This document shows, piece after piece, positions 1 to 64,000 of a DNA stretch of 64,000 nt. A model generated the notes under the pieces. It saw only the letters and a program-made list of their open reading frames with translations. It had not been told where the DNA came from and made no database searches. Location of the stretch: the NCBI RefSeq assembly GCF_001411495.1, contig NZ_CP012982.1, positions 1,674,001 to 1,738,000 of the forward strand, read 5' to 3'. The position numbers were made by a program, and so were the translations under genes. The stretch's first letter is position 1; each line of letters opens with the position of its first letter. This DNA is from Burkholderia cepacia ATCC 25416. GTDB taxonomy: Bacteria > Pseudomonadota > Gammaproteobacteria > Burkholderiales > Burkholderiaceae.

Positions 1-368
1 TGCGCATCGATCCGCGCAGCGGTGACACCGCGTATCGCGAGCTCGCGAAGCGCGCGCTGTACGACGACGTGCCGCAAGCCGACTTCGAAGCCGTCGCGAA
101 CCTGATGACCTGCGACGTGCCGGCCGCGCCGTTCGCGACCGCGATCCCGACGACGGCCGCGCGCTGGGGCGCGATCGACCGCCACTACATCAAGTGCCTG
201 CAGGATCGCGTGATCCTGCCCGCGCTGCAGCAGCGCTTCATCGACGAAGCCGACGCGTTCGCGCCCGGCAACCCGACCCACGTGCACCAGCTCGACAGCA
301 GCCATTCGCCGTTCATGTCGCAGCCGGCCGTCCTGGCCGGCGTGCTGGCCGACATCGCGAAAAGCTGA
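1..368 (+). CDS. Alpha/beta hydrolase, C-terminal part (cut by window start)
   Basis: An open frame enters from the left edge and stops at TGA 366-368, leaving about 121 residues. The sequence fits the C-terminal third of a small alpha/beta hydrolase of the plant SABP2/hydroxynitrile-lyase-like esterase group. A segment LDSSHSPFMSQP near the end would carry the catalytic His of the Ser-Asp-His triad, followed by a final helix. The nucleophile elbow lies outside the window, so the substrate cannot be judged. The next gene is on the opposite strand and converges on it. Confidence 0.7.
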   Translation, partial: RIDPRSGDTAYRELAKRALYDDVPQADFEAVANLMTCDVPAAPFATAIPTTAARWGAIDRHYIKCLQDRVILPALQQRFIDEADAFAPGNPTHVHQLDSSHSPFMSQPAVLAGVLADIAKS

Positions 369-422
369 GCACGGCACGCGCGGGGCGCATCCGCTCCGCG
401 CAGCAGGGCCGTGCGGGTGCGC

Positions 423-1361
423 CTACGCGTAGGCCACCGAGCGGTCCCGCCCGAGCCGCTTCGCGCGATAGAGCGCGGCGTCGGCCTCGTTGACGAGCAC
501 GTCGCAAGTGGGCGCACCCGCCTTTGCACACGCGCCGCCGACACTCGCCGTCACCGGCACGCTGACGCCCTCGGCATCGACCGGCACGCTGCCGATCGCA
601 TCGCGCACCTTGTCGGCCACGAGCATCGCCTCGTCGAGATTCGTGCACGGCAGCAGCAGCGCGAATTCCTCGCCACCGAAGCGGCCGAACGTATCCTGCG
701 CACGCACGATCGACGCGACGCGGCGCGCCGTCTCGCGCAGCACGGCGTCGCCGGCCGCATGCCCGAAACGGTCGTTGATCGTCTTGAAGTGGTCGAGGTC
801 GAACAGCAGCACCGACATGTCGCCGCCGTAGCGCTGCCAGCGCGCGAATTCGTCGCCGAGCCGCGCCTCGAAGAAACGCCGGTTCGCGATGCCGGTCAGG
901 CCGTCTCGATTCGCGTGTTCGCGCAGCTTCGCGACCGCCTCCTCGCGCTCACGCTGCATCACGCTCACGTGCGTGACGTCCGAGATCGTCACGCACACGG
1001 CCTCGACGTCGCGGCCGCGCGTGAGCGGCATGAACGTGCAGTCCTGCTGCATGTAGTCGACGCCGCCCGTGATCGGCCGGTCGTGCTCGAAGCGGAACAG
1101 GTAGGGCCGCTGCTCCCACGAGCTGAACGCAAAGCTGCCGAGCTGGAACACGCTCTCGAGCTTGCGCGACAGCCACGCGCGCGGCAGGTCGGGAAAACAG
1201 TCGAACAGGTTGCGGCCGATCACGTCGGCGGCCGGGATACCGCTGTGGTCCTGCATGAAGCGATTCCACATCAGCACGGTCATCGCGCGGTCGAGCACGA
1301 ACAGGCCGAAGCCCACCCGCTCGATCACGAGATCGCTCAGCGACGGGGTAGCGGCCGTCAT
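423..1361 (-). CDS. PAS-GGDEF diguanylate cyclase
   Basis: A 312-residue cytoplasmic protein with an N-terminal PAS-type sensor region (about residues 10-130) and a C-terminal GGDEF domain. The active-site loop reads GGEEF. The residues RAQD lie five positions upstream, as expected for the product-inhibition I-site, so the enzyme should make cyclic di-GMP from two GTP and be feedback-controlled. The frame is open further upstream, but I chose the ATG at 1361 because it overlaps the TGA of the CheC-like gene as ATGA, typical of translational coupling. It is the last gene of a three-gene operon with a CheC-like protein and a stand-alone receiver, suggesting a signalling module linking a receiver phosphorylation state to cyclic di-GMP. 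Confidence 0.9.
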   Translation of the reverse strand: MTAATPSLSDLVIERVGFGLFVLDRAMTVLMWNRFMQDHSGIPAADVIGRNLFDCFPDLPRAWLSRKLESVFQLGSFAFSSWEQRPYLFRFEHDRPITGGVDYMQQDCTFMPLTRGRDVEAVCVTISDVTHVSVMQREREEAVAKLREHANRDGLTGIANRRFFEARLGDEFARWQRYGGDMSVLLFDLDHFKTINDRFGHAAGDAVLRETARRVASIVRAQDTFGRFGGEEFALLLPCTNLDEAMLVADKVRDAIGSVPVDAEGVSVPVTASVGGACAKAGAPTCDVLVNEADAALYRAKRLGRDRSVAYA

Positions 1362-1984
1362 AGCGCGGACAGCAACGCGTCGAGCGCGTCGCCCATCAGC
1401 CGGATCGAATCCTCGGCCATCAGCATCACGAAGTGGGCCCGGAACGCGTGGTCCTCGAGCCCGAAGTTCACCTCGAGCAGCAATGCCACGCTCCACGCCA
1501 GTTCGGTCGGCTGGAAGACGTCGTCGAACGACACGTTCGCGCCGAGCAACCCAGGCGGAAAGAACACCGGCTTGCGCCCGAGCTCGTCGAGGATCGATGC
1601 GACGCAGGCGCCCATCAGCACGTTCGCGACGTCGAACACGACTTCGTCGGGTGTCGCCATCCCGCCGTACACGCCTTCGCCGAACGTGCGGTCGACGACC
1701 GACATGAGCCGCGCGATGCTCGCGGTACGGCACAGCACGATCGCCTCGCCCTTGATGTCGGAACGGAAGCCCTGGCGCACGGCGGTCACGTTGTCGTAGA
1801 TGCCCGTCATCTCGCGCAGCGCATCGCCCGCGTCGGTCGCTTTCACGACCCGCACGCGCGGCACCGACAGTTCGATGAAGCGCCCGAGCAACAACGCGAG
1901 CCGTGCGGCGGCACGGCCCATTGCGAGGTTGGCGATCTCCTGCAACGCGTCGCGTTGCTCCGCCGTGAACACCGAGTCAGGCAT
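1358..1984 (-). CDS. CheC-like chemotaxis phosphatase
   Basis: A 208-residue protein of the CheC/CheX/FliY phosphatase family, which dephosphorylates CheY-type receivers. Two copies of the family motif are visible. The first is EIANLAMGRAAARL, with the E..N pair and a downstream P. The second is DVANVLMGACVASILDEL, where the acidic residue is Asp. An ATG at 1993 is also in frame, but GGAG sits only about two bases before it; for the ATG at 1984 the spacing is about ten, so I prefer 1984. The gene overlaps the end of the receiver gene (stop at 1977) and the start of the GGDEF gene, so all three are probably translated together. The likely substrate is the receiver encoded just upstream. Confidence 0.82.
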   Translation of the reverse strand: MPDSVFTAEQRDALQEIANLAMGRAAARLALLLGRFIELSVPRVRVVKATDAGDALREMTGIYDNVTAVRQGFRSDIKGEAIVLCRTASIARLMSVVDRTFGEGVYGGMATPDEVVFDVANVLMGACVASILDELGRKPVFFPPGLLGANVSFDDVFQPTELAWSVALLLEVNFGLEDHAFRAHFVMLMAEDSIRLMGDALDALLSAL

Positions 1985-2345
1985 ACAACCCATACTCCTT
2001 GAGAATGGGCAGCAATGCCTCCGACGTCACGGGCTTGGCAACGAATGCGATCGCGCCCAATTCGCGCACGCGTGCTTGCGCCTGCGGCTGGATATCGGCG
2101 GATACCACGATCACGAACGTGTTCAGATCTTCGTGGCGCAGTGTCTCCAGCACCTGATATCCGCTCATGTCGGGCATCGTCAGGTCCAGAAACATTACGG
2201 AAGCTTTGCCGTCACGATACAGCGCCAAGGCCTCTCGACCATTCGCGGCATACGCGACATCGACGTCCCAGCCTCCCGGCAGCGCCTTTGTCAGAAGTTT
2301 GCGAGCGAGCAGCGAATCGTCGGCAATTACAATCGGCAAAGGCAT
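1977..2345 (-). CDS. Single-domain response regulator (CheY-like)
   Basis: A 122-residue stand-alone receiver domain. The acidic pocket IADDS is near residue 10, the phospho-acceptor lies in FLDLTMPDMSG near residue 54, and the conserved lysine is in VAKPV near residue 104. There is no output domain, so it must act by protein contact, most simply with the CheC-like protein encoded next. The start at 2345 gives the normal receiver N-terminus; the longer open frame upstream is low-complexity arginine-rich and unlikely to be real. First gene of the leftward operon. Confidence 0.88.
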   Translation of the reverse strand: MPLPIVIADDSLLARKLLTKALPGGWDVDVAYAANGREALALYRDGKASVMFLDLTMPDMSGYQVLETLRHEDLNTFVIVVSADIQPQAQARVRELGAIAFVAKPVTSEALLPILKEYGLYA

Positions 2346-2790
2346 GGGGCGAAGCGGTATACGGAATGGTCTCTCTCGCGTTAACGACCGCGCGGCGCAC
2401 TTCTTGAGGCGCCGATGCGTTCGGGCGCGGGCAGCCGCCTTGCAACCGCGCGCGGGCGCCGCAACGCGGGCGCGCGCGACGCGCCGCGCGGCGAATGCCG
2501 GCGGGCGCAGATATCTGTCATAGGGAAAGCAAGGCGCGATTCTCGGAGTAAACCGGAGGCGATGCAACTCGCCATATTCACCATTTCGGACAGAATCGGT
2601 CCGAACATGCGCCATTCCGAAAACAGCCGCGACCATTTTCGAGATAAGCACGCAAAATTTTTCCTTGTGTACGTTTGCGCTGCCGGATTCGTCGCGTTTT
2701 CAATCTGACGAATTCCCCCTGTCGAAATCGACAGGATTACTTGCGTCCGGGTGCATCCGGGGCCGTTCGGCGGGCCGTCGCAACTCGTTT

Positions 2791-5070
2791 ATGATGGCAG
2801 GCACCTTCGCCTCACCCGCTTCCTCGATGACGTCCGACCGGCCCGCCGATTCCCACGCTCCCGCCTCCACGCCCGCCGACGACTGGCAGGACGACGGCAA
2901 CTATGCGTCCGGTGCGCCCGAGCACGATTTCGCGGTGCGACGCGTGACGCTGATCGTGCTGCTCGTCGCGGCGATCGTGCTGCCCTGCATCTACGTCGTG
3001 GTGATGGCGTACAACGACCTGAAGACGCGCGAGGCCGCCGCGAGCGACGTGACGATGCGCACCGTGCGGGTTGCCGAGGAGCACGCGCTCAAGGTGTTCG
3101 ACCTGAGCGAGACGCTCGATGCGCGCATCGTCGATCTCGTGCAGGACATGGACGATGCAACCGTGCGCAACAGGGAGTCCGACATCCACGAAGCGCTGAA
3201 CACGATCGGCGGCGGCTATCCGCAGGTGGCGGCCGTGTCGATCTTCGGCGCGAGCGGGATGCTGCTCGCGAACAGCCTCTACTATCCGGCGCCCTATGCG
3301 TCGATCGCGAACCGCGACGATTTCGCCGGCATTCGCGACGGCAAGGTGATCGAACACATCTCGCGGCTGATGATGGGGCCGCTCAAGCTCGAGAACATTC
3401 CCGTGTTCAACACGGGCGTCGCGCGTCGCCATAGCGACGGTTCGTTCGCCGGAATGGTGTCGATCGCGCTGAAGTCGTCGTATTTCAACGCGTTCTACCG
3501 CGACCTGCTCGGCGGCGCCAGCACGCCGATGACGATGGCGCTCGCGCGCTCGGACGGCGCGGTGATCGCGTCGTATCCGCCGCCGCCGGCACTCGCGCAC
3601 ACCGACCGCGCCGTCACGTTCGGCGACGCACGCAACGATCCGCGCGCCGGTGTCGTGCGGGTGCGCCACGACGGCGCGAGCAGCGAGATCGTCGCGTATC
3701 GCCAGGTCGGCAGCTATCCCGTCTACGTGACGTGCTCGTATCGCACGTCGGCGATCTGGCGTGAATGGTACGAACACCTGAGCGTGCTGTTCCTCTCGAT
3801 GTTCGCGCCGTCGGTCGCGCTGTGGTCGGTGATCTGGCTGTCGCTCAAGCGGCTGAAGGCGGAAGAGGAGGCGTGGGACCGCTGGCAGGCCGAAGCGTCG
3901 ATGCGCCGTTCGATCGAATCGGCGTACCGGCAGTCGCGCAAGATGCAGGCGCTCGGCAATCTCGTCGGCAGCGTCGCGCACGATTTCAACAACCTGCTGA
4001 TGATCATCTCGAGCAACGTGCAGATCGTGCGGCGGCGCGGGGTCCAGCATCTCGACAAGGAGCTCGGCGCGATCGAACGCGCGCTGAAGAACGGGCAGTC
4101 GCTCACGCGCCAGCTCCTCGGCGTCGCACGCAAGCAGCCGCTGCACAACGAGACGATCGACGTCGGGCAATGGGTCGGCACATGCCGCGAACTGCTGAAG
4201 ACGTCGCTCGGTTCGAAATCGTCGCTGGTCGTCGCGATCGAGCCCGGTGTGTGGCCGATCCGCGTCGACGTCGCCGAGCTCGAACTCGCGGTGATCAACC
4301 TCGCGGTCAACGCGCGCGACGCGATGGCGGCCGGCGGCCGCTTCACGGTCGGCGCGCGCAACGTGACGCTGCGTCGCGAGGACGGCTTTCCGCTGACCGG
4401 CGATTTCGTGCAGATCTCGCTCGACGATACGGGTTCGGGCATGGCGCCCGACGTGCTCGCCCGCGCGTTCGAGCCGCTGTTCACGACGAAGGCTCAGGGG
4501 ATGGGGACGGGGCTCGGCCTGCCGCAGGTATTCGCGTTCTGCGAACGCTCGGGTGGCCTCGCGACGATCGACAGCGCGGTCGGTGCCGGCACGTCGGTGC
4601 GCCTCTACCTGCCGCGCGCGCGCGCCGAGGATGTCGTCGCACGGCCGCCGGCGGTCGCGCACGACGCGGGCACGGGCGCGCTCGCCGGCCTGCACGTGCT
4701 GCTCGTCGAGGACAACAGCGAAGTCGCGGCCGGCACCGAAGCGCTGCTGTCGCTGCTCGGGCACCGCGTGACCTACGCGCCCACCGCCGACGACGCGTTG
4801 CGCCTGATCGAAGGCGCGGCCGCGAACGACGCGTTCGACCTCGTGATTTCGGATATCCACATGCCGGGCAGCCTGAACGGCATCGACCTCGCCGAAGCGG
4901 TCGAGAAGCGGCCGGAGAAGCTGCCCGTGATTCTCGTCACGGGTTACGCGGAGGAACTCGACCGCACGCGCACCGTCAACGTCCGCGTGCTGTCGAAGCC
5001 GTTCGACATCGCGCTGCTCGACGAGATCCTGCTGGGCATCCGCGAAGCGCGCGACGCACGGCACGCGTGA
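2791..5070 (+). CDS. Hybrid sensor histidine kinase (dCACHE - HisKA - HATPase - receiver)
   Basis: About 759 residues from the ATG at 2791; an in-frame ATG at 2827 is an alternative and neither has a clear ribosome site. The order is: a short cytoplasmic tail, TM1 (VTLIVLLVAAIVLPCIYVVV), a roughly 250-residue periplasmic double-CACHE-like sensor region, TM2 (LFLSMFAPSVALWSVIW), a HisKA box with the acceptor in VAHDFNNLL, an ATPase domain with NARDAM, DTGSGM and GLGLPQ, and a C-terminal receiver with VEDN, the acceptor in ISDIHMPG and the lysine in LSKPFD. The VAHDFNNLL H-box is typical of PAS/CACHE hybrid kinases. It is transcribed away from the receiver/CheC/GGDEF operon, which could be its phosphorelay target; that is inference from position only. 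Confidence 0.9.
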   Translation: MMAGTFASPASSMTSDRPADSHAPASTPADDWQDDGNYASGAPEHDFAVRRVTLIVLLVAAIVLPCIYVVVMAYNDLKTREAAASDVTMRTVRVAEEHALKVFDLSETLDARIVDLVQDMDDATVRNRESDIHEALNTIGGGYPQVAAVSIFGASGMLLANSLYYPAPYASIANRDDFAGIRDGKVIEHISRLMMGPLKLENIPVFNTGVARRHSDGSFAGMVSIALKSSYFNAFYRDLLGGASTPMTMALARSDGAVIASYPPPPALAHTDRAVTFGDARNDPRAGVVRVRHDGASSEIVAYRQVGSYPVYVTCSYRTSAIWREWYEHLSVLFLSMFAPSVALWSVIWLSLKRLKAEEEAWDRWQAEASMRRSIESAYRQSRKMQALGNLVGSVAHDFNNLLMIISSNVQIVRRRGVQHLDKELGAIERALKNGQSLTRQLLGVARKQPLHNETIDVGQWVGTCRELLKTSLGSKSSLVVAIEPGVWPIRVDVAELELAVINLAVNARDAMAAGGRFTVGARNVTLRREDGFPLTGDFVQISLDDTGSGMAPDVLARAFEPLFTTKAQGMGTGLGLPQVFAFCERSGGLATIDSAVGAGTSVRLYLPRARAEDVVARPPAVAHDAGTGALAGLHVLLVEDNSEVAAGTEALLSLLGHRVTYAPTADDALRLIEGAAANDAFDLVISDIHMPGSLNGIDLAEAVEKRPEKLPVILVTGYAEELDRTRTVNVRVLSKPFDIALLDEILLGIREARDARHA

Positions 5071-5130
5071 CACGCCGGCACGTGACCCGCTACGTGCGGG
5101 CCGGCGCCGGCGACATGAACGGGGCGACGC

Positions 5131-5685
5131 TCAGGCCGACTTCAGCAAGCGCACCCAGCCCGTGTAGCGATCGACGAAACCCTGCAGGAACTTGCGGGTG
5201 TCTTCGCTGACGATCTGGCCCTGATCGTCGATGCGTGCCGGATCGTGCTTGATGAACATCTCGGGCTGCCCGAGCGTCTTCACGTCGAGGTACGCGAGCA
5301 CGTTGCGCAGGTGCTGCTGCGCGAGCGCGGTACCCGTCGCACCCGGCGACGTGCCGAGCACCGCACCCGGCTTGCCCGACCACGAATTGGAACCCCACGG
5401 GCGCGAGCCCCAGTCGAGCGCATTCTTCAGCACGCCCGGAATCGAGCGGTTGTACTCCGGCGTGAAGAACAGCAGCGCATCGGCGGCTTCGATCGACTGC
5501 TTGAAGCGTTTCGCGACTTCCGGGAAATCCGCGTCGTAGTCCTGGCTGTACAGCGGCAGTTCGCCGATCTCGACGAACTCGAACGAGAAATCGGCGGGGG
5601 CGAGCGAGATCACGGCGTGCGCGAGCGCGCGGTTCCACGAAGCGCGACGCAGGCTGCCGACGACCACAGCGATGCGATAGGACAT
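5131..5685 (-). CDS. NAD(P)H-dependent FMN reductase / quinone reductase
   Basis: A 184-residue flavodoxin-fold protein. VVGSLRRASWNRALA near the N-terminus is the FMN-phosphate loop, and FFTPEYNRSIPGVLKNALDW is the isoalloxazine-binding stretch typical of the NADPH-dependent FMN reductase (ChrR/azoreductase-like) family. It probably carries out two-electron reduction of FMN or quinones in the cytoplasm. The start at 5685 has GGAG about eight bases upstream; the overlapping longer frame has no such signal. It is convergent with the hybrid kinase and stands alone. Confidence 0.9.
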   Translation of the reverse strand: MSYRIAVVVGSLRRASWNRALAHAVISLAPADFSFEFVEIGELPLYSQDYDADFPEVAKRFKQSIEAADALLFFTPEYNRSIPGVLKNALDWGSRPWGSNSWSGKPGAVLGTSPGATGTALAQQHLRNVLAYLDVKTLGQPEMFIKHDPARIDDQGQIVSEDTRKFLQGFVDRYTGWVRLLKSA

Positions 5686-5798
5686 GACATTCTCCTTCCG
5701 GTGAGTGAGGAATCGGATCGATTGCTTCCGAACGAGCGACAAAGGTCTGTTTATAGGCAAGCCAGCCCGCGAACCGCCCCACGGGGCCGGCCGGCCGA

Positions 5799-5833
5799 CT
5801 TTCCACAAGGTTTTCCACAGAAATTGTGGATAA
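5799..5833. promoter_or_regulatory. Cluster of three DnaA-box-like 9-mers
   Basis: Within 35 bases the sequence has CTTTCCACA (5799-5807), TTTTCCACA (5811-5819) and TGTGGATAA (5825-5833). The last is the complement of the perfect box TTATCCACA. This lies in the 365-base gap between the FMN reductase and the sigma-factor gene, which otherwise shows no gene. It may be a DnaA-regulated promoter or a DnaA-titrating site rather than an origin, since no AT-rich or iteron sequence adjoins it. Confidence 0.5.
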
Positions 5834-6050
5834 CTTGACCGTTATGATCTGACGTTACAAATTGCCCGCCGCGTGCCGAGGTCGACACACGACACAGGGT
5901 TCGGCAAGCATAGCGCAGCGCGTCGACCGGTTTCGTGAATTCGCGACGGAACATGCATTGCAGGCGGGCACCGCGCCCAGTAAGCTGCTCGCACCGCGAC
6001 GCGCCCGCTTGGTGGCGCACGCGATTGCCTCGAGACACCGCAACCCAGAC

Positions 6051-6650
6051 ATGCCGTCCGAATACGACGATCCCGCCTATCTCGCGCAACTGCGGCGCGA
6101 CCTGCTGCGCTTCGCGCGACTCCAGCTCCGCGATGCCGACGCGGCCGAAGACGCCGTGCAGGAAGCGCTCGCCGCCGCGTGGTCGCACGCGGGCGATTTC
6201 GCCGGGCTGTCGGCCCACAAGACCTGGGTGTTCGGCATCCTGCGCAACAAGCTGATCGACGTGCTGCGCGCGCGGCAGCGCACGGTGAGCTTGTCGGCGC
6301 TCGATGCCGAGCTCGACGGCGAATCGGCGCTCGATCGCGAGCTGTTCAAGGAAAACGGGCACTGGGCCGCGCATGCGAAGCCGCGACCGTGGCCGCGACC
6401 GGAAACGCTGTTGCAGCAGCAGCAGTTCTGGACGCTGTTCCAGACCTGCCTCGACCACCTGCCGGAGCAGATCGGGCGCGTGTTCATGATGCGCGAATTC
6501 CTCGACGTCGAGATTACGGACATCTGCAGCGAATTGACGCTGACGACGAATCATTGCAGCGTGCTGCTGTATCGGGCGCGCACGCGCCTGCGAACCTGCC
6601 TCAGTGAAAAAGGACTGACGACCGAAGATGCTGCCGGGGAAATGTACTGA
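6051..6650 (+). CDS. ECF-like RNA polymerase sigma factor
   Basis: A 199-residue sigma-70 family protein. Region 2 is visible as DLLRFARLQLRDADAAEDAVQEALAAAW followed by KTWVFGILRNKLIDVLR. Region 4 is LPEQIGRVFMMREFLDVEITDICSELTLTTNHCSVLLYRARTRLR, with the recognition helix near the end. An insert between the two regions (about residues 95-130) is longer than in minimal ECF factors. The start at 6051 (MPSEYDDP) is chosen because everything upstream is arginine-rich filler. The next gene, a small zinc anti-sigma, overlaps the 3' end, so the two form a regulator/antiregulator pair, probably autoregulated. Confidence 0.88.
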   Translation: MPSEYDDPAYLAQLRRDLLRFARLQLRDADAAEDAVQEALAAAWSHAGDFAGLSAHKTWVFGILRNKLIDVLRARQRTVSLSALDAELDGESALDRELFKENGHWAAHAKPRPWPRPETLLQQQQFWTLFQTCLDHLPEQIGRVFMMREFLDVEITDICSELTLTTNHCSVLLYRARTRLRTCLSEKGLTTEDAAGEMY

Positions 6651-6843
6651 CGTGACGCGACTGCTGTCGGATGCCCTCGACCGGCATCTGACCCTGCACG
6701 AGCGCCTGCAGGTGCGTGTACACCTGCCGACCTGCAGTGGCTGCAGGGCCTATCGCGGTCAGATCGCACTGCTGCGGACAGCCGCGAAAGCGGCGGCGGG
6801 GCGGGGGCCGGACGACGACGATGGGTCGTCCGGGGAAGGCTAG
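6628..6843 (+). CDS. Small zinc-finger anti-sigma factor
   Basis: A 71-residue cytoplasmic protein starting 23 bases inside the sigma gene. The motif HLTLHERLQVRVHLPTCSGC contains the His and the CxxC pair of the zf-HC2/ZAS fold that binds and sequesters ECF sigma factors. There is no membrane segment, unlike most anti-sigmas, so any signal is presumably sensed in the cytoplasm (redox or metal at the zinc site). The tail is a low-complexity Gly/Asp stretch. Confidence 0.75.
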   Translation: MLPGKCTDVTRLLSDALDRHLTLHERLQVRVHLPTCSGCRAYRGQIALLRTAAKAAAGRGPDDDDGSSGEG

Positions 6844-6965
6844 GGGCGGCTTGCTTGGTTGCGATCGCCCGGGTGGTGGTCGCACGGTGTCCGGCGATCG
6901 TATCGGCTTCGAATGCCGATGTTTGTACCCGGCCGATGCAATCAGAAAAATACGGCGGGCAAGAA

Positions 6966-7325
6966 TTATTCGAACAGCGCCTGCACCGATTCGGGCGGCC
7001 GGCCGATGGCGGCCTTGCCGCGATAAACGACGATGGGCCGCTGCAGCAGAATCGGATGAGCGGCAATCGCCGCGTAGGCTTGTGTGTCGGTCAGATCGGC
7101 GCGGGCCAGATTCAGCGTCTTGTACGGTTCCTCTCCGTCGCGCAGCATGTCTCGAACCGGGCGGCCAAGCTGCCGATGCAGCGCTTCCAATTCCTCTACC
7201 GTCGGTGGCGTCTTCAGGTACTCGACGACATTCAGGGGCGCACCGGTGGTATTCAGCGACTCGATCAAAGCAAGCGTCTCGCGCGACTTCGAGCATCGGG
7301 GGTTGTGGTAGATCGTGATCATCAT
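6966..7325 (-). CDS. arsC: ArsC-family (glutaredoxin-type) arsenate reductase
   Basis: A 119-residue thioredoxin-fold protein. HNPRCSKSRETL at residues 7-18 carries the catalytic Cys, and LLQRPIVVYRGKAAIGRPPE carries the RPI arginine motif that binds the oxyanion. Glutaredoxin-dependent ArsC reduces arsenate to arsenite; stand-alone homologues of unknown substrate (YfgD type) have the same motifs. No arsR or efflux gene is nearby, so a true arsenic role is uncertain. Two consecutive ATGs (7325, 7322) are possible starts. Confidence 0.88.
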   Translation of the reverse strand: MMITIYHNPRCSKSRETLALIESLNTTGAPLNVVEYLKTPPTVEELEALHRQLGRPVRDMLRDGEEPYKTLNLARADLTDTQAYAAIAAHPILLQRPIVVYRGKAAIGRPPESVQALFE

Positions 7326-7513
7326 TCAAGCCTGGAGGGTAGAGCCCCGTATTGTAGCCAGTCTGCATCGGGTGTCTGGGCCGGGAGGTTGGCGCGGGAT
7401 CGCGGGATTTCGAGTGGATTTGCTGCTTCGCGGAAGCAGATGGACCAGGTCGTGCGACGGACCATGAGAGGGGAGTGCTGTTCGGGATGCGCTTCACGGC
7501 GTTGCGTTGATGT

Positions 7514-7529
7514 GTTTATGCGCATAAAG
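7514..7529. promoter_or_regulatory. parS-like site 1
   Basis: GTTTATGCGCATAAAG, a 16-bp palindrome with one outer mismatch. It belongs to the class I recall as the ParB-binding site of Burkholderia chromosome 2 (GTTTATGCGCATAAAC). Confidence 0.85.
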
Positions 7530-7639
7530 GTGAGCGGTGTTCTGCCGCGGGATGACGGATCGAGGTGCCGCACGCCAGATCAATACGATGGGAGGTTCCG
7601 ACCGGAAAGGAGGCGGGCGGGTGCGTCGTACGTCGGTTG

Positions 7640-7655
7640 CTTTATGCGCATAAAG
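7640..7655. promoter_or_regulatory. parS-like site 2
   Basis: CTTTATGCGCATAAAG, a perfect palindrome that differs from sites 3 and 5 by a C/G swap at the outermost pair. Confidence 0.85.
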
Positions 7656-7812
7656 CGGGCGGTTGCCGGGCGAGGCAGCTCTCGATTCGCGGCGTGGTGA
7701 CAGTGGAAACGTCCTCACGTGGATGCGATTGCTACGTCGACATGCCCGATGGTCAATCGCCGCGCACTGGATTCCGGAGCAGTCGGGGTGTGATCTTTCG
7801 CCGCTCGCCGCT

Positions 7813-7866
7813 CGCCATCGCCATCGCCATCGCCATCGCCATCGCCATCGCCATCGCCATCGCCAT
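7813..7866. repeat. Hexanucleotide tract, nine units of CGCCAT
   Basis: Nine uninterrupted copies of CGCCAT lie between parS-like sites 2 and 3. Such a tract can change length by slippage. It is outside any believable gene, so a length change would alter the spacing between partition sites rather than a protein. Confidence 0.95.
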
Positions 7867-7874
7867 CGGCCGCA

Positions 7875-7890
7875 GTTTATGCGCATAAAC
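7875..7890. promoter_or_regulatory. parS-like site 3
   Basis: GTTTATGCGCATAAAC, a perfect 16-bp palindrome and full match to the recalled chromosome-2 parS consensus, immediately after the hexanucleotide tract. Confidence 0.9.
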
Positions 7891-8042
7891 GAGACGCCCA
7901 AAGGCAGCGAGGTGTGCCGACGTACACGGGTTCAGCGGCATGCCTCAACGCGGTGTACCGGGCCAGGACATACCGCTAACACTCCACTATCAGAGGTGCA
8001 GCTCCCCCCGGTCACGCGGTCGACAGCCGCGGTTTCAGCGGA

Positions 8043-8058
8043 GTTTATGCGCACAAAC
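8043..8058. promoter_or_regulatory. parS-like site 4 (one mismatch)
   Basis: GTTTATGCGCACAAAC; a T-to-C change in the right arm breaks perfect symmetry. Possibly a weaker ParB site. Confidence 0.75.
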
Positions 8059-8235
8059 TCTCCAGCTCTCAGCCCCAACCGCCTCATCGAACGAAAGGGC
8101 AGCGCACCACGATCCCGCGGCAACTCGCTACTCACACCAGCGACGCCACACTTGATGATTCAAACCCCGCCCCGTCCATCGACGTTGCAGACATCCGCTA
8201 CACCATCCAATCGGGCCACTCGCCATCTCCGGTTC

Positions 8236-8251
8236 GTTTATGCGCATAAAC
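8236..8251. promoter_or_regulatory. parS-like site 5
   Basis: GTTTATGCGCATAAAC, a perfect palindrome 100 bases before the parA start, suitably placed for ParB or ParA-ParB control of the parAB promoter. Confidence 0.9.
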
Positions 8252-8350
8252 CGATAGCCCGAATGGCCAATGCGTAGTTGTCGAACGACAATTTCATTGA
8301 AATTCAAATATCGTCCTGTAGAATTCCAACGACCAAAATAGGAGTGAAAA

Positions 8351-9013
8351 TTGGCCGCGGAAATCATTGCAGTCACTCAACAAAAAGGTGGCGTCGGCAA
8401 AAGCACGATTGCCATGCACCTCGGTGCCGCGTTCCATGAAAAAGGGAAGCGCGTCCTCGTCATCGACGCAGACCGTCAAAACACGCTGGTTCACTGGTCG
8501 AGCGCATCCGGCGACAGCGAAAACGGCATCCCGTTTCCGGTCGTCAACCTTGCCGAAGCCGATGGCCAGATCCATCGCGAGATCAAGAAGTTCATCAACG
8601 ACTACGACATCATCGTCGTGGACTGCCCGCCGTCGATCACCGAGAAGGTGTCGGGCGTCGTCCTGCTGGCCGCATCGATTGCCGTGATTCCGACGTCGTC
8701 GTCGCCGGCTGATTACTGGTCGAGTGTCGGGCTGGTCAAACTGATCCAGCAGGCGCAGGTCATGAACGAAGACCTCCGCGCGGTCTTCCTGCTGAACAAG
8801 ACCGAAGAGAAGCGCATGCTGACCCGCGAGCTCAAGCGCGCGCTCGAGGAACTCGGCTTCCCGTTGCTGAAAACGCAGATCCCGACCCGGGAGGCGTACA
8901 AGCAGGCGATGGCGCTCGGTCAGACCGTGCTGCAGATGAACGATCGTGGCGGCAAGCTGGCCGCCACGGAAATTCGCGCATGCGCCGACGAAATCGTCGC
9001 CATGCTGCCCTGA
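8351..9013 (+). CDS. parA: ParA-family partition ATPase
   Basis: A 220-residue deviant Walker-A ATPase. TQQKGGVGKSTIA at residues 9-21 is the deviant P-loop with its signature lysine, VIDADRQNT is the A' segment, and IIVVDCPPS is Walker B. It drives segregation of the replicon by ATP-dependent association with the nucleoid and ParB. There is no N-terminal helix-turn-helix, as in the small type-Ib ParA proteins, so ParB is the more likely promoter repressor. The start is a TTG at 8351 with GGAG a few bases upstream; no ATG fits the family N-terminus. parB follows after 23 bases. Confidence 0.93.
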   Translation: MAAEIIAVTQQKGGVGKSTIAMHLGAAFHEKGKRVLVIDADRQNTLVHWSSASGDSENGIPFPVVNLAEADGQIHREIKKFINDYDIIVVDCPPSITEKVSGVVLLAASIAVIPTSSSPADYWSSVGLVKLIQQAQVMNEDLRAVFLLNKTEEKRMLTRELKRALEELGFPLLKTQIPTREAYKQAMALGQTVLQMNDRGGKLAATEIRACADEIVAMLP

Positions 9014-9029
9014 CTTTATGCGCACAAAG
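9014..9029. promoter_or_regulatory. parS-like site 6, abutting the parB ribosome site
   Basis: CTTTATGCGCACAAAG starts at the parA stop and ends within AAAGGAG, the parB ribosome-binding site, eight bases before the parB ATG. ParB bound here could limit its own translation or transcription. Confidence 0.8.
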
Positions 9030-9036
9030 GAGTCAC

Positions 9037-10098
9037 ATGAAACCCTCCCAATTTGCCAAAGGATTCCAAGCGCGCCCGGATATCACGACGAGCGAGAAGC
9101 GCACGGCGCTCGATCGACTCAATGCGATCGACGGCATCGTCAAGTCCGAGACCCCCACCCCGGCGCCGACCAAATCCGCGAAGAAAGACACCGCGCCGCA
9201 GCCCGCTCCCGAGCTCACGCTCGATCCGTCGATCGATGAATCGGCGCAATATCGTGCGTGGCGTCTAGAGAACCGCTATGCGCCCGGGCAGGTGATCGAG
9301 CTGTCGCTGAAGGCGATCAAGCATAGCCCGTTCAATCCGCGGCACTTCTATCTGAAATCGTCGATTGCAGAACTCGCGGTCAACCTCGCGAAGCAAGGGC
9401 AACAGCAGGCGATCCACGTGATTCCGGATTACGACAATCCGGGCACGTATTTCGTCAGCGATGGCGGCCGCCGCGTGCGGGCGCTGAAGGAAGCCAACAA
9501 GGAATCGGTCAAGGCGATCGTGATCGACGTGCCGATCGGCATCCAGAGCTACAAGCTCGGCTACGATCTCAACGTCCAGCGCGATTCGCAGACGGTGTTC
9601 GACAACGCCGTCGTGTGGCGCCGCTTCCTCGACGACAAGCATTTCCAGAGCCAGAAGGAACTCTCCGAGCACCTCGGCCTCGACGAATCGACGGTGGCCG
9701 TCGCCCTGTCGATCGGCAAACTGCCGGAAGCGATCATGCAGGAAATGGTCGCGCGCCCCGATCGCTTCGGTTCAAACATGGCGTATCAGGTCGGCCGCTA
9801 TCACAATGCGCGCGGCACCGAGGCCACGCTGCGGCTGATCAACAAGATCGTGTCGGACGATCTCAGCACGCGCCAGGTGTCGGACATCGTCAAGGGCCGC
9901 GTCGCGGCGCAGGAAACGCCGAAGGCTGCCGGCCGTCAGCGCTATGCGCAGCGTCTCGAGATCAAGCTTGGCGGCAAGTCGGTCGGCGACCTGAAGTCGT
10001 ATGGCGAAGATCGCATCGAACTGCGCCTGCGCGGCCTCCCGAAGGACAAGCGCGACGCGATCCTCGAGCAGCTCGAGCGGATGCTGTTGTCGGAGTGA
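9037..10098 (+). CDS. parB: ParB-family centromere-binding protein
   Basis: A 353-residue ParB. The N-terminal tail is lysine/proline-rich and would contact ParA. The ParB/Spo0J nuclease-fold domain follows, with SPFNPRHFYLKSSIAELA and SDGGRRVRALKEAN (the CTP-binding motif region, near residues 95-150). The helix-turn-helix region is SQKELSEHLGLDESTVAVAL, and the C-terminal dimerisation part is about residues 290-353. It should bind the (G/C)TTTATGCGCATAAA(C/G) palindromes. The ATG at 9037 is chosen for its AAAGGAG; an in-frame ATG at 8980 lies inside parA and is rejected. Confidence 0.93.
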   Translation: MKPSQFAKGFQARPDITTSEKRTALDRLNAIDGIVKSETPTPAPTKSAKKDTAPQPAPELTLDPSIDESAQYRAWRLENRYAPGQVIELSLKAIKHSPFNPRHFYLKSSIAELAVNLAKQGQQQAIHVIPDYDNPGTYFVSDGGRRVRALKEANKESVKAIVIDVPIGIQSYKLGYDLNVQRDSQTVFDNAVVWRRFLDDKHFQSQKELSEHLGLDESTVAVALSIGKLPEAIMQEMVARPDRFGSNMAYQVGRYHNARGTEATLRLINKIVSDDLSTRQVSDIVKGRVAAQETPKAAGRQRYAQRLEIKLGGKSVGDLKSYGEDRIELRLRGLPKDKRDAILEQLERMLLSE

Positions 10099-10188
10099 CG
10101 GAAACGGCCGGTTGGGCCTGGTGAAGATGCCGGGCCCGCCAACCGAGGGCGGGGCCGGCGGCGGCCCGTCAGCGGGCCTGAGCGGGCC
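10099..10188. other. GC-rich convergent gap between parB and the initiator gene
   Basis: Ninety bases made almost entirely of runs such as GCCGGCGGCGGCCC and repeated GCGGGCCT. It can fold into GC-rich hairpins and probably terminates both convergent transcripts, although there is no T-run to prove it. Confidence 0.4.
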
Positions 10189-11556
10189 TCAGGCGGCCCG
10201 CGACTGGTTCAGCGTGAACGACAGCAGGTCGCCGTCCGTCGGCTCGCCCCAGGTCTTCTGGGCCAGCCAGTCGAAAAAGGCCGTCTCGGCCAGCTTGGAA
10301 TCGAGGCCGCGCTTTCGCCAGTCGTCGCGCAGATGGGTGCCCATCGTCGGCAGCGCCTCCGACTCGAACGACTCGCGCGCCACTTCGCGCTCGGCGTCGC
10401 CCTGCTCTTCGTACAGCACCTTCGCTTCCTTGCGGCGGAACGCGGCGAATTCGCTCAACAGGCGTGCCTTCAGATCGTCCGGCTGGGCCGCCGCAATCTT
10501 CGCAGGCGGCGTGCCGGCAGGCAGCGCGTCGACCGATTCGACCGGCGGCGCATAACCCTTCTTCAGCGCATCCTTGAACAACGCCGGTGCGCTGCGCACC
10601 GGCGGCAGCGTCGTGCTGCGCATCCGCTGCTCGGTCATCTGCAGCGCGGCACGAATGCGGTTTTCCTCGCTGTCCGCATAGAGCGTCTGCGCTTCCTTCA
10701 GCGGGATCCCGATCTTCACCATCCGGTCGACCAGCGTGCTGTCGAACACGTTCGGATGTTCGTCGAGCGCGAGCATCGGCTGCTTGCGCTCGGTCACACG
10801 GAACTGGATCTCCGCGACCCGACGCCCTTCACGGTGTTCGATCAGCTCGACGAAGATGTTGGTGACCGCGTTGACTTCCGCGATCGCGGGACGCAGATAG
10901 TCGCGCTTGAAGTACTTGTACTCACGTTTTGCTTCGTCGCCGGCTTCCGTGTCGGGCGTGCCCGACAGGATCGGCCGCCACCATTCCCACGGCTCACGCA
11001 TCGTCAGGTGGCTCGGGTTCGTCAGGTAGCGCACGCAGATTTCGTACAGCGCGAGGCCGGCGCTGCTGCGCAGCTGGCTCTGGAACTGCAGGCTCAGGCG
11101 CGCGTACTGGACCGGGTCGAGCAGCTTTTTCTTGATCTTCGGCGCGAACGAGAATTCGACCCACACGCGGCGGGTCGCCGGATCCTCGAGAATTTCGGCG
11201 TCGGCGATCAGCGTCGAGATCCCCCACTTGCGTCCCGGCTTCTGGCTCGACGTCCCCGTGCTCCATTCGACCTGCACCGACACCATGCGGCGCAGGTGTT
11301 CCTTCACCAGCGCGGTGTCGTTCGAATCGAAGGCGGAGTTGGCGACGATGTCCGAGAGCAGCGCGCGATACGTATCGCCCGAGTCGTCGGCCTGCTGCGC
11401 CACGGCCAGCAGGACATTGAACAGCTTGCGAGTGAGGAGCGTGATCTTGCCGCTCTTCGGCTGAATTGCGATCGCCTCGACGGCCTTACGCAATTCGGCT
11501 GAACTGGCACTCACCACATCCACATCGGTTTTCTTGGCGCGCTTCGTCGTGGCCAT
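10189..11556 (-). CDS. Replication initiator protein, Rep_3 (RepB/RepA) type
   Basis: A 455-residue protein resembling the winged-helix initiators of iteron plasmids. About residues 35-250 form the two winged-helix regions, including KITLLTRKLFNVLL, LKEHLRRMVSVQVEW-like features and the segment YARLSLQFQSQLRSSAGLAL, which is typical of Rep_3 proteins. A roughly 200-residue C-terminal extension rich in Ala/Glu has no domain I can name. It would bind the iterons beginning 120 bases upstream of its start and open the chromid origin. It is divergent from the origin field, so its promoter probably lies within the first iterons (autorepression is usual for the family). Confidence 0.85.
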   Translation of the reverse strand: MATTKRAKKTDVDVVSASSAELRKAVEAIAIQPKSGKITLLTRKLFNVLLAVAQQADDSGDTYRALLSDIVANSAFDSNDTALVKEHLRRMVSVQVEWSTGTSSQKPGRKWGISTLIADAEILEDPATRRVWVEFSFAPKIKKKLLDPVQYARLSLQFQSQLRSSAGLALYEICVRYLTNPSHLTMREPWEWWRPILSGTPDTEAGDEAKREYKYFKRDYLRPAIAEVNAVTNIFVELIEHREGRRVAEIQFRVTERKQPMLALDEHPNVFDSTLVDRMVKIGIPLKEAQTLYADSEENRIRAALQMTEQRMRSTTLPPVRSAPALFKDALKKGYAPPVESVDALPAGTPPAKIAAAQPDDLKARLLSEFAAFRRKEAKVLYEEQGDAEREVARESFESEALPTMGTHLRDDWRKRGLDSKLAETAFFDWLAQKTWGEPTDGDLLSFTLNQSRAA

Positions 11557-11676
11557 ACGTCGGGTCGGAGGAGAAGTTTTCCGGAAGGATAGCGTCTGCG
11601 GTGAAGTGCGTCCAGAACGACATGCTCACCATAGCGGGTGAAGTGCGCGCGTAAAACGGCACTCACCCCAGGCGCT

Positions 11677-12985
11677 CCCGAAAATCCTCACCGGTCCGGA
11701 TTTGCAGCGTTCCGGACTCGTCCAGACGTGCTGCGGGATGCGCCGATTCACAGAATTTCACCTGTGCCCGGAACGTGCGAAATGCACTCCCGTATCGGCT
11801 CACCTTTCGATTTGTCGTAATTTTACGACTGCGCTGCCGTGAGTTCGTCACAGGGTTGCGATCCCACCTCATCGCGCTTCCCGATACGACCCGTTCAGGC
11901 CTGTATGCATGTACAGGCGCGACTCTCCGGGCGATCGTGATCGGGTTCGCCGCCCCGGAAGACGCCCGCCAAACCGGCCCGCGGGACCCGAACGAACCTG
12001 CTGTGTCGGCCCGGGCGCGCATTGTACAGCGCACAAACCGTATCGGGTCCCGAAAAAACTCACCTTGAGCACAGCATGTTCATTCATCTGAATGCCGACG
12101 AATGCCCGGCACGCGCGGGATCCGCCATCAGAGCCTCCCGAAAACGCTCACCTTACCGAAAAATCGCTGTGCCACTTCTGGCACGGAAATAGCTCCCGAA
12201 AAACCTCACCGTAACAGACGCGGTATCAAAAACCTCAATGCCTTCCGATACTTATGCACAGAAGGCATTTGGCTGTGCACCGCCGACATCCCCCGAAAAG
12301 CCTCACCTTTCGACGGAAATCCTTCATACGACAACGGTATGTCGCCCCCCGAAAAATCTCACCTGTGCCAAAAAGAGGCACAGCAAAAACGAGATTTCTT
12401 CCAGTCCTGGCGGGCTTTTCGGCCAATTCGGCCGTCCACGGATCCCGAAAACGCTCACCTTTGACCATTTTTCAGGCAAATTCCATTCCCGGAAAGGCTC
12501 ACCTGTGGTCCGAATCACAGTCTGTGATCCATGCCCCGAAAAAGCTCACCTCAGCGGGATCCGGGCAGGAAAACTCGGATTTCCCTCCCGAAAAACCTCA
12601 CCTTTAGTGCATCACAGGCCCACGAGAGCACTTTTGCTGTGCAAAATGGCGTCCCTTTCCCGGAAATCCTCACACCAAACGCCCGTGGAGTCCCGTGAAA
12701 CCTCACCTTTCACAGAAACTGCCTAAAAGATGGGCAGAATCGGGGCACAAAGAAGGTCCCGCAAATTCTCACCCATGTCTGCACAGGCAGAAAACTGTGC
12801 AGTCAGGCACAGCGCGGGTTCTGTGGCTGTGAGGCCCCGAAAAGCCTCACCTTTGGGAAATCTCGTGTTTCACTGTGATCCCGAATCCGCTCACGACCTT
12901 TCCCGCAACGGCTCACGCAGCTCCCTGAACCCCATCACTTCAGCTCCCGCAGAAGATCACCTTGGCTCCCGTAAAACTTCACCTT
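11677..12985 (+). repeat. Iteron field: 20 direct copies of CCCGAAAANCCTCACCTTT
   Basis: Copies begin at 11677, 11789, 12049, 12137, 12195, 12292, 12348, 12444, 12488, 12535, 12597, 12659, 12692, 12758, 12836, 12880, 12902, 12923, 12946 and 12968, all in the same orientation. The core CCCG-A-rich-CTCACC is kept and the trailing TTT is often present. The last five are more degenerate but regularly spaced by 21-23 bases (two helical turns) and run straight into the AT-rich segment; the rest are 33-260 bases apart. The likely ligand is the Rep_3-type initiator. Confidence 0.92.
12252..12260 (+). promoter_or_regulatory. DnaA box TTATGCACA
   Basis: A perfect match to the TTATNCACA consensus inside the iteron field, between the iterons at 12195 and 12292. 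Confidence 0.65.
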
Positions 12986-13019
12986 GTCGGCCGGAAAGCC
13001 TTGCAGCATAAGGCTGTGC

Positions 13020-13075
13020 CGTGGCGTTAACGTTTTTAACTAAGGGTTCAAAGGTGTTTACTTCTAATACTCTCA
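13020..13075. other. AT-rich segment next to the tight iteron array (candidate unwinding element)
   Basis: In an otherwise GC-rich region this stretch is dominated by A and T, for example GTTAACGTTTTTAACTAAG and TTTACTTCTAATACTC. It begins about 35 bases after the last iteron, which is where a DNA-unwinding element would be expected. Confidence 0.55.
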
Positions 13076-13092
13076 AGACATCGGCTGCAGAG

Positions 13093-13101
13093 TTTTCCAC
13101 A
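13093..13101 (+). promoter_or_regulatory. DnaA-box-like TTTTCCACA
   Basis: A near-consensus DnaA 9-mer just beyond the AT-rich segment, consistent with DnaA helping the initiator open the origin. Confidence 0.55.
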
Positions 13102-13360
13102 GACACCCCAACCCCTGAACACCGACAGGCAACCGGAGCCGTTGTCATGTGAAACAAATGCCGAAATTCGGGATCGACAGAAAAACGCTTGCACGACAAG
13201 GACTTGGCTAACTTTCTTCGCTTTGTTTCACGGAATTCTGGACCACAGTCGCCCAGATCGGCTCACAGATCCGATTTCTGTGCAAAGCGACGCAAATTCA
13301 CAACGTTGAGCCGAAACAAGTATCAATAAGTACGTATTTCGTTATGATTGCCACACTTCA

Positions 13361-14560
13361 ATGTCTGTGAGCACAGCGATGACCCTGGACGAAATACGCC
13401 AAACCATTCGGGACGAACTGGAATCGCTGCGTGCAAGAGGTGCGCGACGGCAGGAATTGTCGCTGCATGCATGCAAGCGGTTGTTCTTCGATCTTGGCAT
13501 CCGGCCGTCGGCTGCCAACGTCCGCGATCTCACCCAGATCGGCAGCGCCAGCGATATCCCGAAAGACATCGACCATTTCTGGGAGCGCATCCGTTCCGCC
13601 TCCAAGGTCAGGCTCGACGGTGCCGCAATTCCGAAAGCGGTCGAAGAAAAAGCCGGCGCGTTGCTCGGGGCACTCTATGAAGAAGCGTTGAAAGCCGCGC
13701 GAGACAGCCTCGACGGCGATCGCGAACAGGTTCGCGCCGGCGTGGCCGACGCCGAACAGCGGTTGCGCGACGCAATCGTCCGCCAGGAGACGCTCGAAGG
13801 CGCGCTCGCACGTGGCGAAGCGAAAAACGAGCAATTGCAGGCGCGCGTGACCGAGCTCGAAGTCCAGCTTGCATCGCAAACGACGCACGGTTCGGCAAGC
13901 GAAGCGACGTTACTCACCACAGTCGCTCGACTGGAGAAGGAGCTGGCTGCGGCGGCCGGCCGTATCGAAGCCGAGCAGGCGCAGAACGCCACGCTGCGCG
14001 ACCGCATCGATGCGCTTCAAGCCGAACTGCAGCAGCGCACCGAGCACTACGCGCAGCAAATCAAGGACGCGGTGGCCGAAGCCGAACGCCGCGTCAAGCC
14101 GATGCTGGTCGAGCTGGATTCGTTGCGCAGCACGGCGTCGACCTACCAGAACGGCTTACGCGACGTTCAGCGCAAGGAATTCGATTTCCTGCAGCAATTG
14201 AGTGCGGCCAAGGCGCGCGCAGACCGGCTCGAAGAACAGTTGCGCAGCCAGGGAGATGAACTGGAACGCGCGACGCGCGATGTGAGTTTGCTGCGCGCGA
14301 GCCGCGGAATGAATCCGGAAATCGCCGCGCTGATCCGCCGCCTGGCTGATGCCGGGCAACTGGATGCGGAGGCGTTTGCCGCGATCGGCACCTCACTGGA
14401 TCAAGAGACTCCGGTACCGGCCCATTGTCCGCATTGCGACGGTGAGCCCGAGCTGTCACACGGAAAAGAGGGTTTTGAAGTGGCCTGCCCCGAGTGCGAA
14501 CACGCTTCGGGCGCATGGCCATCCCGATTGGAAGCCGTCGCCCGCTTTGTGCGCACGTGA
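13361..14560 (+). CDS. KfrA-like coiled-coil DNA-binding protein with C-terminal zinc ribbon
   Basis: A 399-residue protein. The first roughly 120 residues (MTLDEIRQTIRDELESLRARG, then SASDIPKDIDHFWERIR) resemble the KfrA N-terminal DNA-binding domain of plasmids. Residues of about 125-330 form one long coiled coil rich in Glu, Ala, Arg and Gln. The end has PAHCPHCDGEPE and EVACPECEHASG, a four-cysteine zinc ribbon I do not associate with ordinary KfrA. KfrA proteins are plasmid maintenance and nucleoid-organising factors, so a role in origin organisation or segregation is likely. The start could be 13361 or the ATG at 13379. Confidence 0.72.
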   Translation: MSVSTAMTLDEIRQTIRDELESLRARGARRQELSLHACKRLFFDLGIRPSAANVRDLTQIGSASDIPKDIDHFWERIRSASKVRLDGAAIPKAVEEKAGALLGALYEEALKAARDSLDGDREQVRAGVADAEQRLRDAIVRQETLEGALARGEAKNEQLQARVTELEVQLASQTTHGSASEATLLTTVARLEKELAAAAGRIEAEQAQNATLRDRIDALQAELQQRTEHYAQQIKDAVAEAERRVKPMLVELDSLRSTASTYQNGLRDVQRKEFDFLQQLSAAKARADRLEEQLRSQGDELERATRDVSLLRASRGMNPEIAALIRRLADAGQLDAEAFAAIGTSLDQETPVPAHCPHCDGEPELSHGKEGFEVACPECEHASGAWPSRLEAVARFVRT

Positions 14561-14608
14561 CGCAATGGGCGGCGGCACTGCACAGGTGAGACGATCCGGG
14601 GAGCTTGA

Positions 14609-14626
14609 GGTGAGGTTTTTCGGGAG
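14609..14626 (-). repeat. Solitary iteron, reversed
   Basis: GGTGAGGTTTTTCGGGAG is the reverse complement of the origin iteron, in the gap after the KfrA-like gene. A degenerate second copy, GGTGAGACGATCCGGGGA, lies at 14585-14602. Confidence 0.85.
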
Positions 14627-14696
14627 CGATTGAACGGTGAGGCTGTGCCGCACAAGGCTGCTCACGGATCGCTTGGCGTGAGCAGCTGTTTGGGGA

Positions 14697-15722
14697 TCAG
14701 TGAGTTTCGTCGATGCCCGACGCGTCACCGTCGGCATTGTTGTCGGCCAGACCGTCGCGCCAGTTTTTCCATGCGCGATGCAGGCGGTTCGACGAGATCG
14801 GTCGCATGAAGCCCAGCCATTTGCCGACTCGTTCGGGCGGCACGTCGTGTTCGAACAGTTCGGCCGCGTAGGTATTACGCAGGGTTTGCGGGCTGGCGCG
14901 CGCGGTGCGTGACGATGTGAGCCCGGCGGATTCGACGATCGCGTCGATGGCGCGCAGCATCGTCGCCTTGTGCATCGGCCGCCCGGCATGGGATGCGGGG
15001 AACACGAGTTCACCGGGAATCTCCTGGCGCTTGCGTTCGGTGAGCCACGCTTCGAGCAGGGCGATCGCGAACGACGCCAGATGGGTTTCGCGCGCGAAAT
15101 CAGGGTGCGTCGACTCGATCTGCAGCGAGGTTCCAGCTGTATTGATGCAACTAATCGTAAGTGCACGAGCTTCACCGGTTTTAATGCCGGCGCCGAGAAA
15201 CGCGGCAACGAGCGCGCGGTCGCGCCGCTCTTTCCAGTACGCGGAACCGGATACGCCGATCGGCGAAAACAGGTACGTGAGCAACGTCGCGCGCTCGGCC
15301 GGCGTGAGGAAACCGGTAGGTTCGTTGTCGCGAGCCTTGCGCCAGTTCGCTTCGCCATCCTGAGCAATGAACCGGGCCGGGTTGGTCGACGCGTATTCGG
15401 TGCGCCGGATATGGTCGAGCACGCGCTCGATCAGCCGAAGATAGCGCATTCGCTGGGTTTTCCGGATCGGGAGTTCGCCGACGAAATTCGCGATGGTTGC
15501 CGTATCGACCGTCGCCAGATTCTTCTGGTGCGTACGCAGCCACGTGAGAAACGCGCCCCATTGCGCGCGATAGACGTCGGCCGATGAGCGACGATAGTCC
15601 TGCATGGCGAGCCATGCATCGAATGCGGCTTCGGGAGAGAGGATCCAGTCGGACGCGCCGCGGTCGAACAGGTCCGTTTCTTCCGGGCGTGCCGGGATGT
15701 CGGGAGAGGCGGGAAGGGACAT
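14697..15722 (-). CDS. Tyrosine-recombinase-fold protein lacking catalytic residues
   Basis: A 341-residue protein with the XerC/D layout: a SAM-like N-terminal core-binding domain (residues about 20-110, AFDAWLAMQDYRRSSADVY) and a catalytic-fold domain. The signature positions are altered. The first active Arg region reads GAGIKTGEARAL (Lys for Arg). The HxLRH box reads QTLRNTYA (both His absent). LGH reads LGF, and I see no Tyr at the nucleophile position (SSNRLHRAW). The fold is recognisable but strand cleavage looks unlikely. Its place beside the origin suggests a DNA-binding or structural replication role. The start at 15722 (MSLPASPD) is preferred to longer frames. Confidence 0.75.
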   Translation of the reverse strand: MSLPASPDIPARPEETDLFDRGASDWILSPEAAFDAWLAMQDYRRSSADVYRAQWGAFLTWLRTHQKNLATVDTATIANFVGELPIRKTQRMRYLRLIERVLDHIRRTEYASTNPARFIAQDGEANWRKARDNEPTGFLTPAERATLLTYLFSPIGVSGSAYWKERRDRALVAAFLGAGIKTGEARALTISCINTAGTSLQIESTHPDFARETHLASFAIALLEAWLTERKRQEIPGELVFPASHAGRPMHKATMLRAIDAIVESAGLTSSRTARASPQTLRNTYAAELFEHDVPPERVGKWLGFMRPISSNRLHRAWKNWRDGLADNNADGDASGIDETH

Positions 15723-15831
15723 GTGATTTGTTCCGTTAGTTGCGTGTATGGTAGCCCTTTCCGCAACGTCTCGGGCATCAAGAGGCAAGGGGCAGGACAA
15801 GGCCGCCACGCGTGGCGGCCTGGGCGGGCAG

Positions 15832-16209
15832 TCAGTCGCCCCACGCCTTGGACGGGCGGTGAGCCCGCTCGCGAGGCGCGGTGTCGTTCGAGGTTGACGC
15901 GGCTTCGTATGCGAGAACCGCGAACGAAAATACGGCGGGTAGCGCGTTCGAGCGCCCGAAGTCGATCGGATCGTCCGTTTCGGGAAACGTCATGTCCGAC
16001 GGCCGTTCGAACAATTGACGCATGCCGGCCTCGTGCCGGCTGGCAAAGCCGAGATCGGCAAGCGCCTCGGCTTCGATCGCATGCAGCAGGCGCCACGTCA
16101 GCGGGACGCGCTGGCGGATATAACGCCCGGCGATATGGCGAACGATCAGCTCGAGGTCGTGCGCGGCAGCCTTGAAGCTGAGCGCGGCCAAATCTTGTTC
16201 TTCTGTCAT
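15832..16209 (-). CDS. Hypothetical protein, 125 residues
   Basis: I do not recognise this protein. It begins MTEEQDLAALSF, is mostly helical with a mix of Ala, Leu and charged residues, and has no signal peptide or membrane segment. The ATG at 16209 has AGGAG-like AGCCTGC upstream only, so the start is moderately sure; a much longer open frame upstream is arginine-rich and unlikely. It lies between the recombinase-fold gene and the XRE-cupin gene, on the same strand as both. Confidence 0.6.
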   Translation of the reverse strand: MTEEQDLAALSFKAAAHDLELIVRHIAGRYIRQRVPLTWRLLHAIEAEALADLGFASRHEAGMRQLFERPSDMTFPETDDPIDFGRSNALPAVFSFAVLAYEAASTSNDTAPRERAHRPSKAWGD

Positions 16210-16349
16210 TGCAGGCTCCTGTCGACCGGGCAGGCGCCTCGGTGCGCCGGCTCCAGCCCATGCATGGCGGAATGTCCGTATACTGTACAAACATACAGTG
16301 TTTTCCGCAACTGGCCTGCAATCGGCCTTTCGGCCGGCTATCCGCGCCG

Positions 16350-16961
16350 TCAGCGGTGTATCACGATCAGCAGTGCCCGCGCCTCGGCCTTGCCGGGATT
16401 GCGGATCGCGTGCGGCTCGTCGGCCGGGTAGCGCGCTGTGTCGCCTGCCTTCAGGCGCCGGCTTGCCGCCGCGGCTTCGATTTCCATCGCGCCCTGCAGC
16501 ACGGTGAGGTGCTCGCGCGTGCCGGGCTCGTGGGCGTTCGATATCAGTGCGCCGCCGCCCGGTAGCGTCAGCTCGTACCACTCGAACTTGCCGGCGAGGT
16601 CGATCGGGCCCCACACGCGCAACTGGTATCGGCCGTCATGGCCGGCGAGTGTCGGAATGTCGTGCGGGCCGTCGACGCGGATAGTCTCGGGCGCCTTCGG
16701 TTGCGAGAACAGCTCGTCGAGCGTGATGCCGAGTGCGTTCGTCAGCCGCCACGCCACGGCGATCGTCGGGTTGGCCTTGTCGCGTTCGATCTCGGAGAGC
16801 ATCGATTTCGATACGCCGGCTGCGCGCGACAGGTCGTCGAGTGTCAGCTTGCGTTCGTTGCGCAGCCGCTGGATCTGCTCGCCGACACGCGGCGGCGTGG
16901 CGGCCGGCGGTTGCGGTGCGGCGCTGGCAGGCGTGCGCCGCGAACCGGAGGAACTTGCCAT
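16350..16961 (-). CDS. XRE-family regulator with cupin domain
   Basis: A 203-residue cytoplasmic regulator. The helix-turn-helix region is at about residues 27-82 (IQRLRNERKLTLDDLSRAAGVSKSMLSEIERDKANPT). The C-terminal cupin is at about residues 115-200, with GTREHLTVLQGAMEIE, LKAGDTARYPADEPHAIRN and a closing beta strand. Such proteins sense small amino-acid or polyamine-like ligands. It is divergent from kbl-tdh across a 160-base gap with paired repeats, so it probably controls threonine breakdown and itself. Confidence 0.9.
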   Translation of the reverse strand: MASSSGSRRTPASAAPQPPAATPPRVGEQIQRLRNERKLTLDDLSRAAGVSKSMLSEIERDKANPTIAVAWRLTNALGITLDELFSQPKAPETIRVDGPHDIPTLAGHDGRYQLRVWGPIDLAGKFEWYELTLPGGGALISNAHEPGTREHLTVLQGAMEIEAAAASRRLKAGDTARYPADEPHAIRNPGKAEARALLIVIHR

Positions 16962-16984
16962 TTGGATTCCGTTCGCTTAGAGTT

Positions 16985-17018
16985 GTTCGGTATTTCGAAT
17001 TCTAGTTCGGAATATCGG
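16985..17018. promoter_or_regulatory. Paired direct repeat in the XRE / kbl divergent promoter
   Basis: GTTCGGTATTTCG at 16985-16997 and GTTCGGAATATCG at 17005-17017 are 20 bases apart, two helical turns, between the divergent starts. This is a candidate operator for the XRE-cupin regulator. Confidence 0.6.
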
Positions 17019-17122
17019 ATAAATGCGGTCAACCGAACGACCGACTATAACAGTAGCAGGCCGTTGCGCCGCCGCCACGAGTGGCGCGTTGCGGAATGCG
17101 AAACCCTGTCAGGAGCTTTGCG

Positions 17123-18322
<1,200 letters not shown>

Positions 18323-18335
18323 CGGAGGCGCGACC

Positions 18336-19364
18336 ATGAAAGCACTGGCAAAGCTCGAACGCGGCCCCGGCCTCACGCTTACGCGCGTGAAGCGTCCCGA
18401 AGTCGGCCACAACGACGTGCTGATCAAGATCCGCCGCACGGCGATCTGCGGCACCGACATCCATATCTGGAAGTGGGACGACTGGGCGCAGAAGACGATT
18501 CCCGTACCGATGCACGTCGGTCACGAATATGTCGGCGAGATCGTCGAGATGGGGCAGGAAGTGCGCGGCTTCGCGATCGGCGATCGCGTGTCCGGCGAAG
18601 GCCACATCACGTGCGGCTTCTGCCGCAACTGTCGCGCGGGGCGCCGGCATCTGTGCCGCAACACGGTCGGCGTCGGCGTGAACCGCGAAGGCGCGTTCGC
18701 CGAGTATCTGGCGATTCCGGCATTCAACGCGTTCAAGATCCCGCCCGAGATCTCCGACGATCTCGCGTCGATCTTCGATCCGTTCGGCAACGCGACGCAT
18801 ACGGCGCTGTCGTTCAACCTCGTCGGCGAAGACGTGCTGATCACCGGTGCGGGCCCGATCGGCATCATGGCTGTTGCGATCGCGAAGCACGTCGGCGCGC
18901 GCAACGTCGTCATCACCGACATCAACGACTACCGGCTGGAACTCGCGCGCAAGATGGGCGCGACGCGTGCGGTCAACGTCGCGCGCGAGTCGTTGCGCGA
19001 CGTGATGACCGACCTGCACATGACCGAAGGCTTCGACGTCGGCCTCGAAATGTCGGGTGTGCCGAGCGCGTTCACGAGCATGCTCGAGGCGATGAACCAC
19101 GGCGGCAAGGTCGCGCTGCTCGGCATTCCGCCCGCGCAGACGGCGATCGACTGGAACCAGGTGATCTTCAAGGGGCTCGAGATCAAGGGCATCTACGGCC
19201 GCGAGATGTTCGAGACCTGGTACAAGATGGTCGCGATGCTGCAAAGCGGCCTCGACCTGTCGCCGATCATCACGCATCGCTTCGCGGCCGACGATTACGA
19301 GAAAGGCTTTGCCGCGATGCTGTCCGGCGAGAGCGGCAAGGTGATTCTCGACTGGACGGCCTGA
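18336..19364 (+). CDS. tdh: L-threonine 3-dehydrogenase
   Basis: A 342-residue zinc-dependent medium-chain dehydrogenase. It oxidises L-threonine to 2-amino-3-ketobutyrate with NAD. The catalytic zinc site is in [18 protein letters not shown] and [12 protein letters not shown]. The structural zinc lobe is [15 protein letters not shown], and the Rossmann motif is [15 protein letters not shown]. The length and motifs match E. coli-type Tdh. Second gene of the kbl-tdh operon. Confidence 0.97.
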
Positions 19365-19760
19365 GTGCCGCGGGGCAGTGCTGCGTGTTCGCCGCCTGCC
19401 CCGCTTTCGTTTACGTCTGCGTTTTCGAGGCCGAAACGCGCGAGTCCAGGCTCAAGGTGAGATTATTCGGGAGCTGTGTTGGCGCGCCGAATCGCGACAC
19501 GATTGCGCATCGGTGAACTGCAATCGCACGTTCACTTCACCTGACGGAAGCTGCCTCGCTTTCCGCCCTCGTGCCTTCCGGCACCTTCTCTCCCCTTCCA
19601 GACACTTCCCTGCTTGCCTTGCCGCGCGATCGCTCGTCATGCAACCGCATGCGATGTCGTGCCGAACCGTGGCGTCGACCGTGAGCCCGCGCGCGTCGTT
19701 GCGACTCACTCATGCGTGAAACCATTCGATATCGATCGACGTCGATCGGTGCGCCGACGG
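19365..19760. other. Gap after tdh, no gene seen
   Basis: About 400 bases with only shadow frames. The one recognisable signal is a reversed solitary iteron at 19454-19473. Confidence 0.6.
19454..19473 (-). repeat. Solitary iteron, reversed
   Basis: AAGGTGAGATTATTCGGGAG, the reverse complement of the origin iteron with two changes in the variable centre, 90 bases after tdh. Confidence 0.8.
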
Positions 19761-20177
19761 CTACTTGATCCGTTCACCGTTCAACCCGCGCGGATCGAGC
19801 TGAAGACTCAACACGACGAGCCAGCGTTTCGGACACTGCGGTGCAACGTCGACCGGGCCGCCGTGCACTCCGGGCGCGGTGACGAACCCGTGTTGCGCCG
19901 CATATTGATATGCGCGCAACGCATCCGCTTGCAGCCAGAAGCTGACCAGCGCGCACGTCACGAAACGGAACAGCAGCACCGCTGCGGCATCCGGCGCGAA
20001 GCCGGCCACGACCAGCAGGCTGTCGAACACGAATGCCAGCACGTGCGCGACCGCGATCGTGACGATCGTCAGCTTCAACACGCCACGCAGCCGCAGTGCA
20101 GCGCGCACGCGTGCCTGCCGGACGGCGAGCCGGGTGCGATCGTCGCCGCCTTCGCGCTTCGGCATGTCGTGTTTCAC
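19761..20177 (-). CDS. Small membrane protein of unknown function
   Basis: A 138-residue protein with two hydrophobic segments, LTIVTIAVAHVLAFVFDSLLVVAGF and AVLLFRFVTCALVSFWL (about residues 35-85), followed by a hydrophilic tail that contains YAAQHGFVTAPGVHGG and ends in LSLQLDPRGLNGERIK. I do not recognise the family. Its start overlaps the stop of the GNAT gene by ATGA, so the two are coupled. Confidence 0.6.
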   Translation of the reverse strand: MKHDMPKREGGDDRTRLAVRQARVRAALRLRGVLKLTIVTIAVAHVLAFVFDSLLVVAGFAPDAAAVLLFRFVTCALVSFWLQADALRAYQYAAQHGFVTAPGVHGGPVDVAPQCPKRWLVVLSLQLDPRGLNGERIK

Positions 20178-20812
20178 GACGCGGCACCGACAGGTCGTTC
20201 AACGTCGATCCGCGTCGTATCACCGGCAACGATGCGACCGCTTGTGACGCAGACCGATTTGCACAGGATCGTGCTGTCGTAGTTGTGCCCCGGAAAGCGC
20301 ATCATGTCGACCGGTTGAAATCCTTCGCGACGATAGAAATCGATGAGCCGGACCGCCGCGTAAGGTGCGTCGAGCGCCAGGTGCGTCGCGCCGCGCGCGG
20401 CGGCCCGCCGTTGCGCGAATGCGAGCAGCGATCGGCCGATGCCGCGGTCCTGCCAGACGGGATCGACGGCAAGCTGGCCGAGCGTCGCGACGTGCCGGCT
20501 GCGGTATGGATCGCAGCGGGAATCGGGATCGTGCGAACGCATCGTCATCGTCGCGACCAGGTGCGCGTTGCCGAGCGCAACGAAGCACTCGCCGGTGAGT
20601 ACGCGTTCGCGTGTCGCCGAGGCCGGCTGATCGACGCACGGGCAGTTGAAGCCCAGTGCGCCGAGCGGTGCGAAGGCGCGATGCAGCAGCGCGGTCAACG
20701 TGTCGTACGAATCGTTGCGCGGGTCGAAGCGCCGCACGACGACGCGGCCGTCGAGCCGCTTGGCATAAGCCGCATAGGCGCGCGCGGGGCGCGCGGATTC
20801 CGGTCGCTGCAT
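20174..20812 (-). CDS. GNAT-family N-acetyltransferase
   Basis: A 212-residue protein with a GNAT core. LGQLAVDPVWQDRGIGRSLL holds the acetyl-CoA pyrophosphate loop (RGIGRS), and IDFYRREGFQPVDMMRFPGH is the C-terminal strand/helix. The acceptor is unknown. The N-terminal part (PRNDSYDTLTALLHRAFAPL) is typical of GNATs acting on small molecules. The start at 20812 has AAAGGA six bases upstream. Translationally coupled to the small membrane protein downstream. Confidence 0.82.
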   Translation of the reverse strand: MQRPESARPARAYAAYAKRLDGRVVVRRFDPRNDSYDTLTALLHRAFAPLGALGFNCPCVDQPASATRERVLTGECFVALGNAHLVATMTMRSHDPDSRCDPYRSRHVATLGQLAVDPVWQDRGIGRSLLAFAQRRAAARGATHLALDAPYAAVRLIDFYRREGFQPVDMMRFPGHNYDSTILCKSVCVTSGRIVAGDTTRIDVERPVGAAS

Positions 20813-20970
20813 GATGTCCTTTCGCCCAGACAGGGTGAGCGAAGTGTAGTGAGCGTCGCGCGTCCGCTTCAAGAAAAAATGTCGTAAACGCGGCGGACTT
20901 GCATCGCGCGGCCAGGTTGCAATTCAGCCCTTCCGCCAGCAGGGCTTTTTCATCCGGGTGTTGACGGTGG

Positions 20971-20984
20971 AGAACGATCGTTCT
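20971..20984. promoter_or_regulatory. Palindromic operator AGAACGATCGTTCT before the TetR gene
   Basis: A perfect 14-bp palindrome sits 11 bases before the TetR start. A TTGACG at 20961-20966 and TACCGT at 20984-20989, 17 bases apart, make a plausible promoter with the operator filling the spacer, an arrangement expected for TetR autorepression. Confidence 0.75.
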
Positions 20985-20995
20985 ACCGTAAACCC

Positions 20996-21601
20996 ATGAA
21001 CACACATCACGACCCTTCCGGCGAACCGGGCGTTCGCGACCGGCTGCTCGATGCAGCCGAAGCGCTGATCTACTCGGGCGGCATCCATGCAACCGGTGTC
21101 GATGCGATCGTCAAGCGATCCGGCGCGGCGCGAAAGAGCTTTTATTCGCATTTCGAATCGAAAGAGGCGCTGGTGGTGGCCGCGCTCGAACGTCGCGACG
21201 AACGCTGGATGCGCTGGTTCGTCGACGCGACGCTGGCGCGCGGCAAGGCACCGCGCGTTCAGTTGCTCGGCATGTTCGACGCGCTGCGCGACTGGTTCGG
21301 GCAACCCGACTTTCACGGCTGCGCGTTCCTCAACGCATCGGGCGAGATTCCCGATGCCGACGATCCGGTGCGCGTCGTCGCACGCTCGCACAAGGCGCGC
21401 TTGCTGGCGTTCGTGCGTGAGCGGTTCGATGCGTATGCCGATGAAACCGGCATCGAGCGCCGCGGGCTCGCGCGCATCGCGCGTCAGTGGCTCGTGCTGA
21501 TCGACGGCGCAATCGGCGTGGCGCTCGTCAGCGGTGATGCAAACGCCGCGCGCGATGCGCGCGCGACGGCCGAACTGCTGCTCGACGCGGTATCACGATA
21601 G
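20996..21601 (+). CDS. TetR-family repressor
   Basis: A 201-residue regulator. The N-terminal helix-turn-helix is at about residues 14-60 (LLDAAEALIYSGGIHATGVDAIVKRSGAARKSFYSHFESKEAL, slightly atypical spacing). The C-terminal ligand domain has QPDFHGCAFLNASGEIPD, seen in TetR proteins that control small detoxification operons. It is the first gene before an NTF2-like (DUF1348) protein, 63 bases apart, so it probably represses both. Confidence 0.9.
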   Translation: MNTHHDPSGEPGVRDRLLDAAEALIYSGGIHATGVDAIVKRSGAARKSFYSHFESKEALVVAALERRDERWMRWFVDATLARGKAPRVQLLGMFDALRDWFGQPDFHGCAFLNASGEIPDADDPVRVVARSHKARLLAFVRERFDAYADETGIERRGLARIARQWLVLIDGAIGVALVSGDANAARDARATAELLLDAVSR

Positions 21602-21664
21602 TCGAAGCAGCGAATCCGAACCGGCCGCGGTCGTCCGTGGCCAGAACCTGAACAGGAGCAACCC

Positions 21665-22144
21665 ATGTCCGTTTCCGTCGAAGTTCGTCCGCCCGTTCCG
21701 CCCTTCACGCTCGAAACGGCGCGCCAGAAAGTGCGCGCCGCCGAGGACGCGTGGAACACACGCGACCCGCAGCGCGTGTCGCTCGCCTATACGCCGCAAA
21801 GCCGATGGCGCAATCGTGCGGAATTCGTGACCGGCCGCGACGAGATCGTCGGGCTGCTGCAGCGCAAGTGGGCGCGCGAGCTCGACTACCGGCTGATCAA
21901 GGAGCTGTGGGCATTCGACGGCAATCGCATCGCGGTGCGCTTTGCGTACGAATGGCATGACGATGCCGGCAACTGGTTCCGTTCGTACGGCAACGAAAAC
22001 TGGGAATTCGACGAAAACGGGCTGATGGCGCATCGTCACGCGAGCATCAACGACCTGCCGATTCGCGAGCAGGATCGTCTCTATCACTGGCCGCTCGGCC
22101 GTCGTCCGGACGATCATCCCGGGCTGTCCGATCTCGGCCTGTGA
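21665..22144 (+). CDS. DUF1348 / NTF2-like protein
   Basis: A 159-residue cone-shaped NTF2-like fold protein. [18 protein letters not shown] near the N-terminus, [30 protein letters not shown] and the C-terminal [22 protein letters not shown] are typical of DUF1348. The function is unknown; NTF2-like folds bind small hydrophobic ligands. It has AGGAG before the ATG and shares an operon with the TetR gene. Confidence 0.85.
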
Positions 22145-22192
22145 CGCGCGTGCCGACTCGACGGACCGGCGAACGCATCACCGGGCTTCAAC

Positions 22193-22240
22193 GGTGAGGA
22201 AATTCGGGAGTCGATGCGCTGAAGGTGAGGTTTTTCGGGA
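22193..22240 (-). repeat. Two solitary iterons, reversed
   Basis: GGTGAGGAAATTCGGGAG at 22193-22210 and AAGGTGAGGTTTTTCGGGA at 22222-22240. The second is a perfect reverse of the best origin copies. Confidence 0.87.
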
Positions 22241-22373
22241 CGAGGGGAAATGTCGCGTCGGACTGTGTGCTTCGAGCCGTTCGACGCGGCATCGTCCCGG
22301 GCAAAGCGGACATGTCATGCACGTAGGGATCTCGTGATGCGCGTATCGGTATGCAACGGTGTGCTTCACCACG

Positions 22374-22585
22374 TGATGCATCTCACCGATCGATCGGGGC
22401 CGGTAGCGGTTTGACGATCGGTGTGCACGCGTGTGGCGTGCAGCTCACCGATCGTATCGACGTCGACGCCTGATGGCGCGTGCCGTGCGCGTTGCGGTGC
22501 GACGTTGCTCACCGCTCGACTTCACCAGGCAGGCGCAGGAATTCGCACACGTGCGCAAACGCATGGCGTGCAACTCACCGCACAC
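22374..22585 (+). repeat. Four spaced copies of a CTCACCG-containing word
   Basis: In a 400-base gap with no gene, GCATCTCACCGATCG (about 22378), GCAGCTCACCGATCG (about 22440), GTTGCTCACCGCTCG (about 22503) and GCAACTCACCGCAC (about 22569) recur at 62-66 base intervals. The CTCACC core recalls the iteron, but the CCCG-A part is missing. Confidence 0.5.
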
Positions 22586-22641
22586 CGATTCGTGCAGCCT
22601 CTGCCCGGCGCGTGTGATTGCGATTGCGCCGGGCCTGATCG

Positions 22642-23727
22642 TCAGCCCGCGATGCGCGCGGCGATCGCCTCGCCCACTTCCTGTGTCCTCGCGTTGCCGC
22701 CGAGATCGCGCGTATGCGGCCCCGTGCGCAGCACGTCCTCGATCGCGGCGACGATCGCATCGTGCGCTTCGCGTTCGCGGCCTGCGCCGTTGCCGAGGAA
22801 GTCGAGCATCAGGGCCGCCGACCAGATCATCGCGACCGGGTTCGCGATGTATTGCCCCGTGATGTCGGGCGCGGAGCCGTGCACGGGTTCGAACAGCGAC
22901 GGAAACGTGCGGTCGGGGTTCAGGTTCGCCGACGGCGCGATGCCGATCGTGCCCGTACACGCGGGCCCGAGATCCGACAGGATGTCGCCGAACAGGTTCG
23001 ACGCGACGACGACGTCGAAGCGGTCCGGCTGCAGCACGAAACGCGCGCACAGGATGTCGATGTGCTGCTTGTCGACGGCGATGTCGGGATAGCGTTCGGC
23101 CATCTCGGCCGTGCGCGCGTCCCACCACGGCATGCTGATCGCGATGCCGTTGCTCTTCGTCGCGACGGTGAGGCGCTTCGCGCGCCGCTGCGCGAGTTCG
23201 AACGCGAATTTCAGCACGCGCTCGGTGCCGTGACGCGTGAAGATCGCCTGCTGCATCACGATCTCGCGATCGGTGCCTTCGAACATCGTGCCGCCGACCG
23301 ACGAATACTCGCCCTCGGTGTTCTCGCGCACGATCATGAAGTCGATGTCGCCCGCGCGGCGGCCGGCGAGCGGCGACGGCACGCCGTCGAACAGGCGCGC
23401 GGGCCGCAGGTTGATGTACTGGTCGAATTCGCGGCGGAATTTCAGCAGCGAGCCCCACAGCGAAACGTGATCGGGCACCGTCGCGGGCCAGCCGACCGCG
23501 CCGAACAGGATTGCGTCCATGCCCGAGAGCTGTGCCTTCCAGTCGTCCGGCATCATCTTGCCGTGCTGTGCGTAGTAGTCGCAGCTCGCCCAGTCGATCT
23601 GGACGAAGTCGAAGCGGATGCCGAAGCGCGCGGTCACGGCGTCGAGTGCGCGCAGGCCCTCGGGCATCACTTCGCGGCCGATGCCGTCGCCGGGGATCAC
23701 GGCAATTCTGTAGGTCTTGTCGGTCAT
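22642..23727 (-). CDS. ttuC: Tartrate dehydrogenase / D-malate dehydrogenase family
   Basis: A 361-residue NAD- and metal-dependent beta-decarboxylating dehydrogenase of the isopropylmalate/isocitrate family. Motifs are IPGDGIGREVMPEGL, the substrate loop SLLKFRREFDQYINLRP, FMIVRENTEGEYSSVGG, NLFGDILSDLGP (metal Asp pair) and FEPVHGSAPDITGQ (NAD binding). The sequence pattern is that of tartrate/D-malate dehydrogenases (TtuC/YeaU) rather than LeuB. A LysR regulator is divergent, 117 bases away, and would respond to the dicarboxylate. Confidence 0.9.
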   Translation of the reverse strand: MTDKTYRIAVIPGDGIGREVMPEGLRALDAVTARFGIRFDFVQIDWASCDYYAQHGKMMPDDWKAQLSGMDAILFGAVGWPATVPDHVSLWGSLLKFRREFDQYINLRPARLFDGVPSPLAGRRAGDIDFMIVRENTEGEYSSVGGTMFEGTDREIVMQQAIFTRHGTERVLKFAFELAQRRAKRLTVATKSNGIAISMPWWDARTAEMAERYPDIAVDKQHIDILCARFVLQPDRFDVVVASNLFGDILSDLGPACTGTIGIAPSANLNPDRTFPSLFEPVHGSAPDITGQYIANPVAMIWSAALMLDFLGNGAGREREAHDAIVAAIEDVLRTGPHTRDLGGNARTQEVGEAIAARIAG

Positions 23728-23844
23728 GCAAAGCTCCTTGGCTGGTGGGCTGGCCGCGGGGAGAGGCAGCGGCGCGTCACGTCATTCTATTTATTTCCAT
23801 CTGGATTAAAATCGCGCGAAAGGTTAATCGACTTTCCACGAATC

Positions 23845-24768
23845 GTGAACAAATCGCCGAATCTTGACGACCTGCGCGTGTTCAGCCTGGTCGTCCGCCT
23901 GACCAGCTTCAGCGCGGCCGCCGAGCAGCTCGCGGTGTCGCCGGCCTATGTCAGCAAGCGCATCGCGTTGCTCGAGGCGCAGCTCGGCACGCGCCTGCTG
24001 CATCGCTCGACGCGCCGCGTGACGGTCACGGAAGCAGGCGAGCGCGTGTTCGCGCGCGCCGAGAAGATTCTCGACGACGTCGATCATCTCGTCGAGGACG
24101 TGTCGACCACGCGCACGGTGCCGCGCGGCACGTTGCGCATTTCGAGCAGCTTCGGCTTCGGCCGGTACATCGTCGCGCCGGCGCTGCTCGACTTCTCGGC
24201 ACGCTATCCGCAACTGAACGTGCGGCTCGATCTGTTCGACCGGCTCGTCGACGTCGCGGGCGAAGGCTACGACCTCGACGTGCGCATCGGCGACGAGATC
24301 GCCGATCACCTGATCGCGCGCCGCCTTGCCGCGAACTACCGCGTGTTGTGTGCGTCGCCCGACTATCTCGCCCGGCGCGGTACACCGCGCTCGCTCGCGG
24401 ATCTCGCATCGCACGACTGTCTTGCCATCAAGGAGCGCGATCACCCGTTCGGCGTGTGGCGGCTGAACGTGCGCGGTGAAACGGCCACGGTGAAGGTTGG
24501 CGGCGCGCTGTCGACGAACCATGGCGAGGTCGCCGTGCAATGGGCGCTGGCCGGGCGCGGCATCGTGCTGCGTTCGATCTGGGAAGCCGCGCCGCTGATC
24601 GAACGCGGTGCACTGTGTCGCGTGCTGCCGGACGCAATCCAGCCCGCGAACATCTGGGCCGTGTATCCGGAGCGCGTCGCGGCGTCGGCGAAAGTGCGCG
24701 TGTGCGTGGATTTTCTGATGGAGACGCTGGCCGGTTTGAATGCCGCGGCGGGTGACGATACGGCCTGA
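23845..24768 (+). CDS. LysR-family regulator (probable activator of the tartrate/malate gene)
   Basis: A 307-residue regulator starting at a GTG (23845). The helix-turn-helix covers residues 8-66 (FSLVVRLTSFSAAAEQLAVSPAYVSKRIALLEAQLG), followed by a periplasmic-binding-protein-like ligand domain starting near residue 95 (TLRISSSFGFGRYIVAPALL). The position and orientation relative to ttuC match DmlR-type regulators of D-malate/tartrate use. Confidence 0.9.
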   Translation: MNKSPNLDDLRVFSLVVRLTSFSAAAEQLAVSPAYVSKRIALLEAQLGTRLLHRSTRRVTVTEAGERVFARAEKILDDVDHLVEDVSTTRTVPRGTLRISSSFGFGRYIVAPALLDFSARYPQLNVRLDLFDRLVDVAGEGYDLDVRIGDEIADHLIARRLAANYRVLCASPDYLARRGTPRSLADLASHDCLAIKERDHPFGVWRLNVRGETATVKVGGALSTNHGEVAVQWALAGRGIVLRSIWEAAPLIERGALCRVLPDAIQPANIWAVYPERVAASAKVRVCVDFLMETLAGLNAAAGDDTA

Positions 24769-24777
24769 AACCGGCTA

Positions 24778-24797
24778 AAGGTGAGCTTTTACGGGGG
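24778..24797 (-). repeat. Solitary iteron, reversed
   Basis: AAAGGTGAGCTTTTACGGGG, a reverse iteron with a G-for-A change, ten bases after the LysR stop. Confidence 0.75.
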
Positions 24798-24926
24798 CAT
24801 GTGCGCAACATCGGCAGGCCCCGTTTCCGGCTCGCAACCGCGTCGCGAACCGGTCGCGTCGAACGGGTATCAACACATCGCGGTCGCGAGATGCCGGGCC
24901 TGCCGACGCTGGTGCCCGCACACGGC

Positions 24927-25874
24927 TTACGCCGCTTTTGCCGCGCCTGCCGCCCCGAGCATCAGGTCGAGATTCTGCACGGCTGCGCCGGATGCGCCTT
25001 TGCCGAGATTGTCGAACACGGCGGACAGCAGCACCTGGCCGTGCTCGGCATTGACGAACACGCCGAGCCGCATGTCATTGGTGCCGTTCAGCGCTTGCGG
25101 ATCGAGATGCGTGATCGCATGCGTGTCCGCGAGCGGCGTGACGTCGACGTGGCGCGACTCGGCGTAATGGTGCGCGAGACATGCATGCAGTTGCTCACCG
25201 GTCACACCGGCAGGGAGCAGCCGCAACTCGATCGGCACGGTGAGCACGATGCCTTGCCGATAGGCACCGTAAGCCGGCACGAACAACGGACGGTTCGCCA
25301 GACCGGCATGCAGCTGGATCTCGGGCGGATGCTTGTGCGCGAGGGCGAGGCCGTAGATCTGCAGCGGTTTCGCGCGTGAAGCGCCGTCCGATTCGAATGC
25401 GTCGACGGCAGCCCGCCCGCCGCCCGAGTATCCGGACACGGCATGGATGCTCACCGGGTAGTCGCGCGGCAGCAGCCCGGCCTGTAGCAGCGGCCGCAGC
25501 AGCCCGACCGCGCCGGTCGGGTAGCAGCCCGGATTGGTGACACGCCGTGCGTGTGCAATCGCCCGTGCCTGCCCGTCGGCCATCTCGGGAAAGCCGTAGA
25601 CCCATTCCGGCTGCGTGCGATGGGCCGAACTCGCGTCGATCACGCGTACCGCCGGATTCCGGATGAAGCCGACCGCTTCGCGTGCGGCCGCGTCGGGCAG
25701 GCACAGAATCGCGATGTCGGCGGCATTGATCGCTTCGGCGCGCCGCACGGGATCCTTGCGCTCGGCCTCCGGCAGCGCGACGAGCCGCAAGTCGGTGCGC
25801 CCGCGCAGGCGCTCGTGGATCTGCAATCCGGTCGTCCCTTGATCGCCGTCGATGTAGACAGTGGGCTGGCTCAT
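24927..25874 (-). CDS. argC: N-acetyl-gamma-glutamyl-phosphate reductase, short type
   Basis: A 315-residue enzyme of the ArgC type-2 group. It reduces N-acetylglutamyl phosphate to the semialdehyde with NADPH in arginine synthesis. The N-terminus [17 protein letters not shown] is the characteristic short-type NADP loop, [21 protein letters not shown] carries the catalytic Cys, and [11 protein letters not shown] and HKHPPEIQ are substrate-site segments. The length is right for the short type. A LysR regulator is divergent, so this may be an inducible or paralogous copy. Confidence 0.9.
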
Positions 25875-25994
25875 GGTGGTCGCGTTCCTTCGGTTCGGTC
25901 GTCGGGAAAGCCGTATCGTCCGCCGAACGCCTAGAATAGGAAAAGTTGAATTTACTGACCATCAGATTCAGTTTTCTTGAACGAGAGGTGGAGA

Positions 25995-26879
25995 ATGCGG
26001 GAGATCAGCCTGGACCGCCTGCGCACGCTGGTCGCCATCGCGGACCAAGGGTCCTTTGTCGCCGCGGCGCAACTGCTTCACCTCGCGCCGCCGACCGTCA
26101 GCCTTCACATTGCCGAACTGGAGAGCCGCATCGGCGCGCCGTTGCTGTCCCGCACGCGTGGAAACGTGCGGCCGTCGCCCATCGGTGAAGTGCTGGTGGA
26201 GCGCGCGCGCCGCCTGCTGGCCGAGGTCGAATCCACGCTGGACGATGTGCAGCGACAGGTGCAGGGGTTGACCGGACGCGTACGCCTCGGCGCATCGACC
26301 GGGGCGATCGCGCACCTGCTGCCGCAGGCGGTGGCCCGCTTGCGCGAGCAGCATCCGGACATCGATGTCCAGATCGCGGTGCTCACGTCGCACGACACGC
26401 TGGCGCGCATCGCACAGGGCACGCTCGATGTCGGGCTGGTGGCGCTGCCGCAGACGGCGGTCGCGGGGCTGTCGATTCGCGCGTGGCGGCGCGATCCGGT
26501 GATGGCGTTTCTGCCGGCGGACTGGCCGCTTCCGGCGCGCGTGACGCCCGGCTATCTGGCCGCCCGCCCGCTGATTCTCAACGATGCGACCACCCGCCTG
26601 TCACGGCTGACGACGGAATGGTTCGCGCTCGGCGGCCACCGGCCGGAGCCGCGGATCGAACTCAACTACAACGATGCGATCAAGAGCCTGGTCGCCGCGG
26701 GCTACGGCGCGACGCTGCTGCCGCACGAGGCGGGCGCCCCGCTGCCCGATGCGCGCATCGTCATGCGGGCGTTGCGCCCGGCGTTGTGGCGTGAACTGGG
26801 GATCGCCCATCGGGCGGGGCCGGTCGAGCGGGCGACCCAGCATGTACTCGATGCGTTGTGGGCGCTCGGCGCGCGATAG
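25995..26879 (+). CDS. LysR-family regulator
   Basis: A 294-residue regulator. The helix-turn-helix covers residues 5-63 (LDRLRTLVAIADQGSFVAAAQLLHLAPPTVSLHIAELESRIG), followed by a ligand domain with RVRLGASTGAIAHLLPQAVARL. The start at 25995 is preceded by a strong GAGAGGTGGAG. It is divergent from the short-type argC across 120 bases and probably controls it. Confidence 0.88.
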   Translation: MREISLDRLRTLVAIADQGSFVAAAQLLHLAPPTVSLHIAELESRIGAPLLSRTRGNVRPSPIGEVLVERARRLLAEVESTLDDVQRQVQGLTGRVRLGASTGAIAHLLPQAVARLREQHPDIDVQIAVLTSHDTLARIAQGTLDVGLVALPQTAVAGLSIRAWRRDPVMAFLPADWPLPARVTPGYLAARPLILNDATTRLSRLTTEWFALGGHRPEPRIELNYNDAIKSLVAAGYGATLLPHEAGAPLPDARIVMRALRPALWRELGIAHRAGPVERATQHVLDALWALGAR

Positions 26880-26954
26880 CGCACCGGCATGCGGGCTAGG
26901 CGGCGCGGCGGTTCATGCGTGCATGCCGTGCCCGTGCATCCACGGCATGCCGTC

Positions 26955-27419
26955 TCAAAGCCGGTTGTCCTTCGCGAGCGTCAGCACGCGCGCCCAGCGT
27001 TGCGCGTCGCGCTTGTCCATCATCGGCAGCGTCCATTCGCTGCGCACGCCATCGCGCACGTGCACGACGAGGTGCCAGCGGCCACCGATCGGCGCGGCCT
27101 GGCAGCCGTCGAGCTGCGACAGCGTATAGCGGCCGTCCGCGCCGTCGTGCGACAGCCACAGCAGCCCCTGCGTTGCGGACACGCGCAGCTCGCCCCACGC
27201 GCGGTGCACGACGTGGGTCCAGCCTTCTTCCTTCGTATTCGGTGCGATGTCGCGGTGGCGCTTGATCCACCAGGCGACCAGCGCGATCAGGATCGCGGCG
27301 GCGAGCACGGCGGCCGCGATCGCGACCGGCTGGCCGAACTGTGCGGCGATGACGTGAAACAGGTGAACCGCGCCCCATCCGGCAGCGATGAGCGCGAACA
27401 GTGCAATGAAGATCGGCAT
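26955..27419 (-). CDS. Membrane-anchored protein of unknown function
   Basis: A 154-residue protein with two hydrophobic stretches in its first 50 residues (IFIALFALIAAGWGAVHLF and AIAAAVLAAAILIALVAWWI). The soluble domain that follows has several short beta-like segments (GELRVSATQGLLWLSHD, HLVVHVRDGVRSEW) and ends in ARVLTLAKDNRL. I do not recognise the family. Confidence 0.6.
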   Translation of the reverse strand: MPIFIALFALIAAGWGAVHLFHVIAAQFGQPVAIAAAVLAAAILIALVAWWIKRHRDIAPNTKEEGWTHVVHRAWGELRVSATQGLLWLSHDGADGRYTLSQLDGCQAAPIGGRWHLVVHVRDGVRSEWTLPMMDKRDAQRWARVLTLAKDNRL

Positions 27420-27479
27420 GTCTGATCGGAGAAGAGGACGGATCGGCGCATGCATCGCGCCGATCCGTCGCGCACGGCA

Positions 27480-28697
27480 TTACCGTTTGCGGTGAATGTC
27501 GTGCGTCACGAAGCCCGCGTCGTTGTTGGGCAGCGCGAGGCCGTCCTTGACTGCGAGCGTCTTGCGGATGTCGTCGAGACCCGCGGACCAGTGGTCACGC
27601 ATCGTCGACAGACCGAACTGATAGTCCTTGTAGTGATGCTCGTACGCCTTCTGCTGGTAGATCAGGTGCTGGATGTTGTACTTCTTGCTGGACGACATCG
27701 CATCGGCCTCGACGCACCAGGGATCCGCCTTGCGCTGCTCTTCCGGCACCTGCTCGAGCACGTGGCGCAGCACGTTGCGGTAGCGCTGTTCGCGCTGCAG
27801 CGTGTCGGTCACGAAGCGCGTGCGGCTCGAATACTGCACGTCCTTCGTGCGCTCGGCGACGTCGGCCATCGTGCGCGGCAGCGGCCCGCGCGCGCTCCAC
27901 AGGTCGACCTGGAACGCGAGCGTGTCGCGGCGCGGCCGTGCGCGGAGCACTTCCATCAGCGGCGTGTTCGACACGACACCGCCGTCCCAGTAGTACTCGC
28001 CGTCGATCTCGACCGGCGGGAACGCGGGCGGCAGCGCGCCGGACGCCATGAAATGCTCGGGTGCCAGACGGATGCGCGAGTTGTCGAAGTACACGAAGTT
28101 GCCGGTGCCGACGTTGACCGCGCCGACCGACACGCGCGTTTCGCCCGAATTGATCCGGTCGAAATCGCACAGCTTCAGCAGCGTCGCGCGCAATTGAGAC
28201 GTGTCGTACCAGCTGATCTTCTCCGGATGATCCGACACGCCCGGCAGCGGCGGCGGAAAGCGCGGCACGAAGAAGCCCTGCTGGCCCTGCATCATCGCGC
28301 TCGCGGCCTGCGACGCGGTGAAGAACGTACGAACCTGGTCGATGCTGTTGAACAGCGCGAACTCGAATGCGGCCGGAACCGTCGGGAAGAACGCCGGCTT
28401 GCAGATCGTTTCCCAGAACTCGCGCAGCCGCTCGACGCGATGCTCGGGCGCATTGCCCGCGATCAGCGCGGTGTTGAGCGCGCCGATCGAGATGCCCGCG
28501 ATCCAGTCGAGCGGAATGCCCGCCTCGTGCAGCCCTTCGAACACGCCGGCCTGGTACGCGCCGAGCGCGCCGCCGCCTTGCAGCACGAGCGCGATCGTTT
28601 CGTACGGCAGCGTGCGCGCGGCGGCCGGTGCGCCGGCCTCGTGATGCAGGTCCGCCGCATCGACGGCCTGCTTTTCGGTGCGGGCGTGCGGCTTCAT
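27480..28697 (-). CDS. Patatin-like phospholipase / hydrolase (DUF3734 type)
   Basis: A 405-residue serine hydrolase with the patatin Ser-Asp dyad. [21 protein letters not shown] is the oxyanion loop, [14 protein letters not shown] holds the GxSxG nucleophile, and [13 protein letters not shown] holds the catalytic Asp as DGG. The C-terminal part (after about residue 300) is the DUF3734-type extension. It overlaps the 3-hydroxybutyrate dehydrogenase gene by ATGA. The operon with bdhA and acetoacetate decarboxylase suggests a role in intracellular polyester or lipid hydrolysis; that is inference from context. Confidence 0.88.
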
Positions 28698-29479
28698 TGC
28701 ATGAACCAGCCGTGGCTGACGATGAACGACTGGCCCGTGAGCGCGGCGCTCGGGAACGCCGACAGGAACAGCACCGTCTGCGCGACGTCCTGCACCGTCG
28801 TGAACACGCCGTCGACCGTATTGCCGAGCATCACCTTCTTCACCACTTCCTCTTCGCTGATCCCGAGTTCCTTCGCCTGCTCCGGAATCTGCTTGTCGAC
28901 CAGCGGCGTGCGCACGAAGCCCGGACATACGACGTGCGAGCGCACGTTGTGCTTCGCGCCTTCCTTCGCCAGCACGCGGGCCAGGCCGAGCAGCCCGTGC
29001 TTGGCCGTCACGTACGCCGATTTCAGCGGCGACGCTTCGTGCGAGTGCACCGAACCCATGTAGATCACGACACCGCCGCGATCGTCCTTGTACATGTGCT
29101 TGAGCGCGGCCTTGGTCGTCAGGAATGCACCGTCGACGTGGATCGCCTGCATCTTCTTCCAGTCGGAGAACGAGTAGTTCTCGATCGGGTTGACGATCTG
29201 GATGCCCGCGTTCGACACGAGGATGTCGACCGAGCCGAACGTTGCGGCCACCTTGTCGATACCGCTGTTCACGGCTTCCTCGTTCGTCACATCCATCGCG
29301 ACGCCGATCGCCTTGCCGCCCGCCTTGACGATCTCGTCGGCAACGGCGTTCGCGCCGTCCTGGTTCAGGTCGGCGATCGCGACGGCCGCGCCCGCTTTCG
29401 CGAGCTCGAGTGCGATTTCCTTGCCGATGCCGCTCGCGGCGCCCGTGACGACTGCGGTCTTGCCATTCAGGTTGCTCAT
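28694..29479 (-). CDS. bdhA: 3-hydroxybutyrate dehydrogenase
   Basis: A 261-residue short-chain dehydrogenase that interconverts (R)-3-hydroxybutyrate and acetoacetate with NAD. It has [17 protein letters not shown] (cofactor loop), [31 protein letters not shown] (catalytic Ser-Tyr-Lys) and [17 protein letters not shown], the substrate-loop signature of bacterial BDH. It has AGGxA-like sequence before the ATG at 29479. Middle gene of the adc-bdhA-patatin leftward operon. Confidence 0.94.
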
Positions 29480-29531
29480 GTTCGAATTCCCGTGGTGAAA
29501 GGTTTGACAGGGAGAAAGGACTGCGGACGTG

Positions 29532-30272
29532 TTACTGAGCCAGGTAATCGTAGACGACTTCGCCGAGGCCCAGTGTCAAATCCGCGACGATGTGCCGGGC
29601 TTCGACGATTTCGAGCACGGGCAGGTCGGCTACCGGCGCGAGCGCGTGCGGCGCCAGCTCGAGCGATGCGGGGCCCGTCCACGCGCCCTTCATCTTGATG
29701 TCCTGCATGTAGTAGCGCACCAGTTCGCAGACGCGCGCAGTGCCGTCGACGTGCGGGATGATCTTCAGCAGGAAATTGGGGCCGGCAAGACGCTTCGTCT
29801 GCTCGTCGATGTCGAGTTCCTTGTGCTTGTAGCCCATCGTGCCGGTCGCGACGCGCACCTTGCCGTAGTCGAGCGTGCCGAGGAGGTGGTCGGTGTTCAC
29901 GTGCAGCGTGGGCGATGCGAGTTTCTTCGGGAAGCCCCACAGTTCGCGGCCGCCGGCGATCGGCGGGTGATCGTCGAGATACATCGCGAGCGTATAGCCG
30001 CCCGGCTGGCCGTTGTACTCGACGGGAATGACCTGGCCGCTTTCGGTGTAATCGCCGAAGCCGGTCGAATCGGCCATGCGGATGAATTCGTAATGCACGA
30101 GCGGCTCGGTGACCTGCAGCGGCTCGGGGACGATTTCGCGGAGACGGTCCGGATCGGTGCGATACGTGATGATCAGGAACTCACGATCGACGAAACGGTA
30201 AGGGCCCATCGGGAAGGCAGGGCTGGTCAACGGCATCGCAAACGCTTTCGATCGGACATCGCTGGGTTTCAT
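29532..30272 (-). CDS. adc: Acetoacetate decarboxylase
   Basis: A 246-residue enzyme that decarboxylates acetoacetate to acetone and CO2. The Schiff-base lysine is in [16 protein letters not shown], preceded by [20 protein letters not shown], and the C-terminal domain has [21 protein letters not shown]. The length is normal for the family. It is followed 53 bases later by bdhA, whose product supplies acetoacetate, so the operon handles ketone-body or polyhydroxybutyrate carbon. Confidence 0.93.
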
Positions 30273-30715
30273 GCGGACTCCTTGTTGTTGATCGCTTCGT
30301 GGATGAGTGCTCGTAAGCTCGTAATCCTATGCCTGTGCGTTGCCGTTGTGCGATGCCGCATATGGAATTAATTGTTGCCGATTTCGTAGAATTCGACGCG
30401 TAAATATTGAGATGAATGATGCAAACGGTCCGGACAGCCCCCGGCGTCCCGATATTCGCATGCATCGATGACGTCACGATGTGAAAAAGGTGAGTCTTTA
30501 CGGGACGGCAGGTGAGCCTTTCCGGGAGGCGGTCGCGCGGGAATGTGACAATTGTGTGAACTTGTGCTGCAGTGCAAGCTCTAAGTGCGTTCGCCGCGGC
30601 GGGCTTCGTCGCGTGCGTCCGCCGCATTAAGCATCGCTTAAGCGAGAGCGCCCTAGCATCGTTCGTATCAGGCCGGGCAACCGGCCGAGTTTTTACGCCT
30701 CACGCAACCGGATTC
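30273..30715. other. Gap between adc and the PAP2 gene, no gene seen
   Basis: About 440 bases. It holds two reversed iterons (30486-30529) and a GCTTAAGC-containing inverted repeat (around 30627-30645) shortly before the PAP2 start. Short open frames here look like shadows. Confidence 0.55.
30486..30529 (-). repeat. Two solitary iterons, reversed
   Basis: AAAGGTGAGTCTTTACGGGA at 30486-30505 and GGTGAGCCTTTCCGGGAGG at 30511-30529, 25 bases apart start to start. These are the most distant copies from the origin, about 17.5 kb beyond the last origin iteron. Confidence 0.8.
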
Positions 30716-31297
30716 ATGCAGACCCTCAATCTCACCCTTTTTTCCGCCATCAACGCCGGGGTTGCGCCGCAGCCGGGCGTTGCCCGCCTCGCCATCTTCG
30801 CCGCCGACTGGCTCGTCTATGCGCTGCCCGCGATGCTGCTGCTGACCTGGATCTTCGGCGCGCGCACGACGCGGCGCCAGGCGATCGAAGCCGGAGTCGG
30901 CGTATGCGTGGCGATCGCGCTCGCGCAGGTCATCGGACATTTCTGGTTCTCGCCGCGTCCGTTCATGGCCGGCGTCGGCACGCAACTGATTCCGCATGCG
31001 CCGGACAGCTCGTTTCCGAGCGACCACATGACGTTCGCGTGGAGCATGGCAGTCGGGTTGATGCTCGGCGGCACGACCCGGCTCACCGGGTTCGTGATGG
31101 CCGCGTTGGCCGCGGCGATTGCATGGGGGCGTATCTATGCGGGCGTGCACTGGCCGTTCGACATGGCGGGCGGCGTGCTGGTCGGCACGGCCGGCGCGCT
31201 GGCCGCGCACCTGTACGGACAACGCGCGACCGCGCTGCTCGAACGGCTCGGCGATTCGGTGCATGCAGTCGTGATGGGGCGCCGGCACGCGCCGTAA
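30716..31297 (+). CDS. PAP2-family phosphatase (undecaprenyl-diphosphatase type)
   Basis: A 193-residue polytopic membrane phosphatase. The three PAP2 motifs are present: the KxxxxxxRP-like segment as FWFSPRPFMAGVG (motif 1, slightly shortened), SSFPSDHMTFAW (motif 2, catalytic His) and RIYAGVHWPFDMAGG (motif 3, catalytic His). Hydrophobic helices flank them. It is likely to dephosphorylate undecaprenyl diphosphate or a related lipid at the periplasmic face (BcrC-like). The ATG at 30716 is preferred because the upstream extension lacks a ribosome site. Confidence 0.87.
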   Translation: MQTLNLTLFSAINAGVAPQPGVARLAIFAADWLVYALPAMLLLTWIFGARTTRRQAIEAGVGVCVAIALAQVIGHFWFSPRPFMAGVGTQLIPHAPDSSFPSDHMTFAWSMAVGLMLGGTTRLTGFVMAALAAAIAWGRIYAGVHWPFDMAGGVLVGTAGALAAHLYGQRATALLERLGDSVHAVVMGRRHAP

Positions 31298-31321
31298 GCG
31301 GGGGGATCGGGCCGGACGCCG

Positions 31322-31546
31322 TCAGCCGGGTGTCCTGGCCGATTCAGCCGATGCGGATGGCCCGCCGCCCGCATCGTGCAGTTCGGGCGTATCGGCCGGA
31401 TGTTGCGCGGCGTCGCGGTCGAGCGCGCTTTCCTTCAGGATCGCGCACATCGCGACGAACAGCGCGAGTACCACCGCGGCAAGGCCGCAATAGCCGGCGA
31501 TCTTCAGGTTGCGAAGGAAAGGCGACGCGGGGCTTTCTTTTGTCAT
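31322..31546 (-). CDS. Small single-span membrane protein
   Basis: A 74-residue protein with one transmembrane segment, IAGYCGLAAVVLALFVAMCAIL (about residues 16-37), and a hydrophilic tail. No family recognised. It converges with the PAP2 gene. Confidence 0.5.
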   Translation of the reverse strand: MTKESPASPFLRNLKIAGYCGLAAVVLALFVAMCAILKESALDRDAAQHPADTPELHDAGGGPSASAESARTPG

Positions 31547-31713
31547 GACCGGACGCTCCTGGGCGGGCTGCGACGGCTGTCGCCCGACAGCGGCGTCGCA
31601 CACACAGATATATACCAGTCGCGATAGCGGTGCCAAGCCCGCTGGTGCGCCGACGCGACGATTGTGTCATCCGCCGGTCAGCCGGGTACGCCTTTGACGG
31701 CTACCCGCATCCG

Positions 31714-32535
31714 TCAGTCTTCCAGGGTTTCGTGCACGGCCGCCGCGCCGCGCTTCCAGTAGGCCGCCGCGCGGATGCGCGATTTGTCGACGCCGCGCTC
31801 GCCGGTCAGGTGCTGGCGTACCGCGCGTATCGACAGCGCTTCGCCTGCCGCCCACACGTAGCCGTCGCCGGACGGCGGCAGCGGCAGGTCGCGCACGGCA
31901 TTCAGCAGTACGTCGCCGTTCGCGGCGTCGGCTTCGGCGCGGAAGCGCCAGATTTCATGCACGTCGGCGCGCGTGTCGAACGCGATCTGCGCGGTGCGAT
32001 CCGCGACTTCCATCACGACGGCCGCGCGCGCGCCGGCCGGCAATTCCTCGAGGCGCCGCGCGACTGCCGGCAGCGCCGTATCGTCGCCGATCAGCAGGTG
32101 CCAGTCGAAACCGGTCGGGACGACGAACGAACCGCGCGGGCCGCCGATGCCGAGCCATTGGCCGACGCGTGCCTGTGCGGCCCACTGCGACGCGGGGCCC
32201 GGGTGGTTCAGCACGAATTCCAGATCGAGTTCGCGAGCGGCGCGGTCGAAGCGGCGCGGCGTGAAGTCGCGCGCGACCGGCCTCGGTTCGCCTTCCGGAA
32301 ACTCCGGACCGTTCGCGCCGAGCGTCGGCATCGCAGGCCGTTCGGCGCCGGGCGGCGGGAAAAATACCTTCACGTGATCGTCGAACGACGCGGATTCGAA
32401 ATCCGCGAGATCGGGGCCGCCGAGCGTGACGCGCAGCAGGTGCGGCGTCACGGCGTGCACGCGCAGGACCTGCAGCAAGCGGAACTTGAGGGTGTGGCGC
32501 ACGCGGGTCACGGTGCGCTCGGATGTGTTCTGCAT
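31714..32535 (-). CDS. Siderophore-interacting protein / ferric-siderophore reductase (YqjH-like)
   Basis: A 273-residue flavoprotein of the FAD-binding-9 / SIP family. The FAD domain includes ARDFTPRRFDRAARELDLEFVLN (RxFT-type FAD motif), and the NADPH domain includes WHLLIGDDTALPAVARRLEEL and YVWAAGEALSIRAVRQHL near the C-terminus. It reduces ferric siderophores in the cytoplasm to release iron. It lies 37 bases after a His-rich PadR regulator, the same pairing as yqjH-yqjI in E. coli. Confidence 0.9.
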   Translation of the reverse strand: MQNTSERTVTRVRHTLKFRLLQVLRVHAVTPHLLRVTLGGPDLADFESASFDDHVKVFFPPPGAERPAMPTLGANGPEFPEGEPRPVARDFTPRRFDRAARELDLEFVLNHPGPASQWAAQARVGQWLGIGGPRGSFVVPTGFDWHLLIGDDTALPAVARRLEELPAGARAAVVMEVADRTAQIAFDTRADVHEIWRFRAEADAANGDVLLNAVRDLPLPPSGDGYVWAAGEALSIRAVRQHLTGERGVDKSRIRAAAYWKRGAAAVHETLED

Positions 32536-32572
32536 CAATCCGTTCTCCTGAGGTTTGACGGGACGGCGCGGA

Positions 32573-33286
32573 TCACGCGCCGGTGCCGCCTTCGATTTCG
32601 GCCGTCGCACGGCGCAAGATGGCCGCGACGCGGCGCTGTTCATCCGGGCCGGCTGCGCTCTTGTGCAGCAACGCGCGCTTGAGTGCGAGGCGCGCCTCGA
32701 CGAACTCCGGCAGCCAGCCTGCTTGCGTTTCGTCCTGCGTTTCGTTGCCCGCCGATTCCCCGGCGAACGCACGGCGCATGAATTCCATCTTGCGAGCGAG
32801 GTGCGTGAGGCGTGCGAACAGCGTATCGACCCGTTCGCGCTGGGCGTCGAGATGGGTGCGGCCGGCGTCGGTCAGTGCATAACGCTTGCGGTTGCCTTCC
32901 GCCTGCGACGCGACGAAGCCGACTTCTTCGAGATACGTGAGCGCCGGATACACCATGCCGGGGCTCGGGCTGTAGAAACCGTTCGAACGCGTGTCGAGCG
33001 CCTTGATCAGCTCGTAGCCGTGGCTCGGTTGCTCGGCGACGAGCGCAAGCAACAGCAACTGGAGATCGTCGGAGCTGAACTGGCGGCCGCGTGGCATGCC
33101 GTCGTCGCCGAAATCGCCAAAGCCGCCGCGCCCGCCACGGCCGCCGAACGGGCCGCCGCCACCGAACGGATCGTGGCCGCGGCGGTGGCGGCCGATCGCG
33201 TACCAGAGACCGGTGAACCAGTCAGGGCGGGCATGCGCACCATGACCGTCGCTTCGGGCATGGCCGCGGGAAGGGTTGTGTCGCAT
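32573..33286 (-). CDS. PadR-family regulator with His/Gly-rich N-terminus (YqjI-like)
   Basis: A 237-residue regulator. The first 70 residues are rich in His, Gly, Arg and Asp (RHNPSRGHARSDGHGAHARPDWFTG and repeated GGGPFGGRGG), as in the metal-binding tail of YqjI. The PadR winged helix follows (LLLLALVAEQPSHGYELIKALDTRSNGFYSPSPGMVYPALTYLEEVGF), then a C-terminal coiled helix. By analogy with YqjI it would sense Ni or Fe and repress the adjacent ferric-siderophore reductase and itself. AT-rich palindromic repeats sit upstream. Confidence 0.88.
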   Translation of the reverse strand: MRHNPSRGHARSDGHGAHARPDWFTGLWYAIGRHRRGHDPFGGGGPFGGRGGRGGFGDFGDDGMPRGRQFSSDDLQLLLLALVAEQPSHGYELIKALDTRSNGFYSPSPGMVYPALTYLEEVGFVASQAEGNRKRYALTDAGRTHLDAQRERVDTLFARLTHLARKMEFMRRAFAGESAGNETQDETQAGWLPEFVEARLALKRALLHKSAAGPDEQRRVAAILRRATAEIEGGTGA

Positions 33287-33297
33287 GATCGGGTCCT

Positions 33298-33340
33298 ATA
33301 TATCGGAAAACATATCTAAAGATATATATCGAAAGATAGG
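33298..33340. promoter_or_regulatory. AT-rich palindromic operator before the PadR gene
   Basis: TATATATCGGAAAACATAT followed by overlapping ATATCTAAAGATAT and ATATATCGAAAGATA. The repeats stand out from the GC-rich surroundings and match the AT-rich operators known for PadR/YqjI proteins. Confidence 0.65.
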
Positions 33341-33393
33341 CCGTCAAGGGGATTTATTGGGGGATGGATGGCGGGGACTGGCGAAAAGGTGAT

Positions 33394-33398
33394 CACGC
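33394..33398. repeat. Target-site duplication, left copy (CACGC)
   Basis: CACGC directly precedes the TGTAGG element end. The same five bases directly follow the other end at 59712-59716. Confidence 0.88.
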
Positions 33399-33423
33399 TG
33401 TAGGTTGGCAAAAAAGGTGGCCT
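33399..33423 (+). repeat. Left terminal inverted repeat (25 bp)
   Basis: It begins TGTAGGTTGGCAAAAAAGGT and is identical to the reverse complement of 59687-59711. It contains a 16-bp subrepeat GGCAAAAAAGGTGGCC (33407-33422) that recurs near the right end. Confidence 0.92.
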
Positions 33424-33441
33424 TTTTTGCAGTATTTGATC

Positions 33442-33516
33442 AAAACTATTGATGTGGAAATTAAATAGTTTTCATTGAAACTCCCAGTGTTTTTGTCTGG
33501 TCGGTCTGATCAGACC
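33442..33516. repeat. Two inverted repeats inside the left end
   Basis: AAAACTATT (33442-33450) and AATAGTTTT (33464-33472) form a 9-bp arm pair. GGTCTGATCAGACC (33503-33516) is a perfect palindrome. They lie between the terminal repeat and the tniB remnant and could be remnants of a regulatory or resolution site. Confidence 0.6.
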
Positions 33517-33595
33517 CCCGACGCGCATCGTTCCCGACGGCGGCGGCACCGGGTGGTGCGGTCAAAGACGTCACCTGTCGAAGCCCATCGCGTGT

Positions 33596-34018
33596 AACCC
33601 TCAGCTGACCCGGCGATTCTCAGCGCATCATGAGCTGCGTCGGTTTGATTGGGCGCTGCCGGACGATCGTCGGGAATTTGCTGGCGTACTGAAGTACATG
33701 CAGAGCCGATTACCCTTGCCGTGCCCCGAACTTTATTCTCCGGATTTCGCGATGAGAATGTACTTGGCTTCCGCCGGTGTAATCGACTACGTTGCCAAGA
33801 TCATCGACGGGGCGGTTTTGTGTGCCATTGAGCGTGGTAAGAGTCGGCTCGGTCTTACGGAATTCGAACAAGCTTTTGCCGAGGAGGTCTGGGCTGGTGG
33901 GGTAGGTAGGCTCAATCCATTTCACCCCGATGCGGAGTTGCGTGATCTCGTGGGTACTGGTGAGCCCTTCTGGTATCTCGCTCGCGACGTGAATGGAAAT
34001 GGCAAGAAACTCCGCTGA
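33596..34018 (+). pseudogene. tniB: TniB/TnsC-like ATPase, C-terminal remnant
   Basis: About 140 codons in frame from NPQLTRRF to the TGA at 34016. LRRFDWALPDDRREFAGVL, LPLPCPEL, GVIDYVAKIIDGAVLCAIERGKSRL and ELRD fit the lid and C-terminal domain of TniB/TnsC AAA+ proteins. The Walker A and B parts are gone and no upstream start exists, so it is a truncated remnant. It ends 38 bases before the tniQ start at 34056. Confidence 0.7.
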
Positions 34019-34055
34019 ATCGTCGGTAGCGGTTGCAATCGCCTCTCCTCCAAGG

Positions 34056-35606
34056 ATGTTTATGCACCCAGTCATCCAGGTCGGAGAGGCGAGTTCGGCC
34101 TATATGAAGCGCATCGCCGTCAGCAATGGTATCTCGCTAGATCGCCTGTATCAGCTTGGTGTAGTCCTCGACGAGACGGCTCTTGAGAAGGCGTTGTCTT
34201 GGGATCGTATCGCGCCCCCGGTCGAATCGAGACGATACTTGAATAGTCTGATCAGTTTGCGTCGCTCTGCGCCCAGGGCGTGGCTGAACAAGACTGCACG
34301 GTGCTGCCCGCTTTGCTTGCGCGAACAGACGCGCTGGGCAGCCGAGTGGGAATTGCGTCCCTATCTAGCGTGCACCAAGCATCGATGCTGGCTGATCGAT
34401 CGGTGTGGCGCGTGCAACCGCCCCATACTTTGGACAAGAAAATCGCTGCTTTGCTGCGACTGTGGAGAACGGTTTGCAGACATGCAAACGTCGTCAGCAC
34501 CAACGAAGTTCACTTAGCTATCCTCAATAATAGCTAGTAGGCTTCCAAATTTTTGCGGAGAATCTTCTGTATTCGATGGGCTTTCGTTGAATGACATGAT
34601 TTCTCTTCTTGTGCACTTCGGGAACCCAACCGATGCCGAAAAAGCCGGTTGCCGTCGCGAGGCAGGCCACATCGGAGCAATGAGCAACGCCATCGCGGCC
34701 CTTGATCCATCGGCCGATGCATTGTCGGTGTGGCCATCTGGGTTTCGGACATATCTAAGTAAGATGCACAAGGAACGAGGCGACGAGGATGGGTGTGTCG
34801 GATCCACTTTCCGAGGCATCTATACCTACATTCGCTCGAACCAACATAAAGGAGAATTCGGGTTCCTAAGGGACGTTGTTTTGCAGTACCTCGTCGATCA
34901 TTGGCCGTGGCCTTCGCTTGATCGGAAAAACGCCCTGATGGACACCGTCGCATCTCGATTGCCCTGGATGTGGGCGTCAAGCGCAGCTCGGGAACTCAAT
35001 ATGAAAGAAGAGAAGCTCAAGGAGTTAGCTGGGAAGGGGCTGATCGTGGTCAAATATCGACCATCTCGAAGCAAACGAATGTTGCTGGCTGTTCGGCGCG
35101 AAGACCTACCGAGGATTCGGCAGATCTTGCATGAGCAGGCTGGCCTCAAGGCGCTTCGGAACCTTGGGATATCGATTCGACGGCAGATCGTGTTGCTCCC
35201 GCTCCTTTTTCCGGAGGCTCAAGGGGATACCGTACAGTTTCGCAAAGGAGAACAAGTGCAGGTATTGAGATCCAGTATCGAAAAGCTACTCAAGCTTGCC
35301 GAGGATTTGCCGGTCATCGACTATGAGGGTGCCGAGCAAGTAGTGTTGGCACGGGTACTTCGATCGTGTGCTTGGCGTAACGAGATGATCGAGCATCTCT
35401 TTCGGATGATTCTCCGTGGCGAGATGAAGCCGGAGGCTGTGCTCAAGGGTAAGCCAGGGTTCACTGGATGGCTGTTTTCTCGAGAGGCGCTGGAAAGAAT
35501 CAAGCTTGAGGGCTCGCTGACACGGCTGAAGGCATATTCGCAGGCAGGCGCCAACGCGCTTCCCGCGCTGGCGCCACCAAACCGGACGATATCGACGTCA
35601 TCGTAA
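34056..35606 (+). pseudogene. tniQ: TniQ-family transposition protein with in-frame TAG
   Basis: A single reading frame of 517 codons, counting the final stop, is interrupted by one TAG at 34515-34517; the frame before and after is the same. The N-terminal half has HPVIQVGEASSAYMKRIAVSNG, typical of TniQ/TnsD starts, and a zinc-binding region CCPLCLREQTRW, CTKHRCWLIDRCGACNRP and LLCCDCGERF. After the stop it continues through DGLSLNDMISLLVHFG and a long helical C-terminal region (about 340 residues). TniQ links target choice to the transposase. AT-richer codon use than the chromid sets it apart. The start could also be 33993, overlapping tniB. Confidence 0.78.
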
Positions 35607-35715
35607 AGGCAGTTTCACTCACGCCCGTCAGCGTCATCTTTGTCAGCCCCAACATGCAGGCCGTGGATTTCGAGAAGCGCGGCGTGTGACGGGCCGGTGT
35701 TGGCGGGTTCCTTGC
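35607..35715 (+). other. Short unrecognised open segment after tniQ
   Basis: An open frame overlapping the tniQ end reads DIDVIVKAVSLTPVSVIF and PNMQAVDFEKRGV, then stops. It resembles a fragment of a real protein end, but I cannot name the family. Confidence 0.3.
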
Positions 35716-35838
35716 GACGGCGGTCTCAAGACGCGCGGCTGCCAGGACATCCTGATTACCGTGGTCGATGGCCTGGAGGGGCTCACCGAAGTCATCAGCA
35801 TGACCTATTCGCGAATCCCGGTTGCGCCCCACGCATGA
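35716..35838 (+). pseudogene. IS256-family transposase fragment
   Basis: Forty codons reading GLKTRGCQDILITVVDGLEG match the central catalytic-Asp region of IS256-type transposases (usually LKxRGVxDILIxxVDGLKG). It runs out of homology within a few codons and stops. No terminal repeats are visible, so it is a relic. Confidence 0.65.
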
Positions 35839-35913
35839 ATTGGCATCTTGTGCGTCGAAGCGGCAATATTTTTTCTTTCCATAGCCTTTCAAATGCGCAG
35901 CAAGGTACTGTAT

Positions 35914-35999
35914 GACAGGGGAATACCCTGCCTTTTTTTTTCGATCATGTTTTATGTATCATGACCTAACTTTTGCAACATGTACTAACTCAGGGCGCC
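35914..35999 (+). promoter_or_regulatory. Conserved promoter/operator module, copy 1
   Basis: GGGAATACCC (35919-35928), a T-run, then ATGTATCATGACCTAAC (operator-like half ATGAC at 35961-35965). It is the most diverged of four copies: the left arm of the GTCAT-N-ATGAC palindrome is altered. It lies 240 bases before the first amine-oxidase gene. Confidence 0.75.
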
Positions 36000-36205
36000 A
36001 GAAAATCCTTATCGGTATGGGGCAGTACGGCGCGTGTACAGGCAGGAATGCGAACCGGATTAGCGCCCCCGTCAAGGGCAGGCGGCCCGGTGGCAGGTGA
36101 AGCGGATCGGGATCGCATCCTGTCTTCAGACTCCGCGCGAACGATGGCCGCCTGCCGCCAGGGCAGCCGGAGTTCGCGCCCCAATGCAGGCGTCATTCAC
36201 AGATT

Positions 36206-37690
36206 ATGTCCAGGAAGTCATCCACCAGCGGGGCGGCCGACCTGCAGCGCAGGCAGTGGCTCAAGGTTGCCGGTGCATCGGTCGCGGCGGGCGGTCTCGC
36301 ACTCGGCGCCGCGCGGGCGAAGGCCGATGCGGCGCCTGCCGCCGGGAACGACAGCGGCGTGCTCGATGTCGCGATCGTCGGCGCCGGGCTGGCGGGCCTG
36401 ACGGCCGCGCGCGACCTGCGCTACGCCGGCTGCGAATCCTTCGTCGTGCTCGAGGCGCGCGACCGCGTGGGCGGCCGCACGCTGAACTACGACGTGGGCG
36501 GCGGCCACGTGACCGAAGTGGGCGGCCAGTGGATCGGCCCGGGCCAGACGGCGGTCGCCGATCTTGCTCGCGAGCTGGAAGTCGGCACGTTCCCGAGCTA
36601 CTACGCGGGCAAGACCGTGATTCTCGGCGGCGACGGGCGCGCCGAGATCGACCTGGAGGGCACCTTCGGCACCGACGAGGCCGTCGCGGCGAAACTGAGC
36701 AGGTTGTCGCGCGACGTGCCGTCGGGCGCGCCGTGGACGTCGCCCAAGGTCGGCGAACTCGACCGACTGTCGGTCGGCGACTGGCTCGCGACGCAGGGCA
36801 TCAAGGCGGAAGACCGGATGGGCTGGAACGCGTCGATCTCGCTGTCGGGCGGCGTCGCGCCGGCGAAGATGGGGCTGCTGCACTTCCTGTCGATGATCAA
36901 CTCCGCCGATTGCGATTACGCGCAGCTCGATTCGATCAAGCACAGCGCGCAGGAAACCCGCTTCGTCGGCGGCTCGCAGATCCTCAGCATCCGGATGGCG
37001 CAGCAACTGGGCGACAAGGTGCGGCTGTCGTCGCCGGTGCGGCGGATCGTCGGCTGGGATCGCGATGTCGTGACGCTGGAAACCGATCGCGGCACGGTGC
37101 GCGCGAAAAAGGTCGTGATGGCGCTTCACCCGGCGCTGTGTCATCAGGTGCAGTTCGATCCGCCGCTGCCTGAAAAGCGCCACGCGTTGCAGCGTGCGTG
37201 GCCGGCCCATTCGCCGGCGCGCAAGACCGCGATGGTCTACCGCCGCCCGTTCTGGCGCGACAAGGGCTTGAACGGCCACATCTTCCAGACCGACGGGCCG
37301 GTGTTCTGGGCTTACGACAATTCACCGCCGGGCGGCGAGATCGGCGTGATCAACGCGTTCGTCCGGAATGCGTTGGTGCCGTCGGATCCGCAGGCCGCGA
37401 AGCAGATGCACATGGATCTCTATGCGCAGGCGTGGGGCGACGAAGCGCGTGCGCCGGTGTCGTACCACGATCGCGACTGGGGGCTCGCCGACCCGTGGAC
37501 GCTCACGTGCGTATCGGCGATCCCGCCCGGCTTCTGGAGCGCGCACGGCGAAGCGCTGCGTGCGCCGTGCGGCAACCTGATCTGGTCGGGCACCGAGACC
37601 GCGAACATCTGGGCCGGCTACATGGACGGCGCCGTGCGCTCCGGTCACCAAAGCGCGCTTCAGGCGCTGAATGCGCTGCGTCATGCTTAG
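36206..37690 (+). CDS. Tat-exported flavin amine oxidase 1
   Basis: A 494-residue FAD protein of the flavin monoamine oxidase family. The N-terminus QRRQWLKVAGASVAAGGLA is a Tat-type twin-arginine signal, so a folded periplasmic enzyme is expected. The FAD loop VAIVGAGLAGLTAARDL is near residue 54, followed by EARDRVGGRTLNYD, GGQWIGPGQ and the closing FAD motif WSGTETANIWAGYMDGAVRSG. No covalent-FAD Cys motif is obvious. The next gene, two bases after a shared boundary, encodes a two-haem cytochrome c; NicA2-type amine oxidases are known to pass electrons to a cytochrome c rather than O2. I infer a cytochrome-c-linked amine dehydrogenase. Confidence 0.9.
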   Translation: MSRKSSTSGAADLQRRQWLKVAGASVAAGGLALGAARAKADAAPAAGNDSGVLDVAIVGAGLAGLTAARDLRYAGCESFVVLEARDRVGGRTLNYDVGGGHVTEVGGQWIGPGQTAVADLARELEVGTFPSYYAGKTVILGGDGRAEIDLEGTFGTDEAVAAKLSRLSRDVPSGAPWTSPKVGELDRLSVGDWLATQGIKAEDRMGWNASISLSGGVAPAKMGLLHFLSMINSADCDYAQLDSIKHSAQETRFVGGSQILSIRMAQQLGDKVRLSSPVRRIVGWDRDVVTLETDRGTVRAKKVVMALHPALCHQVQFDPPLPEKRHALQRAWPAHSPARKTAMVYRRPFWRDKGLNGHIFQTDGPVFWAYDNSPPGGEIGVINAFVRNALVPSDPQAAKQMHMDLYAQAWGDEARAPVSYHDRDWGLADPWTLTCVSAIPPGFWSAHGEALRAPCGNLIWSGTETANIWAGYMDGAVRSGHQSALQALNALRHA

Positions 37691-37700
37691 GATCACGAAG

Positions 37701-38360
37701 ATGAAGAAACGGCTTTTATTGCTCACGGCGGTGGTGGCGATCGGTGCGTTGCTGGCCCTCTACGGCCCGACGTTGCTCGGCTTCTATCGCCTGCAGCGCC
37801 ATATCGATACGGCCGCGCAAGCCGATGACGCCGACGGCGGCCCGTGGCCGCGCGTGACAGACGCGTGCATGGGCTGCCACGGCGTGAAGGGCACGTCGCT
37901 CAGCCAGGCGTATCCGAGCCTTGCCGGCCAGCCGGCGCAATACGTGGCCGCACAGCTTCGCGCATTTGCGGGCGGGCAGCGCACGAACCCGACGATGGGC
38001 CCGCTCGCGATGACGATGAGCGAAGCCGAGATCACGCGTCTGGCCGGCTATTACGCGAAGCAGGCGCCGCTGGACAACCGCTATTTCAAGCCGGATGCAC
38101 GACTGCGCACGAAAGGCGAGCAACTGGTGACGGGCGGTGCGTGCGCGGCCTGCCACGGCGCACAGCTGATGGGGCAGGCGCAATTCCCACGGCTGGCCGG
38201 GCAGGGATACGACTATCTGCTCGCGCAGCTCGACGCGTTCGCGAAGGGCTCGCGCAGCGAGGCGACCGGCACGATGCAGCGCGTCGCGCAGGCGATGTCG
38301 GCGGACGATCGGGCGGCGGTGGCGTCCTATCTCGCGAGCCTCGGCCCCGCTGGGCAGTGA
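37701..38360 (+). CDS. Two-haem cytochrome c (c4-like), partner of amine oxidase 1
   Basis: A 219-residue membrane-anchored or secreted cytochrome. The signal anchor is LLLLTAVVAIGALLALYGPTL. There are two class-I haem sites, ACMGCHG (about residue 59) and ACAACHG (about residue 152). Met ligands are likely in NPTMGPLAM and GTMQRVAQAM. The two-domain layout is that of cytochrome c4. An upstream ATG at 37683 is possible, but the ATG at 37701 gives a normal signal. It follows the amine-oxidase gene immediately and is the probable electron acceptor. Confidence 0.9.
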   Translation: MKKRLLLLTAVVAIGALLALYGPTLLGFYRLQRHIDTAAQADDADGGPWPRVTDACMGCHGVKGTSLSQAYPSLAGQPAQYVAAQLRAFAGGQRTNPTMGPLAMTMSEAEITRLAGYYAKQAPLDNRYFKPDARLRTKGEQLVTGGACAACHGAQLMGQAQFPRLAGQGYDYLLAQLDAFAKGSRSEATGTMQRVAQAMSADDRAAVASYLASLGPAGQ

Positions 38361-38395
38361 ATCAACGGCAGCAATCGACTTCGGGAGTTCGAACC

Positions 38396-39070
38396 ATGGA
38401 TTACAGATCACTTGCCCTTTGTCTTTCCAGCGCGACGCTTGCGGCGACGACCGGCGTCTACGGCTTCAAGTTCGTGCGCAAGCGCAACTTCCTGATCGGC
38501 CTCGAGTGGTGGATCGTGACGATCTCCGCATCCAACGCGGTGATCTTCTTCGCGACCGAATCGCCGGTGTCGTACTTCATCTCGCATTTTCTCGACGCGT
38601 TCTCGCGGGGATTCGGGATGCCGGTGATCGCGGTCGCCGGCCTGATGGCCGTCACGCACGGCTACCGGCCGTCGATGCGGCAGGACGTGACGCTGTTCGT
38701 GCTCGCGACGCTCGGGACGATCGCGCTCGTGGCCGGCGTGTTGCAGCACGCGCTGCCGTACTTCTACGTGGCGATGTGGACGCTGATGTCGATCTATCTC
38801 GCCGGTTTCGTGTGGCGACTCGCGCGTGCCGGGCACGCGTTCCATGCGCTGACGACGACGATCGCGCTCGTCGCTGCGCAGGCGATCGCGTGCATCTACG
38901 ACTTCTACAAGATCCCCGGCGAGGAAACCAACGTCGTGTTCAATTTCTACGTACTGGCGTTGCTGACGTGGTCGTACCTGACCGTCGCGCTCTATTACGC
39001 CTATTGCGCACTGGAGCGGGAGAAGGGGCGCGGTCGGGCCGATGCCGGTGTGTTGTCGTATCCTAAATGA
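38396..39070 (+). CDS. Polytopic membrane protein of unknown function
   Basis: A 224-residue protein with about six or seven transmembrane segments, for example LEWWIVTISASNAVIFFA, LFVLATLGTIALVAGVL, YVAMWTLMSIYLAGFVW and FNFYVLALLTWSYLTVALYY. Family not recognised. It is third in the operon after the amine oxidase and cytochrome, so it might anchor or connect them to the respiratory chain; no haem or quinone motif is visible to support that. Confidence 0.65.
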   Translation: MDYRSLALCLSSATLAATTGVYGFKFVRKRNFLIGLEWWIVTISASNAVIFFATESPVSYFISHFLDAFSRGFGMPVIAVAGLMAVTHGYRPSMRQDVTLFVLATLGTIALVAGVLQHALPYFYVAMWTLMSIYLAGFVWRLARAGHAFHALTTTIALVAAQAIACIYDFYKIPGEETNVVFNFYVLALLTWSYLTVALYYAYCALEREKGRGRADAGVLSYPK

Positions 39071-39131
39071 GTAGCTGTACTGAGGAGGTAACGAAGGATC
39101 GCTCCGGTTGCCGTGATCGTGGAGTGCGCGG

Positions 39132-39734
39132 ATGGACCGCATTCGCCTGACCCGCGCCGAGCGGCGCGATGCGACGCGCGAACGCCTGCTCGGCGCCGCG
39201 CGCGCGATCCTCGCGGAGAAAGGCTATGCGGCCGCGAGCGTGGAGGATATTGCAGCGGCGGCCGGGCATACGCGCGGCGCATTCTACTCGAACTTCCGCG
39301 ACAAGGCCGACGTGCTGTTCGAGCTGCTGCGCCGGGATCGGGACGAGGCTGCCGCGGCATTGCAGCGGATCGTCGGTTCGCACGATCCGGTCGACGATGC
39401 GCAGCGCGCGATGCTCGCGTATTGGCGAAGGGGCGCGACCCAGCCTGCAGTGCACCTGATGTGGCTCGACGCGCAGTTCCAGGCGGCGCGCGATCCGCGG
39501 TTCCGTGCGCGCTTCGGCGCGTTGCTACGAGACCGCCAGGCACTCGCGGCCGCGTGCATCGACGCGTATGCCGCGCGGGCCGGCGTGTCTTTGCCGTTGC
39601 CCACGCCGGTGCTGGCGCTCGGCCTGACCGCGTTGTGCGATGGCATGCAGTCGCACGGCGCGGCCGATGCGCTGGCCGACGCGGTACTGGTCGGCTTCAT
39701 CGCGCACACGGTGTTCGACCGCGTGCGCGGATGA
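39132..39734 (+). CDS. TetR-family regulator 1
   Basis: A 200-residue regulator. The helix-turn-helix lies within residues 12-60 (LGAARAILAEKGYAAASVEDIAAAAGHTRGAFYSNFRDKADVLFELL). The ligand domain is Ala-rich. It lies 61 bases after the membrane-protein gene and 245 bases before the second operon, between promoter-module copies 1 and 2, so it is a good candidate to bind the GTCAT-N-ATGAC operators. Confidence 0.9.
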   Translation: MDRIRLTRAERRDATRERLLGAARAILAEKGYAAASVEDIAAAAGHTRGAFYSNFRDKADVLFELLRRDRDEAAAALQRIVGSHDPVDDAQRAMLAYWRRGATQPAVHLMWLDAQFQAARDPRFRARFGALLRDRQALAAACIDAYAARAGVSLPLPTPVLALGLTALCDGMQSHGAADALADAVLVGFIAHTVFDRVRG

Positions 39735-39847
39735 CGGCGCGAAGACGCGGTGGCCGCGCGTTGTCGTGCGCCTGTATGAAGGCCGAAAGCCGATTGTCAT
39801 GACGGGCCGGCGGCGGCCGGCCACAAACGTTCGATCATGCAGACGAA

Positions 39848-39925
39848 ACAGGGAATACCCCGTCTTTTTCTTTTAATTATTTTTGTCATGATGACCTAAC
39901 ATAGTCATCATGTTCTACTGATGTG
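39848..39925 (+). promoter_or_regulatory. Conserved promoter/operator module, copy 2
   Basis: GGGAATACCC (39851-39860), a T-rich run, TTGTCA as a -35 (39883-39888) overlapping the perfect palindrome GTCATGATGAC (39885-39895), and CATCAT 17 bases on as a weak -10. It lies 84 bases before the PhyH-like gene, the first gene of the longest operon. Confidence 0.85.
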
Positions 39926-39978
39926 CCGGCAGTGAAGACGAACCGCCGGTTGAGGCTGAACGAATCGGGAGATAGACG

Positions 39979-40812
39979 ATGGATGCAATGAAGCGAAAGG
40001 CGTTCTTCGAGGACGGAGCCGTGCTCATCGAAGGGGTGCTCAACGACGAACAACTCGCGCAATGCCGCGCGGTGTTCGACTGGGGAATGGAGAATCCGGG
40101 CCCGATGGCGACGACGCTGCTCGACGGCACCGAATACAAGTCGCACAACGACAACGCGAACCCGTATGCGAAGGAGCGGCTCGACGCGCTGGTCGGCACG
40201 CTGCCGTTCGGGCAGCTGTTCGCCGACCTGTGGGGTTCGAAGCACGTGTGGTACTTCGCCGAGGAGCTGTTCATGAAGGGCGGCGGCAAGAGCGCACGCT
40301 CGCCGTGGCACCAGGACACGTCGTACCTGCCGTGGCAGGGCATGCACTTCGGCAACGCGTGGATCAGCTTCGAGCACGTGCCCAAGCGTAATGCGCTGGA
40401 GATCGTGCGCGGCTCGCATCACGGCGTGCGGCATGACGGCACGACGTTCCAGAACGCCGAGGATCCGACCGACCCGCTGCACGGCGGCGACGTGTGGCCG
40501 CGCCTGCCGAACATCGAGGCCGAGCGCCGCGCGGCGCCGGATGCGTACGACATCCTGTCGTGGGAAACGAAGCCGGGCGACGTGCTGCTGCTCCATCCAG
40601 GCGTGCTGCACGGCGGCGGCGCGGTCGACGCCGATTTCCCCGATCGCCATACGCTCGTGCTGCGCTTTTTCGGCGACGACGCGGTGTTCAGCCCGCTGCC
40701 CGACGAAAGCCGCTCGGGATTCACGCCGGCCGGCGTGCTGTTTGTCGAGGAACTCGCCGGGCTGAAGGCCGGCGATCCGTTCCGCGCGCCGTGTTTCCGC
40801 CAACTCGTCTGA
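39979..40812 (+). CDS. Phytanoyl-CoA dioxygenase-like Fe(II)/2-oxoglutarate oxygenase
   Basis: A 277-residue double-stranded beta-helix oxygenase of the PhyH group. The iron facial triad is visible as SPWHQDTSY (HxD) and HPGVLHGGG (distal His), with the 2-oxoglutarate Arg probably in HTLVLRFFGDD. PhyH enzymes hydroxylate branched acyl-CoAs and other bulky carboxylates; the real substrate here is open. It is the first gene after operator copy 2 and 16 bases before ridA. Confidence 0.9.
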   Translation: MDAMKRKAFFEDGAVLIEGVLNDEQLAQCRAVFDWGMENPGPMATTLLDGTEYKSHNDNANPYAKERLDALVGTLPFGQLFADLWGSKHVWYFAEELFMKGGGKSARSPWHQDTSYLPWQGMHFGNAWISFEHVPKRNALEIVRGSHHGVRHDGTTFQNAEDPTDPLHGGDVWPRLPNIEAERRAAPDAYDILSWETKPGDVLLLHPGVLHGGGAVDADFPDRHTLVLRFFGDDAVFSPLPDESRSGFTPAGVLFVEELAGLKAGDPFRAPCFRQLV

Positions 40813-40828
40813 ACCGGGAGAATTCGTC

Positions 40829-41242
40829 ATGACAGCAACTCCGAAGCGGCAATCGATCGTGCCGGCTGCGTTCCAGCCGTGGTACGACGCGTACCACTTC
40901 TCGCCGGCGACGCGCGTCGGCGACACGATCTGGGTGTCGGGCCAGGTCGGCCTCGACGCGCAGATGCAGCCGGCCGACGGCGTGCAGGCCCAGGCGCGGA
41001 TCGCGTTCGAGTGCCTGAAGGCGATCCTCGAGGAAGCCGGCGCGAGCCTCACCGATGTCGTGGAGCTCACGACTTTCCACACGGATCTGCAATGCGAGAC
41101 CGAAGGCTTCGCGGCGGTCAAGGACGTGTATTTCCCCGACCGTTACCCGTCGTGGACAGCGGTCGGCGTCACGCAACTGGCGCTGCCGGGGCTGTGCGTC
41201 GAGATTCGCGCGGTGGCGGTGGCCGGCTCCGGCAAGGGCTGA
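40829..41242 (+). CDS. RidA-family (YjgF/YER057c) imine/enamine deaminase-like protein
   Basis: A 137-residue protein with the YjgF fold: FSPATRVGDTIWVSGQVGLDAQ, AFECLKAILEEAGASLTDVVELTTFHTD and the C-terminal VGVTQLALPGLCVEIRAVAV, with an Arg-Glu pair positioned as in active RidA. RidA proteins hydrolyse reactive imines to ketones plus ammonia, which fits a pathway starting with amine oxidation. The GGGAG ribosome site is good. Confidence 0.9.
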   Translation: MTATPKRQSIVPAAFQPWYDAYHFSPATRVGDTIWVSGQVGLDAQMQPADGVQAQARIAFECLKAILEEAGASLTDVVELTTFHTDLQCETEGFAAVKDVYFPDRYPSWTAVGVTQLALPGLCVEIRAVAVAGSGKG

Positions 41243-41456
41243 CGGAAGGCACGAGGGTTTTTCGCGGGATTTGCGTTCCATATGAATCGCAGTCCTGATA
41301 AAAAAGTAACGGGATAGCAGTCGATTGGCACGTGGCCGGCCGGGACCCCGGCCGGCCTCGATCAGGGCGCGACGTCATCGTCGATTGACGACGACGATCG
41401 AAACAAATGCGTTTCGTCCGGGATGGGCGAGCGAAGGCGGAGCAGGAAGGAGAACC

Positions 41457-42824
41457 ATGATGAAGAAGCATCGTTTCTGGACCACGTCCGCGATCGCGGC
41501 CGCTGCATGTGTCGCGATCGGCACCGCCGTCGCGGCGGACGACCTGACACCGGCCGGCGCCGACCGTTCGGCGAGCAAGGACGGCGCGGTGCCGGCTTAT
41601 GCGGGCAAGCAGTCGCCCGACGCCGGCTGGGAGTGGGGCAAGGTACGCGGCGATTTCTGGAAGCATCGCAACGAGAAGCCGCTCTATTCGATCGACGCGG
41701 CGAACGTCGACAAGTATGCGGACAAGCTGTCGCCCGGCCAGGTCGCGCTGATCAAGCAGAAGAAGGGCTACCGGATGGACGTCTACCCGTCCCACCGCGA
41801 ATGCCAGTTGCCGGATGCCGCCGAGCAGAACTCGAAGGCGAACCTCACGGCCGCGAAGCTGGATGCGAGCGGCGAGAACCTCGCCGCGGCCGCGTTGCCG
41901 GGCGTGCCGTTCCCGCAACCGAAGAACGGCATCGAAGCGATCCTGAACTACGAGATGCGTTATCGCGGCGAAGGCGTCGAATGGGCGCAGGTCGCCACGA
42001 GCATTTCGCCGCGCCCCGGCAGCAGCGAATGGATCGACGCGGTCGGCCCGCAGACGTTCTATTTCCCGTCGGCCAAGCTCGGCAAGACCTCGCCGCAGGA
42101 GGTCGACCAGTTGAGCGCCGCCGTTTATTTCCAGATGAACTCGCCGGCCGCGCTGGCCGGGCAGGCCTTCGTCCAGCGGCAGTACTTCAACAAGGATTCG
42201 GAAACCTACTACTACTTCCCGGGACAGCGCCGCGTGCGACGCATGCCGGCCTATACGCATGACGCGCCGTTGATCGGCTTCGAGAACCAGTACCTGATCG
42301 ACGAGGCCAACATGATCAACGGCTCGCTCGACCGGTTCAACTGGAAGCTGGTCGGCAAGAAGGAAATGCTCGTCCCGTACAACGCGTTCGGCATGTACCG
42401 GTTCAAGAGCAAGCTGCACGACGTCGCGACGCCCGACGGCCTCGCCGCGGCGAACCGTCGCTACGAGACGCATCGCGTGTGGGTCGTCGAAGCGACGCTG
42501 AAGCCGAGCGCGCGGCACGTCGCGTCGAAGAAGGTGTTCTATCTCGACGAAGACAGCTGGCTCGCGCTCGTCGGCGAGGACTACGACGCGCAGGGCAAGT
42601 TGTGGAAGGTGCGGGAAAGCTACCCGATTCCGGTATGGGAGCTTGGTGGCACCTGCGACAACGAACCGCTCGCGCAGTACGACATGATCAATGGCCGCTA
42701 TGTGTTCGATGCGTCGTCGATCGGTCAGGGCAAGGACATTCGCTGGTTCGGTCAGGCCGACGATCCGCGCTTCAAGCAGGATTTCTACACGGCGGAATCG
42801 CTGCGCTCGGTCAGCGAACGTTGA
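41457..42824 (+). CDS. DUF1329 outer-membrane lipoprotein-sorting-like protein
   Basis: A 455-residue secreted protein with a signal peptide (AIAAAACVAIGTAVAADDL) and the DUF1329 body, including LTPAGADRSASKDGAVPAY, YPSHRECQLPDAAE, EVDQLSAAVYFQMNSP, RRVRRMPAY and DSWLALVGEDYDAQGKLWKV. DUF1329 proteins resemble LolB-like sorting folds and accompany DUF1302 proteins in the uptake of hydrophobic substrates. Two consecutive ATGs (41457, 41460) follow AGGAAGGAG. Confidence 0.88.
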   Translation: MMKKHRFWTTSAIAAAACVAIGTAVAADDLTPAGADRSASKDGAVPAYAGKQSPDAGWEWGKVRGDFWKHRNEKPLYSIDAANVDKYADKLSPGQVALIKQKKGYRMDVYPSHRECQLPDAAEQNSKANLTAAKLDASGENLAAAALPGVPFPQPKNGIEAILNYEMRYRGEGVEWAQVATSISPRPGSSEWIDAVGPQTFYFPSAKLGKTSPQEVDQLSAAVYFQMNSPAALAGQAFVQRQYFNKDSETYYYFPGQRRVRRMPAYTHDAPLIGFENQYLIDEANMINGSLDRFNWKLVGKKEMLVPYNAFGMYRFKSKLHDVATPDGLAAANRRYETHRVWVVEATLKPSARHVASKKVFYLDEDSWLALVGEDYDAQGKLWKVRESYPIPVWELGGTCDNEPLAQYDMINGRYVFDASSIGQGKDIRWFGQADDPRFKQDFYTAESLRSVSER

Positions 42825-42902
42825 CGGTGACCGGCTGACGGATACAAGGACCGGCGCGCGCAACGATCGTGCGCCGGCATCGAACAGGGGCGGAGGTGGA
42901 TC

Positions 42903-44747
42903 ATGGAACCGGCAAGATTGTTAAGGAATGCTACGGTATCGGTCGCGATGGCGGGCGCCGCGACGTCGAGCGCGTACGCGTATGACTTCACGTTGAACGG
43001 CGGGGCCCTGCAGGGCTCGTGGGTGTCGAACCTCACGGCCGGCGCCGGTATTCGCACCAAAAACCCGAGCTGCTCGCTCACCGGCGACCCGAACGCCTTC
43101 GGCTGCGGCGCGGGCGCGAACACCAACCAGTGGGGCTATGCGGACAACGGCGACCTGAACTATCGCAGGGGCCAACCGTTCAGCACCTACATCAGCGCGA
43201 CCAGCGAGCTGCTGCTGAAGATGCCGAGCGAGGGGTTGAAGTTCATGGTGCGCGGTACCGGCATGTACGACTTCATGGCCAAGAACACGAACCGCACGCC
43301 GTTGTCGAGCACGGCCGCCGCGCAGGTCGTCTACAACGCGCAGCTGCTCGACCTGTGGGCGCAGAAGGATTTCACGATCGGCGGGCGCAACGCGCACGTG
43401 CGGCTCGGCAACCAGGTGATCAACTGGGGCGAGAGCATGTTCGCGCAGAGCGGCATCAACGCGACGAACTCCATCGACACACAAAAGCTGCTGATTCCCG
43501 GCTCGCAGCTCAAGCAGGCGCTGCTGCCCGCGCCGATGGTGAGCCTGGCAGCCGACCTGTCGCACGGGTTCAGCACCGAGGCGTACTACCAGTTCCAGTG
43601 GAACGGCAACCGCTATCCGCCGGTCGGCTCGTACTGGTCGGTGACGAACGGTTTCGGCCGCGGCGCGGAGCCGTTCACGATCAACACGAACAACCTGAAC
43701 GTGACTGGCCCGAGCGCCGGCACGATCGCGAACGCGATCGGCGGATCGGGTGCGGCGGGCAACCAGGACACGCTCAATGCGATCAAGAACGGGCTCGTGA
43801 ACGGCACCTACGCCGGGCCGCCGTTCAACGACATCGGCCTGCCGAGCACGACGAACCTGCCGGCGAAATACCGGCCGCAGTTCGGCGTGAAGTTCAACTA
43901 TTCGCCGCGCTCGTTCGACGCGAACTTCGCGTTCTACTACCTGAACTACACCGACAAGTCGCCGGTGCTCGCGTCGCTCGCGAACGGCACCGAGCAATGG
44001 TCGTATCTCGGCCGGCGCCAGTTGTTCGGCGTCAGCGCGAACTTCGGCGTCGGCCCGTGGGCGATCGGCACCGAACTGTCGTACCGGCCGCGCGATGCGG
44101 TCGCGCTGTCGAGCTGCTACGGCGCGGGCGGCCCGCTCGACCTGAACACGAACGGCGTGGCCGGCGTGGACTGCCCGCAATGGGTCGACAAGAAGAAGTT
44201 CCAGTACGACATCAACGGGCTGCTCGCGCTCACGCGCAGCGAGTATCCGTTCCTGAAACTGCTCGGCGCCGATTCGGCCGCGCTGACGTGGGAACTGACG
44301 TGGATCTACTACCCGGGGCTGAGCCCGAGCGGCGTCACGCGCACGGTCGGCGGCCAGACCGTCACGCAGGTGCCGCAGACCGGCTACCTGCCGTGGCTGA
44401 ACAACGGGTCGGCTGCCGGCTATCCGATCGGGATGGGCCAGGGTACGTCGAGCTCGGTGGGCGCGACGATCGACTTCAACTGGACCTATGACGGCACGCT
44501 GATTCCCGGCTGGCAGGTCACGCCGGGCCTGACGTTCAGCACCGGCCTGTACGGCTACACACCGACCTTCACCGCGAATTACATGCAGGGTGCGAAGTCG
44601 CTGAACGTCTACGTGCTGTTCAACCAGAACCCGCCGAACTGGCAGGCCGGCATCAACTTCACTTCGTTCTGGGGCGGTCACAACACGGTGGGCCAGCCTT
44701 ATGCGGACCGCAATTTCGTCGGCTTGTTCGTCACGCGGAATTTCTGA
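42903..44747 (+). CDS. DUF1302 outer-membrane beta-barrel-like protein
   Basis: A 614-residue protein with a signal peptide (ATVSVAMAGAATSSAYAYDF) and long runs of alternating hydrophobic residues ending in a C-terminal Phe (DRNFVGLFVTRNF), as for an outer-membrane barrel. Segments include NQVINWGESMFAQSGINATN and WDQ-like pairs typical of DUF1302. The family is usually found beside DUF1329 in clusters for steroids, terpenes or other lipophilic compounds, so it probably carries the substrate across the outer membrane. Confidence 0.88.
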   Translation: MEPARLLRNATVSVAMAGAATSSAYAYDFTLNGGALQGSWVSNLTAGAGIRTKNPSCSLTGDPNAFGCGAGANTNQWGYADNGDLNYRRGQPFSTYISATSELLLKMPSEGLKFMVRGTGMYDFMAKNTNRTPLSSTAAAQVVYNAQLLDLWAQKDFTIGGRNAHVRLGNQVINWGESMFAQSGINATNSIDTQKLLIPGSQLKQALLPAPMVSLAADLSHGFSTEAYYQFQWNGNRYPPVGSYWSVTNGFGRGAEPFTINTNNLNVTGPSAGTIANAIGGSGAAGNQDTLNAIKNGLVNGTYAGPPFNDIGLPSTTNLPAKYRPQFGVKFNYSPRSFDANFAFYYLNYTDKSPVLASLANGTEQWSYLGRRQLFGVSANFGVGPWAIGTELSYRPRDAVALSSCYGAGGPLDLNTNGVAGVDCPQWVDKKKFQYDINGLLALTRSEYPFLKLLGADSAALTWELTWIYYPGLSPSGVTRTVGGQTVTQVPQTGYLPWLNNGSAAGYPIGMGQGTSSSVGATIDFNWTYDGTLIPGWQVTPGLTFSTGLYGYTPTFTANYMQGAKSLNVYVLFNQNPPNWQAGINFTSFWGGHNTVGQPYADRNFVGLFVTRNF

Positions 44748-44803
44748 CGGCGGCGGGTGGCAGGTGGCAGGTGGGCCGCCGCAATACATGAAGGGGTAAC
44801 GTC

Positions 44804-47164
44804 GTGCTCAATCGTCTGGTCAGTCGCCTGGAAAGGCTTTTCTTCGGTCACCGCGCGATCGTACTCGCGGCGATCGCGTTGTTCACCGTCGCGATGGCCG
44901 TGTTCGCCGTGCAACTGCGCATGGATGCCGGCTTCGAAAAGCAGATGCCGATCGGGCACGAGTACATCCGCACGTTCCAGCAATACCGGAACGACCTGCT
45001 CGGCGCGAACCGGATCACGGTGGTCGTGCGTGCGAGGCACGGGTCGATCTGGTCGAAGCAGGGGCTGACGCGGCTGTACGACGTCACGCAGGCCGTCACG
45101 TACCTGCCGAACGTCGACCGGATCGGCGTGCGCTCGTTGTGGACGCCGAACGCGTTCGTCAACGAAGTGACCGACGAAGGGTTTCGCGCCGAGCCGATCA
45201 TTCCCGGCACGGTCACGCCCGACCAGTTGACGCCCGACATCGTCGCGCGCGTGCGCCGCGCGACGACGCTCGGCGGCTACGTCGGCACGCTCGTGTCTCA
45301 CGGCGAGGACAGCGCGATGATCACGGCCGAGCTGAACGAGCGCGACAGCGCCGGCAAGGTGCTCGACTACGTGGCATTCAATCACCTGCTCGAGGAGAAG
45401 ATCCGCAAGCCGTTCGAGGATGCCGGCTACGACGTCCAGATCATCGGCTTCGCGAAACAGATCGGCGATATCGCCGACGGCGCGACGGCCGTGCTCGGCT
45501 TCTGCGCGGTCGCGCTGCTGCTGACGACGCTCGCGGTGTACTGGTATTGCCATTCGGTGCGCTTCACGGTGCTGCTGGTCGCGTGCTCGCTGACGTCGCT
45601 CGTATGGCAGTTCGGCACCCTGAAGCTGCTCGGCTTCGGCCTCGATCCGCTCGCGGTGCTCGTGCCGTTCCTCGTGTTCGCGATCGGCGTGTCGCATGGC
45701 GTGCAGCAGGTGAACTTCATCGTCCGCGAGATCGCGCACGGGCAGAGTTCGTTCGATGCGGCGCGCCACAGCTTCAGCGGCCTGCTGATCCCCGGCGTGC
45801 TCGCGCTGATCACCGCGTTCGTGTCGTTCATCACGCTGTTGCTGATTCCGATTCCGATGGTGCGCGAGCTGGCGATCACCGCGTCGCTCGGCGTGGCCTA
45901 CAAGATCGTCACGAACCTGATCCTGCTGCCCGTCGCGGCATCGTGCTTCAACTTCACGAAAACCTATGCGGACAACTCGCTGAAGCGCGCGCAGCAGCGT
46001 GCGAAGCCGCTGCGCGTGCTCGCACGCGTGGCGGAGCCGAAGTACTCGGGCGTCACCGTCGCGCTGACGGTGGCGATCTTCGCGCTCGCCGCGTGGCAAA
46101 GCCGCGATCGCGTGATCGGCACGCTGCAGCCGGGTGCGCCGGAGCTGCGCGCGGACGCGCGCTTCAACCGCGACGCGACGTCGATCGCCGGCAACTACGA
46201 CATGGGCCTCGACTGGCTGACGGTGGCGATCGAATCGACCGGCAAGGCGTGCGACAACCCGGCGGTCGGCCTGTATGAGGACGACTTCTCGGCCGCGATG
46301 AAGACCGAGCCTGGCGTCGTATCGGTGCAGTCGTACTCGGCGATGCTGCGCGCGTACAACCAGGGCTACAACGAGGACTTCCCGAAGATGAACGTCGTGC
46401 CGATCGCCGCCGAGAACTACGGCGGGGTGTCGGTCGACGTGTCGCGCTTGAAGGGCTTCATGAGCCGCGACTGCGGGATGACGGCCGTGCACCTGTTCTT
46501 GACCGATCACAAGGCGACGACGATCAACCGCATCCTCGACGACGTGAAGCAGTACCGCGCGTCGCATCCGTTCCCGGGCATCACGGTGCGGCTCGCCGCA
46601 GGTAACGCGGGCGTGCTCGCCGCGACGAACGACGAAGTCGAGAAGAGCGAGCTGCCGATGATGCTCTACGTGTATGCGGCGATTCTGGTCCTCGTGTTCC
46701 TGGCCTATCGCGACTGGCGCGCGATGCTCGCCTGTTGCGTGCCGCTGTCGGTCGCGACGTTCATCGGCTACTGGTTCATGAAGGAGCTGCAGATCGGGCT
46801 GACCGTCGCGACGTTGCCGGTGATGGTGCTGGCAGTCGGCATCGGCGTCGATTACGCGTTCTACATCTACAACCGGCTGCAGGTGCATCTCGCGGGCGGG
46901 CAGGACATCGTGAAGGCCGTGCAGCACGCGATGCTCGAAGTGGGCGTGGCCACGATCTTCACCGCGATCACGCTGGCGATCGGCGTCGCGACGTGGAGCT
47001 TCTCGGCGCTCAAGTTCCAGGCCGACATGGGCAAGCTGCTCGCGTTCATGTTCATCGTGAACCTGGTGATGGCGATGACCGCGCTGCCCGCGCTCGCGTC
47101 GCTGCTCGAACGCTGGTTCCCGCGCCGCAAGCCGGCCCGCGCGCCGGGCCTGTTCAGCCACTGA
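44804..47164 (+). CDS. RND-superfamily transporter (MMPL / hydrophobe exporter-3 type)
   Basis: A 786-residue inner-membrane protein starting at GTG. TM1 is IVLAAIALFTVAMAVFAV, followed by a periplasmic loop and a first bundle of five helices (TAVLGFCAVALLLTTLAVYW, LAVLVPFLVFAIGVSHGVQQV, LLIPGVLALITAFVSFITLLLI). A second loop and second bundle follow (LYVYAAILVLVFLAY, TVATLPVMVLAVGIGVDYAFYIYNRL, LLAFMFIVNLVMAMTALPALASLL). The sequence GIGVDYAFYIYNRL matches the proton-relay helix of the family. It probably moves a hydrophobic substrate between membranes with the DUF1329 and DUF1302 proteins. Confidence 0.9.
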   Translation: MLNRLVSRLERLFFGHRAIVLAAIALFTVAMAVFAVQLRMDAGFEKQMPIGHEYIRTFQQYRNDLLGANRITVVVRARHGSIWSKQGLTRLYDVTQAVTYLPNVDRIGVRSLWTPNAFVNEVTDEGFRAEPIIPGTVTPDQLTPDIVARVRRATTLGGYVGTLVSHGEDSAMITAELNERDSAGKVLDYVAFNHLLEEKIRKPFEDAGYDVQIIGFAKQIGDIADGATAVLGFCAVALLLTTLAVYWYCHSVRFTVLLVACSLTSLVWQFGTLKLLGFGLDPLAVLVPFLVFAIGVSHGVQQVNFIVREIAHGQSSFDAARHSFSGLLIPGVLALITAFVSFITLLLIPIPMVRELAITASLGVAYKIVTNLILLPVAASCFNFTKTYADNSLKRAQQRAKPLRVLARVAEPKYSGVTVALTVAIFALAAWQSRDRVIGTLQPGAPELRADARFNRDATSIAGNYDMGLDWLTVAIESTGKACDNPAVGLYEDDFSAAMKTEPGVVSVQSYSAMLRAYNQGYNEDFPKMNVVPIAAENYGGVSVDVSRLKGFMSRDCGMTAVHLFLTDHKATTINRILDDVKQYRASHPFPGITVRLAAGNAGVLAATNDEVEKSELPMMLYVYAAILVLVFLAYRDWRAMLACCVPLSVATFIGYWFMKELQIGLTVATLPVMVLAVGIGVDYAFYIYNRLQVHLAGGQDIVKAVQHAMLEVGVATIFTAITLAIGVATWSFSALKFQADMGKLLAFMFIVNLVMAMTALPALASLLERWFPRRKPARAPGLFSH

Positions 47165-47195
47165 AGTTGACGCACATCCAGACGGAGATCCAGTC

Positions 47196-47480
47196 ATGGT
47201 CAAGACCTTTGCTGTGTGCGGCGCACTTTGCCTCGTGGCGACAGGCTTCGCACGCTTCCATGAAACGGTTGCGCAACAGCCCGCGCCGGCCCGCGCGTTC
47301 GCAACCAACGCGCAACGCGTCAGCGTGCGCCACGCCACGGGCGGCGAACCGGCCGTGGCCCCGTCGTCGAACGACGGCGACGCCGGACGTCAGGCGGCGG
47401 CCGCGCAGGTTGCCGACAAGCCGCCCGTCATCGCGCTCGGCGTCGCGCATGCCGGCTGGTCGGTGCTGTTCAGCCACTGA
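47196..47480 (+). CDS. Small secreted protein
   Basis: A 94-residue protein with an N-terminal hydrophobic signal (VKTFAVCGALCLVATGFA) and an Ala/Gln/Asp-rich body ending in ALGVAHAGWSVLFSH. I recognise no domain. It sits between the RND and YCF48-like genes with 31-base gaps, so it is a real operon member by position. Confidence 0.6.
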   Translation: MVKTFAVCGALCLVATGFARFHETVAQQPAPARAFATNAQRVSVRHATGGEPAVAPSSNDGDAGRQAAAAQVADKPPVIALGVAHAGWSVLFSH

Positions 47481-47511
47481 TGCCCGCGCACACCCCTACG
47501 GAGGTTCATCC

Positions 47512-48480
47512 ATGATCAAGACGCTCATTGCCTGTACCGCGCTGTGCGCCGCCGCGGCGGCCTTCGCGCAACCTCAGGACGGAACGGTGGCGGCCTGGGC
47601 CACGAAGCCCGCGCATGCGTGGGCCGCGCCGACGCACCGGATGCTGATGGATGCGGCGCGCGCCGGATCGCGGATCGTCGCGGTCGGTGAGCACGGCATC
47701 GTGCTGCTGTCCGACGACGACGGCAAGACCTGGCGGCAGGCGCGACGCGTGCCGGTTGCGGCGGCGCTGTCGGCCGTGTCGTTCGCGGATGCGAAGCACG
47801 GCTGGGCCGTCGGCCAGTGGGGCGCGATTCTCGCGACCTACGACGGCGGCGACACGTGGGTCACGCAGCGGCTCGATACGTCGGTCGACCAGCCGCTGTT
47901 CTCGGTGCTGTTCACGAACGCGCGGGACGGGATTGCCGTCGGCCTGTGGTCACTGATGCTGCAGACGCACGACGGCGGCAAGACGTGGGCGCGCACGACG
48001 CTGCCGAAGCCGCCGGGCGGCGGCAAGGCCGACCGCAATCTCTATCACGCGTTTGCCGATGCCGCACAGGCGCTCTACGTCGTGTCCGAACAGGGGATGG
48101 TGCTCAAGTCGGCCGACGGTGGCGCGAACTGGGTCTATCTGCCAACGGGCGGCAAGGGCACGTTGTGGTCGGGCGTCGCGATGCCGGACGGCCGGATCGT
48201 GGTCGGCGGGTTGCTCGGCAGCCTGTTCGAGAGCCACGACGGCGGTGCGACATGGACCGCGCTGAATACCGGCGCGCACAGCTCGATCACCGATCTCGTC
48301 GCGACCGGCGGCGGGCTGGTCGGCGTTGGGCTCGACGGACTGACGTTCACGCAGCGCGTCGCGGGCGGCCCGTTCGACGTCGCGCAGCGCGCGGATCGCG
48401 CGACGCTCACCGCCGCGCTGATCGACGCGCGCGGCAAGCCGGTGCTGTTTTCGCAGGACGGCGTGCTGGCCGCGCCGTGA
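47512..48480 (+). CDS. YCF48-like beta-propeller protein (BNR-repeat type)
   Basis: A 322-residue periplasmic protein with a signal peptide (IACTALCAAAAAFAQ) and repeated blades ending in DGGxTW-like Asp-box motifs (DDDGKTWRQ, DGGDTWVTQ, DGGKTWARTT, DGGANWVYL, DGGATWTAL). YCF48-like propellers usually accompany RND and DUF1302 systems and are assembly or binding factors rather than enzymes. The start at 47512 has GGAGGTTC before it. Confidence 0.88.
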   Translation: MIKTLIACTALCAAAAAFAQPQDGTVAAWATKPAHAWAAPTHRMLMDAARAGSRIVAVGEHGIVLLSDDDGKTWRQARRVPVAAALSAVSFADAKHGWAVGQWGAILATYDGGDTWVTQRLDTSVDQPLFSVLFTNARDGIAVGLWSLMLQTHDGGKTWARTTLPKPPGGGKADRNLYHAFADAAQALYVVSEQGMVLKSADGGANWVYLPTGGKGTLWSGVAMPDGRIVVGGLLGSLFESHDGGATWTALNTGAHSSITDLVATGGGLVGVGLDGLTFTQRVAGGPFDVAQRADRATLTAALIDARGKPVLFSQDGVLAAP

Positions 48481-48516
48481 GTTGAATCCGAAAAAAGGAA
48501 GGATGGAGTACGCAAG

Positions 48517-49998
48517 ATGAAAAGCAAGGACAAGCCGGACATGCAGGCCCGACGGCGGATATTGCGCGTCGCGGCCGCGAGCGCCGCGTCGCTCGCCGCC
48601 GGCGAGGTGTCGTTCGCCGAAGGCGCGGCGCCGGCAGCCGCCGATCGCGGCGTGTTCGACGTCGTCATCATCGGCGCCGGGCTCGCGGGGCTGACCGCCG
48701 CGCGCGACCTGCAGCGCGCCGGATGCGAATCGTTCGTCGTGGTCGAGGCGCGCGATCGCGTCGGTGGGCGGACCTACAACCACGATCTCGGGCACGGCGT
48801 GGTGTCCGAAGCCGGCGGCCAGTGGATCGGCCCGGGGCAGACGGCGATCGCCGACCTCGCCCGCGAACTCGGCGTCGATACGTTCCCGACCTATTACGCG
48901 GGCAAGACCGTCGTGCTGGCCGGCGACGCGCGCGTCGCCCAGGATTTCCACGGCGGATCGGGCGGCGACGACGCGCTCGGCGCGAAGCTCGGCGCACTCG
49001 CCCGCGGCGTGCCGTCGCGCGAGCCGTGGACCGCGCAGCACGCGGCGGAACTCGACAAGCTGACCTACGGCGACTGGCTGCGCAAGCAGGGCGTGACTTA
49101 TGAAGACGGCTACTTTCTCGGCCTCGCGGCGAAGCTGTCGCTCGGCGGCGCACCGGCCCAGCTCGGGCTGCTGCACTACCTGTCGATGATCAACAGCGCC
49201 GATTGCGACTACGCGAAGCTCGAATCGACCAAGGGCGGCGCACAGGAAACGCGCTTCGTCGGCGGCTCGCAGGTGCTGAGCATCCGGATGGCGAGCGAAC
49301 TCGGCGCGTCGAAGGTGCAACTGTCCTGCCCGGTGCGCAAGATCTCGGGCTGGGATCGCGACGTGGTCGACGTGCAGACCGATCGCGGCGTGCTGCGCGC
49401 GCGGCGGGTGATCGTCGCGCTCAATCCGGCGCTGTGCCAGCAGATCGTGTTCGATCCGCCGCTGCCGGACGGCCGCGCGCAGTTGCAGCGGAACTGGCCG
49501 GCGAATGCGCCGATGCGCAAGACGGTGCACGTGTACGACCGGCCGTTCTGGCGCGACGACGGCTACAACGGACAGATCTTCGAGGTCGGCGGCCCGGTGT
49601 TCATGGCGTACGACAACTCGCCGCCGGACGGCTCGGTCGGCGTGCTCGCCGCGTTCGTCGCGCCGGGCGCGCTGCCGGCCGAGCCGAAGGCCGCCGAGCG
49701 GACGCTGTCGGCCATTTTTGCGCGCGCGCTCGGCGACAAGGCGCTGCATCCGACGCAGTTCCACGACTACGACTGGGGCCGCGTCGATCCGTGGACGCTG
49801 CAGTGCATCCACCCGTTGCCGCCCGGGTTCTGGACAAAATGGGGCAAGTTCCTGCGCCCGGAAGCCGGCCGGCTGATCTGGTCGGGCACCGAGACGGCCG
49901 ACCTGTGGGCCGGCGCGATGGACGGCGCGGTGCGCTCCGGACACCGCGCGGCGTTGCAGGCGCTCGGCAAACTGGCCGGCCGCGGACGGGAGGCCTGA
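48517..49998 (+). CDS. Tat-exported flavin amine oxidase 2
   Basis: A 493-residue paralogue of the protein at 36206-37690 with the same domain order. The N-terminus QARRRILRVAAASAASLAAG is a twin-arginine signal, VVIIGAGLAGLTAARDLQRAG binds FAD, VEARDRVGGRTYNHD and SEAGGQWIGPGQ follow, and WSGTETADLWAGAMDGAVRSG closes the FAD site. The two differ mainly in the middle (substrate region), so they probably act on different intermediates. The next gene starts right after the stop and encodes another two-haem cytochrome c. Confidence 0.9.
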   Translation: MKSKDKPDMQARRRILRVAAASAASLAAGEVSFAEGAAPAAADRGVFDVVIIGAGLAGLTAARDLQRAGCESFVVVEARDRVGGRTYNHDLGHGVVSEAGGQWIGPGQTAIADLARELGVDTFPTYYAGKTVVLAGDARVAQDFHGGSGGDDALGAKLGALARGVPSREPWTAQHAAELDKLTYGDWLRKQGVTYEDGYFLGLAAKLSLGGAPAQLGLLHYLSMINSADCDYAKLESTKGGAQETRFVGGSQVLSIRMASELGASKVQLSCPVRKISGWDRDVVDVQTDRGVLRARRVIVALNPALCQQIVFDPPLPDGRAQLQRNWPANAPMRKTVHVYDRPFWRDDGYNGQIFEVGGPVFMAYDNSPPDGSVGVLAAFVAPGALPAEPKAAERTLSAIFARALGDKALHPTQFHDYDWGRVDPWTLQCIHPLPPGFWTKWGKFLRPEAGRLIWSGTETADLWAGAMDGAVRSGHRAALQALGKLAGRGREA

Positions 49999-50670
49999 AT
50001 GAAACGAACCTGGATGATCGGCGCGGCGCTCGTGATCGCGGGCGTGGCGGCAGCCGGCACGCTGTACGGACCCGACCTCGTCGACGGCATGCGTTACCAG
50101 AAGTCGATGGCCGCGATCGGCGAAGCCGACAAGGTCAACGGCGGCGCGTGGCCGCGGCCGCAGGAGACGTGTTTCTTCTGCCACGGCGTGCACGGGCAGT
50201 CGCAGAACGCGTGGTATCCGTCGCTGTCCGGCCAGCCGGCCACGTATATCGCCGCGCAACTGCGCGCGTTCGCCACGGACCAGCGCCGCAACGCGTATAT
50301 GGGGCCGCTTTCGCGCGAACTCGACGACGCGAAGATCGCCGCGCTGGCGACCTATTTCGCGCGGCAGGCGCCGGCGCGCAACGAGGCCGTGCCGGCCGAC
50401 GTGGCGCTCGACAAGCGGGGCATGGCGCTCGTGGAGGCGCGAAGCTGCCGCGCGTGTCACGGCGCGGCGCTGACCGGCAAGGATCCGGCGCCGCGCCTCG
50501 CCGGCCAAGGGCAGCTTTACCTGGAAACGCAACTGGCGGCGTTCCGCTCGGGCGAGCGGCACGATCCGACCGGCGCGATGAACGCGCTGGCCGCGACGTT
50601 GTCGGGCGACGACACGCGTGCGGTTGCGCACTATCTGGCCGGCCTGTCGCCGGACGGAGCGGCGAAGTGA
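49999..50670 (+). CDS. Two-haem cytochrome c (c4-like), partner of amine oxidase 2
   Basis: A 223-residue paralogue of the first cytochrome. The signal anchor is MIGAALVIAGVAAAGTLYGP. The haem sites are ETCFFCHGVHG (about residue 55) and RSCRACHGAAL (about residue 150). Candidate Met ligands lie in NAYMGPLSREL and GAMNALAATL. The ATG directly follows the amine-oxidase stop, so the two are tightly coupled. Role inferred as periplasmic electron acceptor. Confidence 0.9.
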   Translation: MKRTWMIGAALVIAGVAAAGTLYGPDLVDGMRYQKSMAAIGEADKVNGGAWPRPQETCFFCHGVHGQSQNAWYPSLSGQPATYIAAQLRAFATDQRRNAYMGPLSRELDDAKIAALATYFARQAPARNEAVPADVALDKRGMALVEARSCRACHGAALTGKDPAPRLAGQGQLYLETQLAAFRSGERHDPTGAMNALAATLSGDDTRAVAHYLAGLSPDGAAK

Positions 50671-50688
50671 TGCGCGAAACGCGTCAGG

Positions 50689-50762
50689 GCCGGGAATACC
50701 CTGCCTTTTTCTTTGCCGTTTACTTTGTCATAGTGACCTAAGATAGGTAATGTGTTCTACAA
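50689..50762 (+). promoter_or_regulatory. Conserved promoter/operator module, copy 3
   Basis: GGGAATACCC (50692-50701), a T-rich run, TTGTCA -35 (50725-50730) overlapping the palindrome GTCATAGTGAC (50727-50737), and TAATGT as -10 after a 17-base spacer (50748-50753). About 107 bases before the reductase-like gene. Confidence 0.85.
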
Positions 50763-50843
50763 AAGGGCACGCCGGATACGAAGCAGCAGTACCCGACCTC
50801 GAACCGAACCGGTTCTCGACAATTCACGTTTCAGGAGACAACC

Positions 50844-51974
50844 ATGGCTAAGCACCCCGTCGTCGTTTATGGCGCAAGCGGTTACACCGGCATGTTGATC
50901 ATGGACTGGCTGATCGACCAGAACATCCCGTTCACGGCGGTCGCGCGCAATGCGGGCCGCGCGAAGGAAATGATGGCGCAGCGCGTCGTGCGGCTCGAAT
51001 CCGCGCAATACGAAATCATCGAGGCGGAGCACGACGTCGATGCGCTCGTGAAGGCTTTCCGCGGGGCGAAGGTGGTGTGCAACACGGTCGGGCCGTTCTC
51101 GAGCTTCGGGCTCGTCGGCGTCGAGGCCGCGCTGAAGGCCGGCTGTCACCACCTCGATACGACCGGCGAACAGTCGTATATCCGTGCGGTGCGCGACGAA
51201 TTCGGTGAGCAGTATCGCCAGGCCGGCCTGCTGGTGTCGTCGTCGAACGCGTACATGTACACGTTCGCCGAGATCGCCGCCGAGCTCGCGCTCGAAACGC
51301 CGGGCATCGATGCGCTGGAGACGGCCACGCTGACGCGCGGCCCGCGCGGCGCGGCCGGCGTGAGCATCGGCTCGACCGCGACGATCTTCGACGGCGCGCG
51401 CCACGAGTCCTGCTACCTGTGGGAGAAGGCGCTCGTGCCGCACGCCGCGGACGCGTCGTTCACCGTCGCGACGCCGGAGCTGATGCAGCCGGTGTTCTGC
51501 CTGCCGTGGGGCGGCACGTCGCTGCCCGTCTATTTCGAGCACGATGCGCGCGTGCGCAGCTGCATCTCGTGCGTGGGCTTCTACGACAACAACGTGATGA
51601 AGCTGGTGCACCAGTTCGGACAGAAGTGGGAAGCCGAATACAAGCACCTGCCGCGCGAGCAACAGGACGAAGTGCTGAAGCAGGTCGTCGCGTCGACCAC
51701 GCCGACGATGCCGCCGCGCGAGCGCACGACGATCCAGCGCAGCGTCGATGTCGCGATCGGCCGCGGCCAGCTCGCGGCGGTGCGCGCGACCGTGCACGGC
51801 GTCACGCCGTACATCTCGACGGGCGCGATTCACGCGGCCGGCGTGCTCAAGCTGCTCGACGGCGATACCGCGCGCACCGGCTTCGCGTCCGGCTCGAAGG
51901 CATTCGGCCATCGCTACCTGCTCGGCTTCCTCGAACAGCGCGGGCTCGCGCGCGCGACGGTCACGCAACTGTGA
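50844..51974 (+). CDS. Saccharopine-dehydrogenase-like NAD(P)-binding protein
   Basis: A 376-residue protein. VVVYGASGYTGMLIMDWLID is a Rossmann loop, KVVCNTVGPFSSFGLVGVEAALKAGCHHLDTTGEQ is the family core, and the C-terminal half (RERTTIQRSVDVAIGRGQ) is a substrate domain. Relatives act as trans-acting enoyl reductases or saccharopine-type dehydrogenases; several are uncharacterised. As first gene after operator 3, with a ligase, thiolase and flavoenzyme downstream, it may reduce a C=C or C=N intermediate. Confidence 0.82.
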   Translation: MAKHPVVVYGASGYTGMLIMDWLIDQNIPFTAVARNAGRAKEMMAQRVVRLESAQYEIIEAEHDVDALVKAFRGAKVVCNTVGPFSSFGLVGVEAALKAGCHHLDTTGEQSYIRAVRDEFGEQYRQAGLLVSSSNAYMYTFAEIAAELALETPGIDALETATLTRGPRGAAGVSIGSTATIFDGARHESCYLWEKALVPHAADASFTVATPELMQPVFCLPWGGTSLPVYFEHDARVRSCISCVGFYDNNVMKLVHQFGQKWEAEYKHLPREQQDEVLKQVVASTTPTMPPRERTTIQRSVDVAIGRGQLAAVRATVHGVTPYISTGAIHAAGVLKLLDGDTARTGFASGSKAFGHRYLLGFLEQRGLARATVTQL

Positions 51975-52016
51975 CGGCCGCCGCCGCACCGGACCAGACC
52001 CAACGGAACTTGTGAC

Positions 52017-53570
52017 ATGGCCATTATCGATTTCTACGACCGCGGCTGGCGGCTCAATCCCGACGGCATCGCGTACATCCAGGACGATCGCAACTACACG
52101 TTCCAGGAGATCGGCGAGTTGTCGTGCCGCATCGCCAACGGCTTGCTCGCCGCCGGCTTCGCGAAGGAGGCGAAGGCGGCGGTGTGGGCCGACAACGACG
52201 TGATCGGCTGGAGCTGCGCGCTCGGGATGTGGCGCGCCGGGCTCGCGTACATCCCGGTGAACGGCCGCAACGCGGTGGCCGAGAACCAGTACGTGCTCGA
52301 TGCGTTCGACTGCGAAGTGCTGTTCTTCCATCAGGCATTCGCGGCCGCGATCGATGCGCTGCGGCCGAGCCTGCCGAAGATCCGGCTGTGGGTGTGCCTC
52401 GACGCCGACCTGCCGTGGGCACCGTCGCTGGCTTCGTGGAGCGAGCACCAGCCGGCGACGCCGCCGGCCGTCGATTACGCGATGGACGACGTCGTCGCGC
52501 TGTCGGCCACGGGCGGCACGACGGGCGCGCCGAAGGGCGTGATGAACACGCATCGTTCGCTGCAAACGTACTTCGCGCAATTCATGATCGCGATGACGTA
52601 CGACGATGCGCGCCCCGTGAATCTCGCCGCGGCACCGATGACGCACACGGCCGGCATGATGTCGCTGCCGTGCACCGCGCGCGGCGGCACGGTGGTCGTG
52701 CTGCCGAAGCCGGACCCGGCGCTGCTGCTCGGTGCGATCGTCAAGCACCGCGTGACCGAGTTCTTCCTGCCGCCGACCGTGATCTACCGGCTGCTCGACA
52801 TCCCCGGCATCGAGCAGGTCGACTTCTCGTCGCTGCGCTATTTCCTGTACGGCGCCGCGCCGATGTCGGTCGAGAAACTCAAGCGCGCGATCGACGTGTT
52901 CGGCCCGGTGATGACGGGCGGCTATGGGCAGACCGAGGCGCCCGCGTCGATCTCGTACCTGACGCCGGCCGAGCACTTTGTCGACGGCAAGCTCGCGTCC
53001 GACACACGGCTCGCGTCGGTCGGCCGCCCGAACCCGCTGGTGCGCGTCGAGATCGTCGGCGAGTGCGGCGAGCTGCTGAAGCAGGGCGAGACCGGCGAGA
53101 TCTGCGTACGCGGCGACCTCGTGATGAAGGGCTACTACCGCGCGCCGGACAAGACGGCCGAGACGATCGTCGACGGCTGGCTGCACACCGGCGACATCGG
53201 CCATCTCGATCGCGACGGCTATCTGCACATCACCGACCGCAAGAAGGACATGATCATCAGCGGCGGCTTCAACGTCTATCCGAGCGAGATCGAGCAGGTG
53301 ATCTGGGCGCATCCGGCCGTGCAGGATTGCGCGGTGATCGGCGTGCCCGACGACAAATGGGGCGAGGCCGTGAAGGCCGTGGTCGAACTCAATGCCGGGC
53401 AGCAGGTGAGCGCGGAAGAGCTCGTCGCGCTGTGCAAGGAGAAGCTCGGCTCGGTGAAGGCGCCCAAGAGCGTGGACTTCGTCGCGGCGCTGCCGCGCAG
53501 CACGGCCGGCAAGGTGCTGAAGAAGGACCTGCGCGAACAGTACTGGCAGGGTCAGCAACGCAGGATCTGA
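52017..53570 (+). CDS. AMP-forming acyl-CoA ligase
   Basis: A 517-residue adenylate-forming enzyme with all core motifs: LSATGGTTGAPKGVMNTH (A3 loop), MTGGYGQTEAPAS (A5), HTGDIGHLDRDGYLHITDR (A7), KKDMIISGGFNVYPSEIE (A8) and PRSTAGKVLKK with the catalytic Lys (A10). It activates a carboxylic acid with ATP and CoA; the chain type cannot be read from the sequence. It would feed the thiolase and acyl-CoA dehydrogenase in the same element. Confidence 0.93.
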   Translation: MAIIDFYDRGWRLNPDGIAYIQDDRNYTFQEIGELSCRIANGLLAAGFAKEAKAAVWADNDVIGWSCALGMWRAGLAYIPVNGRNAVAENQYVLDAFDCEVLFFHQAFAAAIDALRPSLPKIRLWVCLDADLPWAPSLASWSEHQPATPPAVDYAMDDVVALSATGGTTGAPKGVMNTHRSLQTYFAQFMIAMTYDDARPVNLAAAPMTHTAGMMSLPCTARGGTVVVLPKPDPALLLGAIVKHRVTEFFLPPTVIYRLLDIPGIEQVDFSSLRYFLYGAAPMSVEKLKRAIDVFGPVMTGGYGQTEAPASISYLTPAEHFVDGKLASDTRLASVGRPNPLVRVEIVGECGELLKQGETGEICVRGDLVMKGYYRAPDKTAETIVDGWLHTGDIGHLDRDGYLHITDRKKDMIISGGFNVYPSEIEQVIWAHPAVQDCAVIGVPDDKWGEAVKAVVELNAGQQVSAEELVALCKEKLGSVKAPKSVDFVAALPRSTAGKVLKKDLREQYWQGQQRRI

Positions 53571-53595
53571 ACCTGCTTCATATGGATTCCATACG

Positions 53596-54837
53596 ATGAG
53601 CAACATCTACATCGCCGGTATCGCGATGACCGTGTTCGGCCGGCATCTCGACCGCAGCCTCGACGATCTGGCGAGAGAGGCGCTGCAACGCGCATTGCGG
53701 GACGCAGGTTGCCACGCCGACGCGATCCGCGCCGCGTTCTATGCGGGCATCACGAACGGCCCGCTGCAGGGGCAACTGTCGATCCCCGGCCAGGTCGTGT
53801 TCAGCAAGATCGGCCTCGAAGGCATTCCGGTGTTCAACGTCGAGAACGCGTGCGCATCCGGCAGTACGGCCGTGCACCTCGCCGTGCGCGAACTGCAGTC
53901 GGGCGCGTGCGACGTCGCGCTCGCGCTCGGCGCGGAAAAGATGAACGTCGCGGACAAGGCGAAATCGTTCGCGCTGTTCGAGGCCGGCTGGGACGTATCG
54001 CGCGTCGACGAGAATTTCGCGACGCTCGCGCGGCTCGGCGAAGGGATCGAGCTGCCGCCCGGCTCGGAGTCCGAGCGCCCGTACAGCCGCTTCATGAAGA
54101 TCTACGCGGCGATGTGCCGGCACCACATGCACACGTACGGCACGACGCAGCGGCAGATCGCGGCCGTGTCGGCGAAGAACCACGGGCATTCGGTGCACAA
54201 CCCGTATTCGCAGTTCCGCCAGCCGTTCACGATCGACGAGGTGCTGGCGGCCGCGCCGATCACGTACCCGATCACGCTGCCGATGTGCGCGCCGCTGTCG
54301 GACGGCGCGGCGGCCGCGATCCTGTGCACGGAGGAAGGGCTGGAGCGCATCGGCGCCGATCGCAGCCGCTGCATCCGGATCGCCGCGAGCGTGATCCGCA
54401 GCTTCACGCGGCGTCGCATCGACGAGCCGCACAAGCACATCGGCCGGCTCGCCGCGTTGCAGGCCTACGAGCAGGCCGGCGTGGGGCCGGAGGACATGGA
54501 CGTGGCCGAAGTGCACGACGCGTCGGCGATGGGCGAAATCATCCAGGCCGAGAACCTCGGCTTCGTGCCGCTCGGCGAAGGCGGTCCGGCCGCCGAGCGC
54601 GGCGAGTTCACGCTCGGCGGGCGCATCCCGATCAACACGTCGGGCGGCCTCGAATCGAAGGGCCATCCGCTCGGCGCGACCGGCATCGGGCAGTTGTACG
54701 AGCTGGTCACGCAGTTGCGCGGCGAAGCGGGTGCGCGGCAGGTGGACGGCGCGCGTCATGCGATCCAGGAAAACGGCGGCGGCTTGCAGGGCGTCGAAGA
54801 GGCCGCGTTGGCGATTCACATTCTCAGCAGGGACTGA
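53596..54837 (+). CDS. Thiolase-superfamily protein (SCP-x / lipid-transfer type)
   Basis: A 413-residue thiolase-fold enzyme. The nucleophile Cys is in FNVENACASGSTAVH, the His site is GGLESKGHPLGATGIGQ, and the region where classical thiolases have the second Cys reads QENGGGLQGVE, as in SCP2-type thiolases that cleave branched or steroid side-chain beta-keto acyl-CoAs. The length is normal. The position after the ligase supports a beta-oxidation-like cleavage. Confidence 0.9.
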   Translation: MSNIYIAGIAMTVFGRHLDRSLDDLAREALQRALRDAGCHADAIRAAFYAGITNGPLQGQLSIPGQVVFSKIGLEGIPVFNVENACASGSTAVHLAVRELQSGACDVALALGAEKMNVADKAKSFALFEAGWDVSRVDENFATLARLGEGIELPPGSESERPYSRFMKIYAAMCRHHMHTYGTTQRQIAAVSAKNHGHSVHNPYSQFRQPFTIDEVLAAAPITYPITLPMCAPLSDGAAAAILCTEEGLERIGADRSRCIRIAASVIRSFTRRRIDEPHKHIGRLAALQAYEQAGVGPEDMDVAEVHDASAMGEIIQAENLGFVPLGEGGPAAERGEFTLGGRIPINTSGGLESKGHPLGATGIGQLYELVTQLRGEAGARQVDGARHAIQENGGGLQGVEEAALAIHILSRD

Positions 54838-54848
54838 CGGAGGCGGAC

Positions 54849-56333
54849 ATGGGCGACGCACACGGCGCAATCGCGCTCGGGCAGGGAGCGCAGGCAGGGC
54901 AGACGACGCGACAGGCGTCGGGCGGGGTCGGCGCGGCGGCGTCGATGCAGGCGGCGGGCGCCGACGCGGCCGGGCCGCTCGCGCGCTGGGGCGAGGAAAT
55001 GCGCGCCGACGCCGCGTTGCGGAAGTATCGTCCCGTCGGCGGCTGGATCGACGCGCCCGAGCGCGCGCAACCTGAGCTTGAAGGCGACATGCAGGCGGAC
55101 GTGATCGTCGTCGGCGCAGGCTTCGCCGGTCTGTCCACCGCGCTGGAACTCGCGGCGCGCGGCGCGAGCGTCGTCGTGCTCGAACGCGAATTCGCGGGCT
55201 TCGGCGCGAGCGGGCGCAACGCCGGCTATCTCGCCGGCGGCCAGGGACTCGAATACGAGCTGTTTCTCAAGCGGGTCGGCCACGAACAGGCCAAGCGGAT
55301 CGTCGGTTTCTACGACGAGGGCGTCACATACGTCGAACGCAAGCTCGTCGAATACGCGATCGACTGCGACTACCGTGCGTCGGGCATCATTCGCGCGGGC
55401 GTGCATCCGTCGCAGGAGAAGCGCCTGCGCGAAAGCATGGCCACCGGCATCGAACTCGGCTCGCCCGCGCAGTTTCTCGATGGCGCGGCGATGCGCGAAC
55501 GCGGCATTCCGCCGGCCTTCCTGTTCGGCGCATACGTGCCGGGCGGCGGCACGCTCGATCCCGGCAAGTACGTGACGGGCTTGCGGCGCGCGGCGCTCGC
55601 GGCGGGCGTGAAGCTGTACGAGAACACCGCGCTGCTCGATTTCGACGCGGGCGAGACGGTGCGCGTGCGCACCGCACGCGGCAGCGCGAGTGCACCGGTG
55701 CTGGTGCTCGCGACCAATGCGTACACGCCGCAGCTCGGCCTGCTCGGCGACAAGGTGATGCCGCTGCGCGTGTCGGCGCTCGAAACCGAGCCGCTGTCCG
55801 ACGCGCAGCTCGCGGCGCTCGGCTGGCCGAATCGCGAGGGCATCGTCACGCCGCACCTGACGATGGAGAGCCATCGCCTGACCGCGCGCAACACGTTGTT
55901 GCTGACGACCAAGCGGCTGCATTACGTGTATGGCTCGCAGACGCCGAACGTGCCGGACGACGACGCGTATCGCGCGCTGCTGAAGGCGCTGCACACGCGC
56001 TTTCCGCAACTCGGCAACGTGCCGGTGCGCGCATGCTGGAGCGGCTACATCTCGTTCGCGGGCGATGCGTTGCCGGTGGTCGGTGTGGCCGGCGCGCACG
56101 GCAACGTGTTCTACACGGCCGGGTGTTCGGGGCATGGCGTCGGCACGCAATCGCTGATCGGGCGCGTGCTGGCCGAGCGCATTCACGATGGGCGATCGCC
56201 GCTGCTCGACACGTTGACGCACAAGACGCCGTCGGTGCCGCCCGAGCCGCTGCGGTGGTGTGCGATGACCGCGATGCTCGGCGTCGCGAACCTGCTCGAC
56301 GAACGCGTGAACCGCAAGGTGCGGCCGGTGTAG
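54849..56333 (+). CDS. DAO-family FAD oxidoreductase (amine/amino-acid oxidase type)
   Basis: A 494-residue flavoenzyme. An Ala/Gly-rich leader of about 75 residues precedes ADVIVVGAGFAGLSTALELAARGASVVVLE. GASGRNAGYLAGGQGLEYE and the C-terminal SFAGDALPVVGVAGAHGNVFYTAGCSGHGVGTQ identify the gamma-glutamylputrescine/sarcosine-oxidase-like group. It would oxidise a secondary amine or amino acid in the cytoplasm. No signal peptide is clear, unlike the other two amine oxidases. It starts 11 bases after the thiolase stop. Confidence 0.88.
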   Translation: MGDAHGAIALGQGAQAGQTTRQASGGVGAAASMQAAGADAAGPLARWGEEMRADAALRKYRPVGGWIDAPERAQPELEGDMQADVIVVGAGFAGLSTALELAARGASVVVLEREFAGFGASGRNAGYLAGGQGLEYELFLKRVGHEQAKRIVGFYDEGVTYVERKLVEYAIDCDYRASGIIRAGVHPSQEKRLRESMATGIELGSPAQFLDGAAMRERGIPPAFLFGAYVPGGGTLDPGKYVTGLRRAALAAGVKLYENTALLDFDAGETVRVRTARGSASAPVLVLATNAYTPQLGLLGDKVMPLRVSALETEPLSDAQLAALGWPNREGIVTPHLTMESHRLTARNTLLLTTKRLHYVYGSQTPNVPDDDAYRALLKALHTRFPQLGNVPVRACWSGYISFAGDALPVVGVAGAHGNVFYTAGCSGHGVGTQSLIGRVLAERIHDGRSPLLDTLTHKTPSVPPEPLRWCAMTAMLGVANLLDERVNRKVRPV

Positions 56334-56497
56334 CGGCATGCGATCGTCGCGACACGCACACGTGGATCCGGCCGGGCCGCCTGACGCAGGGCGGCTCGAT
56401 GGAAAATGCAGCGCGCATCGGGTATAGTCGTTGGCGCTCCGTAAGGCACGGAGCATCCATTCGACGAAGCCGAAACGCCCTCTTCACGACGAACACG

Positions 56498-57172
56498 ATG
56501 ACAGTGTCCAACGAGCCGCGCAGTACGAGAAAGCGGCGCACTTCGACTCCCACCGCCGCAGCCGGCAACACCGACGGCTTGCGGGCGCAGGGCCTGCGCA
56601 CGCGCAACACGATCATTCGCGTCGCACGCAAGCTGTTGCTGGAAGGCGGGCCGCTGGAGTTCTCGCAGCGCGCGGTTGCGGCGGCGGCAGGGATCAGCGT
56701 CAGCAATCTGCAGTACTACTTCCCGACGCGCATCGCCGTGTTGCGGGCCGTCATCGAGCCGGTCATCCAGGCGTATCTCGACGACATGAAGCGCGCGATC
56801 AGCAGCGAAGCGTCGCCGCGCGACGTGTTCGAGGAGATCATGCAGCGCTCGGTCTCCGATGCGAAGGATGCCAAGTACAACGCACTATTCCGGCATTTGC
56901 TGTCGTTTGCGGCCACCGATCCCGAGTGTTTCAAACTCTATGACGAGTGGTACGCGACGCTGACGCGCGACCTCGCGCAACTGCTGCGCGCGGTCACTCC
57001 GGCGTTCAGCGCGGCCGACAGCCGGCATGCGGCGACGATGCTGATCGCACTGGCCGATGGCCTCGCGATGCAGTACGGCACCGGCCGGCAGACGCAGGCG
57101 CTCGATGCGTATTTCATCGCGACGTCGCGCGCGATCGCCTACGGCACACTGACGGCGCCCGCGGGCAAATAA
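56498..57172 (+). CDS. TetR-family regulator 2
   Basis: A 224-residue regulator with a basic, Thr/Ser-rich N-terminal tail (about 30 residues) and a helix-turn-helix within residues 32-80 (TRNTIIRVARKLLLEGGPLEFSQRAVAAAAGISVSNLQYYFPTRIAVL), followed by a helical ligand domain. It ends the third transcription unit, just before operator module 4. With TetR 1 it is one of two candidate regulators of the four modules; which binds which cannot be told from sequence. Confidence 0.9.
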   Translation: MTVSNEPRSTRKRRTSTPTAAAGNTDGLRAQGLRTRNTIIRVARKLLLEGGPLEFSQRAVAAAAGISVSNLQYYFPTRIAVLRAVIEPVIQAYLDDMKRAISSEASPRDVFEEIMQRSVSDAKDAKYNALFRHLLSFAATDPECFKLYDEWYATLTRDLAQLLRAVTPAFSAADSRHAATMLIALADGLAMQYGTGRQTQALDAYFIATSRAIAYGTLTAPAGK

Positions 57173-57208
57173 CGGCGCGATCCGCCGCCGCGGCCATGCG
57201 AACGGAGA

Positions 57209-57282
57209 CAGGGGAATACCCTGTCTTTTTTTTGCTTCCAGTGTTTGTCATTATGACCTATGTTTGGTATGTATTACTAGAT
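57209..57282 (+). promoter_or_regulatory. Conserved promoter/operator module, copy 4
   Basis: GGGAATACCC (57212-57221), a T-run, TTGTCA -35 (57245-57250) overlapping the perfect palindrome GTCATTATGAC (57247-57257), and TATGTA as -10 after 17 bases (57268-57273). About 89 bases before the acyl-CoA dehydrogenase gene. Confidence 0.85.
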
Positions 57283-57345
57283 ATGGGATGGCCGGGCGCG
57301 TCCGCTGCCGGGCCGACATGATTCGAGTCCAGGAGGAGAACGGAG

Positions 57346-58635
57346 ATGATTCGTCTGAACAAGTCCGCAGCGCTGCCCGTGGTCGGCTTGACCGGCTTCG
57401 AGACGCCGCTGAGCGAAGAGGAAAGCGCAATCCAGCACACGGTTCATCGTTTTGCGCGCGACGTGCTGCGGCCGATCGGCCGCGAGCTCGACCGGATGAC
57501 GGCGGAGGACGTGATCGCGCCGGGCTCGCCGTACTGGGCCGCGATCGTCGAGAGCGCGAAGCTCGGGCTCGATCCGCAACTGATCGCGCAGTTTCCGCCG
57601 GAGACGGCCGTGCGCATCGAGTCGCTGATCGGCGAGGAGCTCGGCTGGGGCGATTCGGGCCTCGCCGTGTCGATCGGCGCGGCCACGATGCCGCTGATGA
57701 TGGCGCACACGGTCGGCAACGCCGAACTGGTCGAGATGTGCGCGGGCAAGGTCGGCTGCTGGATGAACACGCAGCCTGACCGCGGGTCGGACGCGGCGAT
57801 CCTGTATCGGCAGGAGCTCGCCGGGAACGGCCGGCAGCCGGTCGGCAACGTAACGGCGAAGGTCGGCGCCGACGAGATCGTGATCAACGGGCAAAGCTCG
57901 GCGTGGATCTCGAACGGCTCCGTCGCGCAGGTCGCGCTCGCGTACATGGCGGCCGACTACGGCGACGGCTTCTACGGCGAAGGCGAACGCAGCGCGTTCA
58001 CGAACGGCATCGCGATGATCCTGCCGCTCGATCTGCCCGGCGTGTCGCGCGGCAAGCCGCTCGACAAGATCGGCCAGCGCTCGCTGCCGCAGGGCGAGAT
58101 CTATTTCGACAACGTGAAGGTACCGAAGCGCTTCGCAGTCGCGCTGAAGGACGACTATCTCGGCAACCTTGCGTCGACGTGGTCGTATGCGGGCACGCAC
58201 ATGTGCCAGGTGTTCGTCGGCGCGGCGCGGGCCGCGTTCGAACTGGCGCTCGCGTATTGCCACGAGCGCAAGCAGGGCGGCGCGCTGCTGATTGATCACC
58301 AGATGACGCACCTGCGCATCGGCGAGATGCTGCGTCGGCTCGAGATGGCGCGCGCGATCGCGCGCCGCAGCCTCGCGTTCTCGCGGATGTCGCCGCAGAG
58401 TCATCCCTATGCGACCGCGCAGGCGAAGGTCAGCGTGACCGAGGAAGCGATGAAGATCACGCACGAGGCGTTCCAGCTGTTCGGCGGCAACGGCACCACG
58501 CGCGAATTCCCGATCGAGAAGCTGTTCCGCGACGTGCGTTCGGCGCTGATCGAGGACGGCGAGAACTACGTACTCGCGTCGCGCCTCGGCGTGCTGGCCG
58601 GACAGCTTTATCAGAATGGATGGGCGCGTGAGTAA
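57346..58635 (+). CDS. Acyl-CoA dehydrogenase
   Basis: A 429-residue flavoenzyme. The N-terminal helical domain ends near DSGLAVSIGAATMPLMMAH. The beta domain has SSAWISNGSVAQVALAYMA and the C-terminal domain has QLFGGNGTTREFPIEKLFRDVRSALIEDGENYVLASR, where the Glu of IEDGEN is at the catalytic-base position. It introduces the alpha-beta double bond of an acyl-CoA. It has its own operator module, so it is controlled with the rest although it is a separate unit. Confidence 0.92.
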   Translation: MIRLNKSAALPVVGLTGFETPLSEEESAIQHTVHRFARDVLRPIGRELDRMTAEDVIAPGSPYWAAIVESAKLGLDPQLIAQFPPETAVRIESLIGEELGWGDSGLAVSIGAATMPLMMAHTVGNAELVEMCAGKVGCWMNTQPDRGSDAAILYRQELAGNGRQPVGNVTAKVGADEIVINGQSSAWISNGSVAQVALAYMAADYGDGFYGEGERSAFTNGIAMILPLDLPGVSRGKPLDKIGQRSLPQGEIYFDNVKVPKRFAVALKDDYLGNLASTWSYAGTHMCQVFVGAARAAFELALAYCHERKQGGALLIDHQMTHLRIGEMLRRLEMARAIARRSLAFSRMSPQSHPYATAQAKVSVTEEAMKITHEAFQLFGGNGTTREFPIEKLFRDVRSALIEDGENYVLASRLGVLAGQLYQNGWARE

Positions 58636-59094
58636 GGCCGTCCGATAGGCCAGGGCGTGCGCCGGATCGGCAGGGGTACGCGTTGCCCATTGCAGGCATG
58701 CGCCGCATGCAGCGTCATCGTCTACGATCTTCGATTCAAACCGCCAGGATCTATACGAACGAAACAGCTCCCGGCGATGCGGCTTTGTCAATCATCGCTG
58801 GGAGTTGCGCAATTCAGGCGCCGACTAATCCACCTAGGAGTGCGTGACTACTCTTGTTCATGATGTTCGAGTGTGTCCGAAGCGCACAGTCTCGAGCGGC
58901 TCTACTGTCAACGAGAACGAAAAGGAAAACGCCCGCTCTGCGGGCGGGCGTTTGAAGAGTTGGGGCAGGAAACTTACTGCGGAACAACGTCCAAGCCAGT
59001 ATGCCCCGCACCCTGTTTCTTGTCGCCGGCCCTAGACCGGCTGAAGCATAAGGGTAGCCGCAATTTTACGGACTCACAACAGGTGCCCACTGCC
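58636..59094. other. Gap after the acyl-CoA dehydrogenase, no gene seen
   Basis: About 460 bases with a 10-bp-stem hairpin (58927-58953) and AT-balanced, non-coding-looking sequence. Short open frames on either strand show no family features. Confidence 0.55.
58921..58955 (-). terminator. Hairpin terminator, best read leftward
   Basis: AAACGCCCGC (58927-58936) and GCGGGCGTTT (58944-58953) form a 10-bp stem with a 7-base loop. On the minus strand the stem is followed by TTTTCCTTT-like sequence. It would end the antitoxin transcript and possibly also the acyl-CoA dehydrogenase transcript. Confidence 0.65.
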
Positions 59095-59499
59095 TTATCC
59101 TGCGGCGCCTGTCTCAAGCGACGTGATATAGCGGAGCAAGTCGTCTGTACGTCCCTCCGAAATTAGCTGTTCGGCAGTCTTGTAGTCAAAGGGTGGCAAG
59201 GGCTCATTGCGATACCAGAAGAGAGAGCTCGGCACGTCACCGGAGACGTCGGTTGCAGCACGGATGATCCGAAGTGCGTCCCGAAGGAACTTCTGCGCAC
59301 TCTCCGATCCTGACAGGCGGCCAATTGTGTTGCGATGTACATTGGCGAGCCGCGCCAGCGTCTGCATATCGATATGCAGAGCGGCCGCGAAACGCCTGGC
59401 CGAGATGATCGGATCGGGGCTGTCTGGATCTCGCATAGACGCCATGAATTGCATGAAATCGCTGGGCGGTGCCGAATTGCAGGTGATGTCGGATCCCAT
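59095..59499 (-). CDS. Xre/MbcA/ParS-type antitoxin-like protein, orphan
   Basis: A 134-residue protein. An Xre-like helix-turn-helix (FAAALHIDMQTLARLANVHRNTIGRLSG) is followed by a DUF2384-type toxin-binding end (LFWYRNEPLPPFDYKTAEQLISEGRTDDLLRYI). Such proteins usually neutralise a RES-domain toxin encoded next to them; no such gene is present here, either side. The start at 59499 has AAGAAAGGG about nine bases upstream. It lies just inside the element's right end. Confidence 0.75.
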   Translation of the reverse strand: MGSDITCNSAPPSDFMQFMASMRDPDSPDPIISARRFAAALHIDMQTLARLANVHRNTIGRLSGSESAQKFLRDALRIIRAATDVSGDVPSSLFWYRNEPLPPFDYKTAEQLISEGRTDDLLRYITSLETGAAG

Positions 59500-59578
59500 G
59501 AGCGCCGCCCTTTCTTGGGTTCCGTCGTGCGCGTAAGTCACTGATTTTAAAAAACATCTAGAGCGATCTGCGATCAAG

Positions 59579-59703
59579 GGCCAATTTTTCTGCAAATTTT
59601 ATAGGGAAAGATCACCTTTTCTGCCGCTTTTCAGCAGCGAAATTCGCAGAAAAGATGGCCAAGTCCTTGATTTGCATGGACCGCAGAGGCCACCTTTTTT
59701 GCC
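59579..59703. repeat. Four 15-16-bp subterminal repeats at the right end
   Basis: GGCCAATTTTTCTGC (59579-59593), GATCACCTTTTCTGCC (59610-59625), GCAGAAAAGATGGCC (59646-59660, opposite orientation) and GGCCACCTTTTTTGCC (59688-59703, in the terminal repeat). Multiple copies of one motif near an end are typical of transposase binding sites in Tn7-like elements. Confidence 0.8.
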
Positions 59704-59711
59704 AACCTACA
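59687..59711 (-). repeat. Right terminal inverted repeat (25 bp)
   Basis: It ends in CCAACCTACA at 59711 and is the exact inverted copy of 33399-33423. Confidence 0.92.
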
Positions 59712-59716
59712 CACGC
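59712..59716. repeat. Target-site duplication, right copy (CACGC)
   Basis: The same five bases as 33394-33398, directly outside the right end. Confidence 0.88.
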
Positions 59717-59884
59717 TTGTTGGAGCAACCGCCGAGTAGGAGGGGCGAAGATTGTGTTCCAGCGATGTAACAAATGGGTCACCAACTGGGCGGGCACTGT
59801 ACGAGCGTTGCGCATCGAGCGCTGCAGGTGTGGCGCGGCTCGAAACTTGTGGTGTTTTCTGGGTAGCGAAAATTCAACGCTCTT

Positions 59885-60313
59885 GAATTTCAGTGACGGT
59901 TCGCCGATAACGCCGCACTCTTTGCCGAGTGCCTGCATGACGGCATATGCGGTATCGATCGACTGCATCCGGATATGGGGCTGCCGCCCTGGCGCCACGT
60001 GAACCGGGTCCTCGCGCCCAGCGGATATGCGATCGAACCGCCCGACCTGATCGTCGGGCTTATGGGTTCGGTCGTTGCTGTGCCCGAAAAGGTGCCGTCC
60101 CTCGATACCCAGGCCAACGAACTGATCCAGCGCTCGCTGGCCCAGTCGGGAGATCTGCTCAATTCATGCAAGCGGTGTAGCGGGAGTGATCTGTCCTCGG
60201 CGATGAAGTCATCAAGACATTCGGGACGCAACGTTACTTGCTTGCGGTCCTCGCCGTCGACAAAACGCCCCATCGTCGCCTCTCATCGGAACGGATTGAT
60301 CCAGCCCAGGTGA
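59885..60313 (+). CDS. Unrecognised open frame, possibly a remnant
   Basis: A frame without a clear start runs to TGA at 60311. The segment FAECLHDGICGIDRLHPDMGLPPWRHVNRVLAPSGYAIEPPDLIVGL looks like genuine protein, while the last roughly 50 codons (SSRHSGRNVTCLRSSPSTKRP) look out of frame. This suggests a truncated or frameshifted gene flanking the transposon. No family named; the first in-frame ATG is 59975. Confidence 0.35.
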
Positions 60314-60435
60314 TCGAACGCGTTTCTATACAGTCTCGGCCAGTGGCTGCCACTGGCCGATCCTTCAATAGACCGCTCAATTGCGTCATCGAGATTCAGA
60401 AGCGGTCGCCGCGGACCCATCCCTCGTAGAACACA

Positions 60436-61644
60436 TCATGAGCCGGCTGAAACCGGAATCGGCCAGATATCGCCAAGACTCGCTTGCGAGGGAGCATCGC
60501 CCAGCCATTGCATGAATTCGCCCACATGCCGCGCCCAAAGATCGGGACGAGTCATCGTGAAATGGCCCGGCGACGACGGTGTGCCCTGCTGCACCAGATA
60601 CCGGCCATGCTGAAGCGTCGGCACAAGTCGCTCGAGAACGCGCAGGGTGTCAGGGTTGAATTCGTCGTCGGAGAAATTCAGGGCAAACAGCTTGGCCCGA
60701 ATCCTGGAAAGCCCTGGCTCGGGATCGTAGTCAAACGATGACTTGAGCGAATAAAGAATGTCGTTCGCGTCGACATGCTCCGCCTGGAAGCGCACGGTCG
60801 CGAGAAACTTGCTTGCCGCCGCGCCGTCCGGAATTTCCTGCTGTAGCGCGGTCGCACTGTCGATCATCATTCGCAACACCCCGAAGCCTTGGACCCAGCC
60901 GCGGGGCGTTTGCGTGTACTCCCCGCTCTTCCAGTCGGGATCGGAGCGGATCGCGTCGATCACCATGCGCCGCCACAGCAGATTGCGGCCCGAGACCGTA
61001 ATCGGTAGCGAGACCACGGGCATGACGCCGTCCATCATGTCGGGATATGTTTCCGCCCATTGCCAGGCGTTCATGCCGCCCATCGACATGCCGAGAATCG
61101 CGTGAAGATGCTCGATGCCCAAGGTTTCGGTCACCAGCTTGTGCTGGAGATCGACGATGTCGCCGTAATCGTAGTTTGGAAATTTCGCCCTTAACCCGTC
61201 ACTCGGTTTGCTCGACTGGCCGTGGCCCACGTTGTCGGGAAAAATCAGGTAGTAGCGATTCGCGTCGAGCGGACGTCCCCGGTCGAACAGGGCTTTTGTG
61301 TAAGTCGGACTCAGCAGCGTTCGACTGTCCGCGCCGGTCCAGTGCAGGACCAGGACGGCGTTGTCAACGGCGCCATGGGCATTGCGATGCGGCGTGCCGA
61401 GCGTTGCGTAGTGGATCCGCAGCCGGGGCAGCGTCTCGCCATCCCGGAACCGGTAGTTGTCGAACCAGGCATCGGCCTCAACGGCCGTCGGATTCGCGCG
61501 CTGGTCCCACGGCGCCGTCGCTTCGCCGGCGGAGGCGGCCGACGGGATACCGGGCTGCGCCGACGCGGTGTCCTGAAACGTGGGGCCGCACAGCAGCAAG
61601 CCGAACAGCACGCTGGCTGCGGCACGGGTACGACGAAAGTTCAC
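60436..61644 (-). CDS. Secreted alpha/beta hydrolase (MetX-like fold)
   Basis: A 402-residue protein with a signal peptide (AAASVLFGLLLCGPTFQDTASA). The hydrolase domain resembles homoserine acetyltransferase-like esterases: LVLHWTGADSRTLL (oxyanion region), ILGMSMGGMNAWQWAETYPD (nucleophile Ser), NFSDDEFNPDTL (acid) and GHFTMTRP (His). As an exported enzyme it is more likely an esterase or lactonase than an amino-acid enzyme. Confidence 0.85.
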   Translation of the reverse strand: MNFRRTRAAASVLFGLLLCGPTFQDTASAQPGIPSAASAGEATAPWDQRANPTAVEADAWFDNYRFRDGETLPRLRIHYATLGTPHRNAHGAVDNAVLVLHWTGADSRTLLSPTYTKALFDRGRPLDANRYYLIFPDNVGHGQSSKPSDGLRAKFPNYDYGDIVDLQHKLVTETLGIEHLHAILGMSMGGMNAWQWAETYPDMMDGVMPVVSLPITVSGRNLLWRRMVIDAIRSDPDWKSGEYTQTPRGWVQGFGVLRMMIDSATALQQEIPDGAAASKFLATVRFQAEHVDANDILYSLKSSFDYDPEPGLSRIRAKLFALNFSDDEFNPDTLRVLERLVPTLQHGRYLVQQGTPSSPGHFTMTRPDLWARHVGEFMQWLGDAPSQASLGDIWPIPVSAGS

Positions 61645-61714
61645 GATGATTTCCTTGTCCGATTGAAGAAGCGGTTTCGTACAGGGGGCACTAGCGCCGT
61701 TGCTTCGGCAAGCC

Positions 61715-62317
61715 TCACCGCACGTTCGAAAGGCTCGGGCGGCGGCGCAGCAGGTCGAACGCCATGATGTGGCTCGCTCCTGAAATTCCGACGCCGTAGA
61801 ACGGGATCAATGCCATCGGCAGCGTCTGGATGCCGGACATGCGGGGATCATTGAGCAGGAAGTAGGTCAATCCCGTACCGACCGCCACGACGAAATCTGC
61901 GAACCCGAACAGATGAAAGATCAGATACCGGTTGCGCGTTTTCGGCAGCATGGTGACGCCGAACGCCATCAACCCCGCGATGAGGTCGCCCCAGCCGGCG
62001 TTCCTGACGAATGCTTCCGGCAGGAGATCGTGCGCCCCGTACCAGAAGAAGACCAGCGCGGCCGCAATTCGCCAGATATGAAACGCAGTCAGCGTTCTTA
62101 GCCCGATGGTCGCGATGTATGTGCGAAAGCTCCGGGACATCGAATAAACGACAACTGGCGCCACGATACCGAGGGCAATGAGGCAGGCGAGCCCCAGCGG
62201 GTAGACCGCTCGATAAACCCCCGCTTCGGCCGCCGCGGCAACGGCTAATCCCCAGACGATCAGCACACCCAGCAAGCCCGTCCCGCCGTTCTTCCGGATC
62301 TCGACGATCTGATTCAT
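61715..62317 (-). CDS. Polytopic membrane protein
   Basis: A 200-residue protein with about five or six transmembrane segments (TGLLGVLIVWGLAVAAAA, PLGLACLIALGIVAPVVVY, IWRIAAALVFFWYGAHDLLP, DLIAGLMAFGVTMLP, FADFVVAVGTGLTYFLL). The family is not recognised. It lies between the hydrolase and NmrA genes on the same strand. Confidence 0.7.
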   Translation of the reverse strand: MNQIVEIRKNGGTGLLGVLIVWGLAVAAAAEAGVYRAVYPLGLACLIALGIVAPVVVYSMSRSFRTYIATIGLRTLTAFHIWRIAAALVFFWYGAHDLLPEAFVRNAGWGDLIAGLMAFGVTMLPKTRNRYLIFHLFGFADFVVAVGTGLTYFLLNDPRMSGIQTLPMALIPFYGVGISGASHIMAFDLLRRRPSLSNVR

Positions 62318-62386
62318 TTCCGAAGCCCATTAGGTTAACTAAACATTGATCGAATTCCCGGTATCTACTGGACGTGATGCCGTAGA

Positions 62387-63481
62387 TTAAAGCGCGCCTT
62401 TTCTGCCGTCTTCGGACAGCTTCAGAAGCGGCACCGACTTGAACAGGGTTTCCGGCTGCACCCGCTCCCAGAGACTTCCTTTGCCTTGCTGCTGGCCACG
62501 CTCGTCTTCTCGTCGAAGCCATTGCTCGACGGTCCGGATGCGGTTCGGATGGATTTCGTCGAGTAGCGCGTAGTCGCGGCGGATGACGTCGTGCTTCCAG
62601 ATGTTCCAGAATCCTGTGAAGTTGTCGCGGAAACTCATCGTGCTCTTGTCATTCGGGTCCGCGTTGTATCCGGCGGGCGAGTTCGCCGCCATCTTGAGCG
62701 GGCCGTTCCAGTAAGTGTCCAGATCCGTGTCGATGTAGCGCGCAGGATGCCCCGTTACCCGTTCGAACGCCTCGGCCAGCTTCCCGTACGCGACATGCTC
62801 AATGGCGACCTGGAGATCCATGCCGTTCGCGCGCTCCGGGTGATCGAACAGCCAGCGCGCGTAGTAGCCGCAATCCTCCAGTGCGACATGCGGCACCGCA
62901 CCGTTGCCGAGCGGCACGCGCCAGGTGACGACTCCGTCCTCGACGAAGGGCATCATCGGCGTCATCGCCGAAATGGCCATCTCCATGTATGGCCCGGTGG
63001 TGAACACGGCCGCGCCCATGCGCTCCCGGCTCGTCTGGTTCTGGAACAGGATCCATTCGCCTACGCGGCCTTTGCCGTCGTAGTGGCCAGCACGAAAGCG
63101 CGAATCGTAGCCGGCCTGTTTGAGCGCGTAGTCGAGGTTGCCATACACGAAGAACTTGATGCCTTCTTCCAGCGCGATTTCGTAGCAACGCATCGCCCAG
63201 TAGATCTCCGTTTTCTCGCCGGTGTTGAACCCGTCCAGATTGATGTACGCACCGTCGCAGCCGCGAAAGCCTGCCCGCAGAACGGCTTCGTCGGCAAACG
63301 TGCCTTTCAGGATCGACACGTTGCCGAGTGCGAGCAGCGCCTTGGCGCGCCGGGAATCGGGGTCTCGGCTCAACGCGCGAACGGAATACTTGCCGTCCGC
63401 GACGAGCGCGCTGATGACAGGCAGGCCCTGCGCGCCTGTACCACCGATGACGAAGATTCTGGAAGTGGCATGGGAAGGCAT
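62387..63481 (-). CDS. NmrA-like NAD(P)-binding protein
   Basis: A 364-residue atypical short-chain dehydrogenase. IFVIGGTGAQGLPVISALVADG is the cofactor loop, RALSRDPDSRRAKALLALGNVSILKG is the NADP-sensing segment, and the usual YxxxK pair is not obvious, as in NmrA proteins that act as redox sensors. It is divergent from an HxlR regulator across a long palindrome, so it is probably its target. Confidence 0.85.
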   Translation of the reverse strand: MPSHATSRIFVIGGTGAQGLPVISALVADGKYSVRALSRDPDSRRAKALLALGNVSILKGTFADEAVLRAGFRGCDGAYINLDGFNTGEKTEIYWAMRCYEIALEEGIKFFVYGNLDYALKQAGYDSRFRAGHYDGKGRVGEWILFQNQTSRERMGAAVFTTGPYMEMAISAMTPMMPFVEDGVVTWRVPLGNGAVPHVALEDCGYYARWLFDHPERANGMDLQVAIEHVAYGKLAEAFERVTGHPARYIDTDLDTYWNGPLKMAANSPAGYNADPNDKSTMSFRDNFTGFWNIWKHDVIRRDYALLDEIHPNRIRTVEQWLRREDERGQQQGKGSLWERVQPETLFKSVPLLKLSEDGRKGAL

Positions 63482-63536
63482 GATGGTTTCCTTGAATTCG
63501 ATGCTACGGACGCCCACCGACGATGCCGGTCAACAA

Positions 63537-63575
63537 GTGGGACACTCACTCTTATAATAAGAGTGAGTGTCCCAC
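63537..63575. promoter_or_regulatory. 39-bp palindromic operator in the NmrA / HxlR promoter
   Basis: Nineteen bases, GTGGGACACTCACTCTTAT (63537-63555), are exactly mirrored at 63557-63575. On the minus strand TTGTCT (63577-63582) and TATTAT (63554-63559), 17 bases apart, form a good promoter for the NmrA gene with its -10 at the palindrome centre. A shorter related site, ACTCTTATAATGAGACT, lies at 63653-63669. Confidence 0.85.
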
Positions 63576-63712
63576 AAGACAAGAACTTTTCGGCACTTGA
63601 ACCGGGAAGGCGACGGGCTCTTGGGTGGAAACGTCCTGTCGACGTTTGCGCGACTCTTATAATGAGACTCACCCTCGGCGACGATCGCCGGGGCTAATCT
63701 GGGAAACGGCTC

Positions 63713-64000
63713 ATGCGCTCGAAGGGTTTTGACGGAATGGTGTGCCCGATTGCCGGCGTCATGGCGGCGATCGGTGACCGATGGGGCTTGCTGATACTTC
63801 GCGACCTTGTCTGCGGGCTCAGCCGGTACGACGAGTTTCGCCAGTCGTCCGGCATAACCAACGCGACGCTCAGCGACCGGCTCAAGCATCTGGAGGCCAA
63901 CGGCCTCGTTGAGCGTAGGCGCTATCAGGTGAATCCGGAGCGATTTGAATATCTCCTGACTCACAAGGGCTGGCAGATCGCCCCGGTGATGCCGGTACTC
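63713..64000 (+). CDS. HxlR-family regulator (cut by window end)
   Basis: Open from the ATG at 63713 to the window edge, 96 codons. MVCPIAGVMAAIGDRWGLLILRDL is the HxlR N-terminus with its conserved Cys (a redox or aldehyde-sensing residue in relatives). The winged helix is LSRYDEFRQSSGITNATLSDRLKHLEANGLVERRRYQ. The usual length is 110-220 residues, so part is missing. It is divergent from the NmrA-like gene and likely binds the palindromes between them. Confidence 0.92.
   Translation, partial: MRSKGFDGMVCPIAGVMAAIGDRWGLLILRDLVCGLSRYDEFRQSSGITNATLSDRLKHLEANGLVERRRYQVNPERFEYLLTHKGWQIAPVMPVL

What the first reader, a model, noticed from the sequence alone, without database searches (positions are those of the whole stretch)
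33399..59711. A 26.3-kb catabolic transposon with intact ends and dead transposition genes
The sequence shows perfect 25-bp inverted ends (TGT...ACA), a 5-bp direct duplication CACGC outside both ends, extra motif copies inside the right end, and TniB/TniQ remnants at the left end. The interior is a complete, self-regulated catabolic cluster. This is a metabolic pathway packaged as one transposon of the Tn7/Tn5053 superfamily, now unable to move by itself but with ends a related transposase could still use.
Basis: partly seen in the sequence, partly recalled or inferred. Interest (0 to 1): 0.92.

Follow-up and report, generated by a model that had tools for sequence, protein, structure and literature searches.

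The report
Crippled Tn7-like transposon carrying a catabolic cluster
In a Burkholderia genome, a 26-kilobase jumping DNA element that has lost most of its own moving genes carries a set of genes that look made for breaking down some unknown compound; comparison with relatives suggests that the set came from a sister species and that such elements use a favoured landing site in front of a regulator gene.

Summary
In detail: perfect 25-bp ends (33399-33423, 59687-59711), CACGC on both sides, extra end motifs in the right end, tnsC/tniQ relics at the left. The host is a Burkholderia. The element is best read as a defective Tn7-like transposon: its tnsC relic and right end resemble tnsABC-tniQ elements of other Burkholderia. 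New: such an end lies 20-37 bp past a conserved block in front of a padR gene in 11 of 56 genomes scored, with different adjacent 5 bp, so this is a repeatedly used landing site. The cargo (35914-58636) occurs in relatives as a chromosomal locus without these ends. The simplest reading is horizontal delivery as transposon cargo; later capture is not excluded. The empty-site test could not be done, since the right flank is itself accessory. No intact element with these ends was found. Mobility in trans and the substrate are untested.

The parts
32573..33286 (-). padR-family regulator gene next to the landing site
   Evidence: Pfam PadR 5e-20; the 31000-33398 flank matches in 61 of 61 Burkholderia genomes searched, own included
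33287..33380 (.). conserved block upstream of padR; homology between genomes ends near its right edge (putative attachment site)
33394..33398 (.). left copy of the 5-bp duplication CACGC
33399..33423 (+). left terminal 25-bp inverted repeat
33399..33518 (+). left end region, aligned with nine other left ends (similarity mainly in the first 50-60 bp)
33593..34018 (+). tnsC/tniB relic: C-terminal part only; no tnsA or tnsB found
   Evidence: 37% identity over 126 aa to residues 181-306 of a 311-aa TniB-family frame; 36% to another
33993..35606 (+). tniQ/tnsD-type gene, one frame interrupted by one in-frame stop (34515-34517)
   Evidence: Pfam TniQ 3.5e-9 on 33993-34514; stop positions; 25% identity to a 460-aa TniQ
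35797..35913 (.). stretch beside the cargo with a similar counterpart (about 73%) in the G217 copy
35914..58636 (+). cargo: catabolic cluster, colinear with the usual chromosomal locus of relatives
36206..37690 (+). flavin amine oxidase family protein 1 (Tat-like start by eye)
   Evidence: Pfam PF01593 2.3e-50
37671..38360 (+). cytochrome c with two matched stretches
39132..39734 (+). TetR-family regulator 1
39979..40812 (+). PhyH-type dioxygenase
41325..42824 (+). DUF1329 protein
42903..44747 (+). DUF1302 protein
44804..47164 (+). RND/MMPL transporter, best NCBIfam match HAE3 (below that model's cut-off)
46735..48480 (+). open frame whose later part is a YCF48/BNR protein
48517..49998 (+). 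flavin amine oxidase family protein 2
   Evidence: best solved relatives are monoamine and putrescine oxidases
49999..50670 (+). cytochrome c with two matched stretches
50844..51974 (+). DUF5938 / saccharopine-dehydrogenase-like protein
52017..53570 (+). acyl-CoA ligase
53596..54837 (+). SCP2-type thiolase
54837..56333 (+). stretch translated; DAO-type FAD oxidase from about residue 88
56033..57172 (+). open frame whose later part is TetR-family regulator 2
57346..58635 (+). acyl-CoA dehydrogenase family protein
59095..59595 (-). Xre/MbcA-like gene beside the right end
   Evidence: weak Pfam matches, below cut-off; 72-75% identical gene beside 3 of 8 other right ends compared
59579..59711 (-). 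right end with four copies of the end motif, conserved in four other right ends aligned
59687..59711 (-). right terminal 25-bp inverted repeat
59712..59716 (.). right copy of the duplication CACGC

Best explanation
This is a defective Tn7-like transposon. Its ends carry arrays of transposase-binding-like sites. Insertion made the 5-bp CACGC duplication, at a fixed attachment site in front of padR (site preference shown from relatives; the role of the tniQ/tnsD-type protein in it is inferred). It carries a 22.7-kb catabolic cluster that in related species is a chromosomal locus without these ends. The element most likely captured the cluster in a sister clade and brought it into this lineage, whose usual locus is empty. 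Before or after its last move it lost tnsA, tnsB and most of tnsC and took a stop in tniQ, so it should not move on its own. Shown here: ends, duplication, relics, site preference, cluster at the usual locus of relatives, empty usual locus. Inferred: direction and route of transfer, order of events, mobility in trans, function of the cluster (oxidation of a hydrophobic, possibly amine or terpenoid-like, compound).
For: Ends and CACGC. tnsC relic and tniQ. Right end similar to the right ends of related Burkholderia elements in G205 and G049, which also keep the Xre-like gene there; the related G273 element has Pfam-supported tnsA, tnsB, tnsC and two tniQ. End within 75 bp of the padR anchor in 11 of 56 genomes scored at 2 mismatches or fewer; for each of these 11, 0 of 200 letter shuffles did as well. 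A second complete element at the same site: G162, 42,264 bp, GTGGG on both sides, other cargo. A probable third, G343: GCATC outside both ends, on two contigs not linked by the assembly. Cluster edges agree in relatives. Own usual locus: flanks 85 bp apart. Cargo 95.0-95.3% identical to G141, G211 and G323 against a backbone stretch of 89.8-90.9%, while among those three cargo and backbone agree at 94-95%. G+C 55-56% in the element's own end parts, 67% in the cargo.
Against: No empty site with one CACGC: the right flank is accessory. No intact element with these ends: TniQ piece and Pfam TniQ in 65 Burkholderia, TniQ piece in plasmids, 12 Tns/TniQ proteins against 14 stretches from 11 other genomes. 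The exact end pattern hit three contigs, all Burkholderia, in genome contigs. The closest TniQ is only 25% identical. The identity argument rests on 5-6 kb of backbone; on that stretch G205 and G252, which carry the cluster, are nearer to this genome than the cluster-less G400, G377, G032 and G246, while the padR flank puts G246, G400 and others nearest, so the species tree is not settled and loss of an older own copy is possible. A copy with partly similar borders sits elsewhere in G217, so other routes of spread exist.
Confidence: 0.8

Rival explanations
1. The element came to padR with other content and received the cluster later, by recombination or an IS-mediated event, so the cluster never moved as transposon cargo.
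For: The duplication proves only that something with these ends inserted. A cluster copy at another place in G217 has similar sequence just beyond both cluster edges and lies near an IS3-like stretch (IS label by eye).
Against: The usual locus is empty in this genome, and the cargo resembles a sister clade more than the compared backbone does, so the cluster probably came from outside; arrival inside the element needs one step fewer (inference).
Confidence: 0.2
2. The cluster moved within this genome's own ancestor from its usual locus into the element, not between species.
For: Usual locus and padR site lie about 150 kb apart on the same contig. G205 and G252, near by one backbone stretch, carry the cluster at the usual locus.
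Against: Cargo 95% identical to G141/G211/G323 against a backbone stretch of 90-91%, and only 91.7% to G205 and G252. A 2.7-kb cluster piece is not found in G246, G400, G032, G187, G102 and G343, nearest by padR flank; but G246 and G187 hold an 85% identical 5.7-kb part elsewhere, and G400 is only 82% complete.
Confidence: 0.1
3. It is a Tn5053/Tn402-type (TniABQ) element rather than a Tn7-like one.
For: 25-bp ends, 5-bp duplication and a TniB/TniQ pair are also typical of that group (recalled). tnsA cannot be tested in this copy because that part is gone.
Against: One of the TnsC relatives (G273) lies beside a tnsA and a tnsB; the right end is shared with elements of that kind; the site is a chromosomal place in front of a gene, whereas recalled Tn5053 targets are res sites.
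Confidence: 0.12

Closest known systems
Tn7-like transposons (Tn7, Tn6022 and others; PMC10293859 and PMC8649781, passages read)
   Same: ends with arrays of binding-like sites, 5-bp duplication (recalled for Tn7), tnsC and tniQ/tnsD-type genes, insertion at a fixed chromosomal site
   Different: core genes mostly lost; the word padR does not occur in either main text; the cargo is a whole catabolic locus, whereas PMC8649781 says few complete pathways were carried
Related tnsABC-tniQ elements of Burkholderia (G273, G205, G049, and TnsC of G246)
   Same: related TnsC; similar right end in G205 and G049 with the Xre-like gene
   Different: terminal letters differ; those of G273, G205 and G049 lie about 40-57 kb from padR
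BGImetal, a Tn7-like heavy-metal island of Burkholderia (PMC10702557, passages read)
   Same: Tn7-like island in the same genus
   Different: tnsABC-tniQ present and metal-resistance cargo; padR does not occur in that main text
CMGI-E of Cupriavidus metallidurans (PMC3384475, passages read)
   Same: Tn7-like island with genes putatively for breakdown of aromatic compounds
   Different: tnsABC and two tnsD present, split by a large inversion; other cargo
AmeABCD transporter of the monoterpene island of Castellaniella defragrans (PMC6394551, passages read)
   Same: HAE3 RND pump of 787 aa with a photosystem-II-assembly-like periplasmic protein; the paper names DUF1302 and DUF1329 once each
   Different: no sequence comparison was made; the enzyme set here is not known to act on terpenes

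Membership tests
Tn7-like transposon | inverted ends TGT...ACA with several transposase-binding-like sites | tested here: met
   binding itself not tested
Tn7-like transposon | 5-bp target duplication | tested here: met
   CACGC; GTGGG in G162
Tn7-like transposon | tnsC and tniQ/tnsD-type genes | tested here: met
   present as relics
Tn7-like transposon | tnsA plus tnsB (heteromeric transposase) | tested here: not met
   absent from this copy (none of 2 TnsA and 3 TnsB queries matched at 1e-5). The copy is therefore called a defective derivative; parentage is inferred from related elements
Tn7-like transposon | insertion at a specific attachment site in one orientation | tested here: met
   11 of 56 boundaries have an end beside padR; 9 of the 11 clearly show left-type letters inside, G223 and G367 are too short or altered to tell; also B. 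arboris
Tn5053/Tn402 group | tniA-tniB-tniQ without tnsA | not testable with these tools
   that part is deleted in this copy
Tn5053/Tn402 group | insertion at res sites (recalled) | tested here: inconclusive
   the site lies in front of padR; no res search was made

The most novel reading that the evidence does not exclude
Burkholderia hold a family of mostly core-less Tn7-like elements that share one landing site in front of padR and are moved in trans by a helper not yet seen, ferrying whole chromosomal loci (here a catabolic cluster) between species.
Probability: 0.35. Interest if true: 0.72.

Novelty: new variant of a known kind. Interest (0 to 1): 0.58.

Why it matters
It offers a readable chain for how a chromosomal catabolic locus becomes mobile: the locus in relatives, the empty locus here, and the transposon-borne copy. 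It also points to a Tn7-like landing site in front of padR in Burkholderia whose cargo (a catabolic cluster here, a VgrG/RHS-type gene in B. arboris, other genes in G162) can be surveyed with one short end motif and one flank.

Tried and rejected
An autonomous parent was sought and not found: TniQ piece in 65 Burkholderia (own plus 4 weak hits), Pfam TniQ in 65 (39 genomes carry some TniQ, own included), TniQ piece in plasmids (no match), end pattern at up to 3 mismatches in 398 family genomes (9 of 398, own included, all in the genus) and exact degenerate pattern in genome contigs (3 contigs; near records of the own genome may be left out there). The G268 element, with the closest TniQ, was scanned for these ends and for an inverted end pair near its operon: only 6-mismatch matches and no pair. 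The empty-site test with the window's own flanks failed: 24 of the other 60 genomes have some match to the right flank, none beside padR (best is G169, 83% over 2.3 kb on another contig than its padR). Right flanks of G343, G217, G288 and G011 gave no clean empty site; in G217 homology to G343's right flank starts within one base of G343's insertion point, but no end precedes it. 'Native locus' was softened to 'usual locus', because many genomes have other insertions of various lengths there. In one search, 93 of 398 genomes with candidates were not scored, so its counts are floors; one search asked again with a 2.7-kb piece on the 65 Burkholderia held (22 of 65 at 1e-100, own included, G377 only partly at 70%). 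Of the 60 other padR flanks, 55 boundaries plus the window were scored; G134, G181, G382, G398 and G401 were not fetched, and L139 (G288, not) gave no match. G240 (4 mismatches, 0 of 200 shuffles) and G193 (5, 1 of 200) may be decayed ends and were not counted. The window's anchor was set by hand one base further than the rule (distance 35; 36 by the rule).

In some searches the sister TnsA and TnsB were not among the queries (my filter missed their start codons); one search repeated the test with them.
Full report
What is there. The two ends at 33399 and 59711 are identical inverted for 25 bp, with CACGC on both sides, and span 26,313 bp. In the own genome (8.6 Mb, four contigs) this end was found only at these two places. 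At up to 3 mismatches the 15-letter core has three further copies inside the right end, one overlapping inverted copy inside the left end, and one other match in the 64-kb window. The genus is Burkholderia: three contigs found by the end pattern are titled B. catarinensis, Burkholderia sp. BCC0506 and Burkholderia sp. D-99, and their lengths equal those of same-genus contigs of G258, G141 and G313.

Transposition genes. From about 33593 a frame matches the C-terminal part of TnsC: 37% over 126 aa, residues 181-306 of a 311-aa frame that Pfam calls TniB. It is followed by a tniQ frame of 537 codons with one in-frame stop at 34515-34517. Pfam finds TniQ in the first piece and nothing in the second. 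Twelve Tns/TniQ proteins from three Burkholderia elements were compared with the window element: TnsC and TniQ queries matched, the TnsA and TnsB queries did not. So tnsA, tnsB and most of tnsC are gone.

Related elements. G273 holds tnsA, tnsB, tnsC and two tniQ genes in a row, all with Pfam support. G205, G049 and G246 hold close relatives of its TnsC, beside frames that match a TnsB and a TniQ. In G205 and G049 a right end was found whose first 60 bp resemble the window's right end, and beside it a relative of the window's Xre/MbcA-like gene at 72-74% identity; G258 has one at 75%; none was found beside the right ends of G162, G343, G234, G313 and B. arboris. The terminal letters of the G205 and G049 elements differ from the window's. 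This ties the window element to Tn7-like parents rather than to the TniABQ group, with the caveat that tnsA cannot be seen in the window copy.

A landing site. The flank 31000-33398 matches in 61 of 61 Burkholderia genomes, own included; where it aligns to its right edge, the match mostly stops about 15-35 bp short of the insertion point. The gene next to it is a padR regulator. Boundary sequences show an end there in other genomes. Scoring an 18-letter end pattern in the first 75 bp past an anchor, 11 of 56 boundaries (window included) had 2 mismatches or fewer; for each of these, none of 200 letter shuffles did as well; G240 came next with 4 (also 0 of 200), then G193 with 5. The distances fall in two groups: 20-25 bp (7) and 35-37 bp (4, with the window). 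The five letters before the end differ in all 11. Nine of the 11 clearly continue with left-type letters; G223 and G367 are altered soon after the end. In G399 a partial older end lies just before the newer one, and in G141 the conserved chromosome resumes about 220 bp inside the end, so only a relic is left. B. arboris NZ_CP101525.1 shows the same left end beside padR, with a 2014-codon VgrG/RHS-type frame inside and a right end whose last letters are altered.

Independent insertions. G162 carries a complete 42,264-bp element at this site with GTGGG on both sides and other cargo. G343 has GCATC outside its left end on one contig and outside a right end on another, with conserved chromosome 1.4 kb past that right end; the two contigs are not linked in the assembly. 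Different duplications mean separate insertions. None of 15 further stretches (14 from 11 other genomes and the own 56 kb right of the element) matched the 12 Tns/TniQ proteins at 1e-5; several of these stretches cover only part of an element, and G141, G399 and G367 were not among them. Weak TniQ traces exist in G217 and G288.

The cargo and its usual place. Pfam and NCBIfam give two flavin amine oxidase family proteins each followed by a cytochrome c, a PhyH-type oxygenase, DUF1329, DUF1302, an RND pump and a YCF48-like protein, a DUF5938 protein, an acyl-CoA ligase, a thiolase, a DAO-type oxidase, an acyl-CoA dehydrogenase and two TetR regulators; the thiolase's best solved relative is an SCP2-thiolase. 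By family name the pump and the YCF48-like protein resemble AmeD and AmeC of the Castellaniella monoterpene island (PMC6394551, passages read); no sequence comparison was made. The substrate is not known.

The 22.7-kb stretch 35914-58636 is colinear at both borders in 10 of 10 relatives fetched. In these 20 border loci, with about 6-11 kb of flank each, a scan for three end motifs at up to 6 mismatches gave two hits, both inside the matched cluster. In 9 of the 10 the left border is, by eye, the same chromosomal place; G217 is the exception. G323 and G303 also have it there by flank matches. In the own genome the two flanks of that place lie 85 bp apart: the usual locus is empty. The place is variable in the genus: only G293 besides the own genome aligned straight through. 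A 2.7-kb piece of the cluster is found in 22 of 65 Burkholderia at 1e-100, own included, one (G377) only partly at 70%. Parts of the cluster also occur at lower identity elsewhere, such as a 5.7-kb part at 85-86% in G169, G246 and G187, and in other genera of the family (a floor).

Transfer. Cluster identity of the window to G141, G211 and G323 is 95.0-95.3%, while a backbone stretch of 5-6 kb is 89.8-90.9% identical; among those three genomes cluster and backbone agree (94.6-95.0 and 94.1-95.0%). This control argues for transfer from that clade. Against over-reading: on the same stretch G205 and G252 (94.2 and 93.3%) are nearer to the window genome than the cluster-less G400, G377, G032 and G246 (89.5-91.5%), and they carry the cluster, at 91.7%; the padR flank orders the genomes otherwise. 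So an outside origin of this cluster copy is well supported, but whether the recipient lineage ever had its own copy is not settled. G+C is 55.2 and 55.8% in the element's own end parts, 67.1% in the cargo and 66.6% in the left flank.

Cluster without ends in relatives: found, and explained as the source. Flanks joined at one CACGC: not testable, since no match to the right flank 59712-64000 lies beside padR in the other 60 genomes, and the conserved chromosome resumes about 56 kb further right.

Novelty. Tn7-like islands in Burkholderia and Cupriavidus are known (PMC10702557, PMC3384475, passages read), as are metabolic cargo genes, though few complete pathways were reported (PMC8649781, passages read). 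A search for padR with Tn7-like and insertion site found no paper; the other searches were made, in open-access papers only, so a report elsewhere is possible. I rate it a new variant of a known kind: known machinery, a landing site I did not find in print, and an unusually readable link between a chromosomal catabolic locus and a transposon-borne copy. On re-checking, facts were mended but none required a change of odds.

Noticed in passing
L136 (G399), L010 (G083): In G399 a partial older end lies just before the newer one, and G083 has a similar-looking stretch there; insertions at 35-37 bp instead of 20-25 bp from the anchor may be second insertions into decayed ends.
   Followed up: partly
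L065 7179-13025 (G000:C1): The own genome holds another Tn7-like gene set on contig 1 (open frames for TnsB, TnsC/TniB and TniQ; the first frame is taken for tnsA by position only, no Pfam match); its ends were not determined.
   Followed up: partly
L066, L005 (G000:C4): A TnsC/TniB-like frame and a TniQ frame lie on the 210-kb contig 4 of the own genome.
   Followed up: no
L151 12093-12141 (G205): A right end and the next left end of the sister family lie one base apart, as in tandem insertions.
   Followed up: no
L156 4056-5979 (G141): A pair of sister-family ends only 1.9 kb apart, possibly a small non-autonomous element.
   Followed up: no
L187, L188 (G217): A cluster copy at another place has similar sequence just beyond the cluster edges and lies near an IS3-like stretch (by eye), so a second route of spread is possible.
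   Followed up: partly
window 59717-64000 and L062-L064: About 56 kb right of the element is further accessory DNA before the conserved chromosome resumes; the hot spot seems stacked with islands.
   Followed up: partly
window 33312-33338: Repeated ATATC-AAAGATA palindromes upstream of padR, possibly its operator, inside the conserved landing block.
   Followed up: no
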